From Caenorhabditis remanei (lineage: Eukaryota > Nematoda > Chromadorea > Rhabditida > Rhabditidae): DNA of 64,000 nt. The stretch is from the NCBI RefSeq assembly GCF_010183535.1, contig NC_071331.1, forward strand, positions 3,162,001 through 3,226,000. The letters are read 5' to 3'. Every line of letters begins with the position of its first letter. The stretch's first letter is position 1. Below the pieces are notes generated by a model. That model was given only the letters and a program-made list of their open reading frames with translations, ran no database searches and was not told where the DNA came from. Shown here one piece after another: positions 1 to 64,000 of the stretch. Position numbers and translations under genes: made by a program.

Positions 1-105
1 GCGTGGACGTATGAGCATGTACTTGACATTGAAGAGGGAATCAAACTTGTCATGGATGAAGATGACGAAAGCTGGGAGTGGGACGACGACGAATCGGATA
101 TGTGA
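1..105 (+). CDS. 3' end of an unidentified protein gene (partial)
   Basis: The window opens inside a reading frame that starts at base 1 and runs 34 codons to a TGA at 103-105. The tail is strongly acidic, with a run of Asp and Glu around two Trp residues (SWEWDDDESDM). Its codon use is unlike the AT-rich DNA that follows at once. I do not recognise the family; an acidic C-terminus is common in nuclear proteins but proves nothing. Exons to the left lie outside the window. Confidence 0.55.
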   Translation, partial: AWTYEHVLDIEEGIKLVMDEDDESWEWDDDESDM

Positions 106-734
106 TTTTTCTTCGTATTTTTCATAAATTGTTGTTGACGTTTCCCATTCTTAACGAATTTGCAGTCATCGAAGTGATCTGAAACAATAGAAGGCGGAGA
201 AGAATTTGCTGAACATTGTGCGACTAACCGCTCATAATTTTTTAAATATGTCGTTCCATAGTGTTGCTTTTATTTGGTCGTCGAATTGCGCAATCGATTG
301 ATTCCATGGTCTAATCTGAAACGAAAACCTCTGGCGGAGAAGAAAATATCTGCTCTGAAATTAAACTAACCGCAAAAAAAGAATCGAAATCGGTTGAAAC
401 GGGGAAAATGACGATGTGTTGAAGCGTTGATGTCTTCGGTGTACCTGAAAGCAAAAAAATCGATGAAATAGGTGTAAAAATAATAAAATATGACAGCGAA
501 TCGAATATTTTCAAAGAAGCGAGAATAAAACGTAAGAATATCGAAGCAAAGCACAATTATTTTTTATTTTTTCGCAAAAAAAACCCGAAAAATCGTTGAA
601 AATCGATAAAATTGATGATAATATTGCTTGAAAATAGGAGAAAAAATATTTGATTTAAATTTTCCCGCACAAAACTACTGTCGCACTCGTTTCGGCTGTG
701 TCCATTTTCGTGGCGAAATATCGGGGTCGCGGAG
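106..734. other. Gene-free stretch after the first gene
   Basis: I see no credible exon, tRNA or clear inverted repeat. The start is presumably the 3' UTR of the gene ending at 105. The short open frames on the - strand around 311-556 are low-complexity Phe/Ile-rich products of AT-rich DNA. Confidence 0.5.
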
Positions 735-804
735 TTGTCGTATCCTAGGCCAGGACTGTCAGCCTCTCAGATTGGGATAATACATACATAGTTTTGTGAA
801 ACAG
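735..804 (-). ncRNA. Putative 21U-RNA (piRNA) locus
   Basis: CTGTTTCA on the - strand at 797-804. The nearest YRNT places the 5' T at 755, spacing 42 nt, at the long end of the range. Predicted 21-mer 735-755. Confidence 0.5.
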
Positions 805-842
805 TGCTTGCATACATTTGCTAAATAGTCTATTGCGAGAAG

Positions 843-910
843 GGTCTCACCATTAACTGTAAACTGTTGTAAAATAAGTCTTTCGCACACTCGATACACT
901 GATGAAACAG
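843..910 (-). ncRNA. Putative 21U-RNA (piRNA) locus
   Basis: CTGTTTCA at 903-910; YRNT T at 863, spacing 40; predicted 21-mer 843-863. Tandem with the locus ending at 804, same strand. Confidence 0.65.
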
Positions 911-1257
911 AATACAATCAAGAAATAGTGTTAGTTTGAAAATTGTTCTATTAAAACCGCAAAAATGAAGTTTCAATGATTTGCTTAAGACGGAGTGAAA
1001 TTCTTTGTGGAAGCTTCGAAACAAAAAATTGAAAACGCACAGTAGTGCGAGGCGTAAGTTCCTGCAACGAAAATATTTGAACTTTTTCCGAATTGCGTAG
1101 CGTGTGCGTCGCGGTTTTTATTAAAAGATACGGCAAATTCTATTTTGGCACCGTGACAACCGTTGCGCGTTAGAGAGCTTTTCCGCGATCCTCGCGCTGC
1201 TGTGACCGACAGACTAACTAGGGAAGGTCCTCGACTCGGTCTGGAGTTATAGTACTG

Positions 1258-1553
1258 GATCTATATCATTGGAAAGCTGCGAAAACGCTGATTCCAAATA
1301 TATATTCAGTTTTTGCCCTCGATCCCTGGTGTTCAAGAAACACAAGGTCAAAGTTCGGAAAAATGACAAATTATTGCCTTTTAACACGCGAAAATCGCAA
1401 AAAAATTTCAAAACATTTTTCCCGTGTTAAAAAAGCAATAATTTGTCTTTTTTCTAACTTTGACCTTGTTTTTCTCGAATACCAGGCCTCGAGGGCAAAA
1501 ACTGAATATATATTTGGAATCAGCGTTTTCCCAGCTTTCCAATGATATATGTC
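1258..1553. repeat. Fold-back MITE, about 296 bp
   Basis: Long imperfect inverted repeat. The left arm, from ATATCATTGG through TTTTTGCCCTCGA, is repeated in reverse at the right end (CCAATGATATATGTC), with arms of about 130 bp and a centre near 1405. No transposase. A related, diverged fragment of one arm lies at 27475-27555. The two opposing short ORFs inside come only from the palindrome. Confidence 0.8.
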
Positions 1554-1570
1554 ACGTCCCATTATTCCAG

Positions 1571-1616
1571 AATAAATTGGTGACATTTTGTGAAATAAGT
1601 AAACAATAAGAAACAG
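1571..1616 (-). ncRNA. Putative 21U-RNA locus, variant motif
   Basis: Variant octamer CTGTTTCT at 1609-1616; YRNT T at 1571, spacing 38. The 21-mer would continue down to 1551. Confidence 0.4.
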
Positions 1617-2024
1617 ATATACATTTTTGAAACATTTTCAGTATCAGCGACTTCGAGACCATAATCAATATTGGATATTAAAAACATATTATTTTAATTA
1701 TGACCTGAAATGTTTCTCAAGCGGGACGTTGTGAATATAGTGTATCTGAACAGGTGGATTTCAAGTTTCAAGATATTATTTTCAGTATTCATTTCTTTCA
1801 ATTTGGATATATAATTAACTTGTTTTCAATTTCTAAAAATGATTATATCTGTACTGCTAGGGTGCAAACAGAAACCACGGTTTTGAGTTTTATGTCATTG
1901 AATCTTGAAATCACTGAAAATTGTTCACTGAACTTTTTCAACGTTTTGAAAAAGAAATCTTCCTATTAGAAAAATAATGAAGAAAACAGTATTAAGGTCT
2001 GGAAATAGACAAAGAGTGTGTGTC

Positions 2025-2091
2025 TTGTTTAAACCTCAGGAAGCACTGATTAAAAAATAAAAAATGTGGACTTAACAGTTCTCTGAAACAG
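2025..2091 (-). ncRNA. Putative 21U-RNA (piRNA) locus
   Basis: CTGTTTCA at 2084-2091; YRNT T at 2045, spacing 39; predicted 21-mer 2025-2045. Confidence 0.68.
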
Positions 2092-2533
2092 TAATGATTA
2101 GGGAAACTAGTGGAACAGAATGACAAAATAAGTTTGTACAGGCAAAATAATGGAATATGATTCGTAGTTAGTCTTAGTTTTTGTGATAAAAAGTATGATG
2201 GAAAATAATAAAATACCGGAAGCAAATTGCTCTCTTGTGCTGAGAAATAAAAATACTGTGGATCAGGAAGTGTTTTTCGACACTTTCAATCGCCCACTTT
2301 GCCAGTGCTCCTTCATTTCTTTATACCTTTTATAGCTAGTAAGATTATAGATTCGAAAAAAAACAATAATGAATCAGAAACTCTTACTTCAGCATTTTCT
2401 TCATTTTCACTAAAAATCAACAAAAACCCCCAGAGGATTAGAAAAACGAATCTAGATTTTTTTTTCATTATCGGTGAGTATGTTGCTTCATACACTATAT
2501 TTAGCCTTGGTTGGAGGTAATTGACTCAGCTCT

Positions 2534-2601
2534 GATAATTGGCTCGTGACCGAAACGTTGACTATTTATTGACACTAACTTTAAACATGTCATTGAAACA
2601 G
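2534..2601 (-). ncRNA. Putative 21U-RNA (piRNA) locus
   Basis: CTGTTTCA at 2594-2601; YRNT T at 2554, spacing 40; predicted 21-mer 2534-2554. Confidence 0.66.
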
Positions 2602-3427
2602 ATAATCATTGCTACACAAAAGCTTGAAAAAGTAATTTAATTGCACTAGTATTAAGTTTCTCTTTACTTTGCGGTATTATTCAATACGGTGAAAATAAGC
2701 TGTCTTTCTTTTAATGTTTCAAAAAATCTATTTTCACTAAGTAACAGAATACAAACATTTTTCTTCATGGACTAAAATTGATTAGTTTCAACCACCTTAT
2801 CAAGTTTTGTCACTCTTTGGAAAAACCATATTTATTTCTCTTTTAGAAAAATCATTTTTAAAAACTTGTTGGTTGAATACTAATTATCTCTGTAGTCCAG
2901 ATAACTGGAACCTGTGATTACCGGCTTTATATTTGGAACCTCTAGTCAGACATACTCTATTTCACATTTGTCTTTTCTCAGATTTCTGTGATTCAGAGGT
3001 AATTATTCGCTTTGCTCTTACCTTTCTGACATGTCAACCCTTTGGTGTTAACAATTCAACAAAATTTTTTTTTCGATTAATTGACTACAACATGCTAGCA
3101 GCTTCGGAGTTAGTACAGAATATGCGTGAGTTAATGAACATTTATTCATAAGGAAAAACACTAATCTAAATTTAACGGTAGTTTGTCTGATAAGCAGCAA
3201 TTTATTTTAACAAAACACCTTTCATTTTTCACCGTTCTCCACATGTTAAATTTTTCTGTGTTGCGGAGTGTGGTTATAATGGAAAATGTTCAAAATTATT
3301 CAATTGTTTTTTTGGTCTATCCGGATTGAAATAGTTAAATTTCACGAACGTTTCGTAACTAAATGATCATTTTGGAATCAGAATTTTTAGAATGAAAATT
3401 AAAAAAAAAGAAGGAATTTCGCAAAAA

Positions 3428-3494
3428 AGAGCAGCAACGCCAAACCCAGTAGCGATTAAAATCTGAAAATCTGAAAATGATTATTTTGAAACAG
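3428..3494 (-). ncRNA. Putative 21U-RNA (piRNA) locus
   Basis: CTGTTTCA at 3487-3494; YRNT T at 3448, spacing 39; predicted 21-mer 3428-3448. Confidence 0.68.
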
Positions 3495-3989
3495 AATAAT
3501 CGAAAAAGTTTGTCAAGCAGCCACGTGGTAAGGAAATACACAAAAACATTTTTAACAGTCTTGAATCTCACACAAAAAAGTTGACGTGAAAGTGAGAGAC
3601 GCAGAGAAACATTGCTTTTAATATTATCTTTTGCTCCATTAAAATTTTCGACATTGAACTTGGGAAAACTAACAAGAAATATCTGGTAACCAAGTAATGA
3701 AGAGAAACTGATATATAATTGAATGGAAGCTATAACAGTGTTTCAATGTGTTTATCGGGCGTCACTTGATGGAAAGCTGGAATTGCATATTATTTTCGCG
3801 ACTACATACTTTGAACGAAAAATGTGCCAGCGCAACGAGAAAAGCGTCAGAAGTCTACTGTGCGCATAACGTGATAAAAATGTTTTAAGAGGCGTTGTCT
3901 GTAAGATGAGGATTCCTCTTGGCACAGTTGCAAAAAGTTGTTTCAATCCGAACTCTTTTTACAGCATATGTACCCCTATGGTAGTGGTT

Positions 3990-4720
3990 TACAAAAAATA
4001 TGTCATCAGTCCCCTATGACGTCATCATAGGAAAATATGACCAATAATTGAATTTTCTCCCAAAAATTCATAAAAATTTCAATCTTTCAGATAACATTAG
4101 GAAACTTTCGCAACATGTTAGGAGTGTTTTTGACTACCCCTACACAAATTTTTAGCTGCTCAGAAACCCCAGAAACCGTTCAAGTGAATTTCTCTTTCAT
4201 GTTTTTCCAACTTTTCTCGAAAAATCCCTCTAGAAGTACTCAAATTTCAAATCGTATTCGTATTCTCCGCAAAAAGTTCTATTAGGTCCAATTAAAATCA
4301 TCCAAAAACCATTGCACCATTTTGAGATATTTCGATTTTTTCAAAAATCCCATAAGGGTCCCCCCTTATGAAAAAAAAAATTTCACGAAAAATTCCAAGA
4401 AAAAATTTGTTCTGAAAATAATTAGAATATTGATAAAAGAGAAAGAATAAACCAATTCCGAGATTATACACCTCAGAAATATGTTTGAACCGATTTCGTT
4501 TTTTTCTTCATCGAAATTTTTTCCCATTTTTTGACGTTTTCATCAATATTTTGTACTGAAGTACACAAATTTCAAGTAATGTACTTATTGCTCGCTAAAT
4601 TCAACATATAATCAAAATAAGACAAATGAAAAACCATTGGACCATTTTGAGATTTTTCCATTTATTTCGAAAATCACATAAGGGTCCCCCCCATGGAACA
4701 CAATTTTTATCGAAAAAATA
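3990..4720. repeat. Gene-free stretch with a degenerate direct repeat
   Basis: No gene seen. Two segments share the order 'CCATTTTGAGAT ... AAAATC(C)CATAAGGGTCCCCC' (about 4315-4370 and 4637-4695), a diverged direct repeat of about 60 bp spaced 320 bp apart. Its identity is unknown. Confidence 0.5.
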
Positions 4721-4809
4721 ATTCAACATTATTTTGATGCAAAAACGTTCAGAACATTGACGCAATATTACAAAATGTTTTCTAAAAAAGTGGTGACAAT
4801 AAGAAAGTC

Positions 4810-4857
4810 AATGATTGCTAGACTTTTGTCAATTGTATTTTGCACTTTTCGAAACAG
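4810..4857 (-). ncRNA. Putative 21U-RNA locus, variant motif
   Basis: CTGTTTCG at 4850-4857; YRNT T at 4810, spacing 40. Confidence 0.4.
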
Positions 4858-4938
4858 TACAATTTTTATGGGATTACACCATAGTTAAACATTTTTTGAA
4901 ACGCTATAAAAAATATCGATGAAAAAAACCTTTTCAAT

Positions 4939-5006
4939 TTCAGATGTCAGAATCTAATAACAATGATAGTAGTCTGTTTGAGAGAAAAAGATCCCATTTG
5001 AAACAG
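4939..5006 (-). ncRNA. Putative 21U-RNA (piRNA) locus
   Basis: CTGTTTCA at 4999-5006; YRNT T at 4959, spacing 40 (another YRNT at 4962, spacing 37); predicted 21-mer 4939-4959. Confidence 0.64.
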
Positions 5007-5852
5007 GAATCGCTTAACAAATCCGAAAAATAATAGAAGTGAAAGAAGTTGAGAATGATGCAATTAAACAATTTCTGTGGAAAAAGCAAAAATTAAAAAT
5101 CATTTTAACGAAAATGTATTGGTTATTGGAACCATTGGAAAACAGTATTTCTTTAAATTTCTGAGTGGTTATTGTAATGTTAACAATTCTGATCATTTTT
5201 TGAAAATTATCATTTCTTATTCCTCTTTCCTAGAAATACTTATTTACATTCAAAGTGAGAGGTAGAACTTCATCAGACCTAAAATATCCACAGTTCTAAT
5301 TGTATTTGAAAGAACAAAATGCATATAAAGTCATTTGGTCTAAATATCCTCAACCAATTGACAGAAATGTTTCGAATTGTCTTATTCTGTACCCTACCTA
5401 CTGTTTGGAACATTGGAACTTCAGCACTTCAATTTATACTGAAAATGTAGTTTTTTTTGAAAGAAAAGTTATTTCGTTTTTATTACTTTTATTTTATTAC
5501 TATCTGATGACAACTAAACACATTTCAATAAACTATTTCGAAACCGTAAATAAATACCGAAGTAATAATTTGAGCGTTCTGAAAAATAAAAATGGTGCAG
5601 AAACCGATATAAATATTATGTTATGACAGAATGGTGATAATAATGATGTCATGCGATGAACTGCGTTGATAATTAAATAAATGAAATAATTAACCTTCTG
5701 AAACTGAGAATTTTTGTAAATTTTGAGTCACTGTAAGAAACGTGTTGTTATTTTTTTGTTTAGTGAGGTTTACTTATCAAAGTCTGATTTGTATCAGCTT
5801 TAATTAATAATTACAACTGACAAACGGCAATTTTTGGAATACTGATTTCAAA

Positions 5853-5921
5853 ACCACGGTAATCCCTTTGTAACCAAAAATCACATAAAAGTGAGAATGA
5901 AATTAGGACTTTATGAAACAG
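5853..5921 (-). ncRNA. Putative 21U-RNA (piRNA) locus
   Basis: CTGTTTCA at 5914-5921; YRNT T at 5873, spacing 41; predicted 21-mer 5853-5873. Confidence 0.6.
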
Positions 5922-6269
5922 TGAAAACACCCAATAATATGTTTTGGGTATTCGAAGCAAATTGCGATTTATTAATTGTAAGTGAAAAGTTAACAAGACA
6001 ACTAAGATAATCGAGATAATGAATATTGCTGTGGTGAACACTGTCTTGAAACCTTTATAAAACAGTAAACAAGCAAATAACATGTTAGAATTGATTTCAG
6101 AGAATGATAATTGAGACAATTGGTAGCTTGGATATCGAAACTAAATAATACCTCCAAGGAATTAAGACATTTTTGAAACTGGCTTTCATGCACTGAAATA
6201 GGAACACTGAACCAATAAACGGAAAAAAACTAAAAGCACTAAAAAGTGATTATCCTGAAACTAGAAAAA

Positions 6270-6450
6270 CACGTTGAGGCCCATGCTACCTATGCAAACG
6301 CGCTCTGAAAAAGACATGGTCCGCAATACGTGACGGTGAACATTAGAATCTATTTTCCTACAGAAAATTGTAGGATACGTGAAAATATTTTCATTTCCAC
6401 GTAGTTTCTCGTTAGAGCGTGTTTGCATAGGGAGCCTGGGCCTCAACGTG
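6270..6450. mobile_element. 181-bp fold-back MITE with ~37-bp terminal inverted repeats
   Basis: The ends read CACGTTGAGGCCCA...TGGGCCTCAACGTG and the inverted match continues inward through 'TATGCAAACGCGCTCT' with a few mismatches. No coding capacity and no transposase; a non-autonomous DNA element. I could not define a target duplication. Confidence 0.85.
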
Positions 6451-6674
6451 GAAAAGGTCATTTCAAACGCTCATCAGTAAAATGACCTATTTCGATATAG
6501 CATCAAAAAAGCAACAACTTTGAAAAAATTAAGAGCATTTATGTTTTTTGTAAAACCGATAAACATCGCCCATTTAAGAACGCGTTTTATAGATTAATAT
6601 TTTGTAACAGAAGAAAAATCTAACTTTCAAGATTTTTCAGTAGGCAACATTTTCAATTTTTCTGATAAAAATGA

Positions 6675-6741
6675 CTGTTTCTAAACCTTGATGTGTTGTA
6701 TGACCTCAATTTGAAATTGATAGAAGTTTAATTTATAATAT
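6675..6741 (+). ncRNA. Putative 21U-RNA locus, variant motif
   Basis: CTGTTTCT at 6675-6682; YRNT T at 6721, spacing 39; predicted 21-mer 6721-6741. Confidence 0.45.
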
Positions 6742-6794
6742 AAATCTAATGAAGTTGAATTCTGTCTATGTCTCCCCAACATTCTGTTTTTCAG

Positions 6795-6860
6795 CGAGTC
6801 TTCTGATTCAATTCCAGAAGCTTTCAATTTCACTTTTTCTCAAAGACCGACCAGGATAGG
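6795..6860 (+). pseudogene. Orphan exon-like fragment
   Basis: A TTTTTCAG acceptor is followed by an open frame (ESSDSIPEAFNFTFSQRPTRI) up to a possible GTGAAC donor. No neighbouring exon fits, so this is at best a relic. Function unknown. Confidence 0.2.
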
Positions 6861-6919
6861 TGAACAATTTAAAAATAAACCGTAGCGTTGAAATTTTGTC
6901 ACGGTTTGTCAATGACTTC

Positions 6920-6985
6920 CTGTTTCTACAGCCTGTGTTTAATGCATTTTTCTTATTTGGATGATGATCCTAGGAGACTCTGAAC
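6920..6985 (+). ncRNA. Putative 21U-RNA locus, variant motif
   Basis: CTGTTTCT at 6920-6927; YRNT T at 6965, spacing 38 (alternative T at 6968). Confidence 0.4.
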
Positions 6986-7145
6986 TTTTGGTTAGCTTAC
7001 TATTAGAAACAACAACAAATCATTCATATAATGGAAACAATTGTTAATAATTGAATACCAAACTCAGATCGACTGCCAAACAAGAAACCCATCATAATTG
7101 AAATGCTCTTGAAACATGACTTTTCAAAAGGAAATCAGTCATGTT

Positions 7146-7212
7146 TAATGTCTTTTGATTTTCTAATCGATAATGTTTTCGATATTGAGAGAAACTAGAC
7201 CAATTGAAACAG
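7146..7212 (-). ncRNA. Putative 21U-RNA (piRNA) locus
   Basis: CTGTTTCA at 7205-7212; YRNT T at 7166, spacing 39; predicted 21-mer 7146-7166. Confidence 0.68.
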
Positions 7213-7537
7213 GAACTTTCGGGCAGTGATTTTGTTATTATGGCATCTGTCGGACACACAGATTATCTGTGGTATGAGACTGATCAGACATCCTTATTGG
7301 TTATTTAAAAAGGACAGCCTTCTACAATTTTCGAACATTGCCGCAAGGAATGGGCGTGGCCGCCGCAAAAAATGAGGCGATTTTTCCTTGAACAAAGAAA
7401 TTTGAATTTATAATCAACCAGCTTGGCTGCCATGGCGCGCTCTCCCCTTTATTTCTCAAAAATCTTGCGAACATCCTGAAAAACACACAGACAAATCCAC
7501 AAACAGAGCCCACACGCGTTTTATATATAAGAATGAT

Positions 7538-7603
7538 GTCAATATCATTTTACTGTCAATATCGATCTAACTTTTTTTGTTTCTTACGTCATTCCTGAAA
7601 CAG
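7538..7603 (-). ncRNA. Putative 21U-RNA (piRNA) locus
   Basis: CTGTTTCA at 7596-7603; YRNT T at 7558, spacing 38; predicted 21-mer 7538-7558. Confidence 0.65.
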
Positions 7604-7745
7604 TCCTTCCCCACAAAAACAAAAATAATTACCTGGGAAACTTAGACATTTTCAATGACAACTCCGGTCTGTCCTTATAGCTGAAAACCCTAGAAGCAGA
7701 AAAAATTACAAATGGAAACTTTTTTCAATTCGTGAATTCAAAGTA

Positions 7746-7813
7746 CTGTTTCAGTGGCTCGTTATCAGAAAACCATTTTTCTTGAAACTCAATTTGTGTA
7801 AAATGTGTTTCTT
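7746..7813 (+). ncRNA. Putative 21U-RNA (piRNA) locus, duplicated pair member 1
   Basis: CTGTTTCA at 7746-7753; YRNT (CAAT) T at 7793, spacing 40; predicted 21-mer 7793-7813. The promoter and start region are repeated almost exactly at 8131, so the two loci are recent paralogues. Confidence 0.66.
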
Positions 7814-8130
7814 GATACACCCGTAACGAAACATTATGAGATAACGTTCATAATATTTCAGAAGTTTACAATAGGAAGTGTTTTAACCGAGATGGGTACA
7901 AAGCGAAAATAAGACAAAGAGAAACCACAATAATAACACTTGTTACTTTCAATCTTTTTTGAATTTTCGAAACACGAATGGTAGTGGGAGTAGTTTCAAA
8001 TCCACAAGACGTACCTAACTTCCAAAAAAAATGCATGTGCCCTTAAAACAAACGAATAAAAAACTGTTGATTTTTTAATTTTGACGGTATTTTCTATAAT
8101 TTTTTTGTATTTCTTCGAGGATTCAAAGTA

Positions 8131-8200
8131 CTGTTTCAGTGGCGGCTCGTTATCAGTAAACCATTTTCTTGAAACTCAATTTGAGGTATGTATAAGCCAG
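8131..8200 (+). ncRNA. Putative 21U-RNA (piRNA) locus, duplicated pair member 2
   Basis: CTGTTTCA at 8131-8138; YRNT T at 8180, spacing 42, because this copy differs from the one at 7746 by small indels. The first bases of the two predicted 21-mers match (TTTG) and then diverge. Confidence 0.58.
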
Positions 8201-8370
8201 TTTGGAAAATTTTCTAGTTACACCGGTAACCATTTCTGATGAAGTTGAATCTGGGATTGACAGTGATTTGCAAAAATTGAATTGACAAAGTGGAAATGAG
8301 TACAATTTTGAATGTTACAAAGCAGAAAATAGTTTTTTTTTAAATATTAGTTGAGCTCCATTCTTTCAAA

Positions 8371-8416
8371 ATTGGCCACGATAAACGTTCTTCGAAAATA
8401 AACTTCCAAGAAACAG
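8371..8416 (-). ncRNA. Putative 21U-RNA locus, variant motif
   Basis: CTGTTTCT at 8409-8416; YRNT T at 8371, spacing 38. Confidence 0.4.
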
Positions 8417-8823
8417 AAAAAGTTGGAGAACTGGATTTGGAGAACAATTTGAACCAATTTTCTATTCTTTTCCATGTTTCACCGTGCCATTATCAACAAA
8501 ACACCGTTTTCAGAACGATTTGTTTTGATATAAAAATCTATTTTTCATCAACTCCCGAAAATTTTGATTTTTTTTTGGGTTCAGACCATGCATGTAAATT
8601 CAGTAACAATGAATCCAAATAGAAATGAAAATGGATGAACATGAAATCAATATCGATCAATCCTCAAGGGTCAAACTTTAAAAAATTATTAAAGAATCTT
8701 GATATTTGAAGACGGAAAACTAAACTTTAGGTGTTGAAATCAAACCGGAAACATTATAAAAAAGTACTGTTCTTCAAAACTGACTTCATCTTTTTAGAAA
8801 AGATGGATAGTATTCGACGGAGA

Positions 8824-9097
8824 ATATTAGCAGCCCACGCGTTCTTACAACTGCGCCCCACTGCAAACGATCGACGAGAGACGCAGAGTATTTTCTGGCG
8901 CGAAACAAATTTTCACCATTTTTGATCTATTTTTGCAAAATTTTATTTCGGGAATTGGCAAATTTTGAATTAAAACTTGTGAAAATAGATCAAAAATGGT
9001 GAAAATCTGCTTCGCGCCAGAAAATACTCTGCGTCTCTCTCCGATACTCTCTCGCTTGCGGTGGGGCGCAGTTGTAACGAAATTGCTCTGCTAATAA
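8824..9097. mobile_element. Fold-back MITE, ~274 bp (TTAGCAG...CTGCTAA ends)
   Basis: Arms share TTACAACTGCGCCCCAC near the ends and AGACGCAGAGTATTTTCTGG further in; the centre is near 8960. The 'ACAACTGCGC(C/T)CCAC' end recurs at about 22449-22575 and 24207-24355, giving a family of three copies here. Non-coding; the 64-aa ORF inside on the + strand is a product of the arm sequence. Confidence 0.8.
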
Positions 9098-9149
9098 TTG
9101 TGGCGATTTTGGTACAGAATGCAAATGAGACACCGATAAAACGAAACAG

Positions 9150-10280
9150 ATACTATTCGTAATTTGGACATCAGTGAATATGATTCATTTGAACAGAAAA
9201 ATTCAATCAGAAATAATAACTCTAGAAATTACCTTTTCAAGTCTTTTTTAATTCTTTGTTTGTCTTTTCGATGCAATAACTTGAATCAAGGCAGAAACAT
9301 CTAAATTTATCGAGAATGTTGTAACTGGACATTTTGAAAATGTTATCTGATTTTCAGGTAAATACACACAAATTACTAAAAAAATTGTTTCCCAAACTGC
9401 TGAAGAGAATCATAGTTTGAAAAAAAACACTTGAATATTCCATTAAATCAGAATTAGTTTATTAAAAGGAACGTGACCTAGTTTCGTTCATTTAAGCAAA
9501 TTATTTCCCAATTTTATATTCATTTTTTCGTAATACTAGCGGAATACTGACATAATATTGCTCACTTCCAGAAAATCACATTTTGATACAGAACAATTTT
9601 AATGAAAATCTGAAAAAAAGTGAAGTGTACAACAAATGATATACAGTTTCAGATACATCTTCTTTGTTTGCTTGTGATGTGACTGACAATAGGAACAATA
9701 GTTTTATATTAAAAATTCTACATTTTTCCATGAAATTAGAATTTCAAATGCCTGTATATCTATGCAAGTTTCAGAACTTATTCTAGTAAATATGAAAATT
9801 AATAGCTAAACATTTTTAGATGAGGGCAGTCCTTGGAACATTGATATTCAAGCCATGGGATTAGTTAAAACCTTACATAAAATATTTATGAAACTGGAAT
9901 TATACGTTTCCAAATTACATATTCTGAAACTCCAGGCAAACATTTTAGGGTCTGTCTACTATAAACGGGAGAGATGCAAGATTCCGAAGTATGAAGAAGA
10001 GTAGAAATAACCCTTGTTTTTACTTTCTATCTCTTAGAAGTTTTGTAATACGATTGGTTGTCGGAATAAGTTCCAATTCACCGGAAGCAACAAACTTCCC
10101 AAAATTTTTCTCAAGTGTCCATTATAAAAAAAAGTCTGTAATCATTCTCAGCGAAAAGAAAAGAACTGAACTATTATACGATGAATTTTTGAATTTGAAG
10201 TGTTAAGAGAACAGTAATATTTGATCCATTAGTTGAACCTTTTTTTTTAACCGGTGTTTATTCATTTGGTGTACCTGCGT
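9150..10280. other. Gene-free stretch
   Basis: No convincing exon, RNA gene or repeat. The + strand ORF at 9991-10206 has low-complexity composition and no splice or homology support. One variant CTGTTTCG lies at 9142-9149 without a well-spaced YRNT. Confidence 0.4.
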
Positions 10281-10281
10281 A

Positions 10282-11427
10282 CAGTAGCGAGCATAAGTGA
10301 GCACCCCTTCATACTTTTATGTGTAACTCTGCTGAATCGTGTCCGTTTTGCATAAACTTTTTTTTGAAAAAAAGCCAAAGTATTCAGCAATAAGAAAATA
10401 TGTTTTTTGAAAAATTTCAATCACTGATTTTTTCGATAATCGATTTTTCCTAATCTTGATTTGAAAATTCGAAAAAAAACATTTTCTTTTTCTCTTGGAG
10501 ATATTGAATTTTTTGTTTCAAAATGTTGAAAACAGTCTGAATAAACAAAAAATTGTGTTGAATTAGCTTCTCAACTCCTAAGTATCGCGCTAAAGCTCCA
10601 GAAGTCAAAAGTAGTGCCCTCGGGGAAACCATCATAACTCATCAAAAAATTCTCCAAATTTTTTGAAACATGTATCAAAATACGTGTCTTGAGTTTTTCT
10701 ACAAACCAACATTAAAAAGTTACAATTTTAGAAAAAATTATTTTTCAAATTATTTTCACTCAAAAATTATTTTATTCTCATTTTTTCTCAATTTCCGTAA
10801 TTTTTTGGCTATAACACGAACAAGGAATACATACATGTGTTTTGTTATTTGTGATAACGCACTTTGCATACAGTTTTGGAAAGGTATGTACGTTTTATAG
10901 CCAAAAAATTACGGAAACTGAGAAAAAATGAGAATAAAATAATTTTTGAGTGAAAATAATTTGAAAAATAATTTTTTCTAAAATTGTAACTTTTTAATGT
11001 TGGTTTGTAGAAAAACTCAAGACACGTATTTTGGTACATGTTTCAAAAAATTTGGAGAATTTTTTGATGAGTTATGATGGTTTCGCCGAGGGCACTACTT
11101 TTGACTTCTGGAGCTTTAGCACGATACTTAGAAGTTGAGAAGCTAATTCAACACAATTTTTTGTTTATTTCAGTGTTTTCCAATATTTTAAAACCAAAAA
11201 CTCAATATCTCCAAGAGAAAAATAAAAAGTTTTTTTTCGAATTTTCAAATCAAGATTAGGAAAAATCGATTATCGAAAAAATCAGTGATTGAAATTTTTC
11301 AAAAAACATATTTTCTTATTGCTGAATAGTTTGGCTTTCTTTCAAAAAAAAGTTTATGCGAAACGGACACGATTCAGCAGAGTTACACATGAAAGTATGA
11401 AGGGGTGCTCACTTATGCTCGCTACTG
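10282..11427. mobile_element. 1146-bp near-perfect palindrome, Tc1/mariner-like MITE
   Basis: The ends are CAGTAGCGAGCATAAGTGAG and its exact complement, each outside end bordered by TA (10280-10281, 11428-11429), the usual target duplication of Tc1/mariner elements. The two arms, about 560 bp each, match with few changes and meet near 10855. Mirror-image ORFs on both strands share the same N-terminal residues (MYQNTCLEFFYK) only because the arms match. No DDE transposase is present, so movement would need enzyme from elsewhere. Confidence 0.9.
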
Positions 11428-11668
11428 TATGTAACCGAAGTGGGAATCCTGATTACAATATAATGACAATTAAAATACCTGTCAGAAACAGCACAGTATT
11501 AATCGTATATAGTTTTCTTTTAATACCACACTGTTTATTTTGTTCTCATTTTTGAAACGTCCACAGGTTGTCTAGAGTTTTTTAGAGGCCTAATTTCCGT
11601 GTTGGACCTCGGCACAGTCTGAACGGAGATCGAACAGGTTTTTGTTTGAGAAATGTCAGAAAACAGAT

Positions 11669-11715
11669 AATGTACCTGGAAAAGTGGAAGCATTCATTTC
11701 CTAATTCGGAAACAG
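11669..11715 (-). ncRNA. Putative 21U-RNA locus, variant motif
   Basis: CTGTTTCC at 11708-11715; YRNT T at 11669, spacing 39. Confidence 0.38.
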
Positions 11716-12211
11716 GGAAAAATATTGAAAAATATTTTAGTTTAGTTTCAAATAATAACTTGTTTCAAGTTGTTGTCATTTGTTAGGAAAGTTTGATAAC
11801 GGATTACAGTAAGGAGGCTAAATCGCGATTTCTACAAATTACAGAGTGGCGCATAAGTATACAACGCTCTTTTCTCGTGCCCCAGATCCTGCACCATTAA
11901 ACCTGATTCCGAAAATCAAAGTTTTTACTTAAGAAATCTTTGTGTTTAATTAAAACATTCAGTTATTGAGAACATTTCTTTTTTCAGATAGTCAATTTCA
12001 GTACTAAATTGACAAAGTCGGATAGTCTACAGTATTCTGGTGCAGACTGTGAAAACACAAAATTGTTCATTATATGCATATCGTATATTTATCGTTTTTA
12101 TATTTTCAAGTTCATTGAAAACAAAAATCTGAAACATGGAATATAAGAAAAAATCTTTTACAAGTCAATCCAGGATGAGAGTTTTCATTGTCAAATTTGG
12201 ATTTAAAGAGA

Positions 12212-12277
12212 TAGAACTGACAACTCTTACGAATACAACATTCTATGCATTCTTCAAAACAGTTAGTTTTGAAACAG
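12212..12277 (-). ncRNA. Putative 21U-RNA (piRNA) locus
   Basis: CTGTTTCA at 12270-12277; YRNT T at 12232, spacing 38; predicted 21-mer 12212-12232. The octamer ends four bases before a transposon target duplication, so the insertion just missed the promoter core. Confidence 0.65.
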
Positions 12278-12288
12278 ATAGATTGATA

Positions 12289-12955
12289 GGCTCTATTCCA
12301 GTTTAGATGTCCTTTGAAAACTTGAACGTCCCAAAAAACACTTAGACGTCCCTTAAAACACTCAGACGTCCCTTGAAACACTTAGACGTCCCTTGAAACA
12401 TTTAAACGTCCTTTCGGATCCCAAATATGTTCAAAAATGTTTAAACGTCCCAAAAAACATTTAGACGTCCCAAAATACGTTTAGACGTCCCATAAAATAT
12501 TGAGACGTCCCTTAAAATCCGGAAATTTGATTTTAAATAATTAGACGTCCCAAAAAACATTTAGACGTCCCAATAAACATTTAAACGTCCCAAAAAATGT
12601 TTAGACGTCCCTTCAATACTAAAAGCCACTGAAAATGTTCGAGGGACGTCTAAATAATTTTTGGGACGTTTAAATGTTTTTTGGGACGTCTAAATGTTTT
12701 GTTAGACGTCTAAATGTTTTTTGGGACGTTTAAAACTTCAGAACTATATTTTGGGATTTCAAGGGACGTCTATACATTTTATGGGACGTTTAAACGTTTT
12801 TTGGGACGTCTAAACTTTTGAAAGGACGTTTTAAAAAAATTAGAGTTTGAAAGGACGTTTAAGTGTTTTAAGGGACGTCTAAGTGTTTTAAGGGACGTTT
12901 AAGTGTTTTAAGGGACGTTTTAGTTTTTAAAGGACATCTAAACTGGAATAGAGCC
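12289..12955. mobile_element. Fold-back element made of 28 short GACGTCCC units, 8-bp target duplication
   Basis: The ends are GGCTCTATTCCAGTTTAGAT and its complement, identical for about 27 bp. The exact 8-bp direct repeat GATTGATA flanks both sides (12281-12288 and 12956-12963), which fits hAT-type transposition. The interior is almost wholly ~20-bp units of the form TTAGACGTCCCAAAAAACAT: by my count 14 in one orientation followed by 14 in the other, so the whole element can fold into one long hairpin with periodic GACGTC sites. It has no coding capacity. Confidence 0.92.
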
Positions 12956-13464
12956 GATTGATATTGTAGAGGTCGATACAAGTCATCAGTTACTTACAGA
13001 GGCTCTGAATATTCATCTAAAAATTCGTGTTGCTGAAAAGTGCAGTTGACACCGGTAGAATTTTTCACAAAACTGTATAACATCAAGGTAATCTCAATCT
13101 TGTGTGACACTAACTGTATCGAATACCATTAAACATTGGATAAGCATAATCCCAATGATAAATTTTTTTGTTTTCAAGCTTTTTGGAAGTTTTGAAGCAG
13201 CAAGTGTTGTTTTTGAATTTTGACTGAAAGAGAGCTTTGATAAGAAGCCTAAAAAATTTTCAGGTTATTGCAAGAATAGACTGAATTGGGTGAATTAAGA
13301 CGTTTTGAATCTGCAATTTTTTTAAATATTGAAAAAACGATATAAGTGATCAAAATATCAGGTTTTATTTAATTTTTTATGAGATTCCTATTTTTAAAGC
13401 AAGACAAATAAATTTGGATTAAATATAATTTTTGTACAGACACGATCGAAACAAAATTTCAGCA

Positions 13465-15905
13465 ACGGCATGAAATTGACAAATTCCGAAAACAGTAATT
13501 TTTTGGAATGTGTAATTGTTGAAAACCGTTTGTAGAACAAGGTGCTGAAAGAAACATATATTGACTCAATAAATCAATCAGATATTCAGAATTAGGAGCT
13601 TTCAGATGTTGATTCTCAAGGGACTCAATCAGGTGAATCAAAATATTAAGATTTCTTAAATTAGAACTTAAGGAATCATTGGTGATTTCGACTTTTTAAA
13701 GGAAGCTCTGCAACTTTAAAGACGCATAGGATCGGTGAAATTTCAGAATGCCGCATACCTAGTCATGATTATACTCATTCGAACCATCTCGAAGCGCATT
13801 TTCCGAATAATTCATTGGTTGTTTGAAATCTAATAAACCGCTTAAAAACTTTATTTTCCAACATCTCTTATAAACCAAACGGAGCGGCAGGTGTGTCTTC
13901 ACCATTAAAAAGGATAGCGGTGCTATGTATGTCCCACCGAGATAGTCTATGCAAAGTGGAGAGTAAAAAGAAAGAGAGATAGGTACTTTATGTTTATTCC
14001 CCCTCCAATTCTAATCACAACTCCCCTCAAATGTGTTATGGGTAAGTACAAAAATTGAAAAGTACTACTTGCCTTTTGAGTGATTTTCGGAGCAGAATCA
14101 TTAAAAAATTGATGAATTTTGGGCTTTTGAAACTAAATTTTGCAATTTTCTTGGTGTTAAATCGAAAAAAATTCAGTTTCTTAAATTAGAACCTTGGTAA
14201 TAGTCTTTTTTGTAATTTTAGAAATCTTTATGCGTTTTTTTGATGGAAAAACTGTTTTAAAATGATTATACAAACAGTTTCAAATATTTTAGATCATATT
14301 TTTCAGATATCCTACCGGAATGGATGTCGAACAACGATTATTCTTGATTTTTTCGGAATGATTTTAATTTTTGAGGATTTTCTGAGAAGGTGAGCACTAT
14401 CAAGCAGTGCTAGATGAAAGTAAAGTCAATTGTCTTCTATTCAGAACTCCATTCAGTGTTCAATGTGAAAATTTTTGTGTATTCTTGGTCTTCTCCTCTT
14501 CATCTACTGAATAGCCTTTGCTGACGACGAACAACCTCGTTATTTTGCAAATACCGGCGATGATCCTGCAAAGGACCAAAAATTCGGCGCCCTTTCCATC
14601 CAGACGATGAGAAACGTTATCAAAGAGCCCTGAGGTCATTGGGATTCTGTTCCAACCCGATTTCGTGATTGTTGGTTGCAACGACACATACTCGATAGGT
14701 AGATTTATTAAAGTTATCACAATTAATAATAATCTGATTTCAGAGAAGCTGATTCAATACTTGGTTAAGATTAAACAAACTCCAAGGTTTCATGTCTCCT
14801 CACCTATAATTACTGTAGAACTTGTTTGCAACGTGAAAAATTGGAATCTGCTCGTGTCACTAGCTGCAAAAACTTTTATTGGAAGGATCTATTTTTTTTC
14901 ATTTTTTTTCATCAAACGTATCTCTAAAATTTTTTGCTTTGTGGTTGGAAATAAATTGTTAATTCCAAGTATTTGTTGTAATTCTACCAAAAGACAGATG
15001 AATATGCTTTGGCATGACCATAATCTGAAAACTCCAAAATACTCAAATCTATTACTATTTATCAGGAAGACAAATAGTGGTCGAAACAAAACTACAGAAA
15101 CGTTATGTATTTGACAAATTCTGAAAACAGTAATTTTTTGAGAAAAATAATTGCCAAAAACTGAAAAGTAACCTAGTATATTTAAAGGCGCACGGGTAAG
15201 TGAAATCTGAGAACATCCTTTTTGAAAGGTCTCAATAATTTTTGAGTTTGGAAATGATTCGAAAATCTGTAGCTTTCTTTATTTTCCACTTTTTTGGGTG
15301 ATTTTTATCTGAAATTGTGTAGAATGATTCCAACTAGTTCGAAAAAATAGAAAAACTGATAATTTTGACTATCTAAAAGTAGCTCTGCAACTTTAAAGGC
15401 TCATAGGGTAGGTCAAATTTCAAAATGCCGCATAGCTAGTCATGACTATACTCATTCGAACCGTCTCCACGCGCTGATTCCGAATATTTCATTTATTTTT
15501 GTCTGAAATTTAATCAAACGCTTGAAAACTTTATTTTTATCAATTTCATATAAAACAAACGGAGCGGCAGGTGTGTCTTCACCATTAAAAAGGATAGCGG
15601 CGGTGTGTCTGCTCCACCGAGAGAGCTCGTGCAAAGTGGAGAGGGAAAAGAATAAGAGAAATGAAAACTGAATGTCTATTTCCCGCTTTTATTCTAGTCA
15701 TAACTCCCCTCATGACGCTTTCCCGGATATACGCGTCCCCCCTTTCTTCTTGATTATTATTGAATTCTAGTTGGTACATTTTATTTTTATTTTCATAAGG
15801 TAAGTATTACACAAAAATCGAAGGACATGCGTAGAATTGTATTGAAAACTTAGTTTTTTGGGTTACATGATCGATTTTTGGACCAAAATCATCAAAAATT
15901 TGGCT
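13465..15905. repeat. Tandem segmental duplication, unit about 1.65 kb
   Basis: Segments 13465-14130 and 15108-15905 are diverged direct copies. Shared blocks include 'GACAAATTC(C/T)GAAAACAG', 'AGCTCTGCAACTTTAAAG', 'AACGGAGCGGCAGGTGTGTC' and 'CACCATTAAAAAGGATAGCG', in the same order. The decayed gene at 14500-14850 lies between them. No LTR ends or tRNA-primer site were seen, so I call this a local duplication, not an LTR element. Confidence 0.75.
14504..14850 (+). pseudogene. Decayed gene fragment, two exons with a frameshift
   Basis: One + frame gives ADDEQPRYFANTGDDPAKDQ and onward to ...QTMRNVIKEP, then a stop at 14622-14624. After a one-base shift the reading continues as EVIGILFQPDFVIVGCNDT to 14698. 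A plausible intron (GTAGATTT...GATTTCAG, about 14700-14743) joins in frame to EKLIQYLVKIKQTPRFHVSS. Segments in two frames that both look coding, split at one base, suggest a broken gene. I do not recognise the family. A - strand frame over the same DNA is probably its shadow. Confidence 0.4.
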
Positions 15906-15914
15906 CTGTTTTGG

Positions 15915-17116
15915 AATCGGGTGCCGGCCATCAAAAATCGGGTGCCCAAAAAAAATCGGGTGCCGGTCAAAAAAATCGGGTGCCCAAAAAATCGGGTGCC
16001 CAAAAAATGGGGTGCCCAAAAATCGGGGTGCCCAAAAATCGGGTGCCCGACTTCTTATATCAAAGATTTTCTATTTTTTTGTTTTTTTAGTATTTTAGTG
16101 TGTCTTCATCGTCGTCTTATCACTAAAGCTGAAAGACAGAAGGAGAAAATTGCAGGCTAATAGGGAGAGTCGGACATTTTATTGCTTTTACTTTTTATGG
16201 CCAGAAGCCGATTGATAAGATGTTACGGCCAGAAGCCGATTGATAAGACAAGAAGAGCAGAACATTTGAATGCATAACAACAACAGGATTGTAAGTTTAA
16301 GAATGAAACTGAATGATAAGATTGTTTTTTATAAAAACACGGCTAGTATAAATATGTCTGAGTGGAAACAGAATTATTCAGAATAATGTCTGCAATTCGT
16401 GTGTTTGTATTGTTTCTTATTATTTCTGCTTCCCAAGGTGAAAATCCAACAAGGTATAGAGAACAGGATTTTTGTGTGACAATAGTAATTGTTGAAGATC
16501 AAAACGAGCTGCTGATCGGCAACTTGTGAGGAAAGTTAGACGGCCGGAAGATTTGATAGATCTGGAAGAACTGAATTCTAGAAACCTTGCGAATTATGTA
16601 GGCTCATGGACGGAAAAATCTGCAGAAAACGGACGAAAAGGACTCAACTTTTTGTCAAAGTCGGTAAGGCTAACGGATTCGTTTTATATCTCTGTTTTTC
16701 CAACTTCTTCCACACATCTCATTTTTTACCAATTGCTATGATCTGCTTGTTCTGCTACTTTTGTTTCCCATGCTTCTCCTTCTCCCCTCGTCTTGCTCCC
16801 CGGACGCCGTTCATTGATGAATGACGCGGGAGTGGGAGAAATAAGTGTCTGTATATGTGTATTGTGTGATAAGACGACGATGAAAACGCTAAAAAAATAC
16901 TAAAAAAAACAAAAAAATAGAAAATCTTTGATAAAAAAAGTCGGGCACCCGATTTTTTGGGCACCCGATTTCTGGGCACCCGATTTTGAGGGCACCCGAT
17001 TTTTGGGCACCCGATTTTTGGGCACCCGATTTTTTGGGCACCCGATTTTTGGGCACCCGATTTTTTGGGCACCCGATTTTTTTGACCGGCACCCGATTTT
17101 TTTTGGGCACCCGATT
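15915..17116. mobile_element. Fold-back element with GGGTGCCC arrays in both arms
   Basis: The left arm (15915-16125) holds about eight copies of ATCGGGTGCCCAAAAA; the right arm (16867-17116) holds about eleven in the opposite orientation. Inside the arrays both arms share TATCAAAGATTTTCTATTTT and an inverted match around TTCATCGTCGTCTTATCAC. About 740 bp of unique DNA lies between the arms, including an exact 22-bp repeat beginning GGCCAGAAGCCGATT (two copies, about 16199-16250) and a signal-peptide ORF. No target duplication found. Confidence 0.85.
16386..16668 (+). pseudogene. Small secreted-peptide-like gene remnant inside a fold-back
   Basis: ATG at 16386 starts MSAIRVFVLFLIISASQG, a clear signal peptide, about 35 bp after a TATAAATA-like box. 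The frame stays open to a TGA after ...DQNELLIGNL (near 16528). A frame one base away then reads ADRQLVRKVRRPEDLIDLEE to about 16668, ending at a possible GTAAGG donor; it is basic, then acidic, and contains an Arg-Arg that could be a processing site. The usual intron signals between the two parts are missing. Either a one-base frameshift broke the gene or the annotation needs an unusual splice. Family unknown. Confidence 0.4.
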
Positions 17117-17515
17117 TTTGTTTTCGTGAAAAATTTCGTGAAAAAAAGCTAAATCGAAACCTTTTTTTTGTTCAAAGTACTGCAAATTTTGAGGTTTTTG
17201 GGTAATTTTGTCAGAGAGAATGTTAGTTTGGTTGAAAATTGATGACTTAAAAGTTTGAAAAATAGCTAAATCGAAAATTAGCTATTTTCTGAAAATAGCT
17301 TGATCGAAATTGTGATTAAGTTGAGTACACATAGAGAAAGCTTGACGGCTCATAACTTGGCTCACAAAAGGATTTAGCAGCATTTTATTTCACATTTGGA
17401 ATCTACGAACTCGAAATTATCTGGTTTCAAATTCTTGAGTCGTTTGAATAAGAAGGACTTCCCTTGTAAACTTTTCGTTCACAAAATCCTATTTCGATTC
17501 TCCAAATACACTTGA
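17117..17515. other. Gene-free stretch
   Basis: AT-rich DNA with short repeats of 'TAGCTAAATCGAAA' type near 17145-17310. No gene or RNA seen. Confidence 0.4.
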
Positions 17516-17524
17516 TTAATTTTC

Positions 17525-18222
17525 AGCCAACAATCACCTCACTGGATCGTTCAAGTCATCAGGGAGACATACGTCTGGAAGGCAACCCTCCAGTTGTTCG
17601 CCTACCTGCGCGACTTGTTCCAGCCAACAACTGTTTATTTCGAACCCAGATCTATCGAAAAAAAATCCAAGGGAATTATTCCTTGAGGCTGTTCGACCTT
17701 CGATGCCACCGGTGGACTTGGTTAGTTTCATTACGATTTAAAAAGTTATATACATAGCTATTTAGTGAACAAAGATGTGAAAAACAAGAAAAGCTCTATA
17801 AATATTATATTTTCAGCTCCAAAATTTCTACTGCGTCTACCTCCCAAACGTTTGCACGTGGATCACATAGGAGCACATTTGTTTGATGAATTGCAGATTC
17901 TTGGAGGTCGGCAAGGCCAGCCAAGAAAGGAGCATCTTCCGTGATGAGTTGAAGATTCTTGCCAATTACTGGGTGTCATCTGATGAACTCATGTCGTGGA
18001 AAGCCTACTTTTTCCACGATATCAAAGATCACGACGATGGACTCGCGTGGGACGAAAAAAGACGCACACAACACATCAGGTACTTCTGTTCAATTGGTTA
18101 ATTTTTTGGTTATTTCGAAATATATGACAAGTGATTTTGCAGGTACACCGACCCAAGAACTGGCCGTGATTATTACCGACGGAGCCATTGCGACGGTCGT
18201 GAAGTGGAACGCAAATGGATAA
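17525..18222 (+). pseudogene. Decayed three-exon gene, family not recognised
   Basis: After TTTTCAG at about 17519-17525 one frame reads SPHWIVQVIRETYVWKATLQ and on to ...KKSKGIIP, then TGA. After an intron ending ATTTTCAG near 17817 one frame gives PKFLLRLPPKRLHVDHIGAH and stops, while a second gives FRDELKILANYWVSSDELMS and onward to ...KRRTQHIR. A short intron (about 18079-18142) then joins in phase to YTDPRTGRDYYRRSHCDGRE near the end. Coding-looking segments alternate between frames and carry stops, so at least two frameshifts have occurred. Intron positions still fit a normal nematode gene. The family is unknown to me. Confidence 0.5.
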
Positions 18223-18239
18223 TCTTTTTTCATTCAATT

Positions 18240-18960
18240 TTTTCTTCTCTGATAAAAGAAACTTTTTGAAAGAAAGACGTTCGAAAAGTTGTTGTTTTAA
18301 TATACATACATATAACGTCTTACAATAGGCGCATAGATTAGAAAAAATTGTAGCAACATATAATATGTCGAGCCGGTGCAATGTTTCAAATTGGACAACT
18401 TCAAGAGGACAATTAGTTGTTTCAAATCTTATCCATGCAAGGTGCTTTTTTGTTCTGACGTTTCGAAAACATAGTCATAAAACAGCTAGAAATGCAGCCC
18501 GATTTTTGTGAAACTTTGGAAAACGCGTCCCACCCATTAAATGTCTGTAAGATCAGTATAACTTTCACGGTACTCCGAGACTGAAATTGGATGAAAAGTT
18601 AGTTTTTGGTTTCCAATTTGAATTGGTCTAATCTATGTGCCTTCTTTCATCTTTTGATGTTTCAAAATTAGTTTCGCGTTTTGCTATTACCCTTGATTTT
18701 TTCTTAGCACTCACCTGTGCTATATAATCCATTCAAACAGTTTTCCTTGAAAATTATAGAAATACAAGTTTATTTTGTTAGCACGCAGCCTGCAATACTA
18801 TTTTTATGTAAGAGAAACCATTAACACTTGTCTGAAATTTTTATAAACATATATGGGATTCGTTTCCAGTATGGAGAATAACTATAGTAAACATCTATCA
18901 GCTTTCATGTATCCGTTTGGAAGCAGTAATCAAAATAGCATAAAACTAAATCCTTCTTGT
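18240..18960. other. Gene-free stretch
   Basis: No exon pattern, tRNA or repeat structure recognised; AT-rich intergenic DNA up to the piRNA motif at 18970. Confidence 0.4.
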
Positions 18961-18969
18961 TTTTTTTGT

Positions 18970-19035
18970 CTGTTTCAGATGTATAGTTTCTTCTTCATAT
19001 ACATTAGCCTTCGTTTCTTCCAAACTGACAAAAAA
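18970..19035 (+). ncRNA. Putative 21U-RNA (piRNA) locus
   Basis: CTGTTTCA at 18970-18977; YRNT T at 19015, spacing 38; predicted 21-mer 19015-19035. Confidence 0.64.
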
Positions 19036-19168
19036 TGAATTCAAAACGGATACATTTATGACAGAAAGCGTATTTTCCAAATATGAGGACCGTTTCTATG
19101 TGCAAAATTACCAACAAGACAAATGATGTGTGATATCTCATCTGTAACTGAAAAATTTTGTGAGAGAA

Positions 19169-21287
19169 TTTAAGACGCACTCTCTGACTCGTTCGATCAC
19201 CCATGTTCACCCGAAAAAAGTCAACCATCTCCGATTTGCCAATCCTTTCGGTCAAAGATAGTACCAAGTGTTCTTAGCAAATTGGGGTACTTTTTGGCCA
19301 GGTCCGTCACCTGGGTACCTAGAAAAATCAAAAAATCGATATTTTTCGAAAATTTTTCCTGAAGTAGTTAGGAATGAAATCTCAACGGGAAGTTATTGCA
19401 GACACTATTTTAAGCATTTTTTGTGTTCAAAAGAAAAATCCAGCTCAACACCTTCATTGTGAAAATTTTCAAAATGTGTGAAATTTTTGGGATTTTTTCA
19501 TGAAATCGTTTTTATCTCGGCAGGGACACGAGAAGACGGGCTTTTTTATTTCAAATTCAAAATCTACATAAAATTTGGTATCGGAAACATGCTGTCCCTA
19601 CTCGTAACTCTAGATCCCAAGAACGGTTTTTTGGGGAAGAATGAGAAAAACTGCAATTTCAATTTTCAAGTCTTTCCAGTAAATTGTTTTGGATGTTTCA
19701 AAATAATGGTTTTTTGAAGTTTTTCATTCAATCATGCTAATTTTATTCAGTTCCGGTACAATTTTCGATCATACCACAAAATTTTTTTTAGAAAAAATTG
19801 AATTTTTTGATTTCTGATAATTTTCTTCCGAATTGAATCATTCCGACTGAAATGTTAAGGATAGCATTATAAAATCAGGAGAATATAACTGGAATATTTC
19901 TAAGATTTATAAATGTTATGTCGTTAGGTGGCAGGAGAGTGGAGTATAAATAACCATTTATTTACATAAAGAATAACCGACAACTATTAGTTCTCTCGGC
20001 CTATATGGGCAGATCTTCTTGCCACGTATGACCTCAGGGTTAGACGATCACTAGGCTAGGCCATGCTAGTTCACGCCACAACAATAAAAAACTTGATTCC
20101 ACTGTCGGGTACCTACGCGTTCATGGTGAAATTCAGCGAAATTGTCAACTTGGGAAGTTGGTGCAACGCTACTTCATACTTGCAACGTTATTTGACAGGT
20201 AATTGCGATGAATATGACAGGAATAGTGAAAAAACTGCAAAAATTGATAGATTCAGCAAGATTTACGAAAAAAAACTTTTAAAAATTAGGACTCATAAAT
20301 GTTCAATGGTCTGACCTTTTTATGGATATCAGGAAAAAACTTTTCAAGTTTTTTTTCGTAAATCTTGCTGAATCTATCAAGATTTGCAGTTTTCTCACTA
20401 TTTCTGTCATATTCATCGCATTTCCCTGTCAAATAACGTTGCAAGTATGAAGTACCGTTGCACCAACTTCCCAAGTTGAAAATTTCGCTGAATTTCACCA
20501 TGAACACGTAAGTAGCAGATGACCCGACAGTGGGAATCAAGTTTTTTATGAACCTAAAGGATATTCCAGTTATATTCTCCTGATTTTATAATGCTATCCT
20601 TAACATTTCAGTCGGAATGATTCAATTCGGGAGAAAATTTTCAGAAATCAAAAAATTCAATTTTTTCGAAAATTTTTTGTGGCATGATCGAAAATTGTAC
20701 CGGAACTGAATAAAATTAGCATGATTGAATGAAAAACTTCAAAAAACCATTATTTTGAAACATCCAAAACAATTTACTGGAAAGACTTAAAAATTGAAAT
20801 TGCAGTTTTTCTCATTCTTCCCCAAAAAACCGTTCTTGGGATCTAGAGTTACGAGTAGGGACAGCATGTTTCCGATACCAAATTTTATGTAGATTTTGAA
20901 TTTAAAATAAAAAATAATGTCTTCTCGTGTGATTGCCGAGATAAAAACGATTTCATGAAAAAATCTCGAAAATTTCACACATTTTCAAAAATTTCACAAT
21001 GAAGGTGTTGAGCTGGATTTTTTTTTCGAACACAAAAAATGTTTTAAAATAGTGTCTGCTATAACTTCCCGTTGAGATTTCATACCTAACTACCTTAGGA
21101 AAAATTTTCGAAAAATATCGATTTTTTGATTTTCCTAGGTACCCAGGTGACGGACCCGGCCAAAAAGTACCCCAGTTTGCTGAGACCACTTGATACTGTC
21201 TTTGATAAAAATTATAGGCAAATCGGAGATGGTCAACTTTTTTCGTGTGCCTACGGGTGATCGAACTAGTCAGAGAGTGCGTCTTAA
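19169..21287. mobile_element. 2.1-kb inverted repeat (fold-back) with nested inverted core
   Basis: The outer ends read TTAAGACGCACTCTCTGACT and its complement; arms of roughly 0.7-1 kb match closely, including GGTACTTTTTGGCC, GACCTGGGTACC-like and CTCAACGGGAAGTTAT blocks. The core around 20060-20550 is itself inverted (AACTTGATTCCCACTGTCGG-like ends). The left arm carries an extra ~190 bp (about 19895-20090) missing from the right, so something inserted after the arms formed. No transposase frame; the mirror ORFs on the two strands come from the arms. Confidence 0.88.
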
Positions 21288-21368
21288 ACTGCAAGCGGCG
21301 CGGTTTTTAATTTGGTAAAAAACAACTGGAATTAGAACCGCGCCGTTTATTTAAGCTTGCAGTTTAAG
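21283..21368. repeat. 86-bp GC-rich hairpin
   Basis: CTTAAACTGCAAGC at 21283-21296 pairs perfectly with GCTTGCAGTTTAAG at 21355-21368, with GGCGCGGTTTT/AACCGCGCCG continuing inside. It overlaps the right end of the 2.1-kb inverted repeat by a few bases. Confidence 0.75.
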
Positions 21369-21729
21369 CTCCGCCCACAAGTTTATGCGCTTGCGCGTTT
21401 CAGCGCGCGAAATTTTTTTTGAAAATCCTTGTCGAAACTTTATTTTTTCGACAGTATGAAAATCAACTCATTAACACTCATACATTATTCTATGAAAAAA
21501 ATCAGAGTTGACTTTAGTACACTTTTAATCAAATTTGAAAAAAAAATCGAAAAAAATTTGAAAAAAAATTCCCTCCAAAAGGACGGGCCTGACGTTTTGA
21601 AAAAAAAGCCCGGCCCTTGACAAGTATGCTTTTTTTCCTTCTTTTTTTGTGTTTTATATGAAACTGTAGGTAAATTTAAAACAAAAATATTTTTAATGGA
21701 AACAAGTAAATTGTTACGTTTTTTGCTGT

Positions 21730-21795
21730 AAAATTACATTATCACTCTAATCAGCCCATTCAAATTCGCTAGTAGAAAAACACAATTTGAAACAG
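21730..21795 (-). ncRNA. Putative 21U-RNA (piRNA) locus
   Basis: CTGTTTCA at 21788-21795; YRNT T at 21750, spacing 38; predicted 21-mer 21730-21750. Confidence 0.64.
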
Positions 21796-22448
21796 CGAAA
21801 CTTTCTGATTGTCCGGGATATCGAAGGACGGTATCAGGTTGTTGTAATTGAACAGTTTCAGTTTCGCAAATCTGTCTAAATGCATTACAAACTGAAGCAA
21901 TTATTGCAGCATCCATCATAAGTGTAATCTTGCTCAATTGCCCCTTTTCTTAAAAATCTTCATGAGCTCCGGAGCTCTATAATTATCGCTATTCTTTCTG
22001 TTTCTAATTAGATTTTTTCGTTGTTTTTGACAATGAGAGTGAATTGGTCTTGTAAAAAACTTGTTCTCTCTGCAAAATTGTTTCTATATGTGTTCACTTT
22101 TTTCATTTGCAAGTAATCACCTTTCAAACTCACCATGAGAGACTTATCCGTATAATTATTGCACTCTTTTTCAGTCAGAGTAGCTCCGTAACAATCAAAA
22201 AATACTTAAATTTGTCCGATAAGTAGGGAATTTGAAACATAGAAATTGCAACAAGATCTGTTTCGAAATGTGCACAAATCATGTCACCTTCAGGGCCAGC
22301 GTTAATTTGTCGATTTTTACCTGTCTACAGAAAACAAATTACGAAACACAAACTAGGAATCCACACCTTCAACGTGTCTACAGAAATTTATGTTTCTCGT
22401 TGTCAATTTATAAACTTGATTACAAAGTTTGATCATGTTACATTACGC

Positions 22449-22575
22449 TCTTCACAACCGCGCTCTAAACCGAAAAAAAACTGTGTGCGAAATTGAGAGA
22501 CTCAGAGAAAAATGAGTCATTTTTCAAGGGTGTTACGGTGGAGCGCAGTTGTAAGAACTGTGCTGAGCTGATAAC
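22449..22575. repeat. Diverged MITE of the ACAACTGCGCTCCAC family
   Basis: The right end reads GGTGGAGCGCAGTTGTAAGA followed by ACTGTGCTGAGCT; the left end (CACAACCGCGCTC) is degraded. Related to the copies at 8824-9097 and 24207-24355. Confidence 0.55.
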
Positions 22576-22944
22576 TATCCAAACAAAACATTTTCCTTAT
22601 TTTTGTGTTTCCTCACCCGTTGAATATATGCATTAAATTTGAAGAACTTGATTGTCTTTTCATTGAAGTAAAAATTAGATAGACTCTCCGATATTACCTA
22701 ACGAAGAATTCGGTGTTGAAATCGCAAAATTTCAGTTTCACAAATCTATCATAACGCTTTCTGAAGCAATTATTCAATGGTTTCTGTATGTTCAACTGAA
22801 CCTTTCTTAAGATGCGTCGAGTGTCCGAAGCTTTACTGGTTTATATGACCTTATCCCAATTTTTCGCATGATTGTGAAAATGAAACTATTTTCTTACAAC
22901 ATTGGACACCGTCTTTCGATAACCCGGACAATCAGAAATTTTCG

Positions 22945-23011
22945 CTGTTTCAGATGATTTGTTTCCACTTTTGTAATATGAAGTTCACGTTCCATTCTTA
23001 ATTGGGAAAAA
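22945..23011 (+). ncRNA. Putative 21U-RNA (piRNA) locus
   Basis: CTGTTTCA at 22945-22952; YRNT (CGTT) T at 22991, spacing 39; predicted 21-mer 22991-23011. Confidence 0.68.
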
Positions 23012-23623
23012 AAATGAAATTGATGTCTGAAGCAGAAACATAACTGTTAAATTATAGAATGAGAAAATGTCAACAGTTTTTTTTAAATTTCCATCGAAAG
23101 TATTTTAGTTTTGACTTTTCTCGCAGTTTCATATAAAACACAAAAAGAGAAGGATAAAAACTTGTTAGTAGTATAATTTTTGCACTCTTTCTCAATAATT
23201 CTGAAATGTTTTTCTTCTGCTTCTAATGAATTGAAATCGGATTTATTGAACTTCATTGACTTCCTTTGTGACTTGTTAATAGCAGTGTTTGTCTTCTGCT
23301 TTTAAAGTTTCGAGTTTGATTTCATTGGACGTTTCTTTTTGTTATTCACACCTAAGTTCAGTTTGAGGTTGACTAGGCGTTTTGAAATGTGCTTAAAGTA
23401 TTCATTGTTCCGTTGTTTCTCCCCAATTAATTTCAGTGGACTTTATTACAAAATGTGATAGATTTTTGTGTTTCATCGCATGAGTACAAAGAATGAATAA
23501 AATTTGAAAAGCTAGTTCAGCGAGCTGTTTTAATGGGACTATAAAACAAATCATTATTTTTTTAAATTTGGATAAATTGGGACAGGTAGATTCTTCATCT
23601 AGTAGTTCTTTCACCATAGCTAC

Positions 23624-23691
23624 CTGTTTCAGTAATTAATTTTCAGAACAATTCTGTCTTTGATATTCAATACCCGTGACATACTACGGGC
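23624..23691 (+). ncRNA. Putative 21U-RNA (piRNA) locus at a MITE edge
   Basis: CTGTTTCA at 23624-23631; YRNT (CAAT) T at 23671, spacing 40; predicted 21-mer 23671-23691. Its 3' end runs into a repeat starting near 23680, so the last third of the RNA would be transposon sequence. Confidence 0.65.
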
Positions 23692-23937
23692 CGGATGGCT
23701 ATCCGTTAATGTGCCGCGGGCGGGGAAAAAGTGCCAAAAAACGCGAAAATGGCCGAAAAAGACATTCTAGCCCGGCCCGCGGACGATTAACGAATAGACA
23801 TCCGGCCCGTAGTAGGTCATAGGCATAGAACTCGTCGAGATCTACATTTTGGTATATTTTTCAGCTCATAATATTCATTTTGACGCGAGTTACGAGCCGG
23901 CCCGTGTCGGCCCGTTTCGGCCCGGTTGACAAGTATG
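23680..23937. mobile_element. Truncated copy of the CCTACTACGGGCCGG fold-back family
   Basis: Contains the inner palindrome (ACTACGGGCCGGATG...CATCCGGCCCGTAGTAGG) plus one outer arm ending GGTTGACAAGTATG at about 23937. The other outer arm is missing. A full copy is at 57310-57688 and a diverged one at 60221-60712. Confidence 0.8.
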
Positions 23938-23944
23938 CCAATTT

Positions 23945-24011
23945 CTGTTTCAAGAGTTTTGTAACAAAGATAATCAACTTTAAGTAACATTACTATTTGA
24001 TTTTTGTGATT
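23945..24011 (+). ncRNA. Putative 21U-RNA (piRNA) locus
   Basis: CTGTTTCA at 23945-23952; YRNT (CATT) T at 23991, spacing 39; predicted 21-mer 23991-24011. It begins directly after the repeat that ends at 23937. Confidence 0.68.
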
Positions 24012-24129
24012 ATTACTAGCATTTTCGGTTCCACTTTTCACACTTCTACTAGCTTTTAAAATAATGACTTCAGTTTCCGAAAATTTCATCTTCTCACTTC
24101 TCCATTCCGGTTCCAAAACTTTAATAGTT

Positions 24130-24196
24130 CTGTTTCACCCTCCAGTTATATAGAGAAGTCTTTTCAGTTTTATAATTTTTATTGACTATTCTTTCG
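24130..24196 (+). ncRNA. Putative 21U-RNA (piRNA) locus
   Basis: CTGTTTCA at 24130-24137; YRNT (TAAT) T at 24176, spacing 39; predicted 21-mer 24176-24196. Third + strand locus in 500 bp. Confidence 0.68.
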
Positions 24197-24206
24197 AAAT
24201 GTGTTG

Positions 24207-24355
24207 TCACATTAGCTCGGCACAGTTCTTACAACTGCGCTCCACCGAAATGGCTTTGAAAAGTGACTCTTTTTCTTCGCGTCTCTTAATTCTCCACCTT
24301 GTTTCCCTGAGTTTCAGTTGAGCGCGGCTGTAAGAAACCTGCCGTAGGGACAAAT
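24207..24355. mobile_element. MITE of the ACAACTGCGCTCCAC family
   Basis: The left end TTAGCTCGGCACAGTTCTTA runs into ACAACTGCGCTCCACC; the right end is a diverged complement (GAGCGCGGCTGTAAGAAACC). Confidence 0.6.
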
Positions 24356-24664
24356 TCGCAAAACAACGATATCTCTGCAAACTAGGCCTCCTAATGTCAT
24401 CTTGTACTACAAACCAGAACAATTATCTCAAATCAGGTCTATAATTATGTAGACATGCCCTATAATTCAGCGCCTTTTAGATTCATCATGTGAAACTGAA
24501 CCCTATATTTATGTATCCCACCTCTTTTGCTTTCCATCTTTTTTCTTTTTTCAGTTTTCAAAACTATTTTTTTGAGTTTCATAATCCTATTAAATCGTTT
24601 TCATGAAACAATTCTTTGATTTTCGTCGTTGGCATTTTTTAACCACCTATCATTCCAGGTAACC

Positions 24665-25974
24665 ATGGACCCTGACCTCACACCCAACTGTACCGCCACC
24701 GCTCTAGCGGACGTTGAAAAATCCATGCAATCCTCTCAGATTGCCCTTCAACTCCTAACTCTCCTATTCAGCATTCTCTCCATCGCATTCACCTACCTCT
24801 CAACTTCCCGCTTCCGGTCAAGCCCACTCCCGAAGAATTTGAGGATTCTGATGGGCTTCCATCATATAGCTCTCCTGGTGTATACCATTCCGTTTAGTCT
24901 TAATCAGGTAGAGAATAGACATTTGGAGTGACAGACACACAGACAGATGTTTCATTTCCATTTTTAGGGCTACCACCTAGTCACCCGAATATTCTACTCC
25001 GATTGCGCTCTACTCGTCCCTGTGAGCCGATGTGTAGTCCTTCGTATCTTCCAATCCGCCGCCTCTGTCTGTAAGTATCGTAATCTCTCAAAATCAAGCT
25101 TAATTATCTAATTAAGTTTTCCAATTCTTCTACATTGCCGTTCTTCTCAACACCTTCCTGAACAGCTTCAAGTTCTGGAGCGAATCTCAACACTCGAAAT
25201 GGTTGGGCTTTCTTTGCGTGAGTATATTTTTGAATTTTATGAGGATTATCTGAAAATTTATTGGATTGTAGTGGATTATTGCCGGATATGCGACGTTCCC
25301 GTCGGTTGCCGTCGATCATGAATCGAAGGAGTTCATGCTGAACTGTTCGTCGTTTGAGCATAAGAGGAATAGCGTGCAGAAAATGATATTTTTGGTGAGT
25401 AAGGGGGAGGGGAGACATATGGACAGACAGAAAGACACAGTCACTAGAACATTGGAAAAAAAGATAACTGGACATATATACATCTGGAGAAACAGACAGA
25501 AAACGCAACCGACAAGCATACAGACAAACAGAAATTTAGCGCTTGAAATGGGACGAGTTGGGACGTCCCGCACCCCCCCGTCCCGCGCGTCCTGGATAGT
25601 CATAAAATGGTTAAAAACGAACCCATGTTTTTGAAACTTTGGAAATCGCTTTCCGAGCCCTCCCAAGTAGCAATTTTCAACCTCAATTTTCTATGCCTAG
25701 ATGTAACTTTAGAAACATGGCTTGAATTGCATTTTTGTTCATTTTAACCTGATCTATATAAAAACCCAAGTTTCAAAGACATAGCGTGACTTTGAAAAAA
25801 GTTACAGCTCCTCAATCCATTATTTCTGTTTTCAGCGACCTCTACGCAAGTATCAACCCGTATCTTCTTTGGGTATTCTCAGATTCTCTCAGGAAATATA
25901 TACTTCAACGGCTAGGATTTATCAAGAAAAATAAAAATATCACTTCAGTTACACCTATAACTTTTGTGTTATAA
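24665..25974 (+). pseudogene. Sra-superfamily-like chemoreceptor gene lacking its middle
   Basis: Seven-transmembrane nematode chemoreceptor. Exon 1 (24665-24907) starts MDPDLTPNCTATALADVEKS and spans TM1 and most of TM2 (LQLLTLLFSILSIAF; ILMGFHHIALLVYTI). Exon 2 (24968-25070) carries GYHLVTRIFYSDCALLVPVS and RCVVLRIF. Exon 3 (25117-25217) and exon 4 (25272-25394) join in phase and give TM3-TM4 and the following loop (SKEFMLNCSSFEHKRNSVQK). The last exon (25836-25974) encodes TM7 and the tail (DLYASINPYLLWVFSDSLRK). No exon for TM5-TM6 exists between 25395 and 25835, and the phases no longer match, so about 90 residues have been lost; roughly 234 remain. Placement in the Sra superfamily (sra/srab-like) rests on general pattern only. 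Confidence 0.6.
25488..25495 (-). promoter_or_regulatory. Weak Ruby-type motif variant
   Basis: CTGTTTCT inside the intron of the receptor pseudogene, with a possible YRNT T at 25448, spacing 40. It lies in an ACAGACAG-rich stretch, so it may be chance. Confidence 0.22.
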
Positions 25975-26099
25975 TTGATTTTTCTGTTTTATAAGATTAT
26001 TTTATGAATACGTGCACGGCTAACTGTTGTTTCTCTCGGTGCATGATGTTTAAAAAGTGAAGTCGAGAAGTTTAACGGTCTGACACAATTAATATTTTA

Positions 26100-26790
26100 A
26101 ATAATAATAAATAATTTATCTATCAAAAAAAGAAGTTCCCTTTTTGAAAAATTCATGAAACATGGAAACAAACTACAGCCACCTTCTGAGAATCTAGAAT
26201 GCTATCTTGGATTAAATCGATGTTGTTCATTGCATTGAGTCCATCTGAAACAGTGAGACACTTAAAAAAAATATGAACTACTGTTCCAGTAGCATCAGAT
26301 GTTAGTTTCCCATGACGAGTGTTTGCTCACAATATAAATAAATAGAAATAGAACATTCCGATCATCACTCTATAAACAAGATTCTGGCATCGAAAAAATA
26401 ATTTTAATTTTCTTAATCCGCTACATCAAACACATCTTTTTTATTACAGTTTCAAGCTTCATAAGATAATAACTCCCCGACAGACATCCAATGATCCCAG
26501 ATTTTTAAAAGTTTGATTAATGAAAAAAGTTTTTTTGAATCCCAATCGTATTAAAAAAAGAAGGTACCATTTGAAAAGTGTCTGAAATAAGAAATCAACA
26601 AATTTACAATAATAATAACTGATATTTTCCTCTATGAATCTAGAATGTTTTTCTACTGGTCTATCAAATTGAATCGATGTTGCTCTTAACTTGGGATTTA
26701 TCTAAAACAATGAGGCATGTTTTTAAAAAACTACTGTATCAGTTGCATCAGATATTAGTTTCCCATGACGACTGTTTGCTAACGATGCTG
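26100..26790. repeat. Local direct duplication, about 230 bp, spaced ~450 bp
   Basis: 26100-26345 and about 26560-26790 share blocks such as AATCTAGAATG, AATCGATGTTG and 'TTAGTTTCCCATGACGA' in order. The first copy keeps an exact CTGTTTCA (minus, 26246-26253) with no well-spaced YRNT; in the second copy the octamer has decayed (TAAAACAA). This looks like a dead piRNA locus pair. Confidence 0.65.
26246..26253 (-). promoter_or_regulatory. Ruby-type octamer without a well-placed start
   Basis: Exact CTGTTTCA, but I find no YRNT with T 36-44 nt downstream. Probably a degraded locus or chance. Confidence 0.3.
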
Positions 26791-27182
26791 TTCTCAATGT
26801 ATTAGATTATTTGTTGAAAATCCTCTATTTCAATTATCATTTTGTGATTAACGATTTCTAGAACACTTATTTTCCCTTTCCTTGTACGCTTCTTCACACT
26901 TATTTTTTGAAATCTGACCATTCATTGTCTCGTCAAGCTGAAATTTCTTCTACGGTGGTGATATGCGGGCATTGGTTCGTTTGGATTCCTAGCTTGTTCA
27001 ATTTGCAAGTTCTACTATATGTATTATATTGCGACCGAATAAAAAAAGAAACCTGAAACATTTTTTTGTGTTTCATTACAAAGATAACTCAATTTGAAAG
27101 TATTCACAGTTAATAACATTACAACCGACTGTGTTCATTTATCAAAGACAGCTCTAGGTTCACAATGTATTTCAACCGTTTC

Positions 27183-27248
27183 CTGTTTCAATTATATTTT
27201 AACACAGTTGTAGGTTTCTGGTAGCATTGTCTTTTTTCCCACCTTTAG
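27183..27248 (+). ncRNA. Putative 21U-RNA (piRNA) locus
   Basis: CTGTTTCA at 27183-27190; YRNT (CATT) T at 27228, spacing 38; predicted 21-mer 27228-27248. Confidence 0.65.
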
Positions 27249-27474
27249 TACACCATAAATGCGTTTCTGGTTTTCTGCAAAGTCAAAGTCAAAGTCAAAG
27301 ATTTTCAGCGTTTTATAGTTTATCATTTTTCATTATATCCACCTGTAACACCCTAGACCATTCAACCGGCGGTTTGTCTATCCCCCCAATGAATATACGT
27401 GTAGAGGCAACACGCGGATCGTCTACTTCAGTTTGAGAACTGAAATTTACCCAAACTTTGGAACCGAAATTCTC

Positions 27475-27555
27475 ATAACTGGGAGGCCACTGCAAAAACT
27501 GAATATAGATTCGGAATCAGGGAAACGTCAGCTTTCCGTCGATATATGTCATGAT
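27475..27555. repeat. Fragment of the 1258-1553 MITE family
   Basis: Shares 'CAAAAACTGAATATA' , 'TCGGAATCAG' and 'CAGCTTTCC...GATATATGTCA' in order with one arm of the element at 1258-1553. The other arm is absent. It creates the 105-aa open frame on the + strand, which I do not accept as a gene. Confidence 0.6.
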
Positions 27556-27929
27556 GTGTTTCTCCAAACATTGTGTGAGACATTCACAGTTTGGCACCTT
27601 TGGGGCAATTCGAACGAAATTAGAAGCCCAAGATTGCAAATCGCTAACTCTCTCACTCTTTTTGAAACATTTTTTCTGAGGAAGTGTAGAGAAATGAATA
27701 GTTTTGTGGCAAAAGATCTTACTAAAATGACTAACTATCAGAAAAATTAATCGGCCCCTCTTCTTAAATCACCCTAATAAAACTGTAATTGTTTCCAGAA
27801 TTTTCTGTTGCATATCGGATTTATAATTTGGTCTAATTATTTATTAAATGTTAGAAGGATCACCTTTGCAGGAGACTACATTGACCAAAGTTCTGGAAAC
27901 ATAAACCATCCTACACATACTTCATTTAT

Positions 27930-29171
27930 TCAATCTTTATACAAATTAGGGAACCTATAATTCTCCGTCTCCTGCAGCCAATTATCCTCACTCCACTTTG
28001 TGTTCTTCCTCTCCATCACATGTACCGTATAGGCGTGACGTGACTTATCCGAAGTGTTGGCTTCACTCTTATGAACAACCAATCCATGGATCAGAATCAA
28101 GGATCCCTTGGAAATCGGGATATGTTGGAATTTGGATTGATCGTAGGTTGGACGGGTGCCAATGAATTTGAGGAGTGGGCCCCCGGTGGTGTCATGGGTT
28201 CGGACGAATCGGTAGTCGGAGGTGGAGGTGTCTGGAATTTTATGATAATTTTGAGGATCCAATGAATTTATTTCATTCGAAGCACTTTTGTGACTTTTTT
28301 GAAAGCGTAAAAACAAGAAATCATTTACACAATGCGTTTTCTCAACACCACTACTCCTAGTTTCTATCATGTCCTCGGTAGTATAGTGGTGAGTATCCGC
28401 GTCTGTCACATGCGAGACCCGGGTTCAATTCCCGGCCGGGGAGAAATCTTTTTTTTACCTTTATTTTCTTACCTTTATGACTTCCCGGAATGAACGAAAG
28501 ACATCCATTTTCCACACTCCCCTCATCTATGGCTATCCACACTCCAGTCAAATGATCAATTGGGTCCACTCGAAGAAAAGTAGAATCCACGTGGTCAGTG
28601 ACTGCTCCTCCAATTTTCGGCTGCTTGAAAATATACATACTTTGAACGACTTCTGGCTCCTGGTATCCGATTTCCTCGAAGATTTTTTGAATCTTGGTGT
28701 TGAATGTCATTTTCTTGAAAGTTGTGTCAAGGAAATGAAGACCGTGTCCAATTTTGTTAAGAGCCTTGTCTTTTGGGACCGTAAGCTCTCCATTCTTGTC
28801 AACGGCACCTTCCTCGAAAAAGAATCGGATTTTATCGGAACTGTTGAGGAAGTAGGAGTCGGCGGCGTGCTGGAACATAGAAAATTGAGATTTTAATTCG
28901 AAAAAATGCTATGTTTCAAAAAATTCATTTCAGCATAGGAGCTTTTTCAGTTACATTGAGAATTTTTTTTAAAGAATGTTGAAAAACTGAAATAAAATCT
29001 CACCTTATCCTCATCATACGTTGAAAACACACTTTTTGGGTGCTCCGCCAGATTCATATCATCCACAATTTTGCCGATTGCACCCTTCATTTCCTCAATT
29101 TCCTGATCGTTGAACACATTCTCAATCACCACGAAACCATCCCTCTCGAATTTTTGGCAGAGCTCGAACAT
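27930..29171 (-). CDS. Phytanoyl-CoA dioxygenase domain protein (PHYHD1-like)
   Basis: Fe(II)/2-oxoglutarate-dependent oxygenase of the PhyH family, probably soluble; its substrate cannot be told. Three exons: 29171-29004, 28869-28473 and 28231-27930, all with good junctions (CAG acceptors, GTGAG and GTAAG donors), giving 288 aa, the usual PHYHD1 size. It starts MFELCQKFERDGFVVIENVF, a typical PhyH N-terminus. Metal-binding H149-x-D151 lies in TDHVDSTF; the distal His and the 2OG-binding Arg fit H242 and R253 (HGLVVHKSEAN...SRHAYTVH). The C-terminus (WSEDNWLQ...FPNLY) is also typical. No frame break was seen. Intron 2 (28232-28472) contains a tRNA-Asp gene on the opposite strand. Confidence 0.88.
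28372..28443 (+). tRNA. tRNA-Asp (GTC)
   Basis: 72 nt. The acceptor stem TCCTCGG/CCGGGGA pairs over seven bases (one G-T) with discriminator G. The anticodon stem CGCGT/ATGCG encloses loop CTGTCAC with anticodon GTC. The T-arm holds GGGTTCAATTCCC, and A/B box internal promoter sequences (TAGTATAGTGGTGAG; GGGTTCAATTC) are intact. No intron. A short T-run (TTTTTT) just after gives a Pol III terminator. It lies antisense within intron 2 of the dioxygenase gene. Confidence 0.93.
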
Positions 29172-29786
29172 TTTCAAACTGAAAAATTTGTTTGTATCTT
29201 AGTGAATACAATTGATAATTCAAAATTAATAAAGAAAAGGTAAAACAGTGGAATGTTTTTGCGACGTGAGAAAAATCAATTTGAAAATGCGACGAATGTG
29301 GTCAAATGATAATAGTGGTCAGGTCAACACAGCTATCTTATCACTCGGTGTCATCAAGATGCTTATCAAATCAAGATGACCGATAATTGTTTTTTTATTA
29401 CTATTTGTGATGACGTAAACCAAATAACTTGGAAAGAAAAAATGATGGAATGACGTTCAGAGAATTGCAACAATAGCAATTGTTCAAAGAAGTTTCATTG
29501 GCGATACAGTAAAATTTATATTTTATAACTATTTTAGTTAAAAAAAAACTGCTTAGTATTAGGTTACACAAACAAATAAAAAGCTAGAAACTGAATTAAT
29601 TTTTTCAGTTCATTTTTGAAATGTTTTACTTTTTGAAATTTACTGTTTTATTAACATTAAAAATACACTTTCACTTTATCTAACAACACTCTCGAATTCA
29701 TCAAAAGTGTCTTTTCTCAAATAATACATAGTACTGTAACTGATGTATCCAAAATATATTGTTAACCAATATGAACAAAACATATT
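29172..29786. other. Gene-free stretch upstream of the dioxygenase gene
   Basis: Presumably holds its promoter; no TATA-like or other element stood out, and no repeat was seen. Confidence 0.35.
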
Positions 29787-29855
29787 CTTCCCGGCCGGGA
29801 ATTGAACCCGGGTCTCGCATGTGACAGACGCGGATACTCACCACTATACCGAGGA
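29787..29855 (-). pseudogene. tRNA-Asp pseudogene
   Basis: Inverted copy of the tRNA at 28372. It lacks three bases of the D-arm (TCCTCGGTATAG versus TCCTCGGTAGTATAG), and the acceptor 3' strand reads CCGGGAA, so C2 no longer pairs. The anticodon arm and T-arm are unchanged. Probably non-functional. Confidence 0.85.
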
Positions 29856-30067
29856 CATGATAGAAAATAGGAGTGGGGGTGTTGAGAAAACCCATTGGAA
29901 AAGTGATTTCTTGCCTTTACGTTTTCAAAAAAGTCACAAAAGCACTTCGAATGAAATTAATGCAGTGAGACGCTGAAAGTAAAACTATGGGAAGCTGAGA
30001 AACGTGTTGGGTCGTGAAAACTTGAATTCCTTCCCAAAGTTTCTAGTTTTGCTTCACATAACTTTTC

Positions 30068-30133
30068 CTGTTTCAGAGAAAAAGAATAAAAAAGCAAAAA
30101 TGAATCAGATGTTTGTATCTAGATTCTGATGTT
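30068..30133 (+). ncRNA. Putative 21U-RNA (piRNA) locus
   Basis: CTGTTTCA at 30068-30075; YRNT (TGTT) T at 30113, spacing 38; predicted 21-mer 30113-30133. Confidence 0.65.
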
Positions 30134-30168
30134 ATGTCTGTTGTTAGTGGAATATCATGTCTATCCTT

Positions 30169-30237
30169 AAGTTGTTTTGATCTTTACCACTGATCTTTGC
30201 TTACATACATCTTCAAATTATATAGGGATTGAAACAG
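30169..30237 (-). ncRNA. Putative 21U-RNA (piRNA) locus
   Basis: CTGTTTCA at 30230-30237; YRNT T at 30189, spacing 41; predicted 21-mer 30169-30189. Convergent with the + strand locus at 30068. Confidence 0.6.
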
Positions 30238-30430
30238 AAAGTATTTCTGACAAATTTCCAGAACACTACATACAACTTTGAAAGAGGTCAGTAAGTTTTG
30301 AACACTTCATAGTTGTTAAACCAGAAAACTGGTGCTGTTATGATTGTTTCTAAACATTTCAGTTTCAGCTAATCGATTTTATAATAATTTCATCTAGCCA
30401 TGTACTCATTGTGGGTGTAGCCAAAAGCTG

Positions 30431-30496
30431 ATAAAGAGAAATGCAGAAAAACTGGTTGTGGTGATCACTATGCATTATCTTTATTTCCTGAAACAG
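30431..30496 (-). ncRNA. Putative 21U-RNA (piRNA) locus
   Basis: CTGTTTCA at 30489-30496; YRNT T at 30451, spacing 38; predicted 21-mer 30431-30451. Confidence 0.65.
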
Positions 30497-30639
30497 AAGG
30501 TAATAATTATAAAAATGTTCATTCGATATTTCCGATAATACAGTAACATAGATTTGTTTCGACCAAGATAGTTATAGGCATTTTGTTCCAATTACATATG
30601 TTTTCATTTATTAGCTTTCGTATTAAAATTTGATGTTTT

Positions 30640-30850
30640 TTTGGAAATTTTTTGAAAAAAAAAGTTTTCGAATAAAACTTCAAAATTCAATAAAAAGGTA
30701 AATATGTATAGTAATTTAAGCATTTTTACTCTAAATTTTCAAAAAATTTCAGAAAATTTTGTTACAAAATAAGTACACATTTTTGAATCCAGGCCGGGCC
30801 GGGCCGAGCCGAGAGAAATTTCGGCCCGGCCCGATTTTTGACAAGTATGG
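30640..30850. mobile_element. Partial GGGCCG-family repeat
   Basis: AT-rich spacer, then GC-rich GGCCGGGCCGGGCCG.../...CGGCCCGGCCCG and the family end TTTTTGACAAGTATGG. It closely resembles the right half of the copy at 56285-56605; the left GC arm is missing. Confidence 0.7.
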
Positions 30851-31409
30851 TTTTTTCTTTTTACCACATCAAATGATAACAAGTATTACTGTCATTTTTG
30901 ATAAATTCGAACGGAAAATTCTTTAAATCAGTTTTCAAGAAGCTGAATTTTACTGGTACGTTATAAGAACTTTACTATCTGCAGAGTTACAGCCTTTCAA
31001 TGTAAAATGACTAATCGGATCTATCTAAAAATTGCCAGTTTTCACTTTTCTTGGGGAACCCAGTACAAAAACGATGTCAACTGTTCGATTTGTATCGAAA
31101 TCTCTAGGAAACGACCCTTAGATACTCAGAAACATATTACGGCAGTACTTTCCTCAATAATGTAGTGTTGCCGCAAACATTAATCCAGTTGGATAGTTTT
31201 TCGTTTTCTAACTTTTCTAAAGAAACGGTAGTAATTTACTCATCTAATAATGACAATAATTATTTTAACTTTCGTTCTGCTCGTAAGCGCACACACTATC
31301 TCTTATTATCCCAGGAGCCAGCGCGGCGCGGTCGCGTAGCGTGCTTACACATTCAGAGGAAGAATCAATTGCTGACTTCACTATTTACCTTCATTTTCCA
31401 TAAACCAAA

Positions 31410-31974
31410 ATGAAAATTCTCCGTTTCCCAATGCTAGTAATCAAAGACGTCTTGAAAAACATGGATTCTATCGATTTGTAAGTTATACCATCATCTAATT
31501 AAAGTTTTTGGTTCTTTTTTCAGAATAAACTTATCCCTGGCGTCTAAAAAGATGGGTCACTTGATTTCTCTAGCAGACACTCATCGATTCAAAGTAGACT
31601 TGGAACATTTTCTTATTATTTCCATCAACGAGAAACAATATAACATTCAACTTCCCAAAAATGTATCGAGTCGAGTGACCGTAATGATAACTATTGATAA
31701 CGCATGGCCTGCTAGAGAATGGCTACATATTTATTGGAATAAGAAATGGACTGAACTCCTGGTGCATATCTTACGAGTCTTCAAGAGTCCTTTAACCACA
31801 GTCAATAGCAAATCAATGCCAAATGGAAAATTGATAGAGGCTATTCAGATCTTGTCAGCTGAGCAGTGTGAGATTAAGAAAATGTATATACATCAAGATT
31901 TGCAAAAGAAAAAGTCACTCAGAAACATTATTGAGAGCCTTAATATCACGGAGAGGCTTATAACAACTCGGTAG
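31410..31974 (+). pseudogene. F-box (fbxb-like) gene, truncated
   Basis: F-box proteins link substrates to SCF ubiquitin ligases; this family is hugely expanded in Caenorhabditis. Exon 1 (31410-31477) encodes MKILRFPMLVIKDVLKNMDS and joins in phase (TTTTTTCAG) to exon 2 from 31524, giving IDLINLSLASKKMGHL: a clear F-box of about 40 residues right at the N-terminus, as in fbxb genes. The frame runs 163 residues to a TAG at 31972-31974. The FBA_2-type C-terminal half expected in the family (total near 300 or more) is absent. A GTAGG at the stop might be a donor to a short exon near 32031, but that ends after about 18 residues. Confidence 0.65.
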
Positions 31975-32138
31975 GAATCCAAAAATGTAAGGATAACACT
32001 ATTTTTTTCTCTAGTTTAATTGTAGTTACAGAATGGGAAAGATCACTCGAACAGTCATTGGAGGAGTCCCAAATCAACGGAGGTAGTCATCTGGATTCGA
32101 TTTCTTCTGGAAATTGAATTACATGTTTTATTATGTCG

Positions 32139-33810
32139 ATATAAGACAGGCCAAATTTGAAAATTTTATTTTTTCAACGTGATAAGTTGGTTTTCGCATG
32201 AGAAATGAGCTTTCACAGATTCTTTACTGTCAGAAAACATGAAATTTTAAATGTGAAATTAACCGAGAAGTCCCAGAAAAAAGCCAAGTTATTTTTATTG
32301 TTATTTATTCCAATTCGTCTTGTTTTGTTTTTAAATTGAAGTTATATTTACGTGACCTTATTTATTAGGACAAATGAAAAAAACAGAAAATCACAGAAAA
32401 GACTCAAGGGTCAATTCTGTGGAAAACAACAAAAAAGTGAAGACGTTTTAAACAACGTGAACCAGAAAGAAGTTTTCACAGATTTTCCTCATGAGGTAAA
32501 TCTGTGAAAACAAAAAATTCATTGAAAGGGAGAAATATAACGTGAACTTCGATATCCGATATTGATAACATCCACGTAGGGCTCATCGGAATTTTCGTAT
32601 CGGAGTCAAAAAATAGATAGATAGAAATTCTTGATTAATCTCAGACAACTGCATTTGAGTTGAATAATCTGGAAATTGATAATTGAAATCTGCCGATTTC
32701 TTAAATGACTCACCTCTCGAAACTTGGAATTTTCAGCTTTCTCCCAAATAAAAACATAAAGAATCCACTCGTAAATATAGTTCAAGATAAAGTGACTTCT
32801 GAAATCATCTGAAATTGATGCTCCTCACCTTCTTCTCATCATCTGTCAGACAGAACCATTAAAAGCACAAACTCACACTACCAGAAAAAGTTGGAATGAA
32901 TTGAAAAAATATTATTTGGGGCATTTTTTCGAATTTACGTGACTTTTTGTCCGTTGTTAAGAATTCATTCCAACTTTTTCTGGTGGTGTCTGTTTGTGTT
33001 TTTTTAATCGTTCTGTGTGACAGATGATAAGAAGAAGGTGAGGAGTATAAATTTCAGATGATTTCAGAAGTAACTTTAACTTGAACTATTTTTACCAGTG
33101 GATTCTTTATATTTTTATTTGGGAGAAAGCTGAAAATCCCAATTTTCAAAAAGTGAGTCATTTAAGAAATCAACAGATTTCAGTTATCAATTTTCAGATT
33201 AGACCACTCGGATGCAGTTGTCTGAGATTAATCAAGGATTTCGACCTATCTATTTTTGAAGAAAACTCCGATGATACGAAAATTCCGATGAGCTCTACGT
33301 GGATGTTATCAATATCGGATATCGAAGTTCACGTTCTATTTCTCCTTTTCAATAGATTTTGTAATTTCACAGATTTACCTCGTGAGGAAAATCTGTGAAA
33401 ACTCCTTTCTGGTTCACTTTTTTTTTTAATTGTCTTCACTTTTTTGTAATTTTCCACAGAATTTACTCTTGAGTCTTTTCTGTGATTTTGTTTATTTTCT
33501 CATTTCTGTTCACATTTTCTCCTCTGGAGACTATTCTGTGGATGTGTTTTGAATAAATGAAAAGTTGAAGGTCACGTTATTATAATTTCAATCGAAACTA
33601 AAACGAAATAAATTTAATTTAATCGAACAAAAAACCATTTCTCTCACTATTTCAATAAATGAAGTAGCGAATCATAAATTAAGAGAATTATCTTATAATA
33701 ATTTAGAAAACACGTGATTTGAGGTTTTCTGTGAGAAAACCACGTTTTCGCCATTGAACGCGTTAATTTTTTTCAAATTTTGAAATTTTGAAATTTAGCC
33801 TGTCTTATAT
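32139..33810. mobile_element. 1.67-kb inverted repeat (fold-back)
   Basis: The ends are ATATAAGACAGGC and its complement. Arms of about 0.8 kb match throughout (for example GTGAACCAGAAAG, 'CACAGATT...CCTCATGAGG', 'GAATTCCGATGAGC'-type blocks, 'CTCACCTTCTTCTCATCATC') and meet near 32975. No coding capacity beyond arm-derived ORFs. Transcription across it would give a long double-stranded hairpin. Confidence 0.87.
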
Positions 33811-34259
33811 GGTATTGGTGCTACAGCACAATTTTTTTTAAATACGATTACTATTGGATATATTTCAAGTTCACAAGTCGGTGTCTAGAACTTATAATTA
33901 TGAATCGAAAATATATTATTTTTCTTAGAGAAATTATAAAAATGTATTAGTGATTATCCGTCGTTCAAAATGTCTGCTGGGTTATGCTTTATGCTCTCAA
34001 ACAAACTTGATTTCAACAATCATGAAAGAATTTAATAACTTCGCCGATAGTTCAACTACTGTCTTAAAATTCAAGAAAACATAATTTGTTTTATCAGAAT
34101 ATCAGATTCTCACGGTTATCTGAAATTTTGCAACTCTATCAAAAATTGAACTATTTTTTCTGTTTCTAGATGTTTATTCAAAACTTTCTAAAGGATCTAC
34201 AGAGATTTACTCATTGTTACACCTTCCACAAATAAAGGGAAACAAGTAAAAGTAGCCTA

Positions 34260-34325
34260 AAAACCGAGTGAATCTTCCTAGCACTATGTTTCAACGTTTC
34301 AGGCTTTCTGTTATTTTTGAAACAG
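34260..34325 (-). ncRNA. Putative 21U-RNA (piRNA) locus
   Basis: CTGTTTCA at 34318-34325; YRNT T at 34280, spacing 38; predicted 21-mer 34260-34280. Confidence 0.65.
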
Positions 34326-34443
34326 TAACATACGTTTTTGATTTCCAGCACACAAAGTAAACTAGAATTTCAATATACAAATGAAGACAGGAAGGAAACG
34401 TGTGTTCTATAATGTACCTCTAGAGCAATAACAGAAAATGATG

Positions 34444-34793
34444 GGCTCCGCGACAATTCACAACAGCGACATTCCGCAACTGCGACATTTCGCAACTCAC
34501 GTAGGTTTCGCAACTGCGACACTTCGCAACTGTTCATTTCCCAACTATGACGTTTCGCAACCATAGAACTAGCAATAGTTTAACCTTGTTTTGCCAGAAA
34601 ATGGGTCAGATGACTTTTTCTTCTATTTGATTGTTTTCAAATATGTTCCCAGACTCTTCGGTACACTCAACATTTTCAACTGACCCAAATATGCAAATGC
34701 GGTGTAGTTGCGAAACGTCGCAGTTGCGAAGTGTCGCAGTTGCGAAACCTACGTGAGTTGCGAAATGTCGCAGTTGTGAATTGTCGCGGAGCC
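34444..34793. mobile_element. 350-bp fold-back MITE with 8-bp target duplication
   Basis: The ends GGCTCCGCGACAATTCACAA and complement are flanked by the exact direct repeat AAATGATG (34436-34443, 34794-34801). The arms consist of short units of the type CGCAACTGCGACATTT. Size of duplication, GGCTC start and sub-terminal repeats parallel the element at 12289-12955, so both may be hAT-type. Confidence 0.9.
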
Positions 34794-34806
34794 AAATGAT
34801 GCATGA

Positions 34807-34853
34807 ATTATGGCAGATTTTTAAACGCATGAATTATGGCAGATTCGAAACAG
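34807..34853 (-). ncRNA. Putative 21U-RNA locus, variant motif
   Basis: CTGTTTCG at 34846-34853; YRNT T at 34807, spacing 39. The copy at 36500-36507 comes from a segmental duplication and lacks a good start. Confidence 0.42.
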
Positions 34854-35043
34854 TATCTTGAATATTTTCTACGATTGTTTTTCGTAATTTGTAAACGACA
34901 AGGAAACTTATTTTTGTTTTCATAAAATTACATCTAATTGCATAACAGAAGAGCCACTACAGATAAATAATCATTTAGAAAACGTGGGAAACAGAGATTT
35001 CAGTCAATATCCGTAATGATGAACTGTCTGTTCTCACACAAAA

Positions 35044-35109
35044 TTTCACAATTTGCCGCGCATAACACTCTGCAAACTACTGTCCAATTATATCAGGTCG
35101 TTGAAACAG
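35044..35109 (-). ncRNA. Putative 21U-RNA (piRNA) locus
   Basis: CTGTTTCA at 35102-35109; YRNT T at 35064, spacing 38; predicted 21-mer 35044-35064. In the duplicate copy near 36650 the octamer reads GTAGTTTCAG-like and is lost. Confidence 0.65.
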
Positions 35110-35668
35110 AGATTTTGGTAAATGACTTATGCAATCAAATACAGCGCCATGATACTTTTCAACTTTTTAAATAAATCGCAGTTACAGATAATGCGTTTAA
35201 AATTTGGATGATTATTTCCAGAGATGAATATGAATTAAACGATCACTTTTGTTAAAAAATCAGAGATACGCCAAAAAATCTCGGATGCAAACGATTGATA
35301 CTTTACGTTCTCATCAAAACAGTATTATGAGTTTTTCATTTTAGGAATCCGATTCCAAGTTTTTTTGGTTTCAGTTTAGTATGTTTAACAATGAATTTTA
35401 CAAAACAGAATTTTCCAGTCCAAGTTGTTAACACAAAACCTAAAGCATGTTGAAATTGATAACTTATGAATGGTGGTGAATGCGAAAGAAATAAAATAGA
35501 CAAATTATGGTTATTAATGGTTCTAACATTTTTGAGCCGTGTTTTTATAATTTAGCGTCACGGGTTTCAACAACTTGCAACCTAAAACGTGTCCAACATT
35601 ATTGAATTTGGTTCGAGAACTATATGATGTTGTTGAAACTTTTAAAAAAAGTTTGCCGCAAACATTGG

Positions 35669-35732
35669 GGGAAAACACTTTTCACATAATTGAATGTCAT
35701 CAAATAACCTTTATTTCGAAAATTTGAAACAG
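35669..35732 (-). ncRNA. Possible 21U-RNA locus, short spacing
   Basis: CTGTTTCA at 35725-35732; the nearest YRNT T is at 35689, spacing only 36. Confidence 0.35.
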
Positions 35733-36335
35733 GAGTGTTTTCAATAGCACAGAAATGTTTCCAAGTGCTGTCAGGATAGTGAGATTTATACAAAATACGA
35801 TTTTGTATAGTAAGACAAAATCTTGGCATCCTCACAATCAGCAACATACAAATTTTAAAATTGAATGCACGTCAAGGTTTTTTAACAGAAACACTCAAAC
35901 CAGATTTTTTTGGTCATACATATAATTAACCAATACTGAAAACATTCCATTTCGTTCTGTTACATAACATTCATGAAACTGAATATGTTTTTATTGTTTC
36001 GTTGTTGAATAGATATTTGGCTCAAATTGTTTAAAAGTATTTATCAAATTGGTAAAAGTACTCTTATGGAAATGAAAGCATCAAACAGTGATAGGGGAAT
36101 GTGAAAATCAACGATCTACACTCATTATGTATAAGGTTCTGAAGCAGAACAACATATCGGAACGTAGGACCACTGGAAGTATACGTGACAGTTTTTGTTA
36201 AAATTTAGAAAGGGTTCATTTAAAACAGCTATTCGCATGATAAACTTGATGAGAATGTGTTTGTTAGAAATCAAAAGAACTGTTTGGAACAAACAATTTG
36301 AAAAACATAATTATGCAATATTCGTCAAAAGATTT

Positions 36336-36401
36336 CTGTTTCATTAGGTTTTAAAATATCAACCCGCTTGTTGTTTTCGATTGTAGGTATAAACCAAAAT
36401 A
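36336..36401 (+). ncRNA. Putative 21U-RNA (piRNA) locus
   Basis: CTGTTTCA at 36336-36343; YRNT (CGAT) T at 36381, spacing 38; predicted 21-mer 36381-36401. Confidence 0.65.
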
Positions 36402-37664
36402 TGTCACGTTGGAGAGTTCTAAAGCCGCCCTTAATTATTAACAATGTATACTCAGAAATTTTGTCTTCAATGTTTCAAACACACGATTTATGGCAGATTC
36501 GAAACAGGAACTTGAATGTTTTCAACAACTGTTTTCAGTAATTTGAAAACGACAACGCTAGGAAACTTATTTTTGGGCACACAATCGCTCAACACAATAT
36601 CGACAACGATTCTAACACTCTGAAAACTACTGTCCAATACTATCAGGTAGTTTCAGTTGCCAGGTCCCCGATCAGGCCTCTGTCCCACTCCAAACTAAAA
36701 TGCATTAATTGATTGTAAAAATTATTCTAATTTATTCAATTACGTTTATTTATTTTACTTTCTGCTATTAATTCCCTTTTTTCCTTGTTTTTCACTATTA
36801 TTGTAATAAGACTTAATTCCTTTTTTACAGTTCAAACTGCCGCCACTGCGATGTCTCCGTCTATTATTTGCAAAGTTCAAAAAGATTAGAGAGAATCCTT
36901 GAAGTCACGGATATAAACGATTGAAACTTTGCGTTCTCACCAAAACAGTCGTAAGTGTTTTTATTTTTATTTTGGGAATCTGGTTCCAAGTTTTTTGTTT
37001 TCAGTTTAGTACTTGTCCAACATTATTGAATTTGGTTCGAGAACTATATGATGTTGTTGAAACATCAAAAAATACAATTTGCCGCAAGCATTGAGAAAAA
37101 CGCTATTCAAATAATTCAATCTCATAAAATGAATTTTATCTCCAAAATTCAAAACATGACAGTTTTCAATAAAATGCATCGTAACACGCTATCGCTAGTA
37201 AGTCGAAGTCTTGGTATTGTCACTAACTTAAAGATGTTGAAGTTGAATGCGCGTTGAGATTTTCTCAACATAAACACTCAAAACAAATAGTTTTATAGAA
37301 ACAATCACAAAACAGAAAAATTTGCATTTTGTTCTGTTACATAACATTCATGAAACTGAATATGGTTTTACATATAAGTTGTTCTGGCCGTCCAATTGTT
37401 AAAAATTAATTATCAAAATTTTAAAATTACTTCTATGAAAATGAAAGCATCAAACAATGATAGGGAAATGTGAAAATCAACTATCTACACTCATTATAAG
37501 GTTCTGAAGCAGAACAACATATAATAATAATAATAATAATTTATTCATATTTTTTGTTGTGGGAGAGAAAAAGAAAGAACCGGGCAAAAATTATAAGAAC
37601 ATACAACAAGAAGGGGTGAATAAATATGTAAGATGAGCTATAGGACCCGCAAAGAGTCCAGTGC

Positions 37665-40600
37665 TCAAATTTTAGGAAAAATGGTCTGTAAAGGCAGTTG
37701 GCGGAGTCGAGACGCAAAAGTTTGTTCGGTTACGGTTTTAGGGAAGAAGGGTACGATTTTATCCCAGGTCGAAAAATGTTTATGGAGGAATGAATCGTTT
37801 TTCTTACCGCAAAGTACTATTCTATATGGGAACCGGGGGGATAGCGCGGGTTTTACATATAAGGCAAGATTGGGGAAATGACACTGGTGGGTTACAATTT
37901 TAAAATAGGTTTTAAGAATTAAAATGATGCGTCTATAGTACATGGACATTTGGGAGGAGATTGCTAAGCGTCGCTCATAAGGGGAAAGGTGAGCATTGGA
38001 TGAAATTGGTTGGAAGGATAAATTACATCTATGGAAGACTTTTCGAGAGAAGAAGCGAAGGGGAGATTCTAATTGATTTGTAATGTGAGAGGTTGAAGGG
38101 TGAAACAATTCGCAAGCGTACTCGAGTGTTGGACGAATGAAGGAATTGAACAGCTTGAAGTAGAACTTTGGATTGTTTGATCGGAAGCTATTCAAGATTC
38201 TTCTACAATTGAATTTTGCGTTGTTGACTATTTTTGCTATGTGGGTTTCAAATCTCAGATCACAATCGACAAGAAGACCAAGATCTCTGGCAATATTGGT
38301 AGACGCTAGCTTAGCGTTTCCTATAAAATAATCTATCTGTGGGTTGCTTGCACCAAGATGCAGGACTACTGTTTTATTTTCAGCTAGTTGTAGTTTCCAC
38401 TTTTCGCACCAATCAGAGATAACGTTAAGAGTTTTCTGGAGACTGGAGGGGTTTTCGCTGTAGATCTTGAGATCATCAGCAAAGGCAATAGAGTAAACAT
38501 CTGTTGGAAGGGACTGAATCAAGTCATTGATATACACCAAGAACAGGAATGGACCCGTTACTGTACCCTGGAGAACACCCGAAATGTTATGAAAACTGTT
38601 TTCTGATATGTAGTCATCTATTTTGATTTTGGATTTGCGATTGGACAGAAAAGATTTGAACCAATCACATAGAACCGAGTCGAGTCCAAAGTTCATCAGT
38701 TTCAATAACAGCAGATTATGTGGAACCGAATCAAAGGCCTTACGGAAATCGATTAGAATGACATCCATACATGCTTTAGGTTTCGAGAGGGTCAGATGGT
38801 ATTGAGAAACAGCATCGATGAGGGCTAGTGGGCATGATCTGTTGCTTAAGAATCCGTACTGTTTCTTGGATAACTGAGCAGCGAGTTCTGATTTAATTGG
38901 TTTCAGAACAACTCGCTCAAACAGTCTGGCTAGTGGATGAGTTAAGGAAATTGGTCTAAAATTAGATGGATCCAGTATACTACCTTTTTTGTGCAACGGA
39001 ATAACCGTTGCAGTTTTCCAGCAGTCGGGAAACTTCCTGGCAGACAGTGATTCTGTAAAGAGTAGCGAAAGTGGGACGGAGATAGAGTTTGCACATTTCT
39101 TGATAATATAAAAGTTGATCCTATCTGTTGAGTATCCGATTTTGGGCTGTAACTTAGAAATGGCTAGGAACACACTAAGGGGAGAAAGATCCACGAAAAT
39201 GTTTTTGGGTTTTGGATGAGGGAGGGCAGGATGCGGTGGGGACGGAATTGTGAAACTATCTGCAAACGTTTTGATAAATTGGTCGGCAATTTCAGAAGGT
39301 TCAGTGACCAGACTACCGTTAATAAGGAGCTTTGTTATGGAGGAAGAAGATGTGAGCCTTCTTTTGACGAAGCCAAAGAGCCTTCTAGAATTTGCCGTTC
39401 CAATTATCTCGTTTTCAGATTTCCTTATCCTTTTTCGTATGTTTTTCAGACAAGATTTGACTTTGGATTTGAGCTTGATAGGATCAAAGGATTTGTTCCG
39501 ACGCTTCAGGAGTTTATAGGTATACTTCCGACTTACTACCGCGGACCTAGAATTTATTTTCATTAGAGGGGTAAACATATCGATGCTTTCATTAAAGATT
39601 TTTAAGAAGTGAGAAAGCTTTGTATCGAGAGTTGCAAAGAAAGAAAACTGTTTTGCCCAATTGAAACCAGCTAAATATGAATTCAGTGAATCAAAGTCGC
39701 ATTTACGGTAGTTCAGCAGTTTCTTGACTTTGTGACGCGAACTTGCTTCTTTTGCGAGGTCGGTTGAGAAGAGAACGGAGTTGTGGTCTGACATCATCAA
39801 GGGCTCACTTACTTCAACGTCGAAGCAGGCTTTAGGATTGCTGGAGAAAATAAGATCTAGCATGTTTTCTGCGCCATGTTGGGAGATTCTAGTTGCGGAT
39901 TTCACTAGCTGAATCATATTGTGAGATTCAGTCAAATCTGATAGACCAGTATTATCAACACGAGAATGGTGCGCCCATTGGATTCCCGGGAGATTGAAGT
40001 CTCCTAGTAATACATACGACTTTTGGGGACAAACCATTAGAGTGTCAAGTTGGTTGAATAGGTTCAGTGTCTGAGAACTTGAGGTGTCTGGTGGGCGATA
40101 GATAAGAATGTAACGGACGTTGGATTCAGTGTGGTCCACAACGAGAATGTCGCAGAAATGGGTGGAATAAACGTTATCGTCAAGATCTATTTTAACTAAG
40201 TTTATGAACTTACGGTAGAACAGTGCGCATCCGCCTCCTCTGATTTTTGGATGAGAAGAAGAGCGATCAGACCGAAGACACGAGAAGTTGCTAGAATTGC
40301 AAATGGATTCGGGGACGGCGGACGATAGGAAGGTCTCCGTAAGGAAAGCTAGGTGAATACCCTTTTTTTCCAGAAGGTTTTGAAGGAATGTTATTCTTTC
40401 AATGGTGGCGATTGATCGGATGTTTGAGAGAACACAAGAGAGTCTGGATGATTTGGAAGAGGTTGGGGTATGGGCCTTGGGAGGAGGATGGTAGGATGAA
40501 TGCGATGAGGAATGAATGACAGATAGCGGGCAGGGAGACTGAGAATTAGGCGGTGATGAGAAAAGTACATGTGAGATAGGGGCCGCCTGACAGTAGGGAG

Positions 40601-40694
40601 CGGGGAGATTGGAAGATTGCGATGAGGTAGAGTGATATGAGGGTTCAAGTGATTGGGTTTCAGAGGAAGATGGTGATGAGTGGCGGCCGCGTTC
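37665..40694 (-). CDS. LINE ORF2: endonuclease and reverse transcriptase
   Basis: Carries out target-primed reverse transcription of the element's RNA. The frame is open from the codon after the ORF1 TAG (40694) to the stop at 37665, 1009 codons. It begins with a Ser/Pro-rich linker, then an AP-type endonuclease: CVLSNIRS, LAFLTET, YRPP, LGDFNLPGIQW, MSDHNSVLF. The RT follows: FRPISLTHPLARLFERV, QYGFLSNRSC, LIDFRKAFDSVPHNLL, GVLQGTVTGPFLF and the catalytic FADD. No ATG, GTG or TTG occurs in frame in the first 185 codons; the first, GTG, is at 40139, inside the endonuclease. ORF2 is in the same frame as ORF1. Confidence 0.92.
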   Translation of the reverse strand, partial: ERGRHSSPSSSETQSLEPSYHSTSSQSSNLPAPYCQAAPISHVLFSSPPNSQSPCPLSVIHSSSHSSYHPPPKAHTPTSSKSSRLSCVLSNIRSIATIERITFLQNLLEKKGIHLAFLTETFLSSAVPESICNSSNFSCLRSDRSSSHPKIRGGGCALFYRKFINLVKIDLDDNVYSTHFCDILVVDHTESNVRYILIYRPPDTSSSQTLNLFNQLDTLMVCPQKSYVLLGDFNLPGIQWAHHSRVDNTGLSDLTESHNMIQLVKSATRISQHGAENMLDLIFSSNPKACFDVEVSEPLMMSDHNSVLFSTDLAKEASSRHKVKKLLNYRKCDFDSLNSYLAGFNWAKQFSFFATLDTKLSHFLKIFNESIDMFTPLMKINSRSAVVSRKYTYKLLKRRNKSFDPIKLKSKVKSCLKNIRKRIRKSENEIIGTANSRRLFGFVKRRLTSSSSITKLLINGSLVTEPSEIADQFIKTFADSFTIPSPPHPALPHPKPKNIFVDLSPLSVFLAISKLQPKIGYSTDRINFYIIKKCANSISVPLSLLFTESLSARKFPDCWKTATVIPLHKKGSILDPSNFRPISLTHPLARLFERVVLKPIKSELAAQLSKKQYGFLSNRSCPLALIDAVSQYHLTLSKPKACMDVILIDFRKAFDSVPHNLLLLKLMNFGLDSVLCDWFKSFLSNRKSKIKIDDYISENSFHNISGVLQGTVTGPFLFLVYINDLIQSLPTDVYSIAFADDLKIYSENPSSLQKTLNVISDWCEKWKLQLAENKTVVLHLGASNPQIDYFIGNAKLASTNIARDLGLLVDCDLRFETHIAKIVNNAKFNCRRILNSFRSNNPKFYFKLFNSFIRPTLEYACELFHPSTSHITNQLESPLRFFSRKVFHRCNLSFQPISSNAHLSPYERRLAISSQMSMYYRRIILILKTYFKIVTHQCHFPNLALYVKPALSPRFPYRIVLCGKKNDSFLHKHFSTWDKIVPFFPKTVTEQTFASRLRQLPLQTIFPKI

Positions 40695-41603
40695 CTAGGC
40701 AAGGGAAGCCGGAGCTGCAGGAGCAGCGGTTGAAGAGGCCGGAGGCAAAGGCTTGGCTGGAGGAAGAGGGCGCGGGGTTTTGAGTTCCACGATTTTTAAA
40801 TCGTGAACGACAAACTTGATTTGACCAGCCTTTGTGTTGGCATCGTAGACCTCCTTCCGAATGGCGTATAGAACATTGAGTTCTTCCCTAGTCATATCGC
40901 GCCGCGCTCTAACAGGACGGGGCCCCATTTTTCGACCTGCGTAGTTGACCCAGCTTCCGTAAAAACCTTTCAAGAAATCGTCTCTTTCCACTTGGCTACC
41001 AAAACGGACCTTAGTGGGTCTTGAGATACTGGACTCGTTTTTGCATTTAACACGAAAAATTTCTGTGGGAATAGGGAGAGAACAATCTGAAGAAAATTTA
41101 GAAATAAGAGACTTATCCTGGTCCTGTTGATTTTCTTCCTTGCTATCCGGCAAATTCTCTATGACAGCGGTGCAGCTTTTCTTGTTGAATGCAATAATAT
41201 CAGTGACTAGATTCAGACGGTTCGATACCTCCACGACTTTTGGATTTCTCTTGGCAACTTCATTATACAGTGCACATTGCTTTGGGCTGGTTTTTCGTGT
41301 GAGTGAACTCATGAGCGGAGGAAATTCGCGGAGGAAATCCTCATTATCAATTCCAGTGATCTTTGACATTCCTCGAATCTCCGCGATTATCTGTCCTTGC
41401 TCTGTGATAGTCTTCCGTTGCTCTTCGATAAGCAGTTTCAGCGATATGACCGTAGATTCCAGAGATTTGAGCCTAGCGGGTATTGTTTGGCTGGTCTTCG
41501 CGGTTCCTGCGCCGAACTTTCTTTTTTGTCCTCCACGGGGTTTTTTAGCCGTTGGCGATAACAATTCCCCTTCGGGATCCGATTCATGAAAATCACCTGG
41601 CAT
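40695..41603 (-). CDS. LINE ORF1 protein
   Basis: 302 aa, presumably the element's RNA-binding/chaperone protein. The N-terminus is acidic then basic (KKPRGGQKRKFG), suggesting a nuclear signal. A coiled-coil-like segment follows at about residues 45-80 (SLESTVISLKLLIEEQRKTI), then a central domain with ENLPDSKEEN, a basic stretch (RKMGPRPVRARRDMTREELN) and a Pro/Ala-rich tail. No CCHC zinc knuckle. It ends at a single TAG (40695-40697), with ORF2 continuing in the same frame. ATG at 41603 is the first in the frame. Confidence 0.85.
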   Translation of the reverse strand: MPGDFHESDPEGELLSPTAKKPRGGQKRKFGAGTAKTSQTIPARLKSLESTVISLKLLIEEQRKTITEQGQIIAEIRGMSKITGIDNEDFLREFPPLMSSLTRKTSPKQCALYNEVAKRNPKVVEVSNRLNLVTDIIAFNKKSCTAVIENLPDSKEENQQDQDKSLISKFSSDCSLPIPTEIFRVKCKNESSISRPTKVRFGSQVERDDFLKGFYGSWVNYAGRKMGPRPVRARRDMTREELNVLYAIRKEVYDANTKAGQIKFVVHDLKIVELKTPRPLPPAKPLPPASSTAAPAAPASLA

Positions 41604-41683
41604 ATTTTCACAATGTATCCAATAATCCGTCGATATTTATAGCACAATAGATGATGATGGTATTATAGCACAGGTAAGAATAT

Positions 41684-42325
41684 TTAAAAATCAATATAGG
41701 ACGGCAGACGGAGACGGCGTTCTCGCAGGGAGAAGGGAGACCGTATGGAGAAGGGAGACCGTATGGAGAAGGGAGACCGTATGGAGAAGGGAGACCGTAT
41801 GGAGAAGGGAGACCGTACCGATTTCTTCTTTGCCTCTGGTTTTGATCTCGACTCCTGAAGTCTCAATTCCTGCGTCAATCGTTTGTTTTCTTTCTTCAAC
41901 CAGTGAATTGCAACTGTTTCTGGGCTTTTCTTGATTGGAAAGGACTGCTTTTCCAGTTCGGAATCTTGATCCTCATCTTTTTGCTCCTCGATCTCCTCTT
42001 TGATCTTTTTATGAACTCTCGGCGTGTCTTGCTCAGGTATCTCTTGTTTCACGATACCAGTCAGACCCTTCTGCTCGCTCAGAGACTTGATCAATTTGTT
42101 CGCATCGTCAAGTCTCTTCTTCAACTGCTCGCTCATTCGCTTTTCAGCCCGCAGGCTCCGAACGACTCTCTCCAGATTCTTGTGATATCTGGTCTTCATG
42201 GAGAGGAATTCGAGCTGTCTGGAAATAATTCATTTGTTGGAAAATGTTGATTGTGGTAATTTCCCTTACTTCTCACGGTTTTCCCGTTGCTCCTTCAGAA
42301 ATTTCTTCGTGAGGTTTGACGCCAT
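41684..42325 (-). CDS. Coiled-coil protein with hexapeptide repeats
   Basis: Two exons, 42325-42270 and 42218-41684, joined by a 51-bp intron (GTAAGG...TTTCCAG), give 196 aa: MASNLTKKFLKEQRENREKQ, then a charged region likely to form coiled coils (about residues 10-75 and 125-150), an acidic Lys/Glu linker, and near the C-terminus five repeats of RSPFSI encoded by an 18-bp tandem repeat. It ends ...LPSYIDF. The stop lies about 25 bp from the approximate 5' end of the LINE, so the C-terminus may have been altered by that insertion. No known domain; function unknown. Clean splice sites and codon use support a real gene. Confidence 0.7.
41730..41819. repeat. 18-bp tandem repeat, 5 copies
   Basis: GAGAAGGGAGACCGTATG repeated head to tail, nearly identical, inside the coiled-coil gene, keeping the reading frame. 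Copy number is likely to vary between strains. Confidence 0.93.
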
Positions 42326-43287
42326 GGTTTTATAGTTTTGGAGTTGGTAGTACATTTTTCAGTTGAGTTTTGTACTTCTGGAAAAATAAAACTAAGATTC
42401 ACCAAAAATAAGAAAGAAAGGAAAGAAGAAAACCAGGAACTGGTGTACAGACCCCTAGAATGAGGTATCTTGACAGTGGAGAATCAATAAGTCGTCCTCT
42501 TATTTGGGTGTCGTGTGCGCGCTCTAATTTTTGACCTACCGGTCATTTTTTGGGAAGAAAACGGGTCTCCTATCGTCTTTTTTTTTGTAAGATTGGTTTT
42601 GAGGACGTTCAAGTAAATAAAACTATATGAAAGTTCTTTCAAAATATATATCGAACAGTAATTATTTCATTGATAACAATGCATTGAACCGCATGTGAGA
42701 ATGACTCCGGGGCGTTTTGAGATCAGGAAACCATGACATTTCGACACCAAACATGGAAAAAATTACAGAAAAATGTCACTTAAAACGCAAAAAAACCTTA
42801 TTTTGTAGGTATTGTTTCATGTTTAGTGGCGAAATGTCAAGATGTCTGGTTTCCAAACGTCCGGGACCAGAGAGAATTAATCACATCAGTTCAGTCAGGT
42901 TTTTTTTTGCTAACCACATTTAGTAGATAATTATTCTACAGTTTCAAGAGCTAGAGAAAGTTGTACACTGTGATAGACACCGAATATATATTTTTCTGTT
43001 TTAGCGATTTTCTTCATTTGCTTTTTATGCAAAAAAAATTATTGATTCATCATAATCTTCGAAAAGAAACCACTCAATTTTTGAAAACATTCTCAATCAG
43101 AAAGAAACATATATTTCGGGTTTCGATGTGCCAAATATATTTTTCATCAACAATTTTAAGAATTCGTTTTGAAAACAAATTATTGTTTTCAAGTATTGGT
43201 TGATAATAATAATAATGAGAAAAAGTAAAAATTTCTGTTAGAATATCGTTATGTTTTATACACTTCTATAAAATTTGTTGAAGACGT

Positions 43288-43355
43288 AATTCACCATGCA
43301 ACAATGTACCAAGTGTTCCAAACTTACAGACACATTAAAAAGGTTTTTGAAACAG
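43288..43355 (-). ncRNA. Putative 21U-RNA (piRNA) locus, duplicated pair member 1
   Basis: CTGTTTCA at 43348-43355; YRNT T at 43308, spacing 40; predicted 21-mer 43288-43308. Confidence 0.66.
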
Positions 43356-43477
43356 TTGCAAAAATGTGTTTCATGTTTTTCAGAAATAACCGACAAAACT
43401 ATTAGAAATTAATACTGTACATGATTTTTTTCGAATCATCAAAATTTTAAAGAGAATTTTCCGGTAGAGAATTTTCA

Positions 43478-43735
43478 AGGCCCGGCCCGGCTTAAAAAAG
43501 GTACCTATTTTTTACCAAATTTTTTGAATTTTTTTGAAATTTTACATTAAAAATTTCAATTTTTTGATGCATAACAATATTTTGATTGAATTCCGAAGTA
43601 TAGTCAAAAATGCGACACTTTTGGGAAAAAATTAAAAAAAAATCAAAATTTCGTTCAAAATTTCAGATCAAATTTTTCAGCCGGGCCTTGGAAATTCTCG
43701 TCACGGCCCAGCCCGGCCCGTTGCAAGTATGCCGA
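43478..43735. mobile_element. GGGCCG-family palindromic repeat
   Basis: GC-rich arms (AAGGCCCGGCCCGGC...GCCGGGCCTTGG) enclose an AT-rich core; a further GGCCCAGCCCGGCCCG block leads to the family end TTGCAAGTATGCC. Confidence 0.75.
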
Positions 43736-44037
43736 TTTCAAATTTTCACAGTTCAAGTGTGCCTAGATTTCTATAAGTTGTTAACTTTGTCATTCTCAAT
43801 TTTTTTCGAAAATTAATTCACAAATGTTCAGAAACAGAAAATTTCATTGAATTTTTCGATAGATAGTACTCAAAAAACGTCAAACTAAATGTTATTATAT
43901 ATTTATTGGCTAAAGAAATTTGATCCACATTCAGTAGATAAGTATTCTACAGTTTGAAGAGCTAGAGAAACTTGTACACTGAAAAAGTAAAATGTCTGTT
44001 AGAATTTTGTTTTGCTTCATACTTTCCTAATAATTAG

Positions 44038-44105
44038 TTGATTTTTTTCACAATACCATCGAGTGTTGCGAACTGGCACACACATTAAAAAAGTTTTTGA
44101 AACAG
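44038..44105 (-). ncRNA. Putative 21U-RNA (piRNA) locus, duplicated pair member 2
   Basis: CTGTTTCA at 44098-44105; YRNT T at 44058, spacing 40; predicted 21-mer 44038-44058. Paralogue of the locus at 43288-43355; the spacing is unchanged while the 21-mers differ. Confidence 0.66.
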
Positions 44106-44353
44106 TTGTAAACATGTTGTTTTTTGTTTTTCAGGAAAAGTAACAAAACTATTTGAACTTATGTTGTGCGTGAATTTTCTCGAATCATAAAATTTGAAAA
44201 TATTTCTTATCAGTTTCAGATTCCTGACTTCTCAAGGCTTCTCCTATTCTGAAAGAGTTTCTTTTAAGAATTTGGTTAAGGAAAATTGAGAATATTCTAT
44301 AAAAGGTGGAAACCCGTTATTCTTATTGTGAAGGACTCCTAACAAAATGCATA

Positions 44354-44421
44354 CTGTTTCTATCTCTGCTAAAAAGAATAAGGTTTTTTTTCAGCAATGT
44401 TAATCCAGGGTTTGCCAGAAA
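44354..44421 (+). ncRNA. Putative 21U-RNA locus, variant motif
   Basis: CTGTTTCT at 44354-44361; YRNT T at 44401, spacing 40 (another at 44398). Confidence 0.42.
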
Positions 44422-44513
44422 TGACCAATTCCCAACTATGACAGCTCCAGTGTGTCTAGATTTCTATAAGTTTGTAACAATTTATCGGTCTTCTGATTTT
44501 TCAATTCGAACTT

Positions 44514-44580
44514 CTGTTTCAAATCTAACACTAATTCTTATTTGGTTTGAGTTGAACACTCTCCATAATGTATTTTTTCG
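44514..44580 (+). ncRNA. Putative 21U-RNA (piRNA) locus
   Basis: CTGTTTCA at 44514-44521; YRNT (CACT) T at 44560, spacing 39; predicted 21-mer 44560-44580. Confidence 0.68.
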
Positions 44581-45118
44581 GAAAATGATCAAGAGACACA
44601 TTTTTATTGTTTTGTTAATCGTTTCACACATTTCACACATAGCACTAAACAAATAGTTTCAACAAAAATTTATGAAAACTGGTTGAAACATATTTTTCTC
44701 ATTGTTAGTTAAAACTTTTTCAGTTTCACTAAGGATGTATATCACTAAATTCTGCGTCTTCGAGAATTCTAGAAACATTGGGTTTTCAGTTTACAAGTGC
44801 ATTGATTGAATCTGCAAAAATTGTAGTAACAGAATATTTTGATCAGTTGTGCGGAATTCCGACTTCCGGATAAGAAAGTTTATTTCCGACTTTCGCCATT
44901 CCATAACTGTGGAATTTGGAAAGAACACATTTCGCGAAAACACATGGAAAAACTAATTTCCCACTGTTTTTCGCGAATTTTATAAACTTTTTCTTGCAGT
45001 TTTAAAATGTTTGCAAAAAAATCTACTTCCGACTTTCAACTTCCATTTTTAAAATTTTACTTCCAACTTCCGCACAACTCTGGTCTTGATATTTCTATAA
45101 GAACTCACTTAATTTATA

Positions 45119-45185
45119 CTGTTTCTTATTGGTTTCTAACTATTTTCTTTATTTCATTGGGCAATAAACTCAGTATCAATTGACT
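45119..45185 (+). ncRNA. Putative 21U-RNA locus, variant motif
   Basis: CTGTTTCT at 45119-45126; YRNT (CAAT) T at 45165, spacing 39. Confidence 0.45.
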
Positions 45186-46372
45186 GAAAAAATTTGATAA
45201 AACATTATTGAGTTTCAAGTGGCAGTTACTGATATCAGTAGACATTTTGAATAATTGCATTTCTTGTCCTCTTAATTCATACCTCCTTGTAACCGAAATA
45301 TTTAAACTTTGCTCCAATCATAATACATTTATTTTTAGCCTAACCGTGTTATGAAACACTTATCCCAATTTTATTCCCCTTGGTTTTTGTGTTGTCATGC
45401 ACCTGCCCTTCCCGTGGCACAACATCGCCAACATTTCAGTTTTAACCTGAATCATTCCAGCTGCAAAATTGGTCGATTTTTGAGCATAGAAGTAAGGAGA
45501 CTAACCAGTTATTAAGGGTTGCACCTGTCTTCGAGTTAGAAAATTCGTGATTTATTCTGTTCATTTCATCCAATTTCAAACTTCAGTTACATGTCTTCCA
45601 ACTTAACTTTATGGCCGAATACTATCCATTTCAATAAGACTTATATGAATTACCGTATCCAATGGAACGGTTGGCCTCAAATATGTGCAATCCTTCCCTG
45701 GGTTTACATTCTTCCAAGTTTTCACGTCATCTGCAAGATATTCTCAGTCTACCTATCGGCTAACTGGACCCGACCGGAGCCAGGATTGAATCAACATGTG
45801 TTTCTAGTAATTTCATTATCACAACTCACTGTTTTCATCTTTTTCTTATTCGATTGGCTTATGGTTCGACTTCCGTCTACCGGGTTGTTCACTTCATGGT
45901 GTGCATCAATTGAGCCGAATCATTTTTTGAAGTTTATATTTATGATGGCGTATTACACAAATTATTGTGCGATGATTTTTCCGTTTCTGATGCCTGTGGT
46001 GAGGTTGGTGGTGGTCTCGTTTCCAAGGAATCATTTTAAGGTGAGGATGACCCAGGGGGGAAGACCTGGAACAGTAGGTAATCATAGATCTGTTCATCTA
46101 TAGAATTTCGTACCGACAGAAATTAACAGTATTGGCACTGTTGGACCAAAATTGTTTCTGTAACATAAATTTTCGGTTTCATTGAAATAACTTATGTGCT
46201 TGAAGTTTTCTAAAAGTGATTATTTTAGAACCAAAGTTTCAATTCGGTCCAGTCGGCTTCGGTCCGACCGCCGACCGACCTAGCCGACCAAGGTCCGCAT
46301 TTTGAGCTTGAAAAGTTTTTATTTCTCGAAGGAAGTTATTTTCCACAAATTTCAGAATTTTCCGAAATTCAA

Positions 46373-46440
46373 TTGGTGTTTTGCGACTTATCAACATTCA
46401 AAAATCAACTAAAAGTACATATAAGCCGTTTTTGAAACAG
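46373..46440 (-). ncRNA. Putative 21U-RNA (piRNA) locus in sru intron, duplicated pair member 1
   Basis: CTGTTTCA at 46433-46440; YRNT T at 46393, spacing 40; predicted 21-mer 46373-46393. Confidence 0.66.
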
Positions 46441-46969
46441 AACATTTATGACTTGATAGGATTTTTCAAAAAAAAAAAATTACCGGGGATTCCGATTGTT
46501 ACCAATGTAGATGAGGGATACATTAGACTAATTGTAAGACTGCTTTTGCAACAAGAATTTTCGGTTTCATTTAATAAATTTACGTTCATCAAATTTTTAA
46601 AAGGTGGTAGTCCCTCAGAAACTCGGAAGAATAAAACTGTGACAAAATAAAACTATGAAAATATAGAACAGACAATGGTAGAACTGAACAGAGTGGATCT
46701 ACGAAAAAATGAAACTGCTAAAACATAGAACTCTACTTCGAATTGAGCGCGTTTGTATTCGTGGCTTTTTAGAAGAATTACAACCAATTCTTCAGGAGAA
46801 AAGTCGACTTAGACAATTATTTCATGGAGAAGATGTCTTTGAAACCCAATAAGCATTTTAAAGGCAGAACTAGAGTTATATTTTATAAAAGTTCCAGTTT
46901 GTAACAGTTCTATTGTTGTTTGTTCTATATTGTCTCAGTTCTATTTTTTTCCGAGTTCTAAAGTTAAAT

Positions 46970-47036
46970 TCCGACACCAAAGCAGAATAATTGCATTCAA
47001 AATATTAACTAGAATTATATGCCTTTTTTGAAACAG
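46970..47036 (-). ncRNA. Putative 21U-RNA (piRNA) locus in sru intron, duplicated pair member 2
   Basis: CTGTTTCA at 47029-47036; YRNT T at 46990, spacing 39; predicted 21-mer 46970-46990. Confidence 0.68.
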
Positions 47037-47532
47037 AACATTTATGATTATTATGACATTTTGGAAAACAAACCCCCGGTGTTTCCGATTCCAGATGTTC
47101 AGACCAACATTGTTTGTGCAACAAGAATTTTCGGTTACATTGAAAACGTGTATCGTCCTTAAATTTTCAACAACCGATTTGTCGTTCCCAGTATCAATAA
47201 ATGTTACACCAGAGCCGGGTTCGGAAGCTTTATTTTTTCCCATTTCTGGCCTGCTTCAATATGGGTGGTGTCCCTAACCGGAATCACAACAGGCACTAAT
47301 TAGAGCACAAAAAGAATTGACGGTTCAGCTTTGCTTTGATGAGATTAAGAACAGCACCGTGATATAAACTCTTTCAAAATGCAAATTTCGGGTTCAAGCT
47401 TTTTAGGATTTAATGAAAGTATAATAAAACTGTGCACATTGTAACATTTTAGTGAATTAGAATATATTTCCTCTTTGTAACAGAAAAAGTACGACTTGGC
47501 AACGTTACTGGCTCAATGAAATTATTTTTTGA

Positions 47533-47598
47533 CTTAAAAGTTTACTTATGTTATCGGTGCAGATGAGTAACAGTTTATAAGTGGACCTCATGAAACAG
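47533..47598 (-). ncRNA. Putative 21U-RNA (piRNA) locus in sru intron
   Basis: CTGTTTCA at 47591-47598; YRNT T at 47553, spacing 38; predicted 21-mer 47533-47553. Confidence 0.65.
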
Positions 47599-48635
47599 CT
47601 TTCGTTTTCCACTAACTACTTTTCCGCGTTTAACAGGTATTTCTTATTCCAGTTTATTAACATACATACTAAAACAGTATTCTAAATCTTTTCAATTTTT
47701 TCACGTTTTCAAAATACCCCTGAACTGATCACAAATCCAGCATAACCTAATTTCTATTTAAATTCAATTTGCAGATAAACTCAATTCTCCTGCGCGTCAG
47801 TGTGCCTCTCATCTGGCTCTATCCCCTCTGTTTCACATTTTTCCTTATTCCAGCCGTTGGTGTTTGCCGTCAAATTAGTAGTCCATATCCGTTGGGCGCG
47901 ATTCATATTTAATATGCAAATTCTGCGTTTGGGGTAAGATTTTACATGAAGAAGTAAACATTTTAAAATTTATCGACGAATGCTTTGTGATCTCGTTGAA
48001 ACCGGTGATGTTTGATAACTGTGATCATAGAAAGTGCTTCAAACCTAGCAATTTTTTTAGTAAAGTTATAATTACCACTTTCAAAAAATTTTGCAAATAA
48101 AAAACAACTCAAAGAACAAATTGAGTCACCGCGCGCCAAAGACACCCCAGCCCCCAAATTTTCACTATTTCCAGCTCCGAAACTCATATTTCTACCTCTA
48201 CAACACTATTGCATGGCTCACACTCGCAATTCTGGCCAATATTCTTCTATTCTTTAAAGTTGCAAAGGCCAGAGCGCAACTCATCAGTTTCCAAAAAAGT
48301 GCAGTGTCTTACAAAGCGGAATTATCGATTACAATTACTACTGTAGTTATGATACTTTTCTATGTTATAAATGGAGGTTTTATAGTGAGTTTGTTACTTG
48401 ATAACAGAAATTATATTATCTACATTTTTATTTTCAGATAATTTATGTCCTGTACTATGGTACAAGTTCCTATTTCTCGTTTTTGGTTATCGTGAAAGCG
48501 TTTGCAAACGACGCTCAGACTTGTGTTGTCCCGTGGATATTCTATTTGACTCATCCGGTATTCAAGAAGAAAGCAATCAGTGGCGACTTGGTATTTTCTA
48601 CGAGTTCATTCAAGAGAAGGATTAATAATAGTTGA

Positions 48636-49284
48636 TGTTTTTAAATTTGTTTTGTGAATAACAATGAATGTAAAATCAGAGGATATTCCTCACTTTTTTA
48701 AACAGAAAAAAATTGTTTTTTTTTTACATTGAACACTGTCATATTCAATCTCTGAAACTGTACCAGTTTCGATAAACTTTTCGTTTACTACACTATTAAT
48801 ACGTGTAATTGAAATAAATAGAAATAATTTTACAAGATAGTGCTGAAATAATTTTCAGAGTTTGTACCGTTCGTTGAGATGAATTTTCCAGTATGCGCAC
48901 TGTTGAACTATATTTCTATTTTTACTATATATTTTTTTCCATAATGGTGAACTGCTAGGTTCGATGCTGTTCAAATCTATTATTAAGTTCAAAATGTTAT
49001 TGTTTAGCTAGTGCTGCGCCTCAAATATATCGAAATTCAGAAACAAATTTGATTATTTTATGTGTTTTTCTACATTTTTTTCACTGTTTTAACATTTTTT
49101 CTTCTTGAATACAGTTTTCGTTTGAAGCAATAAGTCTTCTTGTTTTGATGATTCACTCAATTTTTCTCCGTGTCGGTCTATCTCAAAACTGTGAAAATAA
49201 TATTAATTCGAAAATAAAGAAGAATTCTCAACGCAATCGTTTCACTACATCGAACACTCTCATATTCAATATCTGAAACCGTGA
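48636..49284. other. Gene-free stretch after the sru gene
   Basis: Contains the presumed 3' UTR of the receptor gene and AT-rich DNA. Apart from near-miss motifs (TGAAACTG), nothing stands out. Confidence 0.4.
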
Positions 49285-49351
49285 CTGTTTCAGTGAATTT
49301 ATATTACTTACTATCTTTTTGTTTCCACAGTAATTTTTTAACAACAATACA
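49285..49351 (+). ncRNA. Putative 21U-RNA (piRNA) locus
   Basis: CTGTTTCA at 49285-49292; YRNT (CAGT) T at 49331, spacing 39; predicted 21-mer 49331-49351. Confidence 0.68.
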
Positions 49352-49940
49352 TTGAAAAACGGATAAGCTGATAGCTGATTTGAAAACAAAATTAACATCC
49401 CTGAAAAATCTTGAAAAAAAAAACGAAAAATTCTCAGACAGGTTTGAACAGAGTCGAACCTAGCAGTCACCGTTTCTAGTAATTCGTATCTCCGGTCTAA
49501 GAGCATCGAAACTATTTTCCAACTTCCAAACAAGAATAGTTACTGTTACGGTAGCTATCCGGTTGTTGACTTAACTATTATTACCAAACGGATCAGAAGC
49601 CGACAGGTTGGTACTTCATAAAATTGATTACGAAACAAAAAATGCGTAGCCGCAAAATGTGGTCAAAATACAGATTTTCTGAAACTTGAGAGTACTGGTA
49701 GTTCAAACAAATTGGTACTCTATTAAACATAACCGCTGGAATACCTTGCTCCGAAATCGAAAGAATAAAAAATTTTCAGATTCCTTCTGGTTTTTTGAAC
49801 ATAATATATATACATTTATTTATGGCGATCGGAATCAAGTAGCTTCATGTCATCTAAAATGCAACATTTCTGAAACACATAATAGTTGAGTAAAATTGTG
49901 TAGAACTAGCGATCTGTGTAGAAATCAAAACAAAAAAGCA

Positions 49941-50312
49941 TACTTGCAAGATTCCGGGCCGGGCCGAGAAAGTGCCGGCCCGGCCCGGCCCGGTCGGCCC
50001 GGATTTGAATTTTTGAATTTTTTTAACTAGAATTTTTATTTCAATAATTTTTTTTCAAAAATTTTCCAAATTTTTTTCCCAAGTATATCTAAAAAAAATG
50101 CGTTTAAATTGAGATATGAGACCCCAAAATTCCAATTTTCCGAAAAAATCGGAAAAAATTCGAAAAAAAATTTTGAAATTCTTTAGTACTGAAAATCCGG
50201 GCCGAAACGGGCCGGGCCGGGCTCGGGCCGGGCCGCGGGCCGGGCTGGGCCGGAGAATTTCTGATTTCGGCCGGGCCCGGCCCGGCCCGGCCCGGCCCGT
50301 TGCAACTCTGCA
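49941..50312. mobile_element. GGGCCG-family palindromic repeat
   Basis: The left end CATACTTGCAAG leads to GGGCCGGGCC arrays; the right arm is the complement and ends CCCGTTGCAA. An AT-rich core lies between. The GC arms are long runs of GGCCC steps. Confidence 0.8.
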
Positions 50313-50755
50313 AAAAAGATGGGAAGAGTTGCTTCATTTCGCAACTAAGGAACATTGAAACATTCCAATTGAAATAACCAGGGTGCCACGTGTTCACCTG
50401 AATTTTACAGTTTTACGCTGTTGTTGTCTTTTTGATTTTTTGGAGCTTGTTTCTATATTGCTGGGTTTACCTTAATCTACTGAAAAATGTATGTATTACC
50501 TACTGCAGCAATAAAAACATATGGCGTCAAATCTTACAAAAGAAATTCTTAGAGGAAACTGAAGAGCCATGAGATGTTAGTGAAATGAGCAGGATGAAAC
50601 TGTGAATTTTGTTCTAAATATCAAAGAAACTAACTGGCGGCTATCGAAAAACGTCAGTGGCCTCCTTTTACTGGAATCTAGAAAAAACAACTAATAGATA
50701 GATGACTCAAAAGGGCAGGATTGGTTGATATTTGGAATCACTAAATTTACTTTTT

Positions 50756-50823
50756 CTGTTTCTCATATGTTTCATGTTCTATCTGTTTTAGTGAGCTAAT
50801 GTTCCGTGCCTAATGAAATGAGC
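50756..50823 (+). ncRNA. Putative 21U-RNA locus, variant motif
   Basis: CTGTTTCT at 50756-50763; YRNT (TGTT) T at 50803, spacing 40. Confidence 0.42.
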
Positions 50824-50880
50824 AACGAAAAACTAGTGGTAGAAAACAATATTTTCATTTATAATTATTATGAGAAACAG
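50812..50880 (-). ncRNA. Putative 21U-RNA locus, variant motif
   Basis: CTGTTTCT at 50873-50880; YRNT T at 50832, spacing 41. It lies just downstream of the T-box gene's stop codon, same strand. Confidence 0.38.
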
Positions 50881-50919
50881 TTAAAAATATTAAAGTTTAA
50901 ATCCCATTTATAGTCAAAA

Positions 50920-52393
50920 TTAATAGTTGGAGTTTTGACTGAAATCGAGAGTCACATTATTATTATCCCACGATGACTTATTGGATGGTCCGGTAGGCCG
51001 AGTGATTCCTTGGTGTCCCGCTTGTTCCATATTGTGGTGGACGGTTCTGCATGGAATTGGTTGCGATTGCAATGAAATGAGCAAATTATTGGTAGCCATG
51101 GATGCTTGATCAAGTGGCCTAAAATCATTCATCGAGTACTGAGGTGCTCCGTTGCTCAGTTTTTCTGTGGAAAAAGCAAAAGTAGGAACACCGGGAGTCA
51201 CGTTGTAGTTTGAAAAATTTGGAGTATAATGTGCGACTGTGGAGGTTGAGGGTCCACGAGTCAACAATAATTCCAGATTTGAGTTACCATTACTTTGAGG
51301 AACACCCATTGTGGATACGGTAGCCTGATAACACTCCGAATCCTCCTGCCTTCTCTTTGCAACTATTTTTGAGTCACGTGACGATGCCATTGTGTTGTTC
51401 GCCGATAAGATTCCAGAATCGTTTTCTGATTCCTTGGAACCGAAAACTAGCGATGATCGTTTCCTATTCAAATTTTTCTTATAATCAACTCTCGCGAATT
51501 TGTTTTTTGCAGTTTTCCAGTTTACCACAGCGGTATTCTGAAAAGAAAATGCTATGCGATTTAGCAAGAGAACAAAAAAATTATACCTTCACACAAGTGA
51601 CTGCAACAAACTGTGTTTTCTCGATTTCGAATGATTTGAGGAACTCTCTAGCAATTTCAGATTTCTGGGAATAGATACTGAGGACTGGAATATAGCGGCA
51701 GCGGGTGTTGATAAGAAGTCCTTCCTGTCTTTTCTCCTCAGTCTCTGTCACTATTCTGGTTCTTTTCTTTTCAGAATAGATTTTAGCTCTCTCGAAAGAC
51801 ACTTCATCCTCCATCCACACAAATCCTTCCTTAGTATCCAAAAATATCTCATTGCTCTCCCAAGACGCCTTCACCTTAATTTTACTTTCTTCCCAACCCC
51901 CCTCAACGCGTTTCAAAATATTCGTGTTGAGTCGCTTGAGTTTTAGGCCGAATGAGTAATTTTCGTGTGTATTGAGACCAGTGACCAGGTAGTTGAGTTG
52001 TGGGGAGAGCATTCTGTAAAAGGATAATTAAGAAAAAGATAATTATGAAAAAAGATAATTATAGGAAAATTACCTTCCAACTGATAAAACTAGCATCTCG
52101 TTTCCCAGCTCATGCAGTTCCTTCCACTCTTTTTCATCTTGCAATGTTACTCTGATATTATCGGGATTGTTCAAAACCGTTTGCGGTTGAGGCGGCAGTT
52201 GTGGTCTCTGGAATTCATGGGCTGGTTCATATTGGCTCCAATCCTGATTGTGAGATGTTGCATATTGATGTGTATTCTTGAAGCTATTGTGGGGGTATCC
52301 ATATTGACCGTTATTCCACATCACTTGTTGATTCATCCGCATTTGATCCGTCAAGCCTTCTGATGGGTACTGAGGAAATGGATTGGGGTACAT
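50920..52393 (-). CDS. Divergent T-box transcription factor
   Basis: DNA-binding regulator of the T-box family, highly diverged as in the expanded Caenorhabditis tbx genes. Three exons: 52393-52074, 52013-51587, 51537-50920; in phase, 454 aa. A Gln/Pro/Asn-rich N-terminus (1-75) precedes the T-box (about 80-265): VTLQDEKEWKELHELGNEML, then VGRMLSPQLNYLVTGL, SFERAKIYS, and the C-terminal block EIAREFLKSFEIEKTQFVAV followed by VNWKTAKNKFAR, which aligns with the standard 'FIAVTAYQN...NPFA' end. The rest is a Ser/Asn/Gln-rich tail, possibly a transcription effector region. ATG 52393 directly follows TTTATTTTCAGAA, which looks like a trans-splice acceptor and supports this start. No breaks seen. 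Confidence 0.85.
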
Positions 52394-52407
52394 TTCTGAA
52401 AATAAAG

Positions 52408-52475
52408 GATAGGCGTAAAAACAAATTACCGAAAATCGGTTTCAATATAAACATAAAGAAATAAAAATGAAACAG
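52408..52475 (-). ncRNA. Putative 21U-RNA (piRNA) locus upstream of the T-box gene
   Basis: CTGTTTCA at 52468-52475; YRNT T at 52428, spacing 40; predicted 21-mer 52408-52428. It sits 15-80 bp upstream of the T-box ATG on the same strand, so it may share open chromatin with that promoter. Confidence 0.62.
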
Positions 52476-52839
52476 AGGTAATGCGAAAATGGAATCTAAC
52501 CAAAGTACAAATTGAAATGAAGGGAGACCTGAGTCACCATCCACTACAACAAAAAAAGAGCTAATGACAAGAAAACCGTCTGACCAGCAGGATTAGGATG
52601 TGTTGTGGGAGGAGCCCACCTACCTATGACACGCCCACAATATTTAAGACAAGATGGATACTGAAAGATAGCAATGAATTATGGATACTGTATCTTGACT
52701 AAACAGCTAACAGTATACCCTAGAGTATACCCGATACCTTAGTAAATGACAAGTGGAAAAAATTAAGTACTCTGGCAAGTATACTGTATTCTTGTATTTT
52801 TGTGTTACGGGTCATAAAAATCATACGTATCTTAAATAA

Positions 52840-52906
52840 GGAAAGAGGAGAGTTTATGAATTGTATCTCAAAAATAGCTGTAAGATATCTGGAAATTCTG
52901 AAACAG
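52840..52906 (-). ncRNA. Putative 21U-RNA (piRNA) locus
   Basis: CTGTTTCA at 52899-52906; YRNT T at 52860, spacing 39; predicted 21-mer 52840-52860. Confidence 0.68.
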
Positions 52907-53090
52907 GAACCAGTATTTTTTGAATCAGGGCGGGAATTTGCACGCTGGTATGTATCACGGAACTGACTTCAATCTGCTGAGAAAAAAATTGTTCCTGTAG
53001 CTGATGGTGGGTAAAAGTGTGTTGCTAAATGATAGAAAACAGTGTAAAACATTAAAAATAAATGTTTTCCATGAAAAGAGTGTAGAAGAA

Positions 53091-53297
53091 TTAGTTACTT
53101 TTTGAGATAATGGAGTGCCAGCAGATATAATTTTTTTTCTGTTTCAGGAAACTCTCGATTATCTCGCAATGTACAAAATATTGATTTTTCTCCGCAATCT
53201 TCATCACTATTTCGTTCGCAACATCCCTCTTTTCAAAATATTCTTTTAGCCCGAAAATCTCACCCCAAAAATGATGCACGTAATTTTGTCCAGCCTA
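53091..53297 (-). pseudogene. Orphan exon-like open frame
   Basis: After TTTTCTTCGTAG (near 53297) an open - strand frame reads AGQNYVHHFWGEIFGLKEYF and on for about 60 residues (EKRDVANEIVMKIAEKNQYF) to a stop at 53091. Composition looks coding, but no partner exon was found and a + strand piRNA locus overlaps its end. Probably a relic of a larger gene; family unknown. Confidence 0.35.
53139..53205 (+). ncRNA. Putative 21U-RNA (piRNA) locus
   Basis: CTGTTTCA at 53139-53146; YRNT (TGAT) T at 53185, spacing 39; predicted 21-mer 53185-53205. Confidence 0.68.
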
Positions 53298-53338
53298 CGA
53301 AGAAAATTTATTGAATTCTCACATCAGAGAAAAAATGA

Positions 53339-53403
53339 CTGTTTCGCAATGATCTTTTTTTTTGAACTGAAAATTTATTCAATGGGCGCTCCTATGTAGC
53401 AAT
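53339..53403 (+). ncRNA. Putative 21U-RNA locus, variant motif
   Basis: CTGTTTCG at 53339-53346; YRNT T at 53383, spacing 37. Confidence 0.33.
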
Positions 53404-53505
53404 AATTTTCAATAAAATCTTATTAATGAAACGTGGACAAAGTTAAAAAAGAAATTCTATCAGTATCTGTGCAAAATGTAATCATGAACTCAATACTCGA
53501 TTTTG

Positions 53506-53573
53506 AAAAAAAAAATTTAATAAAAATCGTTCACGCGATGTAACATTCAGTTGAAACTGCTTTCCTGAAACAG
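53506..53573 (-). ncRNA. Putative 21U-RNA (piRNA) locus
   Basis: CTGTTTCA at 53566-53573; YRNT T at 53526, spacing 40; predicted 21-mer 53506-53526. Confidence 0.66.
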
Positions 53574-54224
53574 TACACTCGTGGTAGAGACTACAGAAAG
53601 TTGTTTTTCTATGTTTCAAAAACTTAATTTCCAATCACATCTATGAAAGCTGTTTTGCATACAGTTCCGTTATTCCTGGCATTGCAGGAGATCTAATTTA
53701 TTATGACTCAAATAGGAATGTGGTTGTTGTAGTGAGTACATCAGGTAGGAGTAAATCAGGTTCTGACGTTTTTATTGAAAGTTCTTCAAGAACTTAAAAG
53801 TGATATTACTAATTTATCTTTTAAACCGTTTCGCAAACTTTACAATTGAAATTTGATAGTGAATTGGAGTAATGAATAGTTTTCTTTTATTTTCTTACTA
53901 CATAAATGAATAGTTCTGTCGGTCCGCCCGACGCTTCTCTCCAAATAACTTTTTTCTCTCTGAACCGTTTCAAAACATATTTGGGGGTATACACATGAAC
54001 CTCCGTGCGCTTCAGTTTTTTGGACCGTGGGTACCAGATTACTGTAGGATTACTGTAGCTACCGTAATGGAATAAATGGAAAATAACTTCAAACTGAATG
54101 CGAGGAAAGACTCGGGTGGTAACAACCAGAAAATTCTAGAAACTTTGAGAAATGATTATGAATTTTGGCGATATTTCAAATTGTTAGCAGGAATTCAAAT
54201 TTTCGAGCTTCGGCGTATTTTTTT

Positions 54225-54287
54225 CTGTTTCAAATTCAATATTTTGCAAGTTTTACATTTAACCAATCTTCTACACACGTTTACCAA
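54225..54287 (+). ncRNA. Possible 21U-RNA locus, short spacing
   Basis: CTGTTTCA at 54225-54232; the nearest YRNT T is 54267, spacing 35, below the usual range. Confidence 0.3.
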
Positions 54288-54827
54288 AGTTTTGTTCTTT
54301 ATCATTACAGTTCCAGTTTCATTGCCATCGTTCATTTATTTTGAGGTAAATTAGTCCGAAAATCCTGAAAACGAATCAAATATTTCAATGTTTCAAATAT
54401 ACTATTCCTTTTGATAGAATTAATAGAGACAATAACTTTTCTAGTCGAAAAAAAAGAAAACAATAGTAACGAAACTGATTTGAAGCTAGCTTTTTACAAT
54501 TGAAACCATGATACAGTTTTAAAAACTTATCTTAGGTTAGGCTATAGTGAACCATACCGGTCTTCAATTTTGTGTTCAACTAGGAACATCAGAGACGGAT
54601 TTTACAAGTTATTTACATTTCTCATATCTCAAAAGGCATCACAGTATACCTAACTTCCTAAGTGAAAGTATACCTGATTTTTAATAACGTGGACTGTATC
54701 CTTGTAAAATATAGGTGATTATAACATTTATTGTTAGACAGCAACAACTATCCGGAATAGTAAAATAGAGCTTACTGGAAGATATCTGGAACTTTTGGGA
54801 CAGCAATATTTTGTATCACCAGTTGGG

Positions 54828-55450
54828 CATACTTGCAACGGGCCGGGCCAATTTGAGAATTTTCAACGGCCCGGCCCGGCCCGGTCGGCCCGGGTCACAG
54901 TACAAAAATTTGAAAATTTGAATTTTTTGAAAATTTTTTTGATTTTTTCGCAAAAAAGTCGAATTTTCGACTATGTTTTTACATATCGATAAAACTCAAG
55001 TGTACATAGGATTTTTGACTATTTTTTATGAAAATTTCAAAAAATTTCGAAAAATTTTGTGAAAAAGTTGTGCTCATTTTTTGACTCCGGGCCGACCGGG
55101 CCGGGCCGGGCCGGCAACTTTCTCTACCGGCCCGGCCCGGCCCGGCCCGGTCGGCCCGGGTCACAGTACAAAAATTTGAAAATTTGAATTTTTTTGAAAA
55201 TTTTTTGTTTTTTTCGCAAAAAAGTCGAATTTTCGACTATGTTTTTACATATCGATAAAACTCAAGTTTACATAGGATTTTTGACTATTTTTGACGAAAA
55301 TTTCAAAAAATTTCGAAAAATTTTGTGAAAAAGTTGTGCTCATTTTTTGACTCCGGGCCGACCGGGCCGGGCCGGGCCGGCAACTTTCTCTACCGGCCCG
55401 GCCCGGCCCGGCCCGGGCCGGGCCGACGGGCCGATATTTTGCAAGTATGC
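54828..55450. mobile_element. GGGCCG-family repeat with internal tandem duplication
   Basis: The ends are CATACTTGCAACGGGCCGG and GGGCCGATATTTTGCAAGTATG. Inside, a unit of about 246 bp (CCCGGGTCACAGTACAAAAA ... CTCCGGGCCGACCGGGCCGG) occurs twice in tandem, nearly identical (about 54877-55120 and 55121-55365). This gives four GC-rich blocks spaced by AT-rich DNA. Confidence 0.85.
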
Positions 55451-56284
55451 AGTTGGGGTTTCGTATGTCTGTACTATTCTCTTTCTTACTAGTTTTCCCA
55501 GATGCGAAGCTATTAAACTCAGATCCTTAAAACGGAGATGTTTTTCTTTATCGTTTCTTTTCATTGGATTGTTTAATTAAAAAATGAACTGGCCAATTGA
55601 TACGGTTGCAAAAAAAATCAGTTTCAGATAACCGTTGTGATTAATGATATTAATAATTAAGTTATTACTCGGAATATATCTGGAAGTTATCTAAAATATT
55701 AGCATAAAAATCAAAGTGAAGAACTTTTCCTTATAACTAAAATAGCGGTTTCTTCATTCTATCATATGTAGAAGTACATTTCTATTGAAGTGGATACTTA
55801 GATTTCTCATTCCAAATATATTTGTTATTTTCTTTCTTTTGCATAAAGTTTAATTATAAACATATTTTCCCTCAATCGGTAATAAGCTTTATGAAACATA
55901 TATATGATGTTTTTATGGAATAAGTACATTATCACGGTGTGATCAATTACAAGTTTTATAAATCACCGTTTACCGTTTGTTCCGGAAAGAAATGTTTGGT
56001 TCACTTCAAAGATACACCGAAGTCCATTTTGAAAGACGCGGAAGACAGAAGACGGTAGGAAAAAATTGTCGCAGTTAAAGAAAAAGAAACACAAATGCAA
56101 AAATTACCAACGTAATGTTTACTCCAATCGCGGAAAAGAAATTAACAGAACAGAGAAACACTTTTTTTGAATTTCAATAAACATTTTCGAAATTTTTTAA
56201 AAACAAGTTTCATTTCTATTGCACTATGTACTTACCTATCGAACTATGTTGTTAGCACATCATTCTTCATTATTTTCAGACTTG
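55450..56284. other. Gene-free stretch
   Basis: No exon, RNA gene, well-formed repeat or piRNA octamer recognised. Confidence 0.4.
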
Positions 56285-56605
56285 TCACGGGCCGGGCCGG
56301 GCCAAAATCAGGAAAAATCTCGGCCCGGCCCGCTCGGCCCGTTTTGAAACATTTTTTGTTTTTGAACTTTTTTTGGAAATGTTTGGAAATTTTTTGAACT
56401 TTTTTGAAAAAAGTATAGTTTTCGAATAAACATTCAAAATTGAATCAAAATGTGAATATGTATGATAATTTACCATTTTTACTCTTTTTTCGAAAAATTT
56501 CAAAATTGGTAAAAATGGGTACTCATTTTTGAATCCGGGCCGACCGGGCCGGGCCGGGCCAAGAGAAATTTCGGCCCGGCCGGCCCGATTTTTGACAAGT
56601 CTGAT
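56285..56605. mobile_element. GGGCCG-family palindromic repeat
   Basis: GC blocks at 56288-56340 and 56537-56590 are inverted relative to each other around an AT-rich core. The right end is TTTTTGACAAGTCTG. The core resembles the partial copy at 30640-30850. Confidence 0.78.
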
Positions 56606-56737
56606 TATTTTAGATTCAAGACGTCATATTAGTATTCGAACTTCCCATGTGTTGATTTTCAGATTACACAACCGAGATCCGATTTTGCTATTTGAGATGT
56701 TAGGGTTTTGGAAACACAACTATACATACACAAATTT

Positions 56738-56804
56738 TTTCTATGCCCGCAAGATGAAACACTTTGTTACATTCTAGAAGCTTAACATATTTTTCTTGAA
56801 ACAG
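56738..56804 (-). ncRNA. Putative 21U-RNA (piRNA) locus
   Basis: CTGTTTCA at 56797-56804; YRNT T at 56758, spacing 39; predicted 21-mer 56738-56758. Confidence 0.68.
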
Positions 56805-57309
56805 TGAACACACCGATTTGAATACTGTTGACTCATTGAGATGTATACAAGAATAAAATAGACTAACATCTGCTGAAATAAAAATAAATCGAAGAATGAA
56901 AAAAACAAGCACGAATCGAACATTCCAATTGCTTGCTTTAATCTCGGAAAACAAATTAACAGAACAGAGAAACACTAATTTTTAAATTTCAATAAACATT
57001 TTTTGAAGTTATTGTAAAACCAGTTTTACCTTTATTGTCAGAATAATTAGATAGATATTCTAGTATTTCCTAGTGTATTAACAAACATCTAATTTCATCA
57101 CAGAACATAATAAAACAAAAATATGCATGTTTCAGTTTTTTTTTATAAAACAAACGTCTTGATTTTTTTCACTTCAGTTTCGTTCCGAGCCGACTTCAGA
57201 ACATGTTCAACTAAAAATAGAGTTTGCAAAAATGTTCATATCAATCTAATAAAACCCGAAAATTCCATACTTGTCAAAGCCAGGAATCGGATAAATGGCG
57301 CCAAAATTC

Positions 57310-57688
57310 CATACTTGTCAACCGGGCCGAAACGGGCCGACACGGGCCGGCGCGTAACTCGCGTCAAAATGAATGTTACGAGCTGAAAAATATACCAAAA
57401 TGTAGATCTCGACGAGTTCTATGTCCGTGACCTACTACGGGCCGGATGACTTTTCGTTAATGTGCCGCGGGCAGGGAAAAAGTGTCAAAAAACGCGAAAA
57501 TGACCGAAAAAGCCATTCTAGCGCGGCCCGCGGCACATTAACGAATAGCCATCCGGCCCGTAGTAGGTCACGGGCATAGAACGCGTCGAAATCTACATTT
57601 TGGTATATTTTTCAGCTCATAATATTCATTTTGACGCGAGTTACGCGCCGGCCCGTGTCGGCCCGTTTCGGCCCGGTTGACAAATATG
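57310..57688. mobile_element. Full-length CCTACTACGGGCCGG fold-back element, ~380 bp
   Basis: A near-perfect palindrome. The left end is CATACTTGTCAACCGGGCCG, then TCAAAATGAATGTTACGAGC and GTAGATCTCGACGAGTTCTA; after the centre (near 57500) these recur complemented, ending CGGTTGACAAATATG. The ends share the CATACTTGTCAA motif with the GGGCCG family, so the two groups probably use the same transposase. Confidence 0.88.
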
Positions 57689-57897
57689 CAAAATTCGATT
57701 TTTTTTTTTGAATTTTTCTCCCGAAAAAATTAAATGCTCAGAATTAGAAAAAATTCTTATGATTCAGAATTTAAAAAATGAAATATTATTAAAAAATGCT
57801 CACATGTTTGATTTTTGGAAAAATTGGGGCTTTTTTATAATTCGGGTCTAGTCCCTTTGACAAGTATGGAACAAAAAGTATCTGTGGAGAAATTGTC

Positions 57898-57964
57898 AGA
57901 ATTGCTTCAAAAGTTTAATTAAAAATTCACAAACTGCTCAAATTTTGACGGTACTCTGAAACAG
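57898..57964 (-). ncRNA. Putative 21U-RNA (piRNA) locus
   Basis: CTGTTTCA at 57957-57964; YRNT T at 57918, spacing 39; predicted 21-mer 57898-57918. Confidence 0.68.
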
Positions 57965-58121
57965 AGACCGCAAGATGAGACCGACTCATAAAATTTCTAC
58001 TTTACCTTTCAGTTTTCTAGTTTGTGTGCCTGTTCACTCCAATATCAATTCCTGAGGCATTCCAATACATTACAAACTAATCGGAAAAAAGTTTCATTTT
58101 TCAAAAAAAAAACCGATTCTA

Positions 58122-58263
58122 CTGTGAAAAAAATAAAGTTTGGCCAAGGATTTTCAAAAAAAAATTTCGCGCCCAAAACACTTTAGTTCACAAATGCACT
58201 AAAGTGTTTTGGGCGCGAAATTTTTTTTTGAAAATCCTTGGCCAAACTTTATTTTTTTCACAG
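58122..58263. mobile_element. 142-bp palindromic MITE flanked by TA
   Basis: CTGTGAAAAAAATAAAGTTT ... complement, about 65 bp per arm with almost no mismatch and a ~12-bp loop. TA lies on both outer sides (58120-58121, 58264-58265), as for Tc1/mariner-type insertion. It sits about 12 bp past the stop codon of the eEF2 gene, so the transcript's 3' UTR probably contains the hairpin. Confidence 0.9.
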
Positions 58264-58275
58264 TAAATCTACAAA

Positions 58276-61200
58276 TTACAATTTATCAAGATAATTATCA
58301 AGGGCTGGAATTCCCTCTTTGAGACCTTTTCGTTTTCTTATATCCGTCACAATTTGATTCGGCTTGCTACCAATTTCCAGAGGGTCACCGGGTAGTACCT
58401 GCCAATGATCGAACACACATTGCGGGAATGCTTGTCCACCGGTGTTGGATCGGAGATCTGCTGTGAATCCGAAGGATTCGTTGACAGGTAGATATGCTTT
58501 GACAATGAACATCGGAGTTCCGATGACCTGAGATTCTTCGATGACAAGGCCACGTCGCTTGTTGATGACACCGTAGATACCTGAAAAAAAATCATAAGAA
58601 GTAATTTACTAGAGTGACCATTAAGAATTACCTCCTATCACCGGCTCCGGACACTGAATCTCCACCAGGTACACCGGCTCAAGGACACGTGGCTCTGCAG
58701 TCAACTGTGATGCATAGAACACTCTCCTTGCCGCAGGAATAATCTGAGCCCCTCCTCGATGCATAGAATCTGAGTGGACTGTGACGTCATGGATGTTGAA
58801 CCTCACATCTCTCAAAGTCTCCTCACAAAGGACACCTTCTCTAGTCGCCCAACTGAATCCGGCCATCATTGGATCCTTGATATCATTCAAATATTGTACT
58901 CCTTTGGTCACATCGAACAGAAGATTGGGGCCAGTGCCATCTGGACCGAAGCACCATATCCTCCGGGCTTCCGTAACGTCATAGTTGTACTTTTCTGATA
59001 GAGTTTTCGCGCGAGATTTGAATTCATCACGGGCGTTGATGACTCCTCCCTCGATATCATCTGCGAGACCATCTGGCATTGGTTGGGCGGAGCAGTGAAG
59101 TCGATTCAGCTTATTTGCAGACTTCGCAAGACAAATCTGACTAGACTCCGCTTGAACAGTCTCCCGATAAGAAACTACTGGATCCGAAATCTTCAGTGGG
59201 ATACAAGCGTGGTCCTCCTCCAAATCTTTCAAACAAATCTCCAAATGGAGCTCCCCGGCTCCAGCGATAATGTGCTCACCGGAAGATTCAAAGGTGCATT
59301 GGACCATTGGATCCGACTTGGCCAGCCGCTTGAGTCCCTCCACAAGTTTCGGTAGATCAGCCGGGTTCTTAGCTTCCACAGCGACACGGACCACCGGGGA
59401 TACTGAGAATTTCATGACTCGTAAGTTATGGGCGTCCTTGAATGTTGTGATGGTACCACCTTTCACAAGGTACTGATCAACTCCGACTAGTCCAGCAATA
59501 TTTCCACACGGGATATCCTCAATACACTCCACATACTTTCCCATCATGATAATCGTTCGTTGGATAGTCTTCTCATACAAGTCGTCTTTCTTCCCTGGCA
59601 CGTAGTTCGGTCCCTGTATCCTCGCCTTCATTCCAGTCGCCACTTTTCCAGAGAACACTCTTCCAAACGCATAGAATCTTCCTTTGTCAGAAGTCGGAAC
59701 CATTTTCGAGATGTACATCATAAGGGGACCATTAGGATCGCAGTTCTTGATTGCCAAGGCCGCATCGTCGTCGTGTGGCCCTTCATATAACATTTCCATT
59801 CGATAATTCTGCGCGGCGACGGGTGATGGAAGATGGAACGCTATCATCTGGAGCATGGTGTCACCTGCTGGTAGCCATCGTCGCATGAAGGCTTTCAAGA
59901 GTGGTTTGCCTTCCAGATCCTCCTCATCGTAGTCCAGCTTGATGGAAAGTTTTTTCACGAGCTCCTGGATCTTTTCCTTCTTTACACTCATGATAGCATC
60001 AAAGACCATGAGTATTGGTTCAAGCAAAAATTGATTGAATCCTCGTTTGCTATCATCGGTTTTGGTATAGCTCCACTTTTTTGTGGTAGGGTTGAAGAAT
60101 CGGTCACCCCACAGGTTTTTCATCAGTTTGTCGACTTGAAAACTTCTGATTTGCAGTTTCACGGGTACCAGAAGTATGTCGGATAGATTTTGGCGCATTT
60201 CTGGCAGTAGTGATAACAGCATACTTGCAAACCGGGCCGGCGTGTAACTTTCTTAGAACTAAATATTATGAGCTGTAAATATACCAAAATGTAGATCTCG
60301 GCGAGTTGTATTTCCTTGACCTACTACGGGCTGGATGGTGTATCGTTAATAGCCGAGAAAATGTTGCAAAACCGAAAAACCGGAAAATCCATTCCAGCTT
60401 GGTCCGCGGCACATTATCCCAAACTACAGTGACCAACTTACAGTGACCACACTGACACTCAATCCTGTTTGTCAGTGTAACTTGGTCACTGTAGTTTTGT
60501 CAGTGTAACTTGGTCATTGTAGTTTTGGTTAATGCTCCGCCAGCCGGACTAGAATGACTTTTTGTCCATTTTTGCGTTTTATCACCCTTTTTCCCGGCCC
60601 GCGGCACAAAAGAATAGCCATCCGGCCCGTAGTTGGTCACTAACATAAAACTCGCCGAGATCTGCATTTTTGTATATTTTCCATTTCATAAAAGCGAGTT
60701 AGGCTCCGGTTTGCCAGAATTTTTTTGGTTAGATTTTGACTTATTTCACAGATTACTGATAACCCTACCTGAACTCCAAACTTGTCAGCGTACATCTCCG
60801 AGAACTGCTTCAACGTGAACGCCCATCCATGGAGACCAGATCCAAACCCAACATTTCCAATCGATGGATCTACCATAACTGGGCCCATTGGGCCATCATC
60901 ATCCAAATAGGTGGCGATGATTACATTGACATTCTCCACAATCCGTCGGAACGTTTGATACATCTCCTCGGCTCCGAGCTGCAATTCCTGAAGAGCTCGA
61001 TCCATCTTGTTCATGAACAATATCGGTTTAATCCTCTCCGCAATCGCTTGCCGTAAAACTGTTTCCGTCTGAACACAAACTCCGGATACACAGTCCACCA
61101 CTACCATAGCTCCGTCGGTGACTCGAAGTGCCGCAGTGACTTCAGATGAGAAGTCGACGTGGCCTGGAAAGTCGATGAGGTTGATCAGGAAGCCGTTGAA

Positions 61201-63021
61201 CTTTTCGGGTTTTCCGTTGACTTCAATGGTTTCACATTGGTTTTCCCCTTGGAAAAAGTGTAGGTCCTTCTTGTCAAGCTCGAAGAATAGGGAGATGGCG
61301 CTGGAAGTATATGGAAATATAAGATTATGGGTGAATCAAAACGCACAAGTTATTATTGAAAGTTCCATCACCTAATCTTATATAATAATTGTGCTACAGT
61401 ATAATTTTGCATTGAAATTATTTATAAGTCATTAAATTTGTCTTTATACTTTCAGGCTGCCCCAACTCACGTCGACTTGATCGTAATACACCTCTCCTGC
61501 TCGTCCTTCCTTGTATCCGTAAATCTCGCTTCACCGGCTTTCGACTGCGCGATAATACCCGCCTTGGACACCAGCGAATCCGTCAAAGTAGACTTTCCAT
61601 GGTCCACATGGGCGATGACGGACATGTTACGGATATTCCGTCTCCGGTCCATCAGGGAGCGTATCTCATCGGCGGTGAAGTTGACCTGGAAATGGGGAAT
61701 AGGAAAATGTGAGGTAAATACCGTAAAAATTGTATGATAATCATGCCGTTATATTTTTAACCAGAAAAATTTTTGGAAAATTGTTGCCTAAGATGAAGTA
61801 ATGTACAAAACGCGCTATTCATAAGTGGAATAAATGAAAATGAGAAAATTTAAATTTACCTACATAGTTTTTTTCTGTTCTTATCGGTGGTTACCAGACA
61901 ACATATATTGCAAGACGTGTTGTAACTTCTAATGAATCGTTCAAAAAATGGGAAAGTAAACAAAAATGTTTTGGAAATCGCCGAAAATCTCGCCCTTTTC
62001 CTGCTGCATCGCTACTGAAAAACTGAAAAAAATTAATGTTTCTCTTTCTCCATTAAAATAAGTGTTTTAAAGATTCAGTTTAATGATACGAAAGGAAGCT
62101 CAAAAACCAACAAAAAAAGTTTTCAAATAATTTTTGGATTTTTTTTTTAATTTTGAAAGCATGTCACAATGTCAGCACGATGAAGAAATTATGCAAATTG
62201 TGAAATTCTTTTGTTTAGCTAGAATAAATTCCGAAACTATCTCAAACGGAGCAACTCAACGTCGAACATGACACTGTTTCTGGTATTCTTGATACAGTAA
62301 TTCACGAAACTAGTACTAATTAAAACAGTATGTTCACAACGAAGCTCAACCTACCTCTGCACACCAGCTCTATTGACAACGGGGGCTACAAATTGTCGTG
62401 ACGGTGAAATTAGAGCTCTTACTGGAGAGACCTAGCGAAATAAAAAATGGCTCCCGAGTAAATAAAATGTTGGAAACAGTAAAACACTAAATTGCTTGAA
62501 AACCACGTTTTTCAATCCTAATGGTCTTGATAGAAACTTTTGAGACTAAAAGAATAGACTGGTATCATTGCGCTAGAATTACCTATGCGCTGGTCTAAAA
62601 ATGACAGAAAGGCGTTTTCAGCGAAAATCAAATTCTCCGTGAAAAATCTTTTTCAGTTCTTCAGAAGAGTTAACACAAAAGGAAAACACAAACAAAAAAT
62701 TTAACAGTTTTCGGAAATTTTTTTTAATTTTGAAAGACTGTCTTATTTCCCCACACTCCGCGCTAATATGCTCCTTTCAAAAAAGGTGTCAACTACAAAA
62801 ATAAAACTATTGGTGTATTCTAGTCGCCGTAGGAAAACTGGAAAAATAGGAAAATTATTATTTCCGTGTCAAGATTAGCAAAAAAATTAAAACAGGGGAA
62901 CGTTCAGGATTGAAACCTCACCCCAGAAAAATTATAAATTTATTGTTTGAAACAGGGGTTATTTTCCAAAAATTTTGCAATGCCCATTCTGTCTTCAATA
63001 GAATATTTAAGCACTCACCAT
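58276..63021 (-). CDS. eef-2: Translation elongation factor 2 (eEF2), possible paralogue with a damaged splice site
   Basis: GTPase that drives ribosomal translocation in the cytosol. Exons: 63021-63019 (ATG only), 61685-61471, 61300-60769, 60135-58632, 58580-58276; if joined in frame they give 852 aa, normal eEF2 length. Seen: P-loop AHVDHGKST (26-34), [18 protein letters not shown] switch region with the Thr eEF2-kinase site, [26 protein letters not shown], and the diphthamide loop [15 protein letters not shown], where the His is kept but the usual GGG reads GGA. It ends NYLDKL. Oddity: intron 3's end reads TTTTCAAGTCGAC. An in-frame join needs exon 4 to start at 60135, yet the only AG there puts it at 60134, one base short. 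Intron 3 also carries a fold-back repeat. Sequence drift in this very conserved protein suggests a duplicate. Confidence 0.8.
60221..60712. mobile_element. Diverged CCTACTACGGGCCGG fold-back in eEF2 intron 3
   Basis: The left end CATACTTGCAAACCGGGCCG and inner blocks (CCTACTACGGGCTGGATG; CATCCGGCCCGTAGTTGG) match the element at 57310-57688. The centre has been expanded by a repeat of TGTCAGTGTAACTTGGTCA (two direct copies plus an inverted one, about 60420-60535). It occupies most of the 633-bp intron. Confidence 0.8.
62274..62340 (+). ncRNA. Putative 21U-RNA locus, variant motif, in eEF2 intron 1
   Basis: CTGTTTCT at 62274-62281; YRNT (TAAT) T at 62320, spacing 39. Confidence 0.42.
62414..62479 (-). 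ncRNA. Putative 21U-RNA locus, variant motif, in eEF2 intron 1
   Basis: CTGTTTCC at 62472-62479; YRNT T at 62434, spacing 38. Confidence 0.36.
62889..62955 (-). ncRNA. Putative 21U-RNA (piRNA) locus in eEF2 intron 1
   Basis: CTGTTTCA at 62948-62955; YRNT T at 62909, spacing 39; predicted 21-mer 62889-62909. Same strand as the host gene, about 65 bp inside its first intron. Confidence 0.66.
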
Positions 63022-63837
63022 GTTCCCTTCTCTTGCAGCTTTTTTTTTTCAGCTACACACGGGAAATAGGTCGGTGAGACAAGCGGTGAGACACAGACTG
63101 AATTCGAATCAAATCGTCAGACACTGAAAATTAAAACCAAAAACAATTTTTCTAAGACAACAAAAAAAACTACTCCTATTATCAAAAAATTTCTCTCAAT
63201 AAATATGTTTTCCTTCCCCGATACACATATGAAATATTGCGAAATTTTGCATGCGAGGTCGCAAGGGGGGAACAGAATAACAAGAGGGTGCAACATTTCG
63301 TCACTGACCAAACAACTAGTTTATTTATTTTCAGAGCGGGGAGAAAGGTGTCTACGGCATCTGGCGCGTCTTGGACGCGCGGCCAGAAGGGGGGGGGGGG
63401 GCAGAGTGATGTTTGCTTGGTGTGTATTTTGTGTTTGTTTTTTGCTGTCAAGGTTGGCTGGCGTGTCTTTGACGCGAGAGATATTTTCTGATGAATGAGT
63501 TTAAAAACATTATATACGAATGGTGAAGCTCAATTAATATAGGTTTTGTTTTGAACTACATAACATAACACGTGGGAAACTGTAACCGAGAGAAGCAATC
63601 TGACAATATCGACGAAGAATACAAGCAGAATTATATGACGAATGCGGATATGTTTTTATCCTGAAACTTTAAAAAATTTAAGTGATTTTAGAACACCTCA
63701 CCTATGCGTAAATAAACAAGATGTCATTGATAATGTGAATTGTAACTAAAGTTCTTGCAACAGGAAAAATCATTGATAAAGGTAAAAAATTGAGATTAAA
63801 ATCTTAGTAAGCTCTTAAATTCGAATTTAAAAAAGAT
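63022..63837 (-). promoter_or_regulatory. Upstream region of the eEF2 gene
   Basis: Presumed 5' UTR and promoter. It holds a GC-richer stretch around 63335-63405, including a G12 run. No clear TATA box or trans-splice acceptor was identified, and no other gene is visible. Confidence 0.35.
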
Positions 63838-63905
63838 TTAATTAAGCCAGGAAACTATTGAAGAAGAAATTAATTAATGGACAATAAACTTTCATGTCGA
63901 AACAG
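63837..63905 (-). ncRNA. Putative 21U-RNA locus, variant motif
   Basis: CTGTTTCG at 63898-63905; YRNT T at 63857, spacing 41. Confidence 0.38.
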
Positions 63906-64000
63906 AAAAAAAGTCTAAAAGAAAGTCGGGTATCGCTTATGAAACTTGAAATGTTATAGCCTCTTTTTATTTCTAAAAAAATGATTTTCTGATTAATTAC

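Follow-up and report, generated by a model that had tools for sequence, protein, structure and literature searches.

Type I 21U-RNA (piRNA) clusters have been described in two relatives of Caenorhabditis remanei. In C. elegans, as the available text of two papers has it, these clusters combine a CTGTTTCA core, a YRNT initiator, an A/T-rich spacer of about 35-42 nt and clustering on chromosome IV (PMC3597512, PMC6317315), all of which recur in the DNA analyzed here. In C. briggsae, chromosomes I and IV carry clusters that hold 17,751 of 25,883 21U loci; the core is the same there, it is surrounded by A/T-rich motifs, and sequence change is rapid (PMC9683057). C. remanei 21U-RNAs have already been profiled and are expressed, according to the available part of a review (PMC6468775). 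The cluster type is therefore known, with clusters described in C. elegans and C. briggsae and with C. remanei known to make 21U-RNAs. The origin of new worm piRNA genes was raised as a question in a 2022 paper, which allows for a mechanism yet to be discovered (PMC9683057).

We analyzed 64 kb of C. remanei PX506 chromosome IV (positions 3,162,001-3,226,000; the window). Whereas the C. briggsae loci were defined by PRG-1 reads, those in the window are predicted from sequence alone.

Results

Abundance of the core octamer

The octamer CTGTTTCA occurs 43 times in the window, 15 times on the plus and 28 times on the minus strand (Table 1), a skew that is not significant (p = 0.066). None of 100 dinucleotide shuffles reached this number (expectation 4.03, SD 2.13, maximum 11), a second-order Markov model predicts 6.4 occurrences, and among the 840 permutations of its letters the real octamer is the commonest (permutation mean 2.6). 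Simple repeats such as CGGGCCGG are more over-represented in the window than CTGTTTCA. A preliminary description had counted 42 octamers outside coding sequence by hand (28 minus, 14 plus) against 2-3 expected by chance; its minus-strand count and the excess itself hold, its plus-strand count is one below ours, and the chance figure was too low. Its picture of a dense cluster across the whole window is supported as to the cluster. Coverage is uneven, with core-free gaps at 36.3-43.3 kb (7.0 kb long, with a retrotransposon frame inside), 12.3-19.0 kb (6.7 kb) and 58.0-62.9 kb (5.0 kb, with elongation-factor-like frames inside).

None of the 43 cores falls inside the 13 stop-to-stop frames of at least 150 aa in the window; coding overlap was judged from such long open frames. 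An Rfam scan of the window at gathering score gave two matches, both to tRNA models, and neither an snRNA nor any other family. In this the window differs from snRNA promoters with a SNAPc-binding element.

Initiator, spacer and number of loci

A YRNT with its T 38-42 nt past the last base of the octamer accompanies 39 of the 43 sites (binomial p = 4e-15), as against 32.9% of all window positions and 34% (729/2131) of permuted octamers. The peak is narrow, with 11, 14 and 10 YRNTs at 38, 39 and 40 nt and 1-6 at positions 34-37 and 41-44. A number of 39, there out of 42 sites, and the chance rate of about a third had both been given in the preliminary description, and our counts reproduce them. 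The same is true of its claim of at least 15 further sites with CTGTTTC plus another base and similar spacing: the window has 29 sites of CTGTTTC followed by C, G or T, and 16 of them show the spacing, where about 9.5 would by chance.

For perfect cores, the spacing yields (39 - 0.33 x 43)/(1 - 0.33) = 37 real loci. Density yields 43 minus about 5 expected, with the leftmost 512 kb of chromosome I as background (40 octamers, hand-counted). The two estimates agree on about 37-38 real perfect-core loci. Cores with one mismatch have the YRNT spacing in 103 of 181 cases (p = 3e-11), an excess of 65, and are estimated to add about that many loci.

Position +19 is A or T at all 43 window sites (p = 1e-8) and at 36 of 38 sites in the chromosome IV cluster samples, and the A/T block is in register with the core (0.99 bit), not with the U (at most 0.40 bit). 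The spacer is A/T-rich, with a GC content of 0.295 vs 0.354 for the whole window. A low-melting pausing signature downstream, which one paper describes as weak in species with clusters (PMC6436959), did not appear as a clear GC drop at the 39 window loci or at 29 sample loci, GC at the former being 0.34 in the body, 0.32 from +21 to +40 and 0.35 from +41 to +60.

Table 1. Predicted 21U loci and remaining CTGTTTCA octamers in the window. Coordinates are window positions; U+n is counted from the predicted 5' U.
Feature	Position	Strand	Core	21U	Remark
predicted 21U locus	735..804	-	797-804	735-755	
predicted 21U locus	843..910	-	903-910	843-863	
predicted 21U locus	2025..2091	-	2084-2091	2025-2045	
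predicted 21U locus	2534..2601	-	2594-2601	2534-2554	
predicted 21U locus	3428..3494	-	3487-3494	3428-3448	
predicted 21U locus	4939..5006	-	4999-5006	4939-4959	
predicted 21U locus	5853..5921	-	5914-5921	5853-5873	
predicted 21U locus	7146..7212	-	7205-7212	7146-7166	
predicted 21U locus	7538..7603	-	7596-7603	7538-7558	one copy's homology stops at U+5
predicted 21U locus	7746..7813	+	7746-7753	7793-7813	two copies stop at U+3; third has diverged body
predicted 21U locus	8131..8200	+	8131-8138	8180-8200	body 20/21 identical in copy L049 (counter-example)
predicted 21U locus	12212..12277	-	12270-12277	12212-12232	
predicted 21U locus	18970..19035	+	18970-18977	19015-19035	
predicted 21U locus	21730..21795	-	21788-21795	21730-21750	copy family, middle variable
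predicted 21U locus	22945..23011	+	22945-22952	22991-23011	inverted partner of 21730..21795
predicted 21U locus	23624..23691	+	23624-23631	23671-23691	body within end of dispersed repeat
predicted 21U locus	23945..24011	+	23945-23952	23991-24011	
predicted 21U locus	24130..24196	+	24130-24137	24176-24196	
predicted 21U locus	27183..27248	+	27183-27190	27228-27248	
predicted 21U locus	30068..30133	+	30068-30075	30113-30133	
predicted 21U locus	30169..30237	-	30230-30237	30169-30189	
predicted 21U locus	30431..30496	-	30489-30496	30431-30451	
predicted 21U locus	34260..34325	-	34318-34325	34260-34280	
predicted 21U locus	35044..35109	-	35102-35109	35044-35064	homology stops at U+1, two places
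predicted 21U locus	36336..36401	+	36336-36343	36381-36401	homology stops at U+1, two places; copy L051 without core and body
predicted 21U locus	43288..43355	-	43348-43355	43288-43308	body diverged in L036 and L037
predicted 21U locus	44038..44105	-	44098-44105	44038-44058	homology stops at U
predicted 21U locus	44514..44580	+	44514-44521	44560-44580	homology stops at U, one place; L036 keeps body
predicted 21U locus	46373..46440	-	46433-46440	46373-46393	
predicted 21U locus	46970..47036	-	47029-47036	46970-46990	
predicted 21U locus	47533..47598	-	47591-47598	47533-47553	
predicted 21U locus	49285..49351	+	49285-49292	49331-49351	
predicted 21U locus	52408..52475	-	52468-52475	52408-52428	
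predicted 21U locus	52840..52906	-	52899-52906	52840-52860	
predicted 21U locus	53139..53205	+	53139-53146	53185-53205	three diverged copies stop at U or U+1
predicted 21U locus	53506..53573	-	53566-53573	53506-53526	
predicted 21U locus	56738..56804	-	56797-56804	56738-56758	
predicted 21U locus	57898..57964	-	57957-57964	57898-57918	
predicted 21U locus	62889..62955	-	62948-62955	62889-62909	
CTGTTTCA without YRNT at 38-42 nt	26246..26253	-			
CTGTTTCA without YRNT at 38-42 nt	35725..35732	-			
CTGTTTCA without YRNT at 38-42 nt	47828..47835	+			
CTGTTTCA without YRNT at 38-42 nt	54225..54232	+			

Distribution over the genome

Ten 10-kb samples (100 kb) taken from 1.5-13.2 Mb of chromosome IV contain 41 octamers, of which 30 have YRNT, as against 4 octamers, one with YRNT, in five 8-kb samples (40 kb) off chromosome IV. 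Density and spacing equal to background, which the preliminary description had named as evidence against a cluster, were not found in these samples (43 octamers in the 64 kb of the window, 4 in 40 kb off chromosome IV). The octamer is concentrated in chromosome IV, a statement whose scope off this chromosome is small samples and which leaves room for other clusters. In contrast to the two 3-Mb blocks of C. elegans, the octamer in C. remanei is dense in samples over approximately 1.5-13 Mb, with low values at 4.1 Mb (L012, no octamer) and 11.9 Mb (L018, one octamer).

The octamer-richest sample, L027 at 23.6 Mb, was rejected as piRNA evidence, as its 21 octamers lie in a palindromic A/T repeat and 10 of the 21 have YRNT. 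This shows that octamer density alone can mislead; the genome-wide count of 19,000 is likewise inflated by L027. The A/T-rich palindromic family at this place carries TTTTTACTGTTTCA many times. In a sample at 19.7 Mb (L024), six of seven octamers have YRNT, and a TTACTGTTTCAAG context is common to part of them.

Duplicated copies and the ends of homology

The window lies partly within segmentally amplified blocks of chromosome IV, the copies of which are 71-100% identical. Amplified copies are located on this chromosome near 1.02, 3.04-3.06, 3.12-3.13, 3.67-3.69, 4.13-4.22 and 4.55-4.68 Mb. The predicted body of 735..804 lies in repeated DNA, since positions 1-782 match a site on chromosome II at 99% identity. 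Among 143 distinct alignment ends at 27 loci (excluding rows from other chromosomes or dispersed repeats, self matches, the 100% copy at 3,132,065 and contig C56), seven, from six loci, fall at U to U+5 with the promoter on the kept side, where 0.60 would be expected. This number was matched by 1 of 20,000 rotations, a P value that is optimistic because the range was picked after the breaks at 7746, 36336 and 53139 had been seen. A wider, 20-nt range contains 11 ends vs 4.15 expected (109 of 20,000 rotations), and one-mismatch sites have 4 ends at U to U+5 vs 0.94 expected (P = 0.02). In the held-out locus L010, perfect cores have one end at U to U+5 vs 0.25 expected, which is not significant (P = 0.22), and five within 20 nt vs 1.71 expected (P = 0.063); one-mismatch cores there have none at U to U+5 and none within 20 nt.

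At 53139, three copies share the upstream stretch at 79-96% identity, in two cases over 950-990 nt, and their homology ends at U or U+1; at 7746, one copy is 91% identical over 150 nt and stops at U+3. Similarity returns downstream of the body at 43288..43355, 7746 and 22945. Identity in the body is below that of the flanks (Fisher p < 0.05) in five of nine pairs with fetched copies, representing four loci (43288..43355 twice, 7746, 22945 and 53139), and not significantly so in the other four (8131/L049, 44514/L036, 21730..21795/L043 and 21730..21795/L044). The lowest 21-nt identity window starts at most 21 nt from the U in one of the nine (22945, U+16), the others being alignment edges. On both counts, the idea that conservation is invariably lowest in the body was rejected. 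Over all 17 pairs, mean identity is 0.61 in the body and 0.65 in the upstream flank; eight pairs within one locus are too diverged to discriminate. In several duplicated copies, the promoter is kept and the copies diverge from the 5' U on, at some loci but not at all of them.

Discussion

The motif, its spacing, the A/T block and regional clustering are all present in the window. We consider it very probable (roughly 0.94) that the window belongs to the type I 21U-RNA cluster of C. remanei chromosome IV. Each real locus would then be a Pol II gene of its own. The same reading in the preliminary description is thus supported at the level of sequence by core, spacing, A/T spacer, chromosome IV clustering and absence from long frames. 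That homology ends cluster at the predicted U speaks for this identity independently of motif counts, and the four octamers that lack YRNT at 38-42 nt, the missing downstream GC drop, the octamer-rich repeat of L027 and the low counts of L012 and L018 within the dense range speak against it. The octamer could instead be part of a dispersed repeat or of simple A/T sequence, considering the abundance of TTTTTACTGTTTCA in the palindromic A/T family at 23.6 Mb and the fact that other repeats head the list of over-represented octamers in the window. We regard this as extremely improbable: when the 43 sites were paired over -60 to +75, just six pairs matched, so their flanks are mostly unrelated, a single core of 43 touches any of the five mapped dispersed repeats, and the initiator spacing, found at 39 of 43 sites in the window vs 10 of 21 in the L027 repeat, disfavors it as well. 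Real transcription-factor sites with another role, for example forkhead sites, which resemble TGTTTC, combined with YRNT as a generic Pol II initiator, are a very improbable explanation too. In vitro binding of forkhead proteins to a CTGTTTCA probe has been reported (PMC3597512), but that paper, in its available part, is itself about 21U promoters, and forkhead sites call for no initiator at a set distance of 38-40 nt and no enrichment on chromosome IV.

By analogy with other species, the predicted 21U-RNAs would be transcribed, processed and loaded on PRG-1. The SNAPc-derived USTC complex (PRDE-1, SNPC-4, TOFU-4 and TOFU-5) would be recruited by the Ruby core CTGTTTCA, which has the A/T block at a fixed +18/+19 from its C. 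Transcription by Pol II would begin at the YR that precedes the T by two nt, this T being some 39 nt beyond the core. The short capped RNA would then be trimmed to a 21-nt RNA with 5' U and loaded on PRG-1. Segmental duplication, which is evident in the sequence, accounts for part of the growth of the cluster.

The breaks at the U suggest that promoters are kept while RNA bodies turn over. Tentatively, and at somewhat less than even odds, new piRNA genes arise by promoter copying with payload exchange, the DNA from the U onward being replaced or scrambled; recombination junctions, insertions (including dispersed repeats) and rapid indels are conceivable routes. It is also possible, if short of probable, that nothing has been replaced, and that purifying selection acts on promoter and initiator while the body and the remainder are neutral, so that alignments of old copies end where constraint ends. 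Such constraint accounts for the breaks in copies of 71-75% identity (alignment rows 1059-1561, 264-634 and 1009-1583), and piRNA sequences are said to face little selection (PMC9683057). However, neutral divergence as small as that of the 79-96% copies at 53139 and the 91% copy at 7746 cannot abolish homology at a single base, and the return of similarity past the body at 43288..43355, 7746 and 22945 also argues against this reading.

The cluster would add dozens of RNA genes of a known kind in an outcrossing species. The trace of turnover matters more than the cluster itself, as a lead on the origin of new worm piRNA genes. Because blocks of 71-100% identity pair the same promoter with different payloads, this origin can be addressed with existing assemblies and small-RNA data. 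If payload exchange does take place, one promoter could give rise to many unrelated 21U-RNAs, and the repertoire would be renewed without new promoters.

Results

The Ruby core octamer of predicted type I 21U-RNA loci, CTGTTTCA, occurs 43 times in the window (15 on the plus and 28 on the minus strand), against a mean of 4.03 in shuffled sequence, with none of 100 shuffles as high, and its count ranks first among the 840 permutations of its own letters. At 39 of the 43 sites the initiator YRNT, whose T is the predicted 5' U, has this T 38-42 nt past the octamer (background 32.9%, permuted octamers 34%); when the 5-nt test window is moved elsewhere, the mean is 14.9 and the maximum 25. The preliminary description, which had put the octamer far above chance and the initiator at most sites against about one third by chance, is borne out on both points. 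YRNT also accompanies 103 of 181 one-mismatch cores (excess about 65) and, in weak excess (p 0.005), 334 of 904 two-mismatch cores.

The promoter has further preferences. Position +19 from the C of the core is A/T in 43/43 window sites (p 1e-8) and in 36/38 sites of chromosome IV cluster samples versus 6/8 in low-density samples; the figures for +18 are 39/43, 32/38 and 2/8. The A/T block is in register with the core (0.99 bit), not with the U (at most 0.40 bit). T is preferred at -3 to -1 and at +16/+17.

The window (C4:3,162,001-3,226,000) sits on chromosome IV, in the left arm, whose end is at 8.6 Mb (PMC10461856, table). The genome of 130 Mb contains 19,000 octamers versus 6,781 of the reversed form. 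Density and spacing exceed the sampled genomic background: there are 6.7 octamers per 10 kb in the window versus 0.8 over the leftmost 512 kb of chromosome I (40 by hand count), and the 39/43 sites with YRNT compare with 1 of 4 in five 8-kb samples off chromosome IV. Twenty 10-kb samples of chromosome IV hold 72 octamers, 46 with YRNT. Ten of these, at 1.5-13.2 Mb, account for 41, of which 30 have YRNT; two of these samples hold just 0 and 1. The sample at 19.7 Mb has 7 (6 with YRNT), that at 23.6 Mb (L027, C4:23600001-23610000) contains a repeat with 21 octamers, 10 of which have YRNT, and the other eight outside 1.5-13.2 Mb have 3 in total, none with YRNT. Many of the L027 copies lie in its first 3.1 kb, several as closely spaced inverted pairs flanked by TTTTTACTGTTTCA as their context; this repeat thus imitates the Ruby core.

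Pieces of the window recur on chromosome IV at 71-100% identity (about 1.02, 3.04-3.06, 3.12-3.13, 3.67-3.69, 4.13-4.22 and 4.55-4.68 Mb). C4:3132065-3134265 is 100% identical to window 52200-54400, and contig C56 likewise at 99-100%; each of the two may reflect a recent duplication or a duplication in the assembly.

Several copies lose homology at the predicted U, the start of the predicted 21-nt RNA (the body). At locus 53139, three diverged copies align up to query position 986-987, the U being 986, and in a fetched copy core, spacer and initiator are highly identical before identity is lost at U+1. Homology of two copies of 7746 ends at U+3; a third has an identity of 0.49 in the body versus 0.92 in the flanks. 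Two copies of 43355 have body identities of 0.67 and 0.70 (flanks 0.94 and 0.95). At 36336, two copies end at U+1 and three at U-14 to U-18, and a fetched copy lacks core and body between closely matching flanks. There are counter-examples, however: 8131 and 44514 each have a fetched copy in which the body is kept at 0.95, and many alignments between copies continue across a body. In the copy of 8131 (L049), the upstream part matches 7746 at 91%, while body and downstream part match 8131; by its sequence it looks like a chimera.

The end-point test drew on six queries and 98 rows on chromosome IV, and it counted 143 distinct ends around 27 perfect-core loci that have YRNT. Between U and U+5, on the side where homology covers the promoter, 7 ends fall at 6 loci versus 0.60 expected, and 1 of 20,000 rotations is as high; the opposite side has 1 end versus 0.57 expected. 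Because copies have a common history, the sample size is six loci, not the number of rows. For one-mismatch loci (four queries), 4 ends fall within U to U+5 (0.94 expected, P 0.019) and 14 within 20 nt (6.3 expected, P 0.006). The held-out stretch L010 has an excess in the same direction that is not significant.

Repeats reach some bodies. The predicted body 735-755 of locus 804 lies in window 1-782, which is 99% identical to C2:17002415-17003195 on chromosome II, and this match stops between core and U. The predicted body of locus 23624, 23671-23691, falls within the terminal part of a dispersed repeat. This repeat (23666-23945, about 275 nt, many copies on all chromosomes) begins 5 nt ahead of that locus's predicted U and extends to the core of locus 23945, so that a 21U-RNA from 23624 would consist of repeat sequence.

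The retrotransposon-like frames occupy the longest gap between Ruby cores, and CCGG-type octamers are the most over-represented octamers of the window.

Loci discussed and other features of the window
Feature	Position	Strand	Remarks
21U-RNA locus 804 (predicted)	735-804	-	
21U-RNA locus 7746 (predicted)	7746-7813	+	
21U-RNA locus 36336 (predicted)	36336-36401	+	
21U-RNA locus 43355 (predicted)	43288-43355	-	
21U-RNA locus 53139 (predicted)	53139-53205	+	
Non-LTR retrotransposon-like frames	37668-42229	-	reverse transcriptase and endonuclease domains, 1009-aa open frame
Elongation factor G/EFL1-like GTPase frame	58624-61335	-	Pfam
Sru chemoreceptor frame	45540-46100	+	Pfam
Phytanoyl-CoA dioxygenase frame	28360-28908	-	Pfam
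tRNA-Asp (GTC) prediction	28372-28443	+	
tRNA-Asp (GTC) prediction	29787-29855	-	low Rfam score 33, cutoff 29; overlaps no other call
Tandem and inverted short repeats	12303-12935, 15915-17120, 50197-50299, 54867-55425		ACGTCCC, GGGCACCCGA, CCGGG units

Discussion

Because its register is to the core and not to the U, the A/T block at +18/+19 may extend the site recognised at the core, as it lies about one helical turn further downstream. The first 21U paper reportedly described a 34-nt large motif. In C. briggsae promoters, A/T-rich motifs of unknown function surround the core (PMC9683057), and PMC6317315 and PMC11262695 implicate TBP-1 in the transcription of worm piRNAs.

In C. elegans, a 5' C in the core favours male expression (PMC3597512). 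Window sites of the form NTGTTTCA have YRNT in 39/43 cases when they start with C, 17/29 with A, 5/9 with T and 4/8 with G. Given this dominance of C-start sites, most recognisable promoters of the window would be male-type, provided that C. remanei follows the same rule.

Published work already covers the clusters, their motif and initiator, USTC, precursors made by Pol II and rapid change of sequence (PMC6436959, PMC9683057, PMC3597512, PMC6468775, PMC6317315, PMC11262695). Copies with promoter kept and body changed were not found in titles and abstract openings, mostly open-access, on C. remanei piRNA clusters and the duplication or birth of worm piRNA genes, which does not establish their absence from print.

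The breaks at the U probably mix two processes. In old copies, the alignment probably stops where promoter constraint stops, and in young copies whose flanks match over long stretches, a change of structure probably begins at or near the RNA start. Possible causes are recombination between promoters serving as homology, insertion of repeats, and breaks at paused polymerase.
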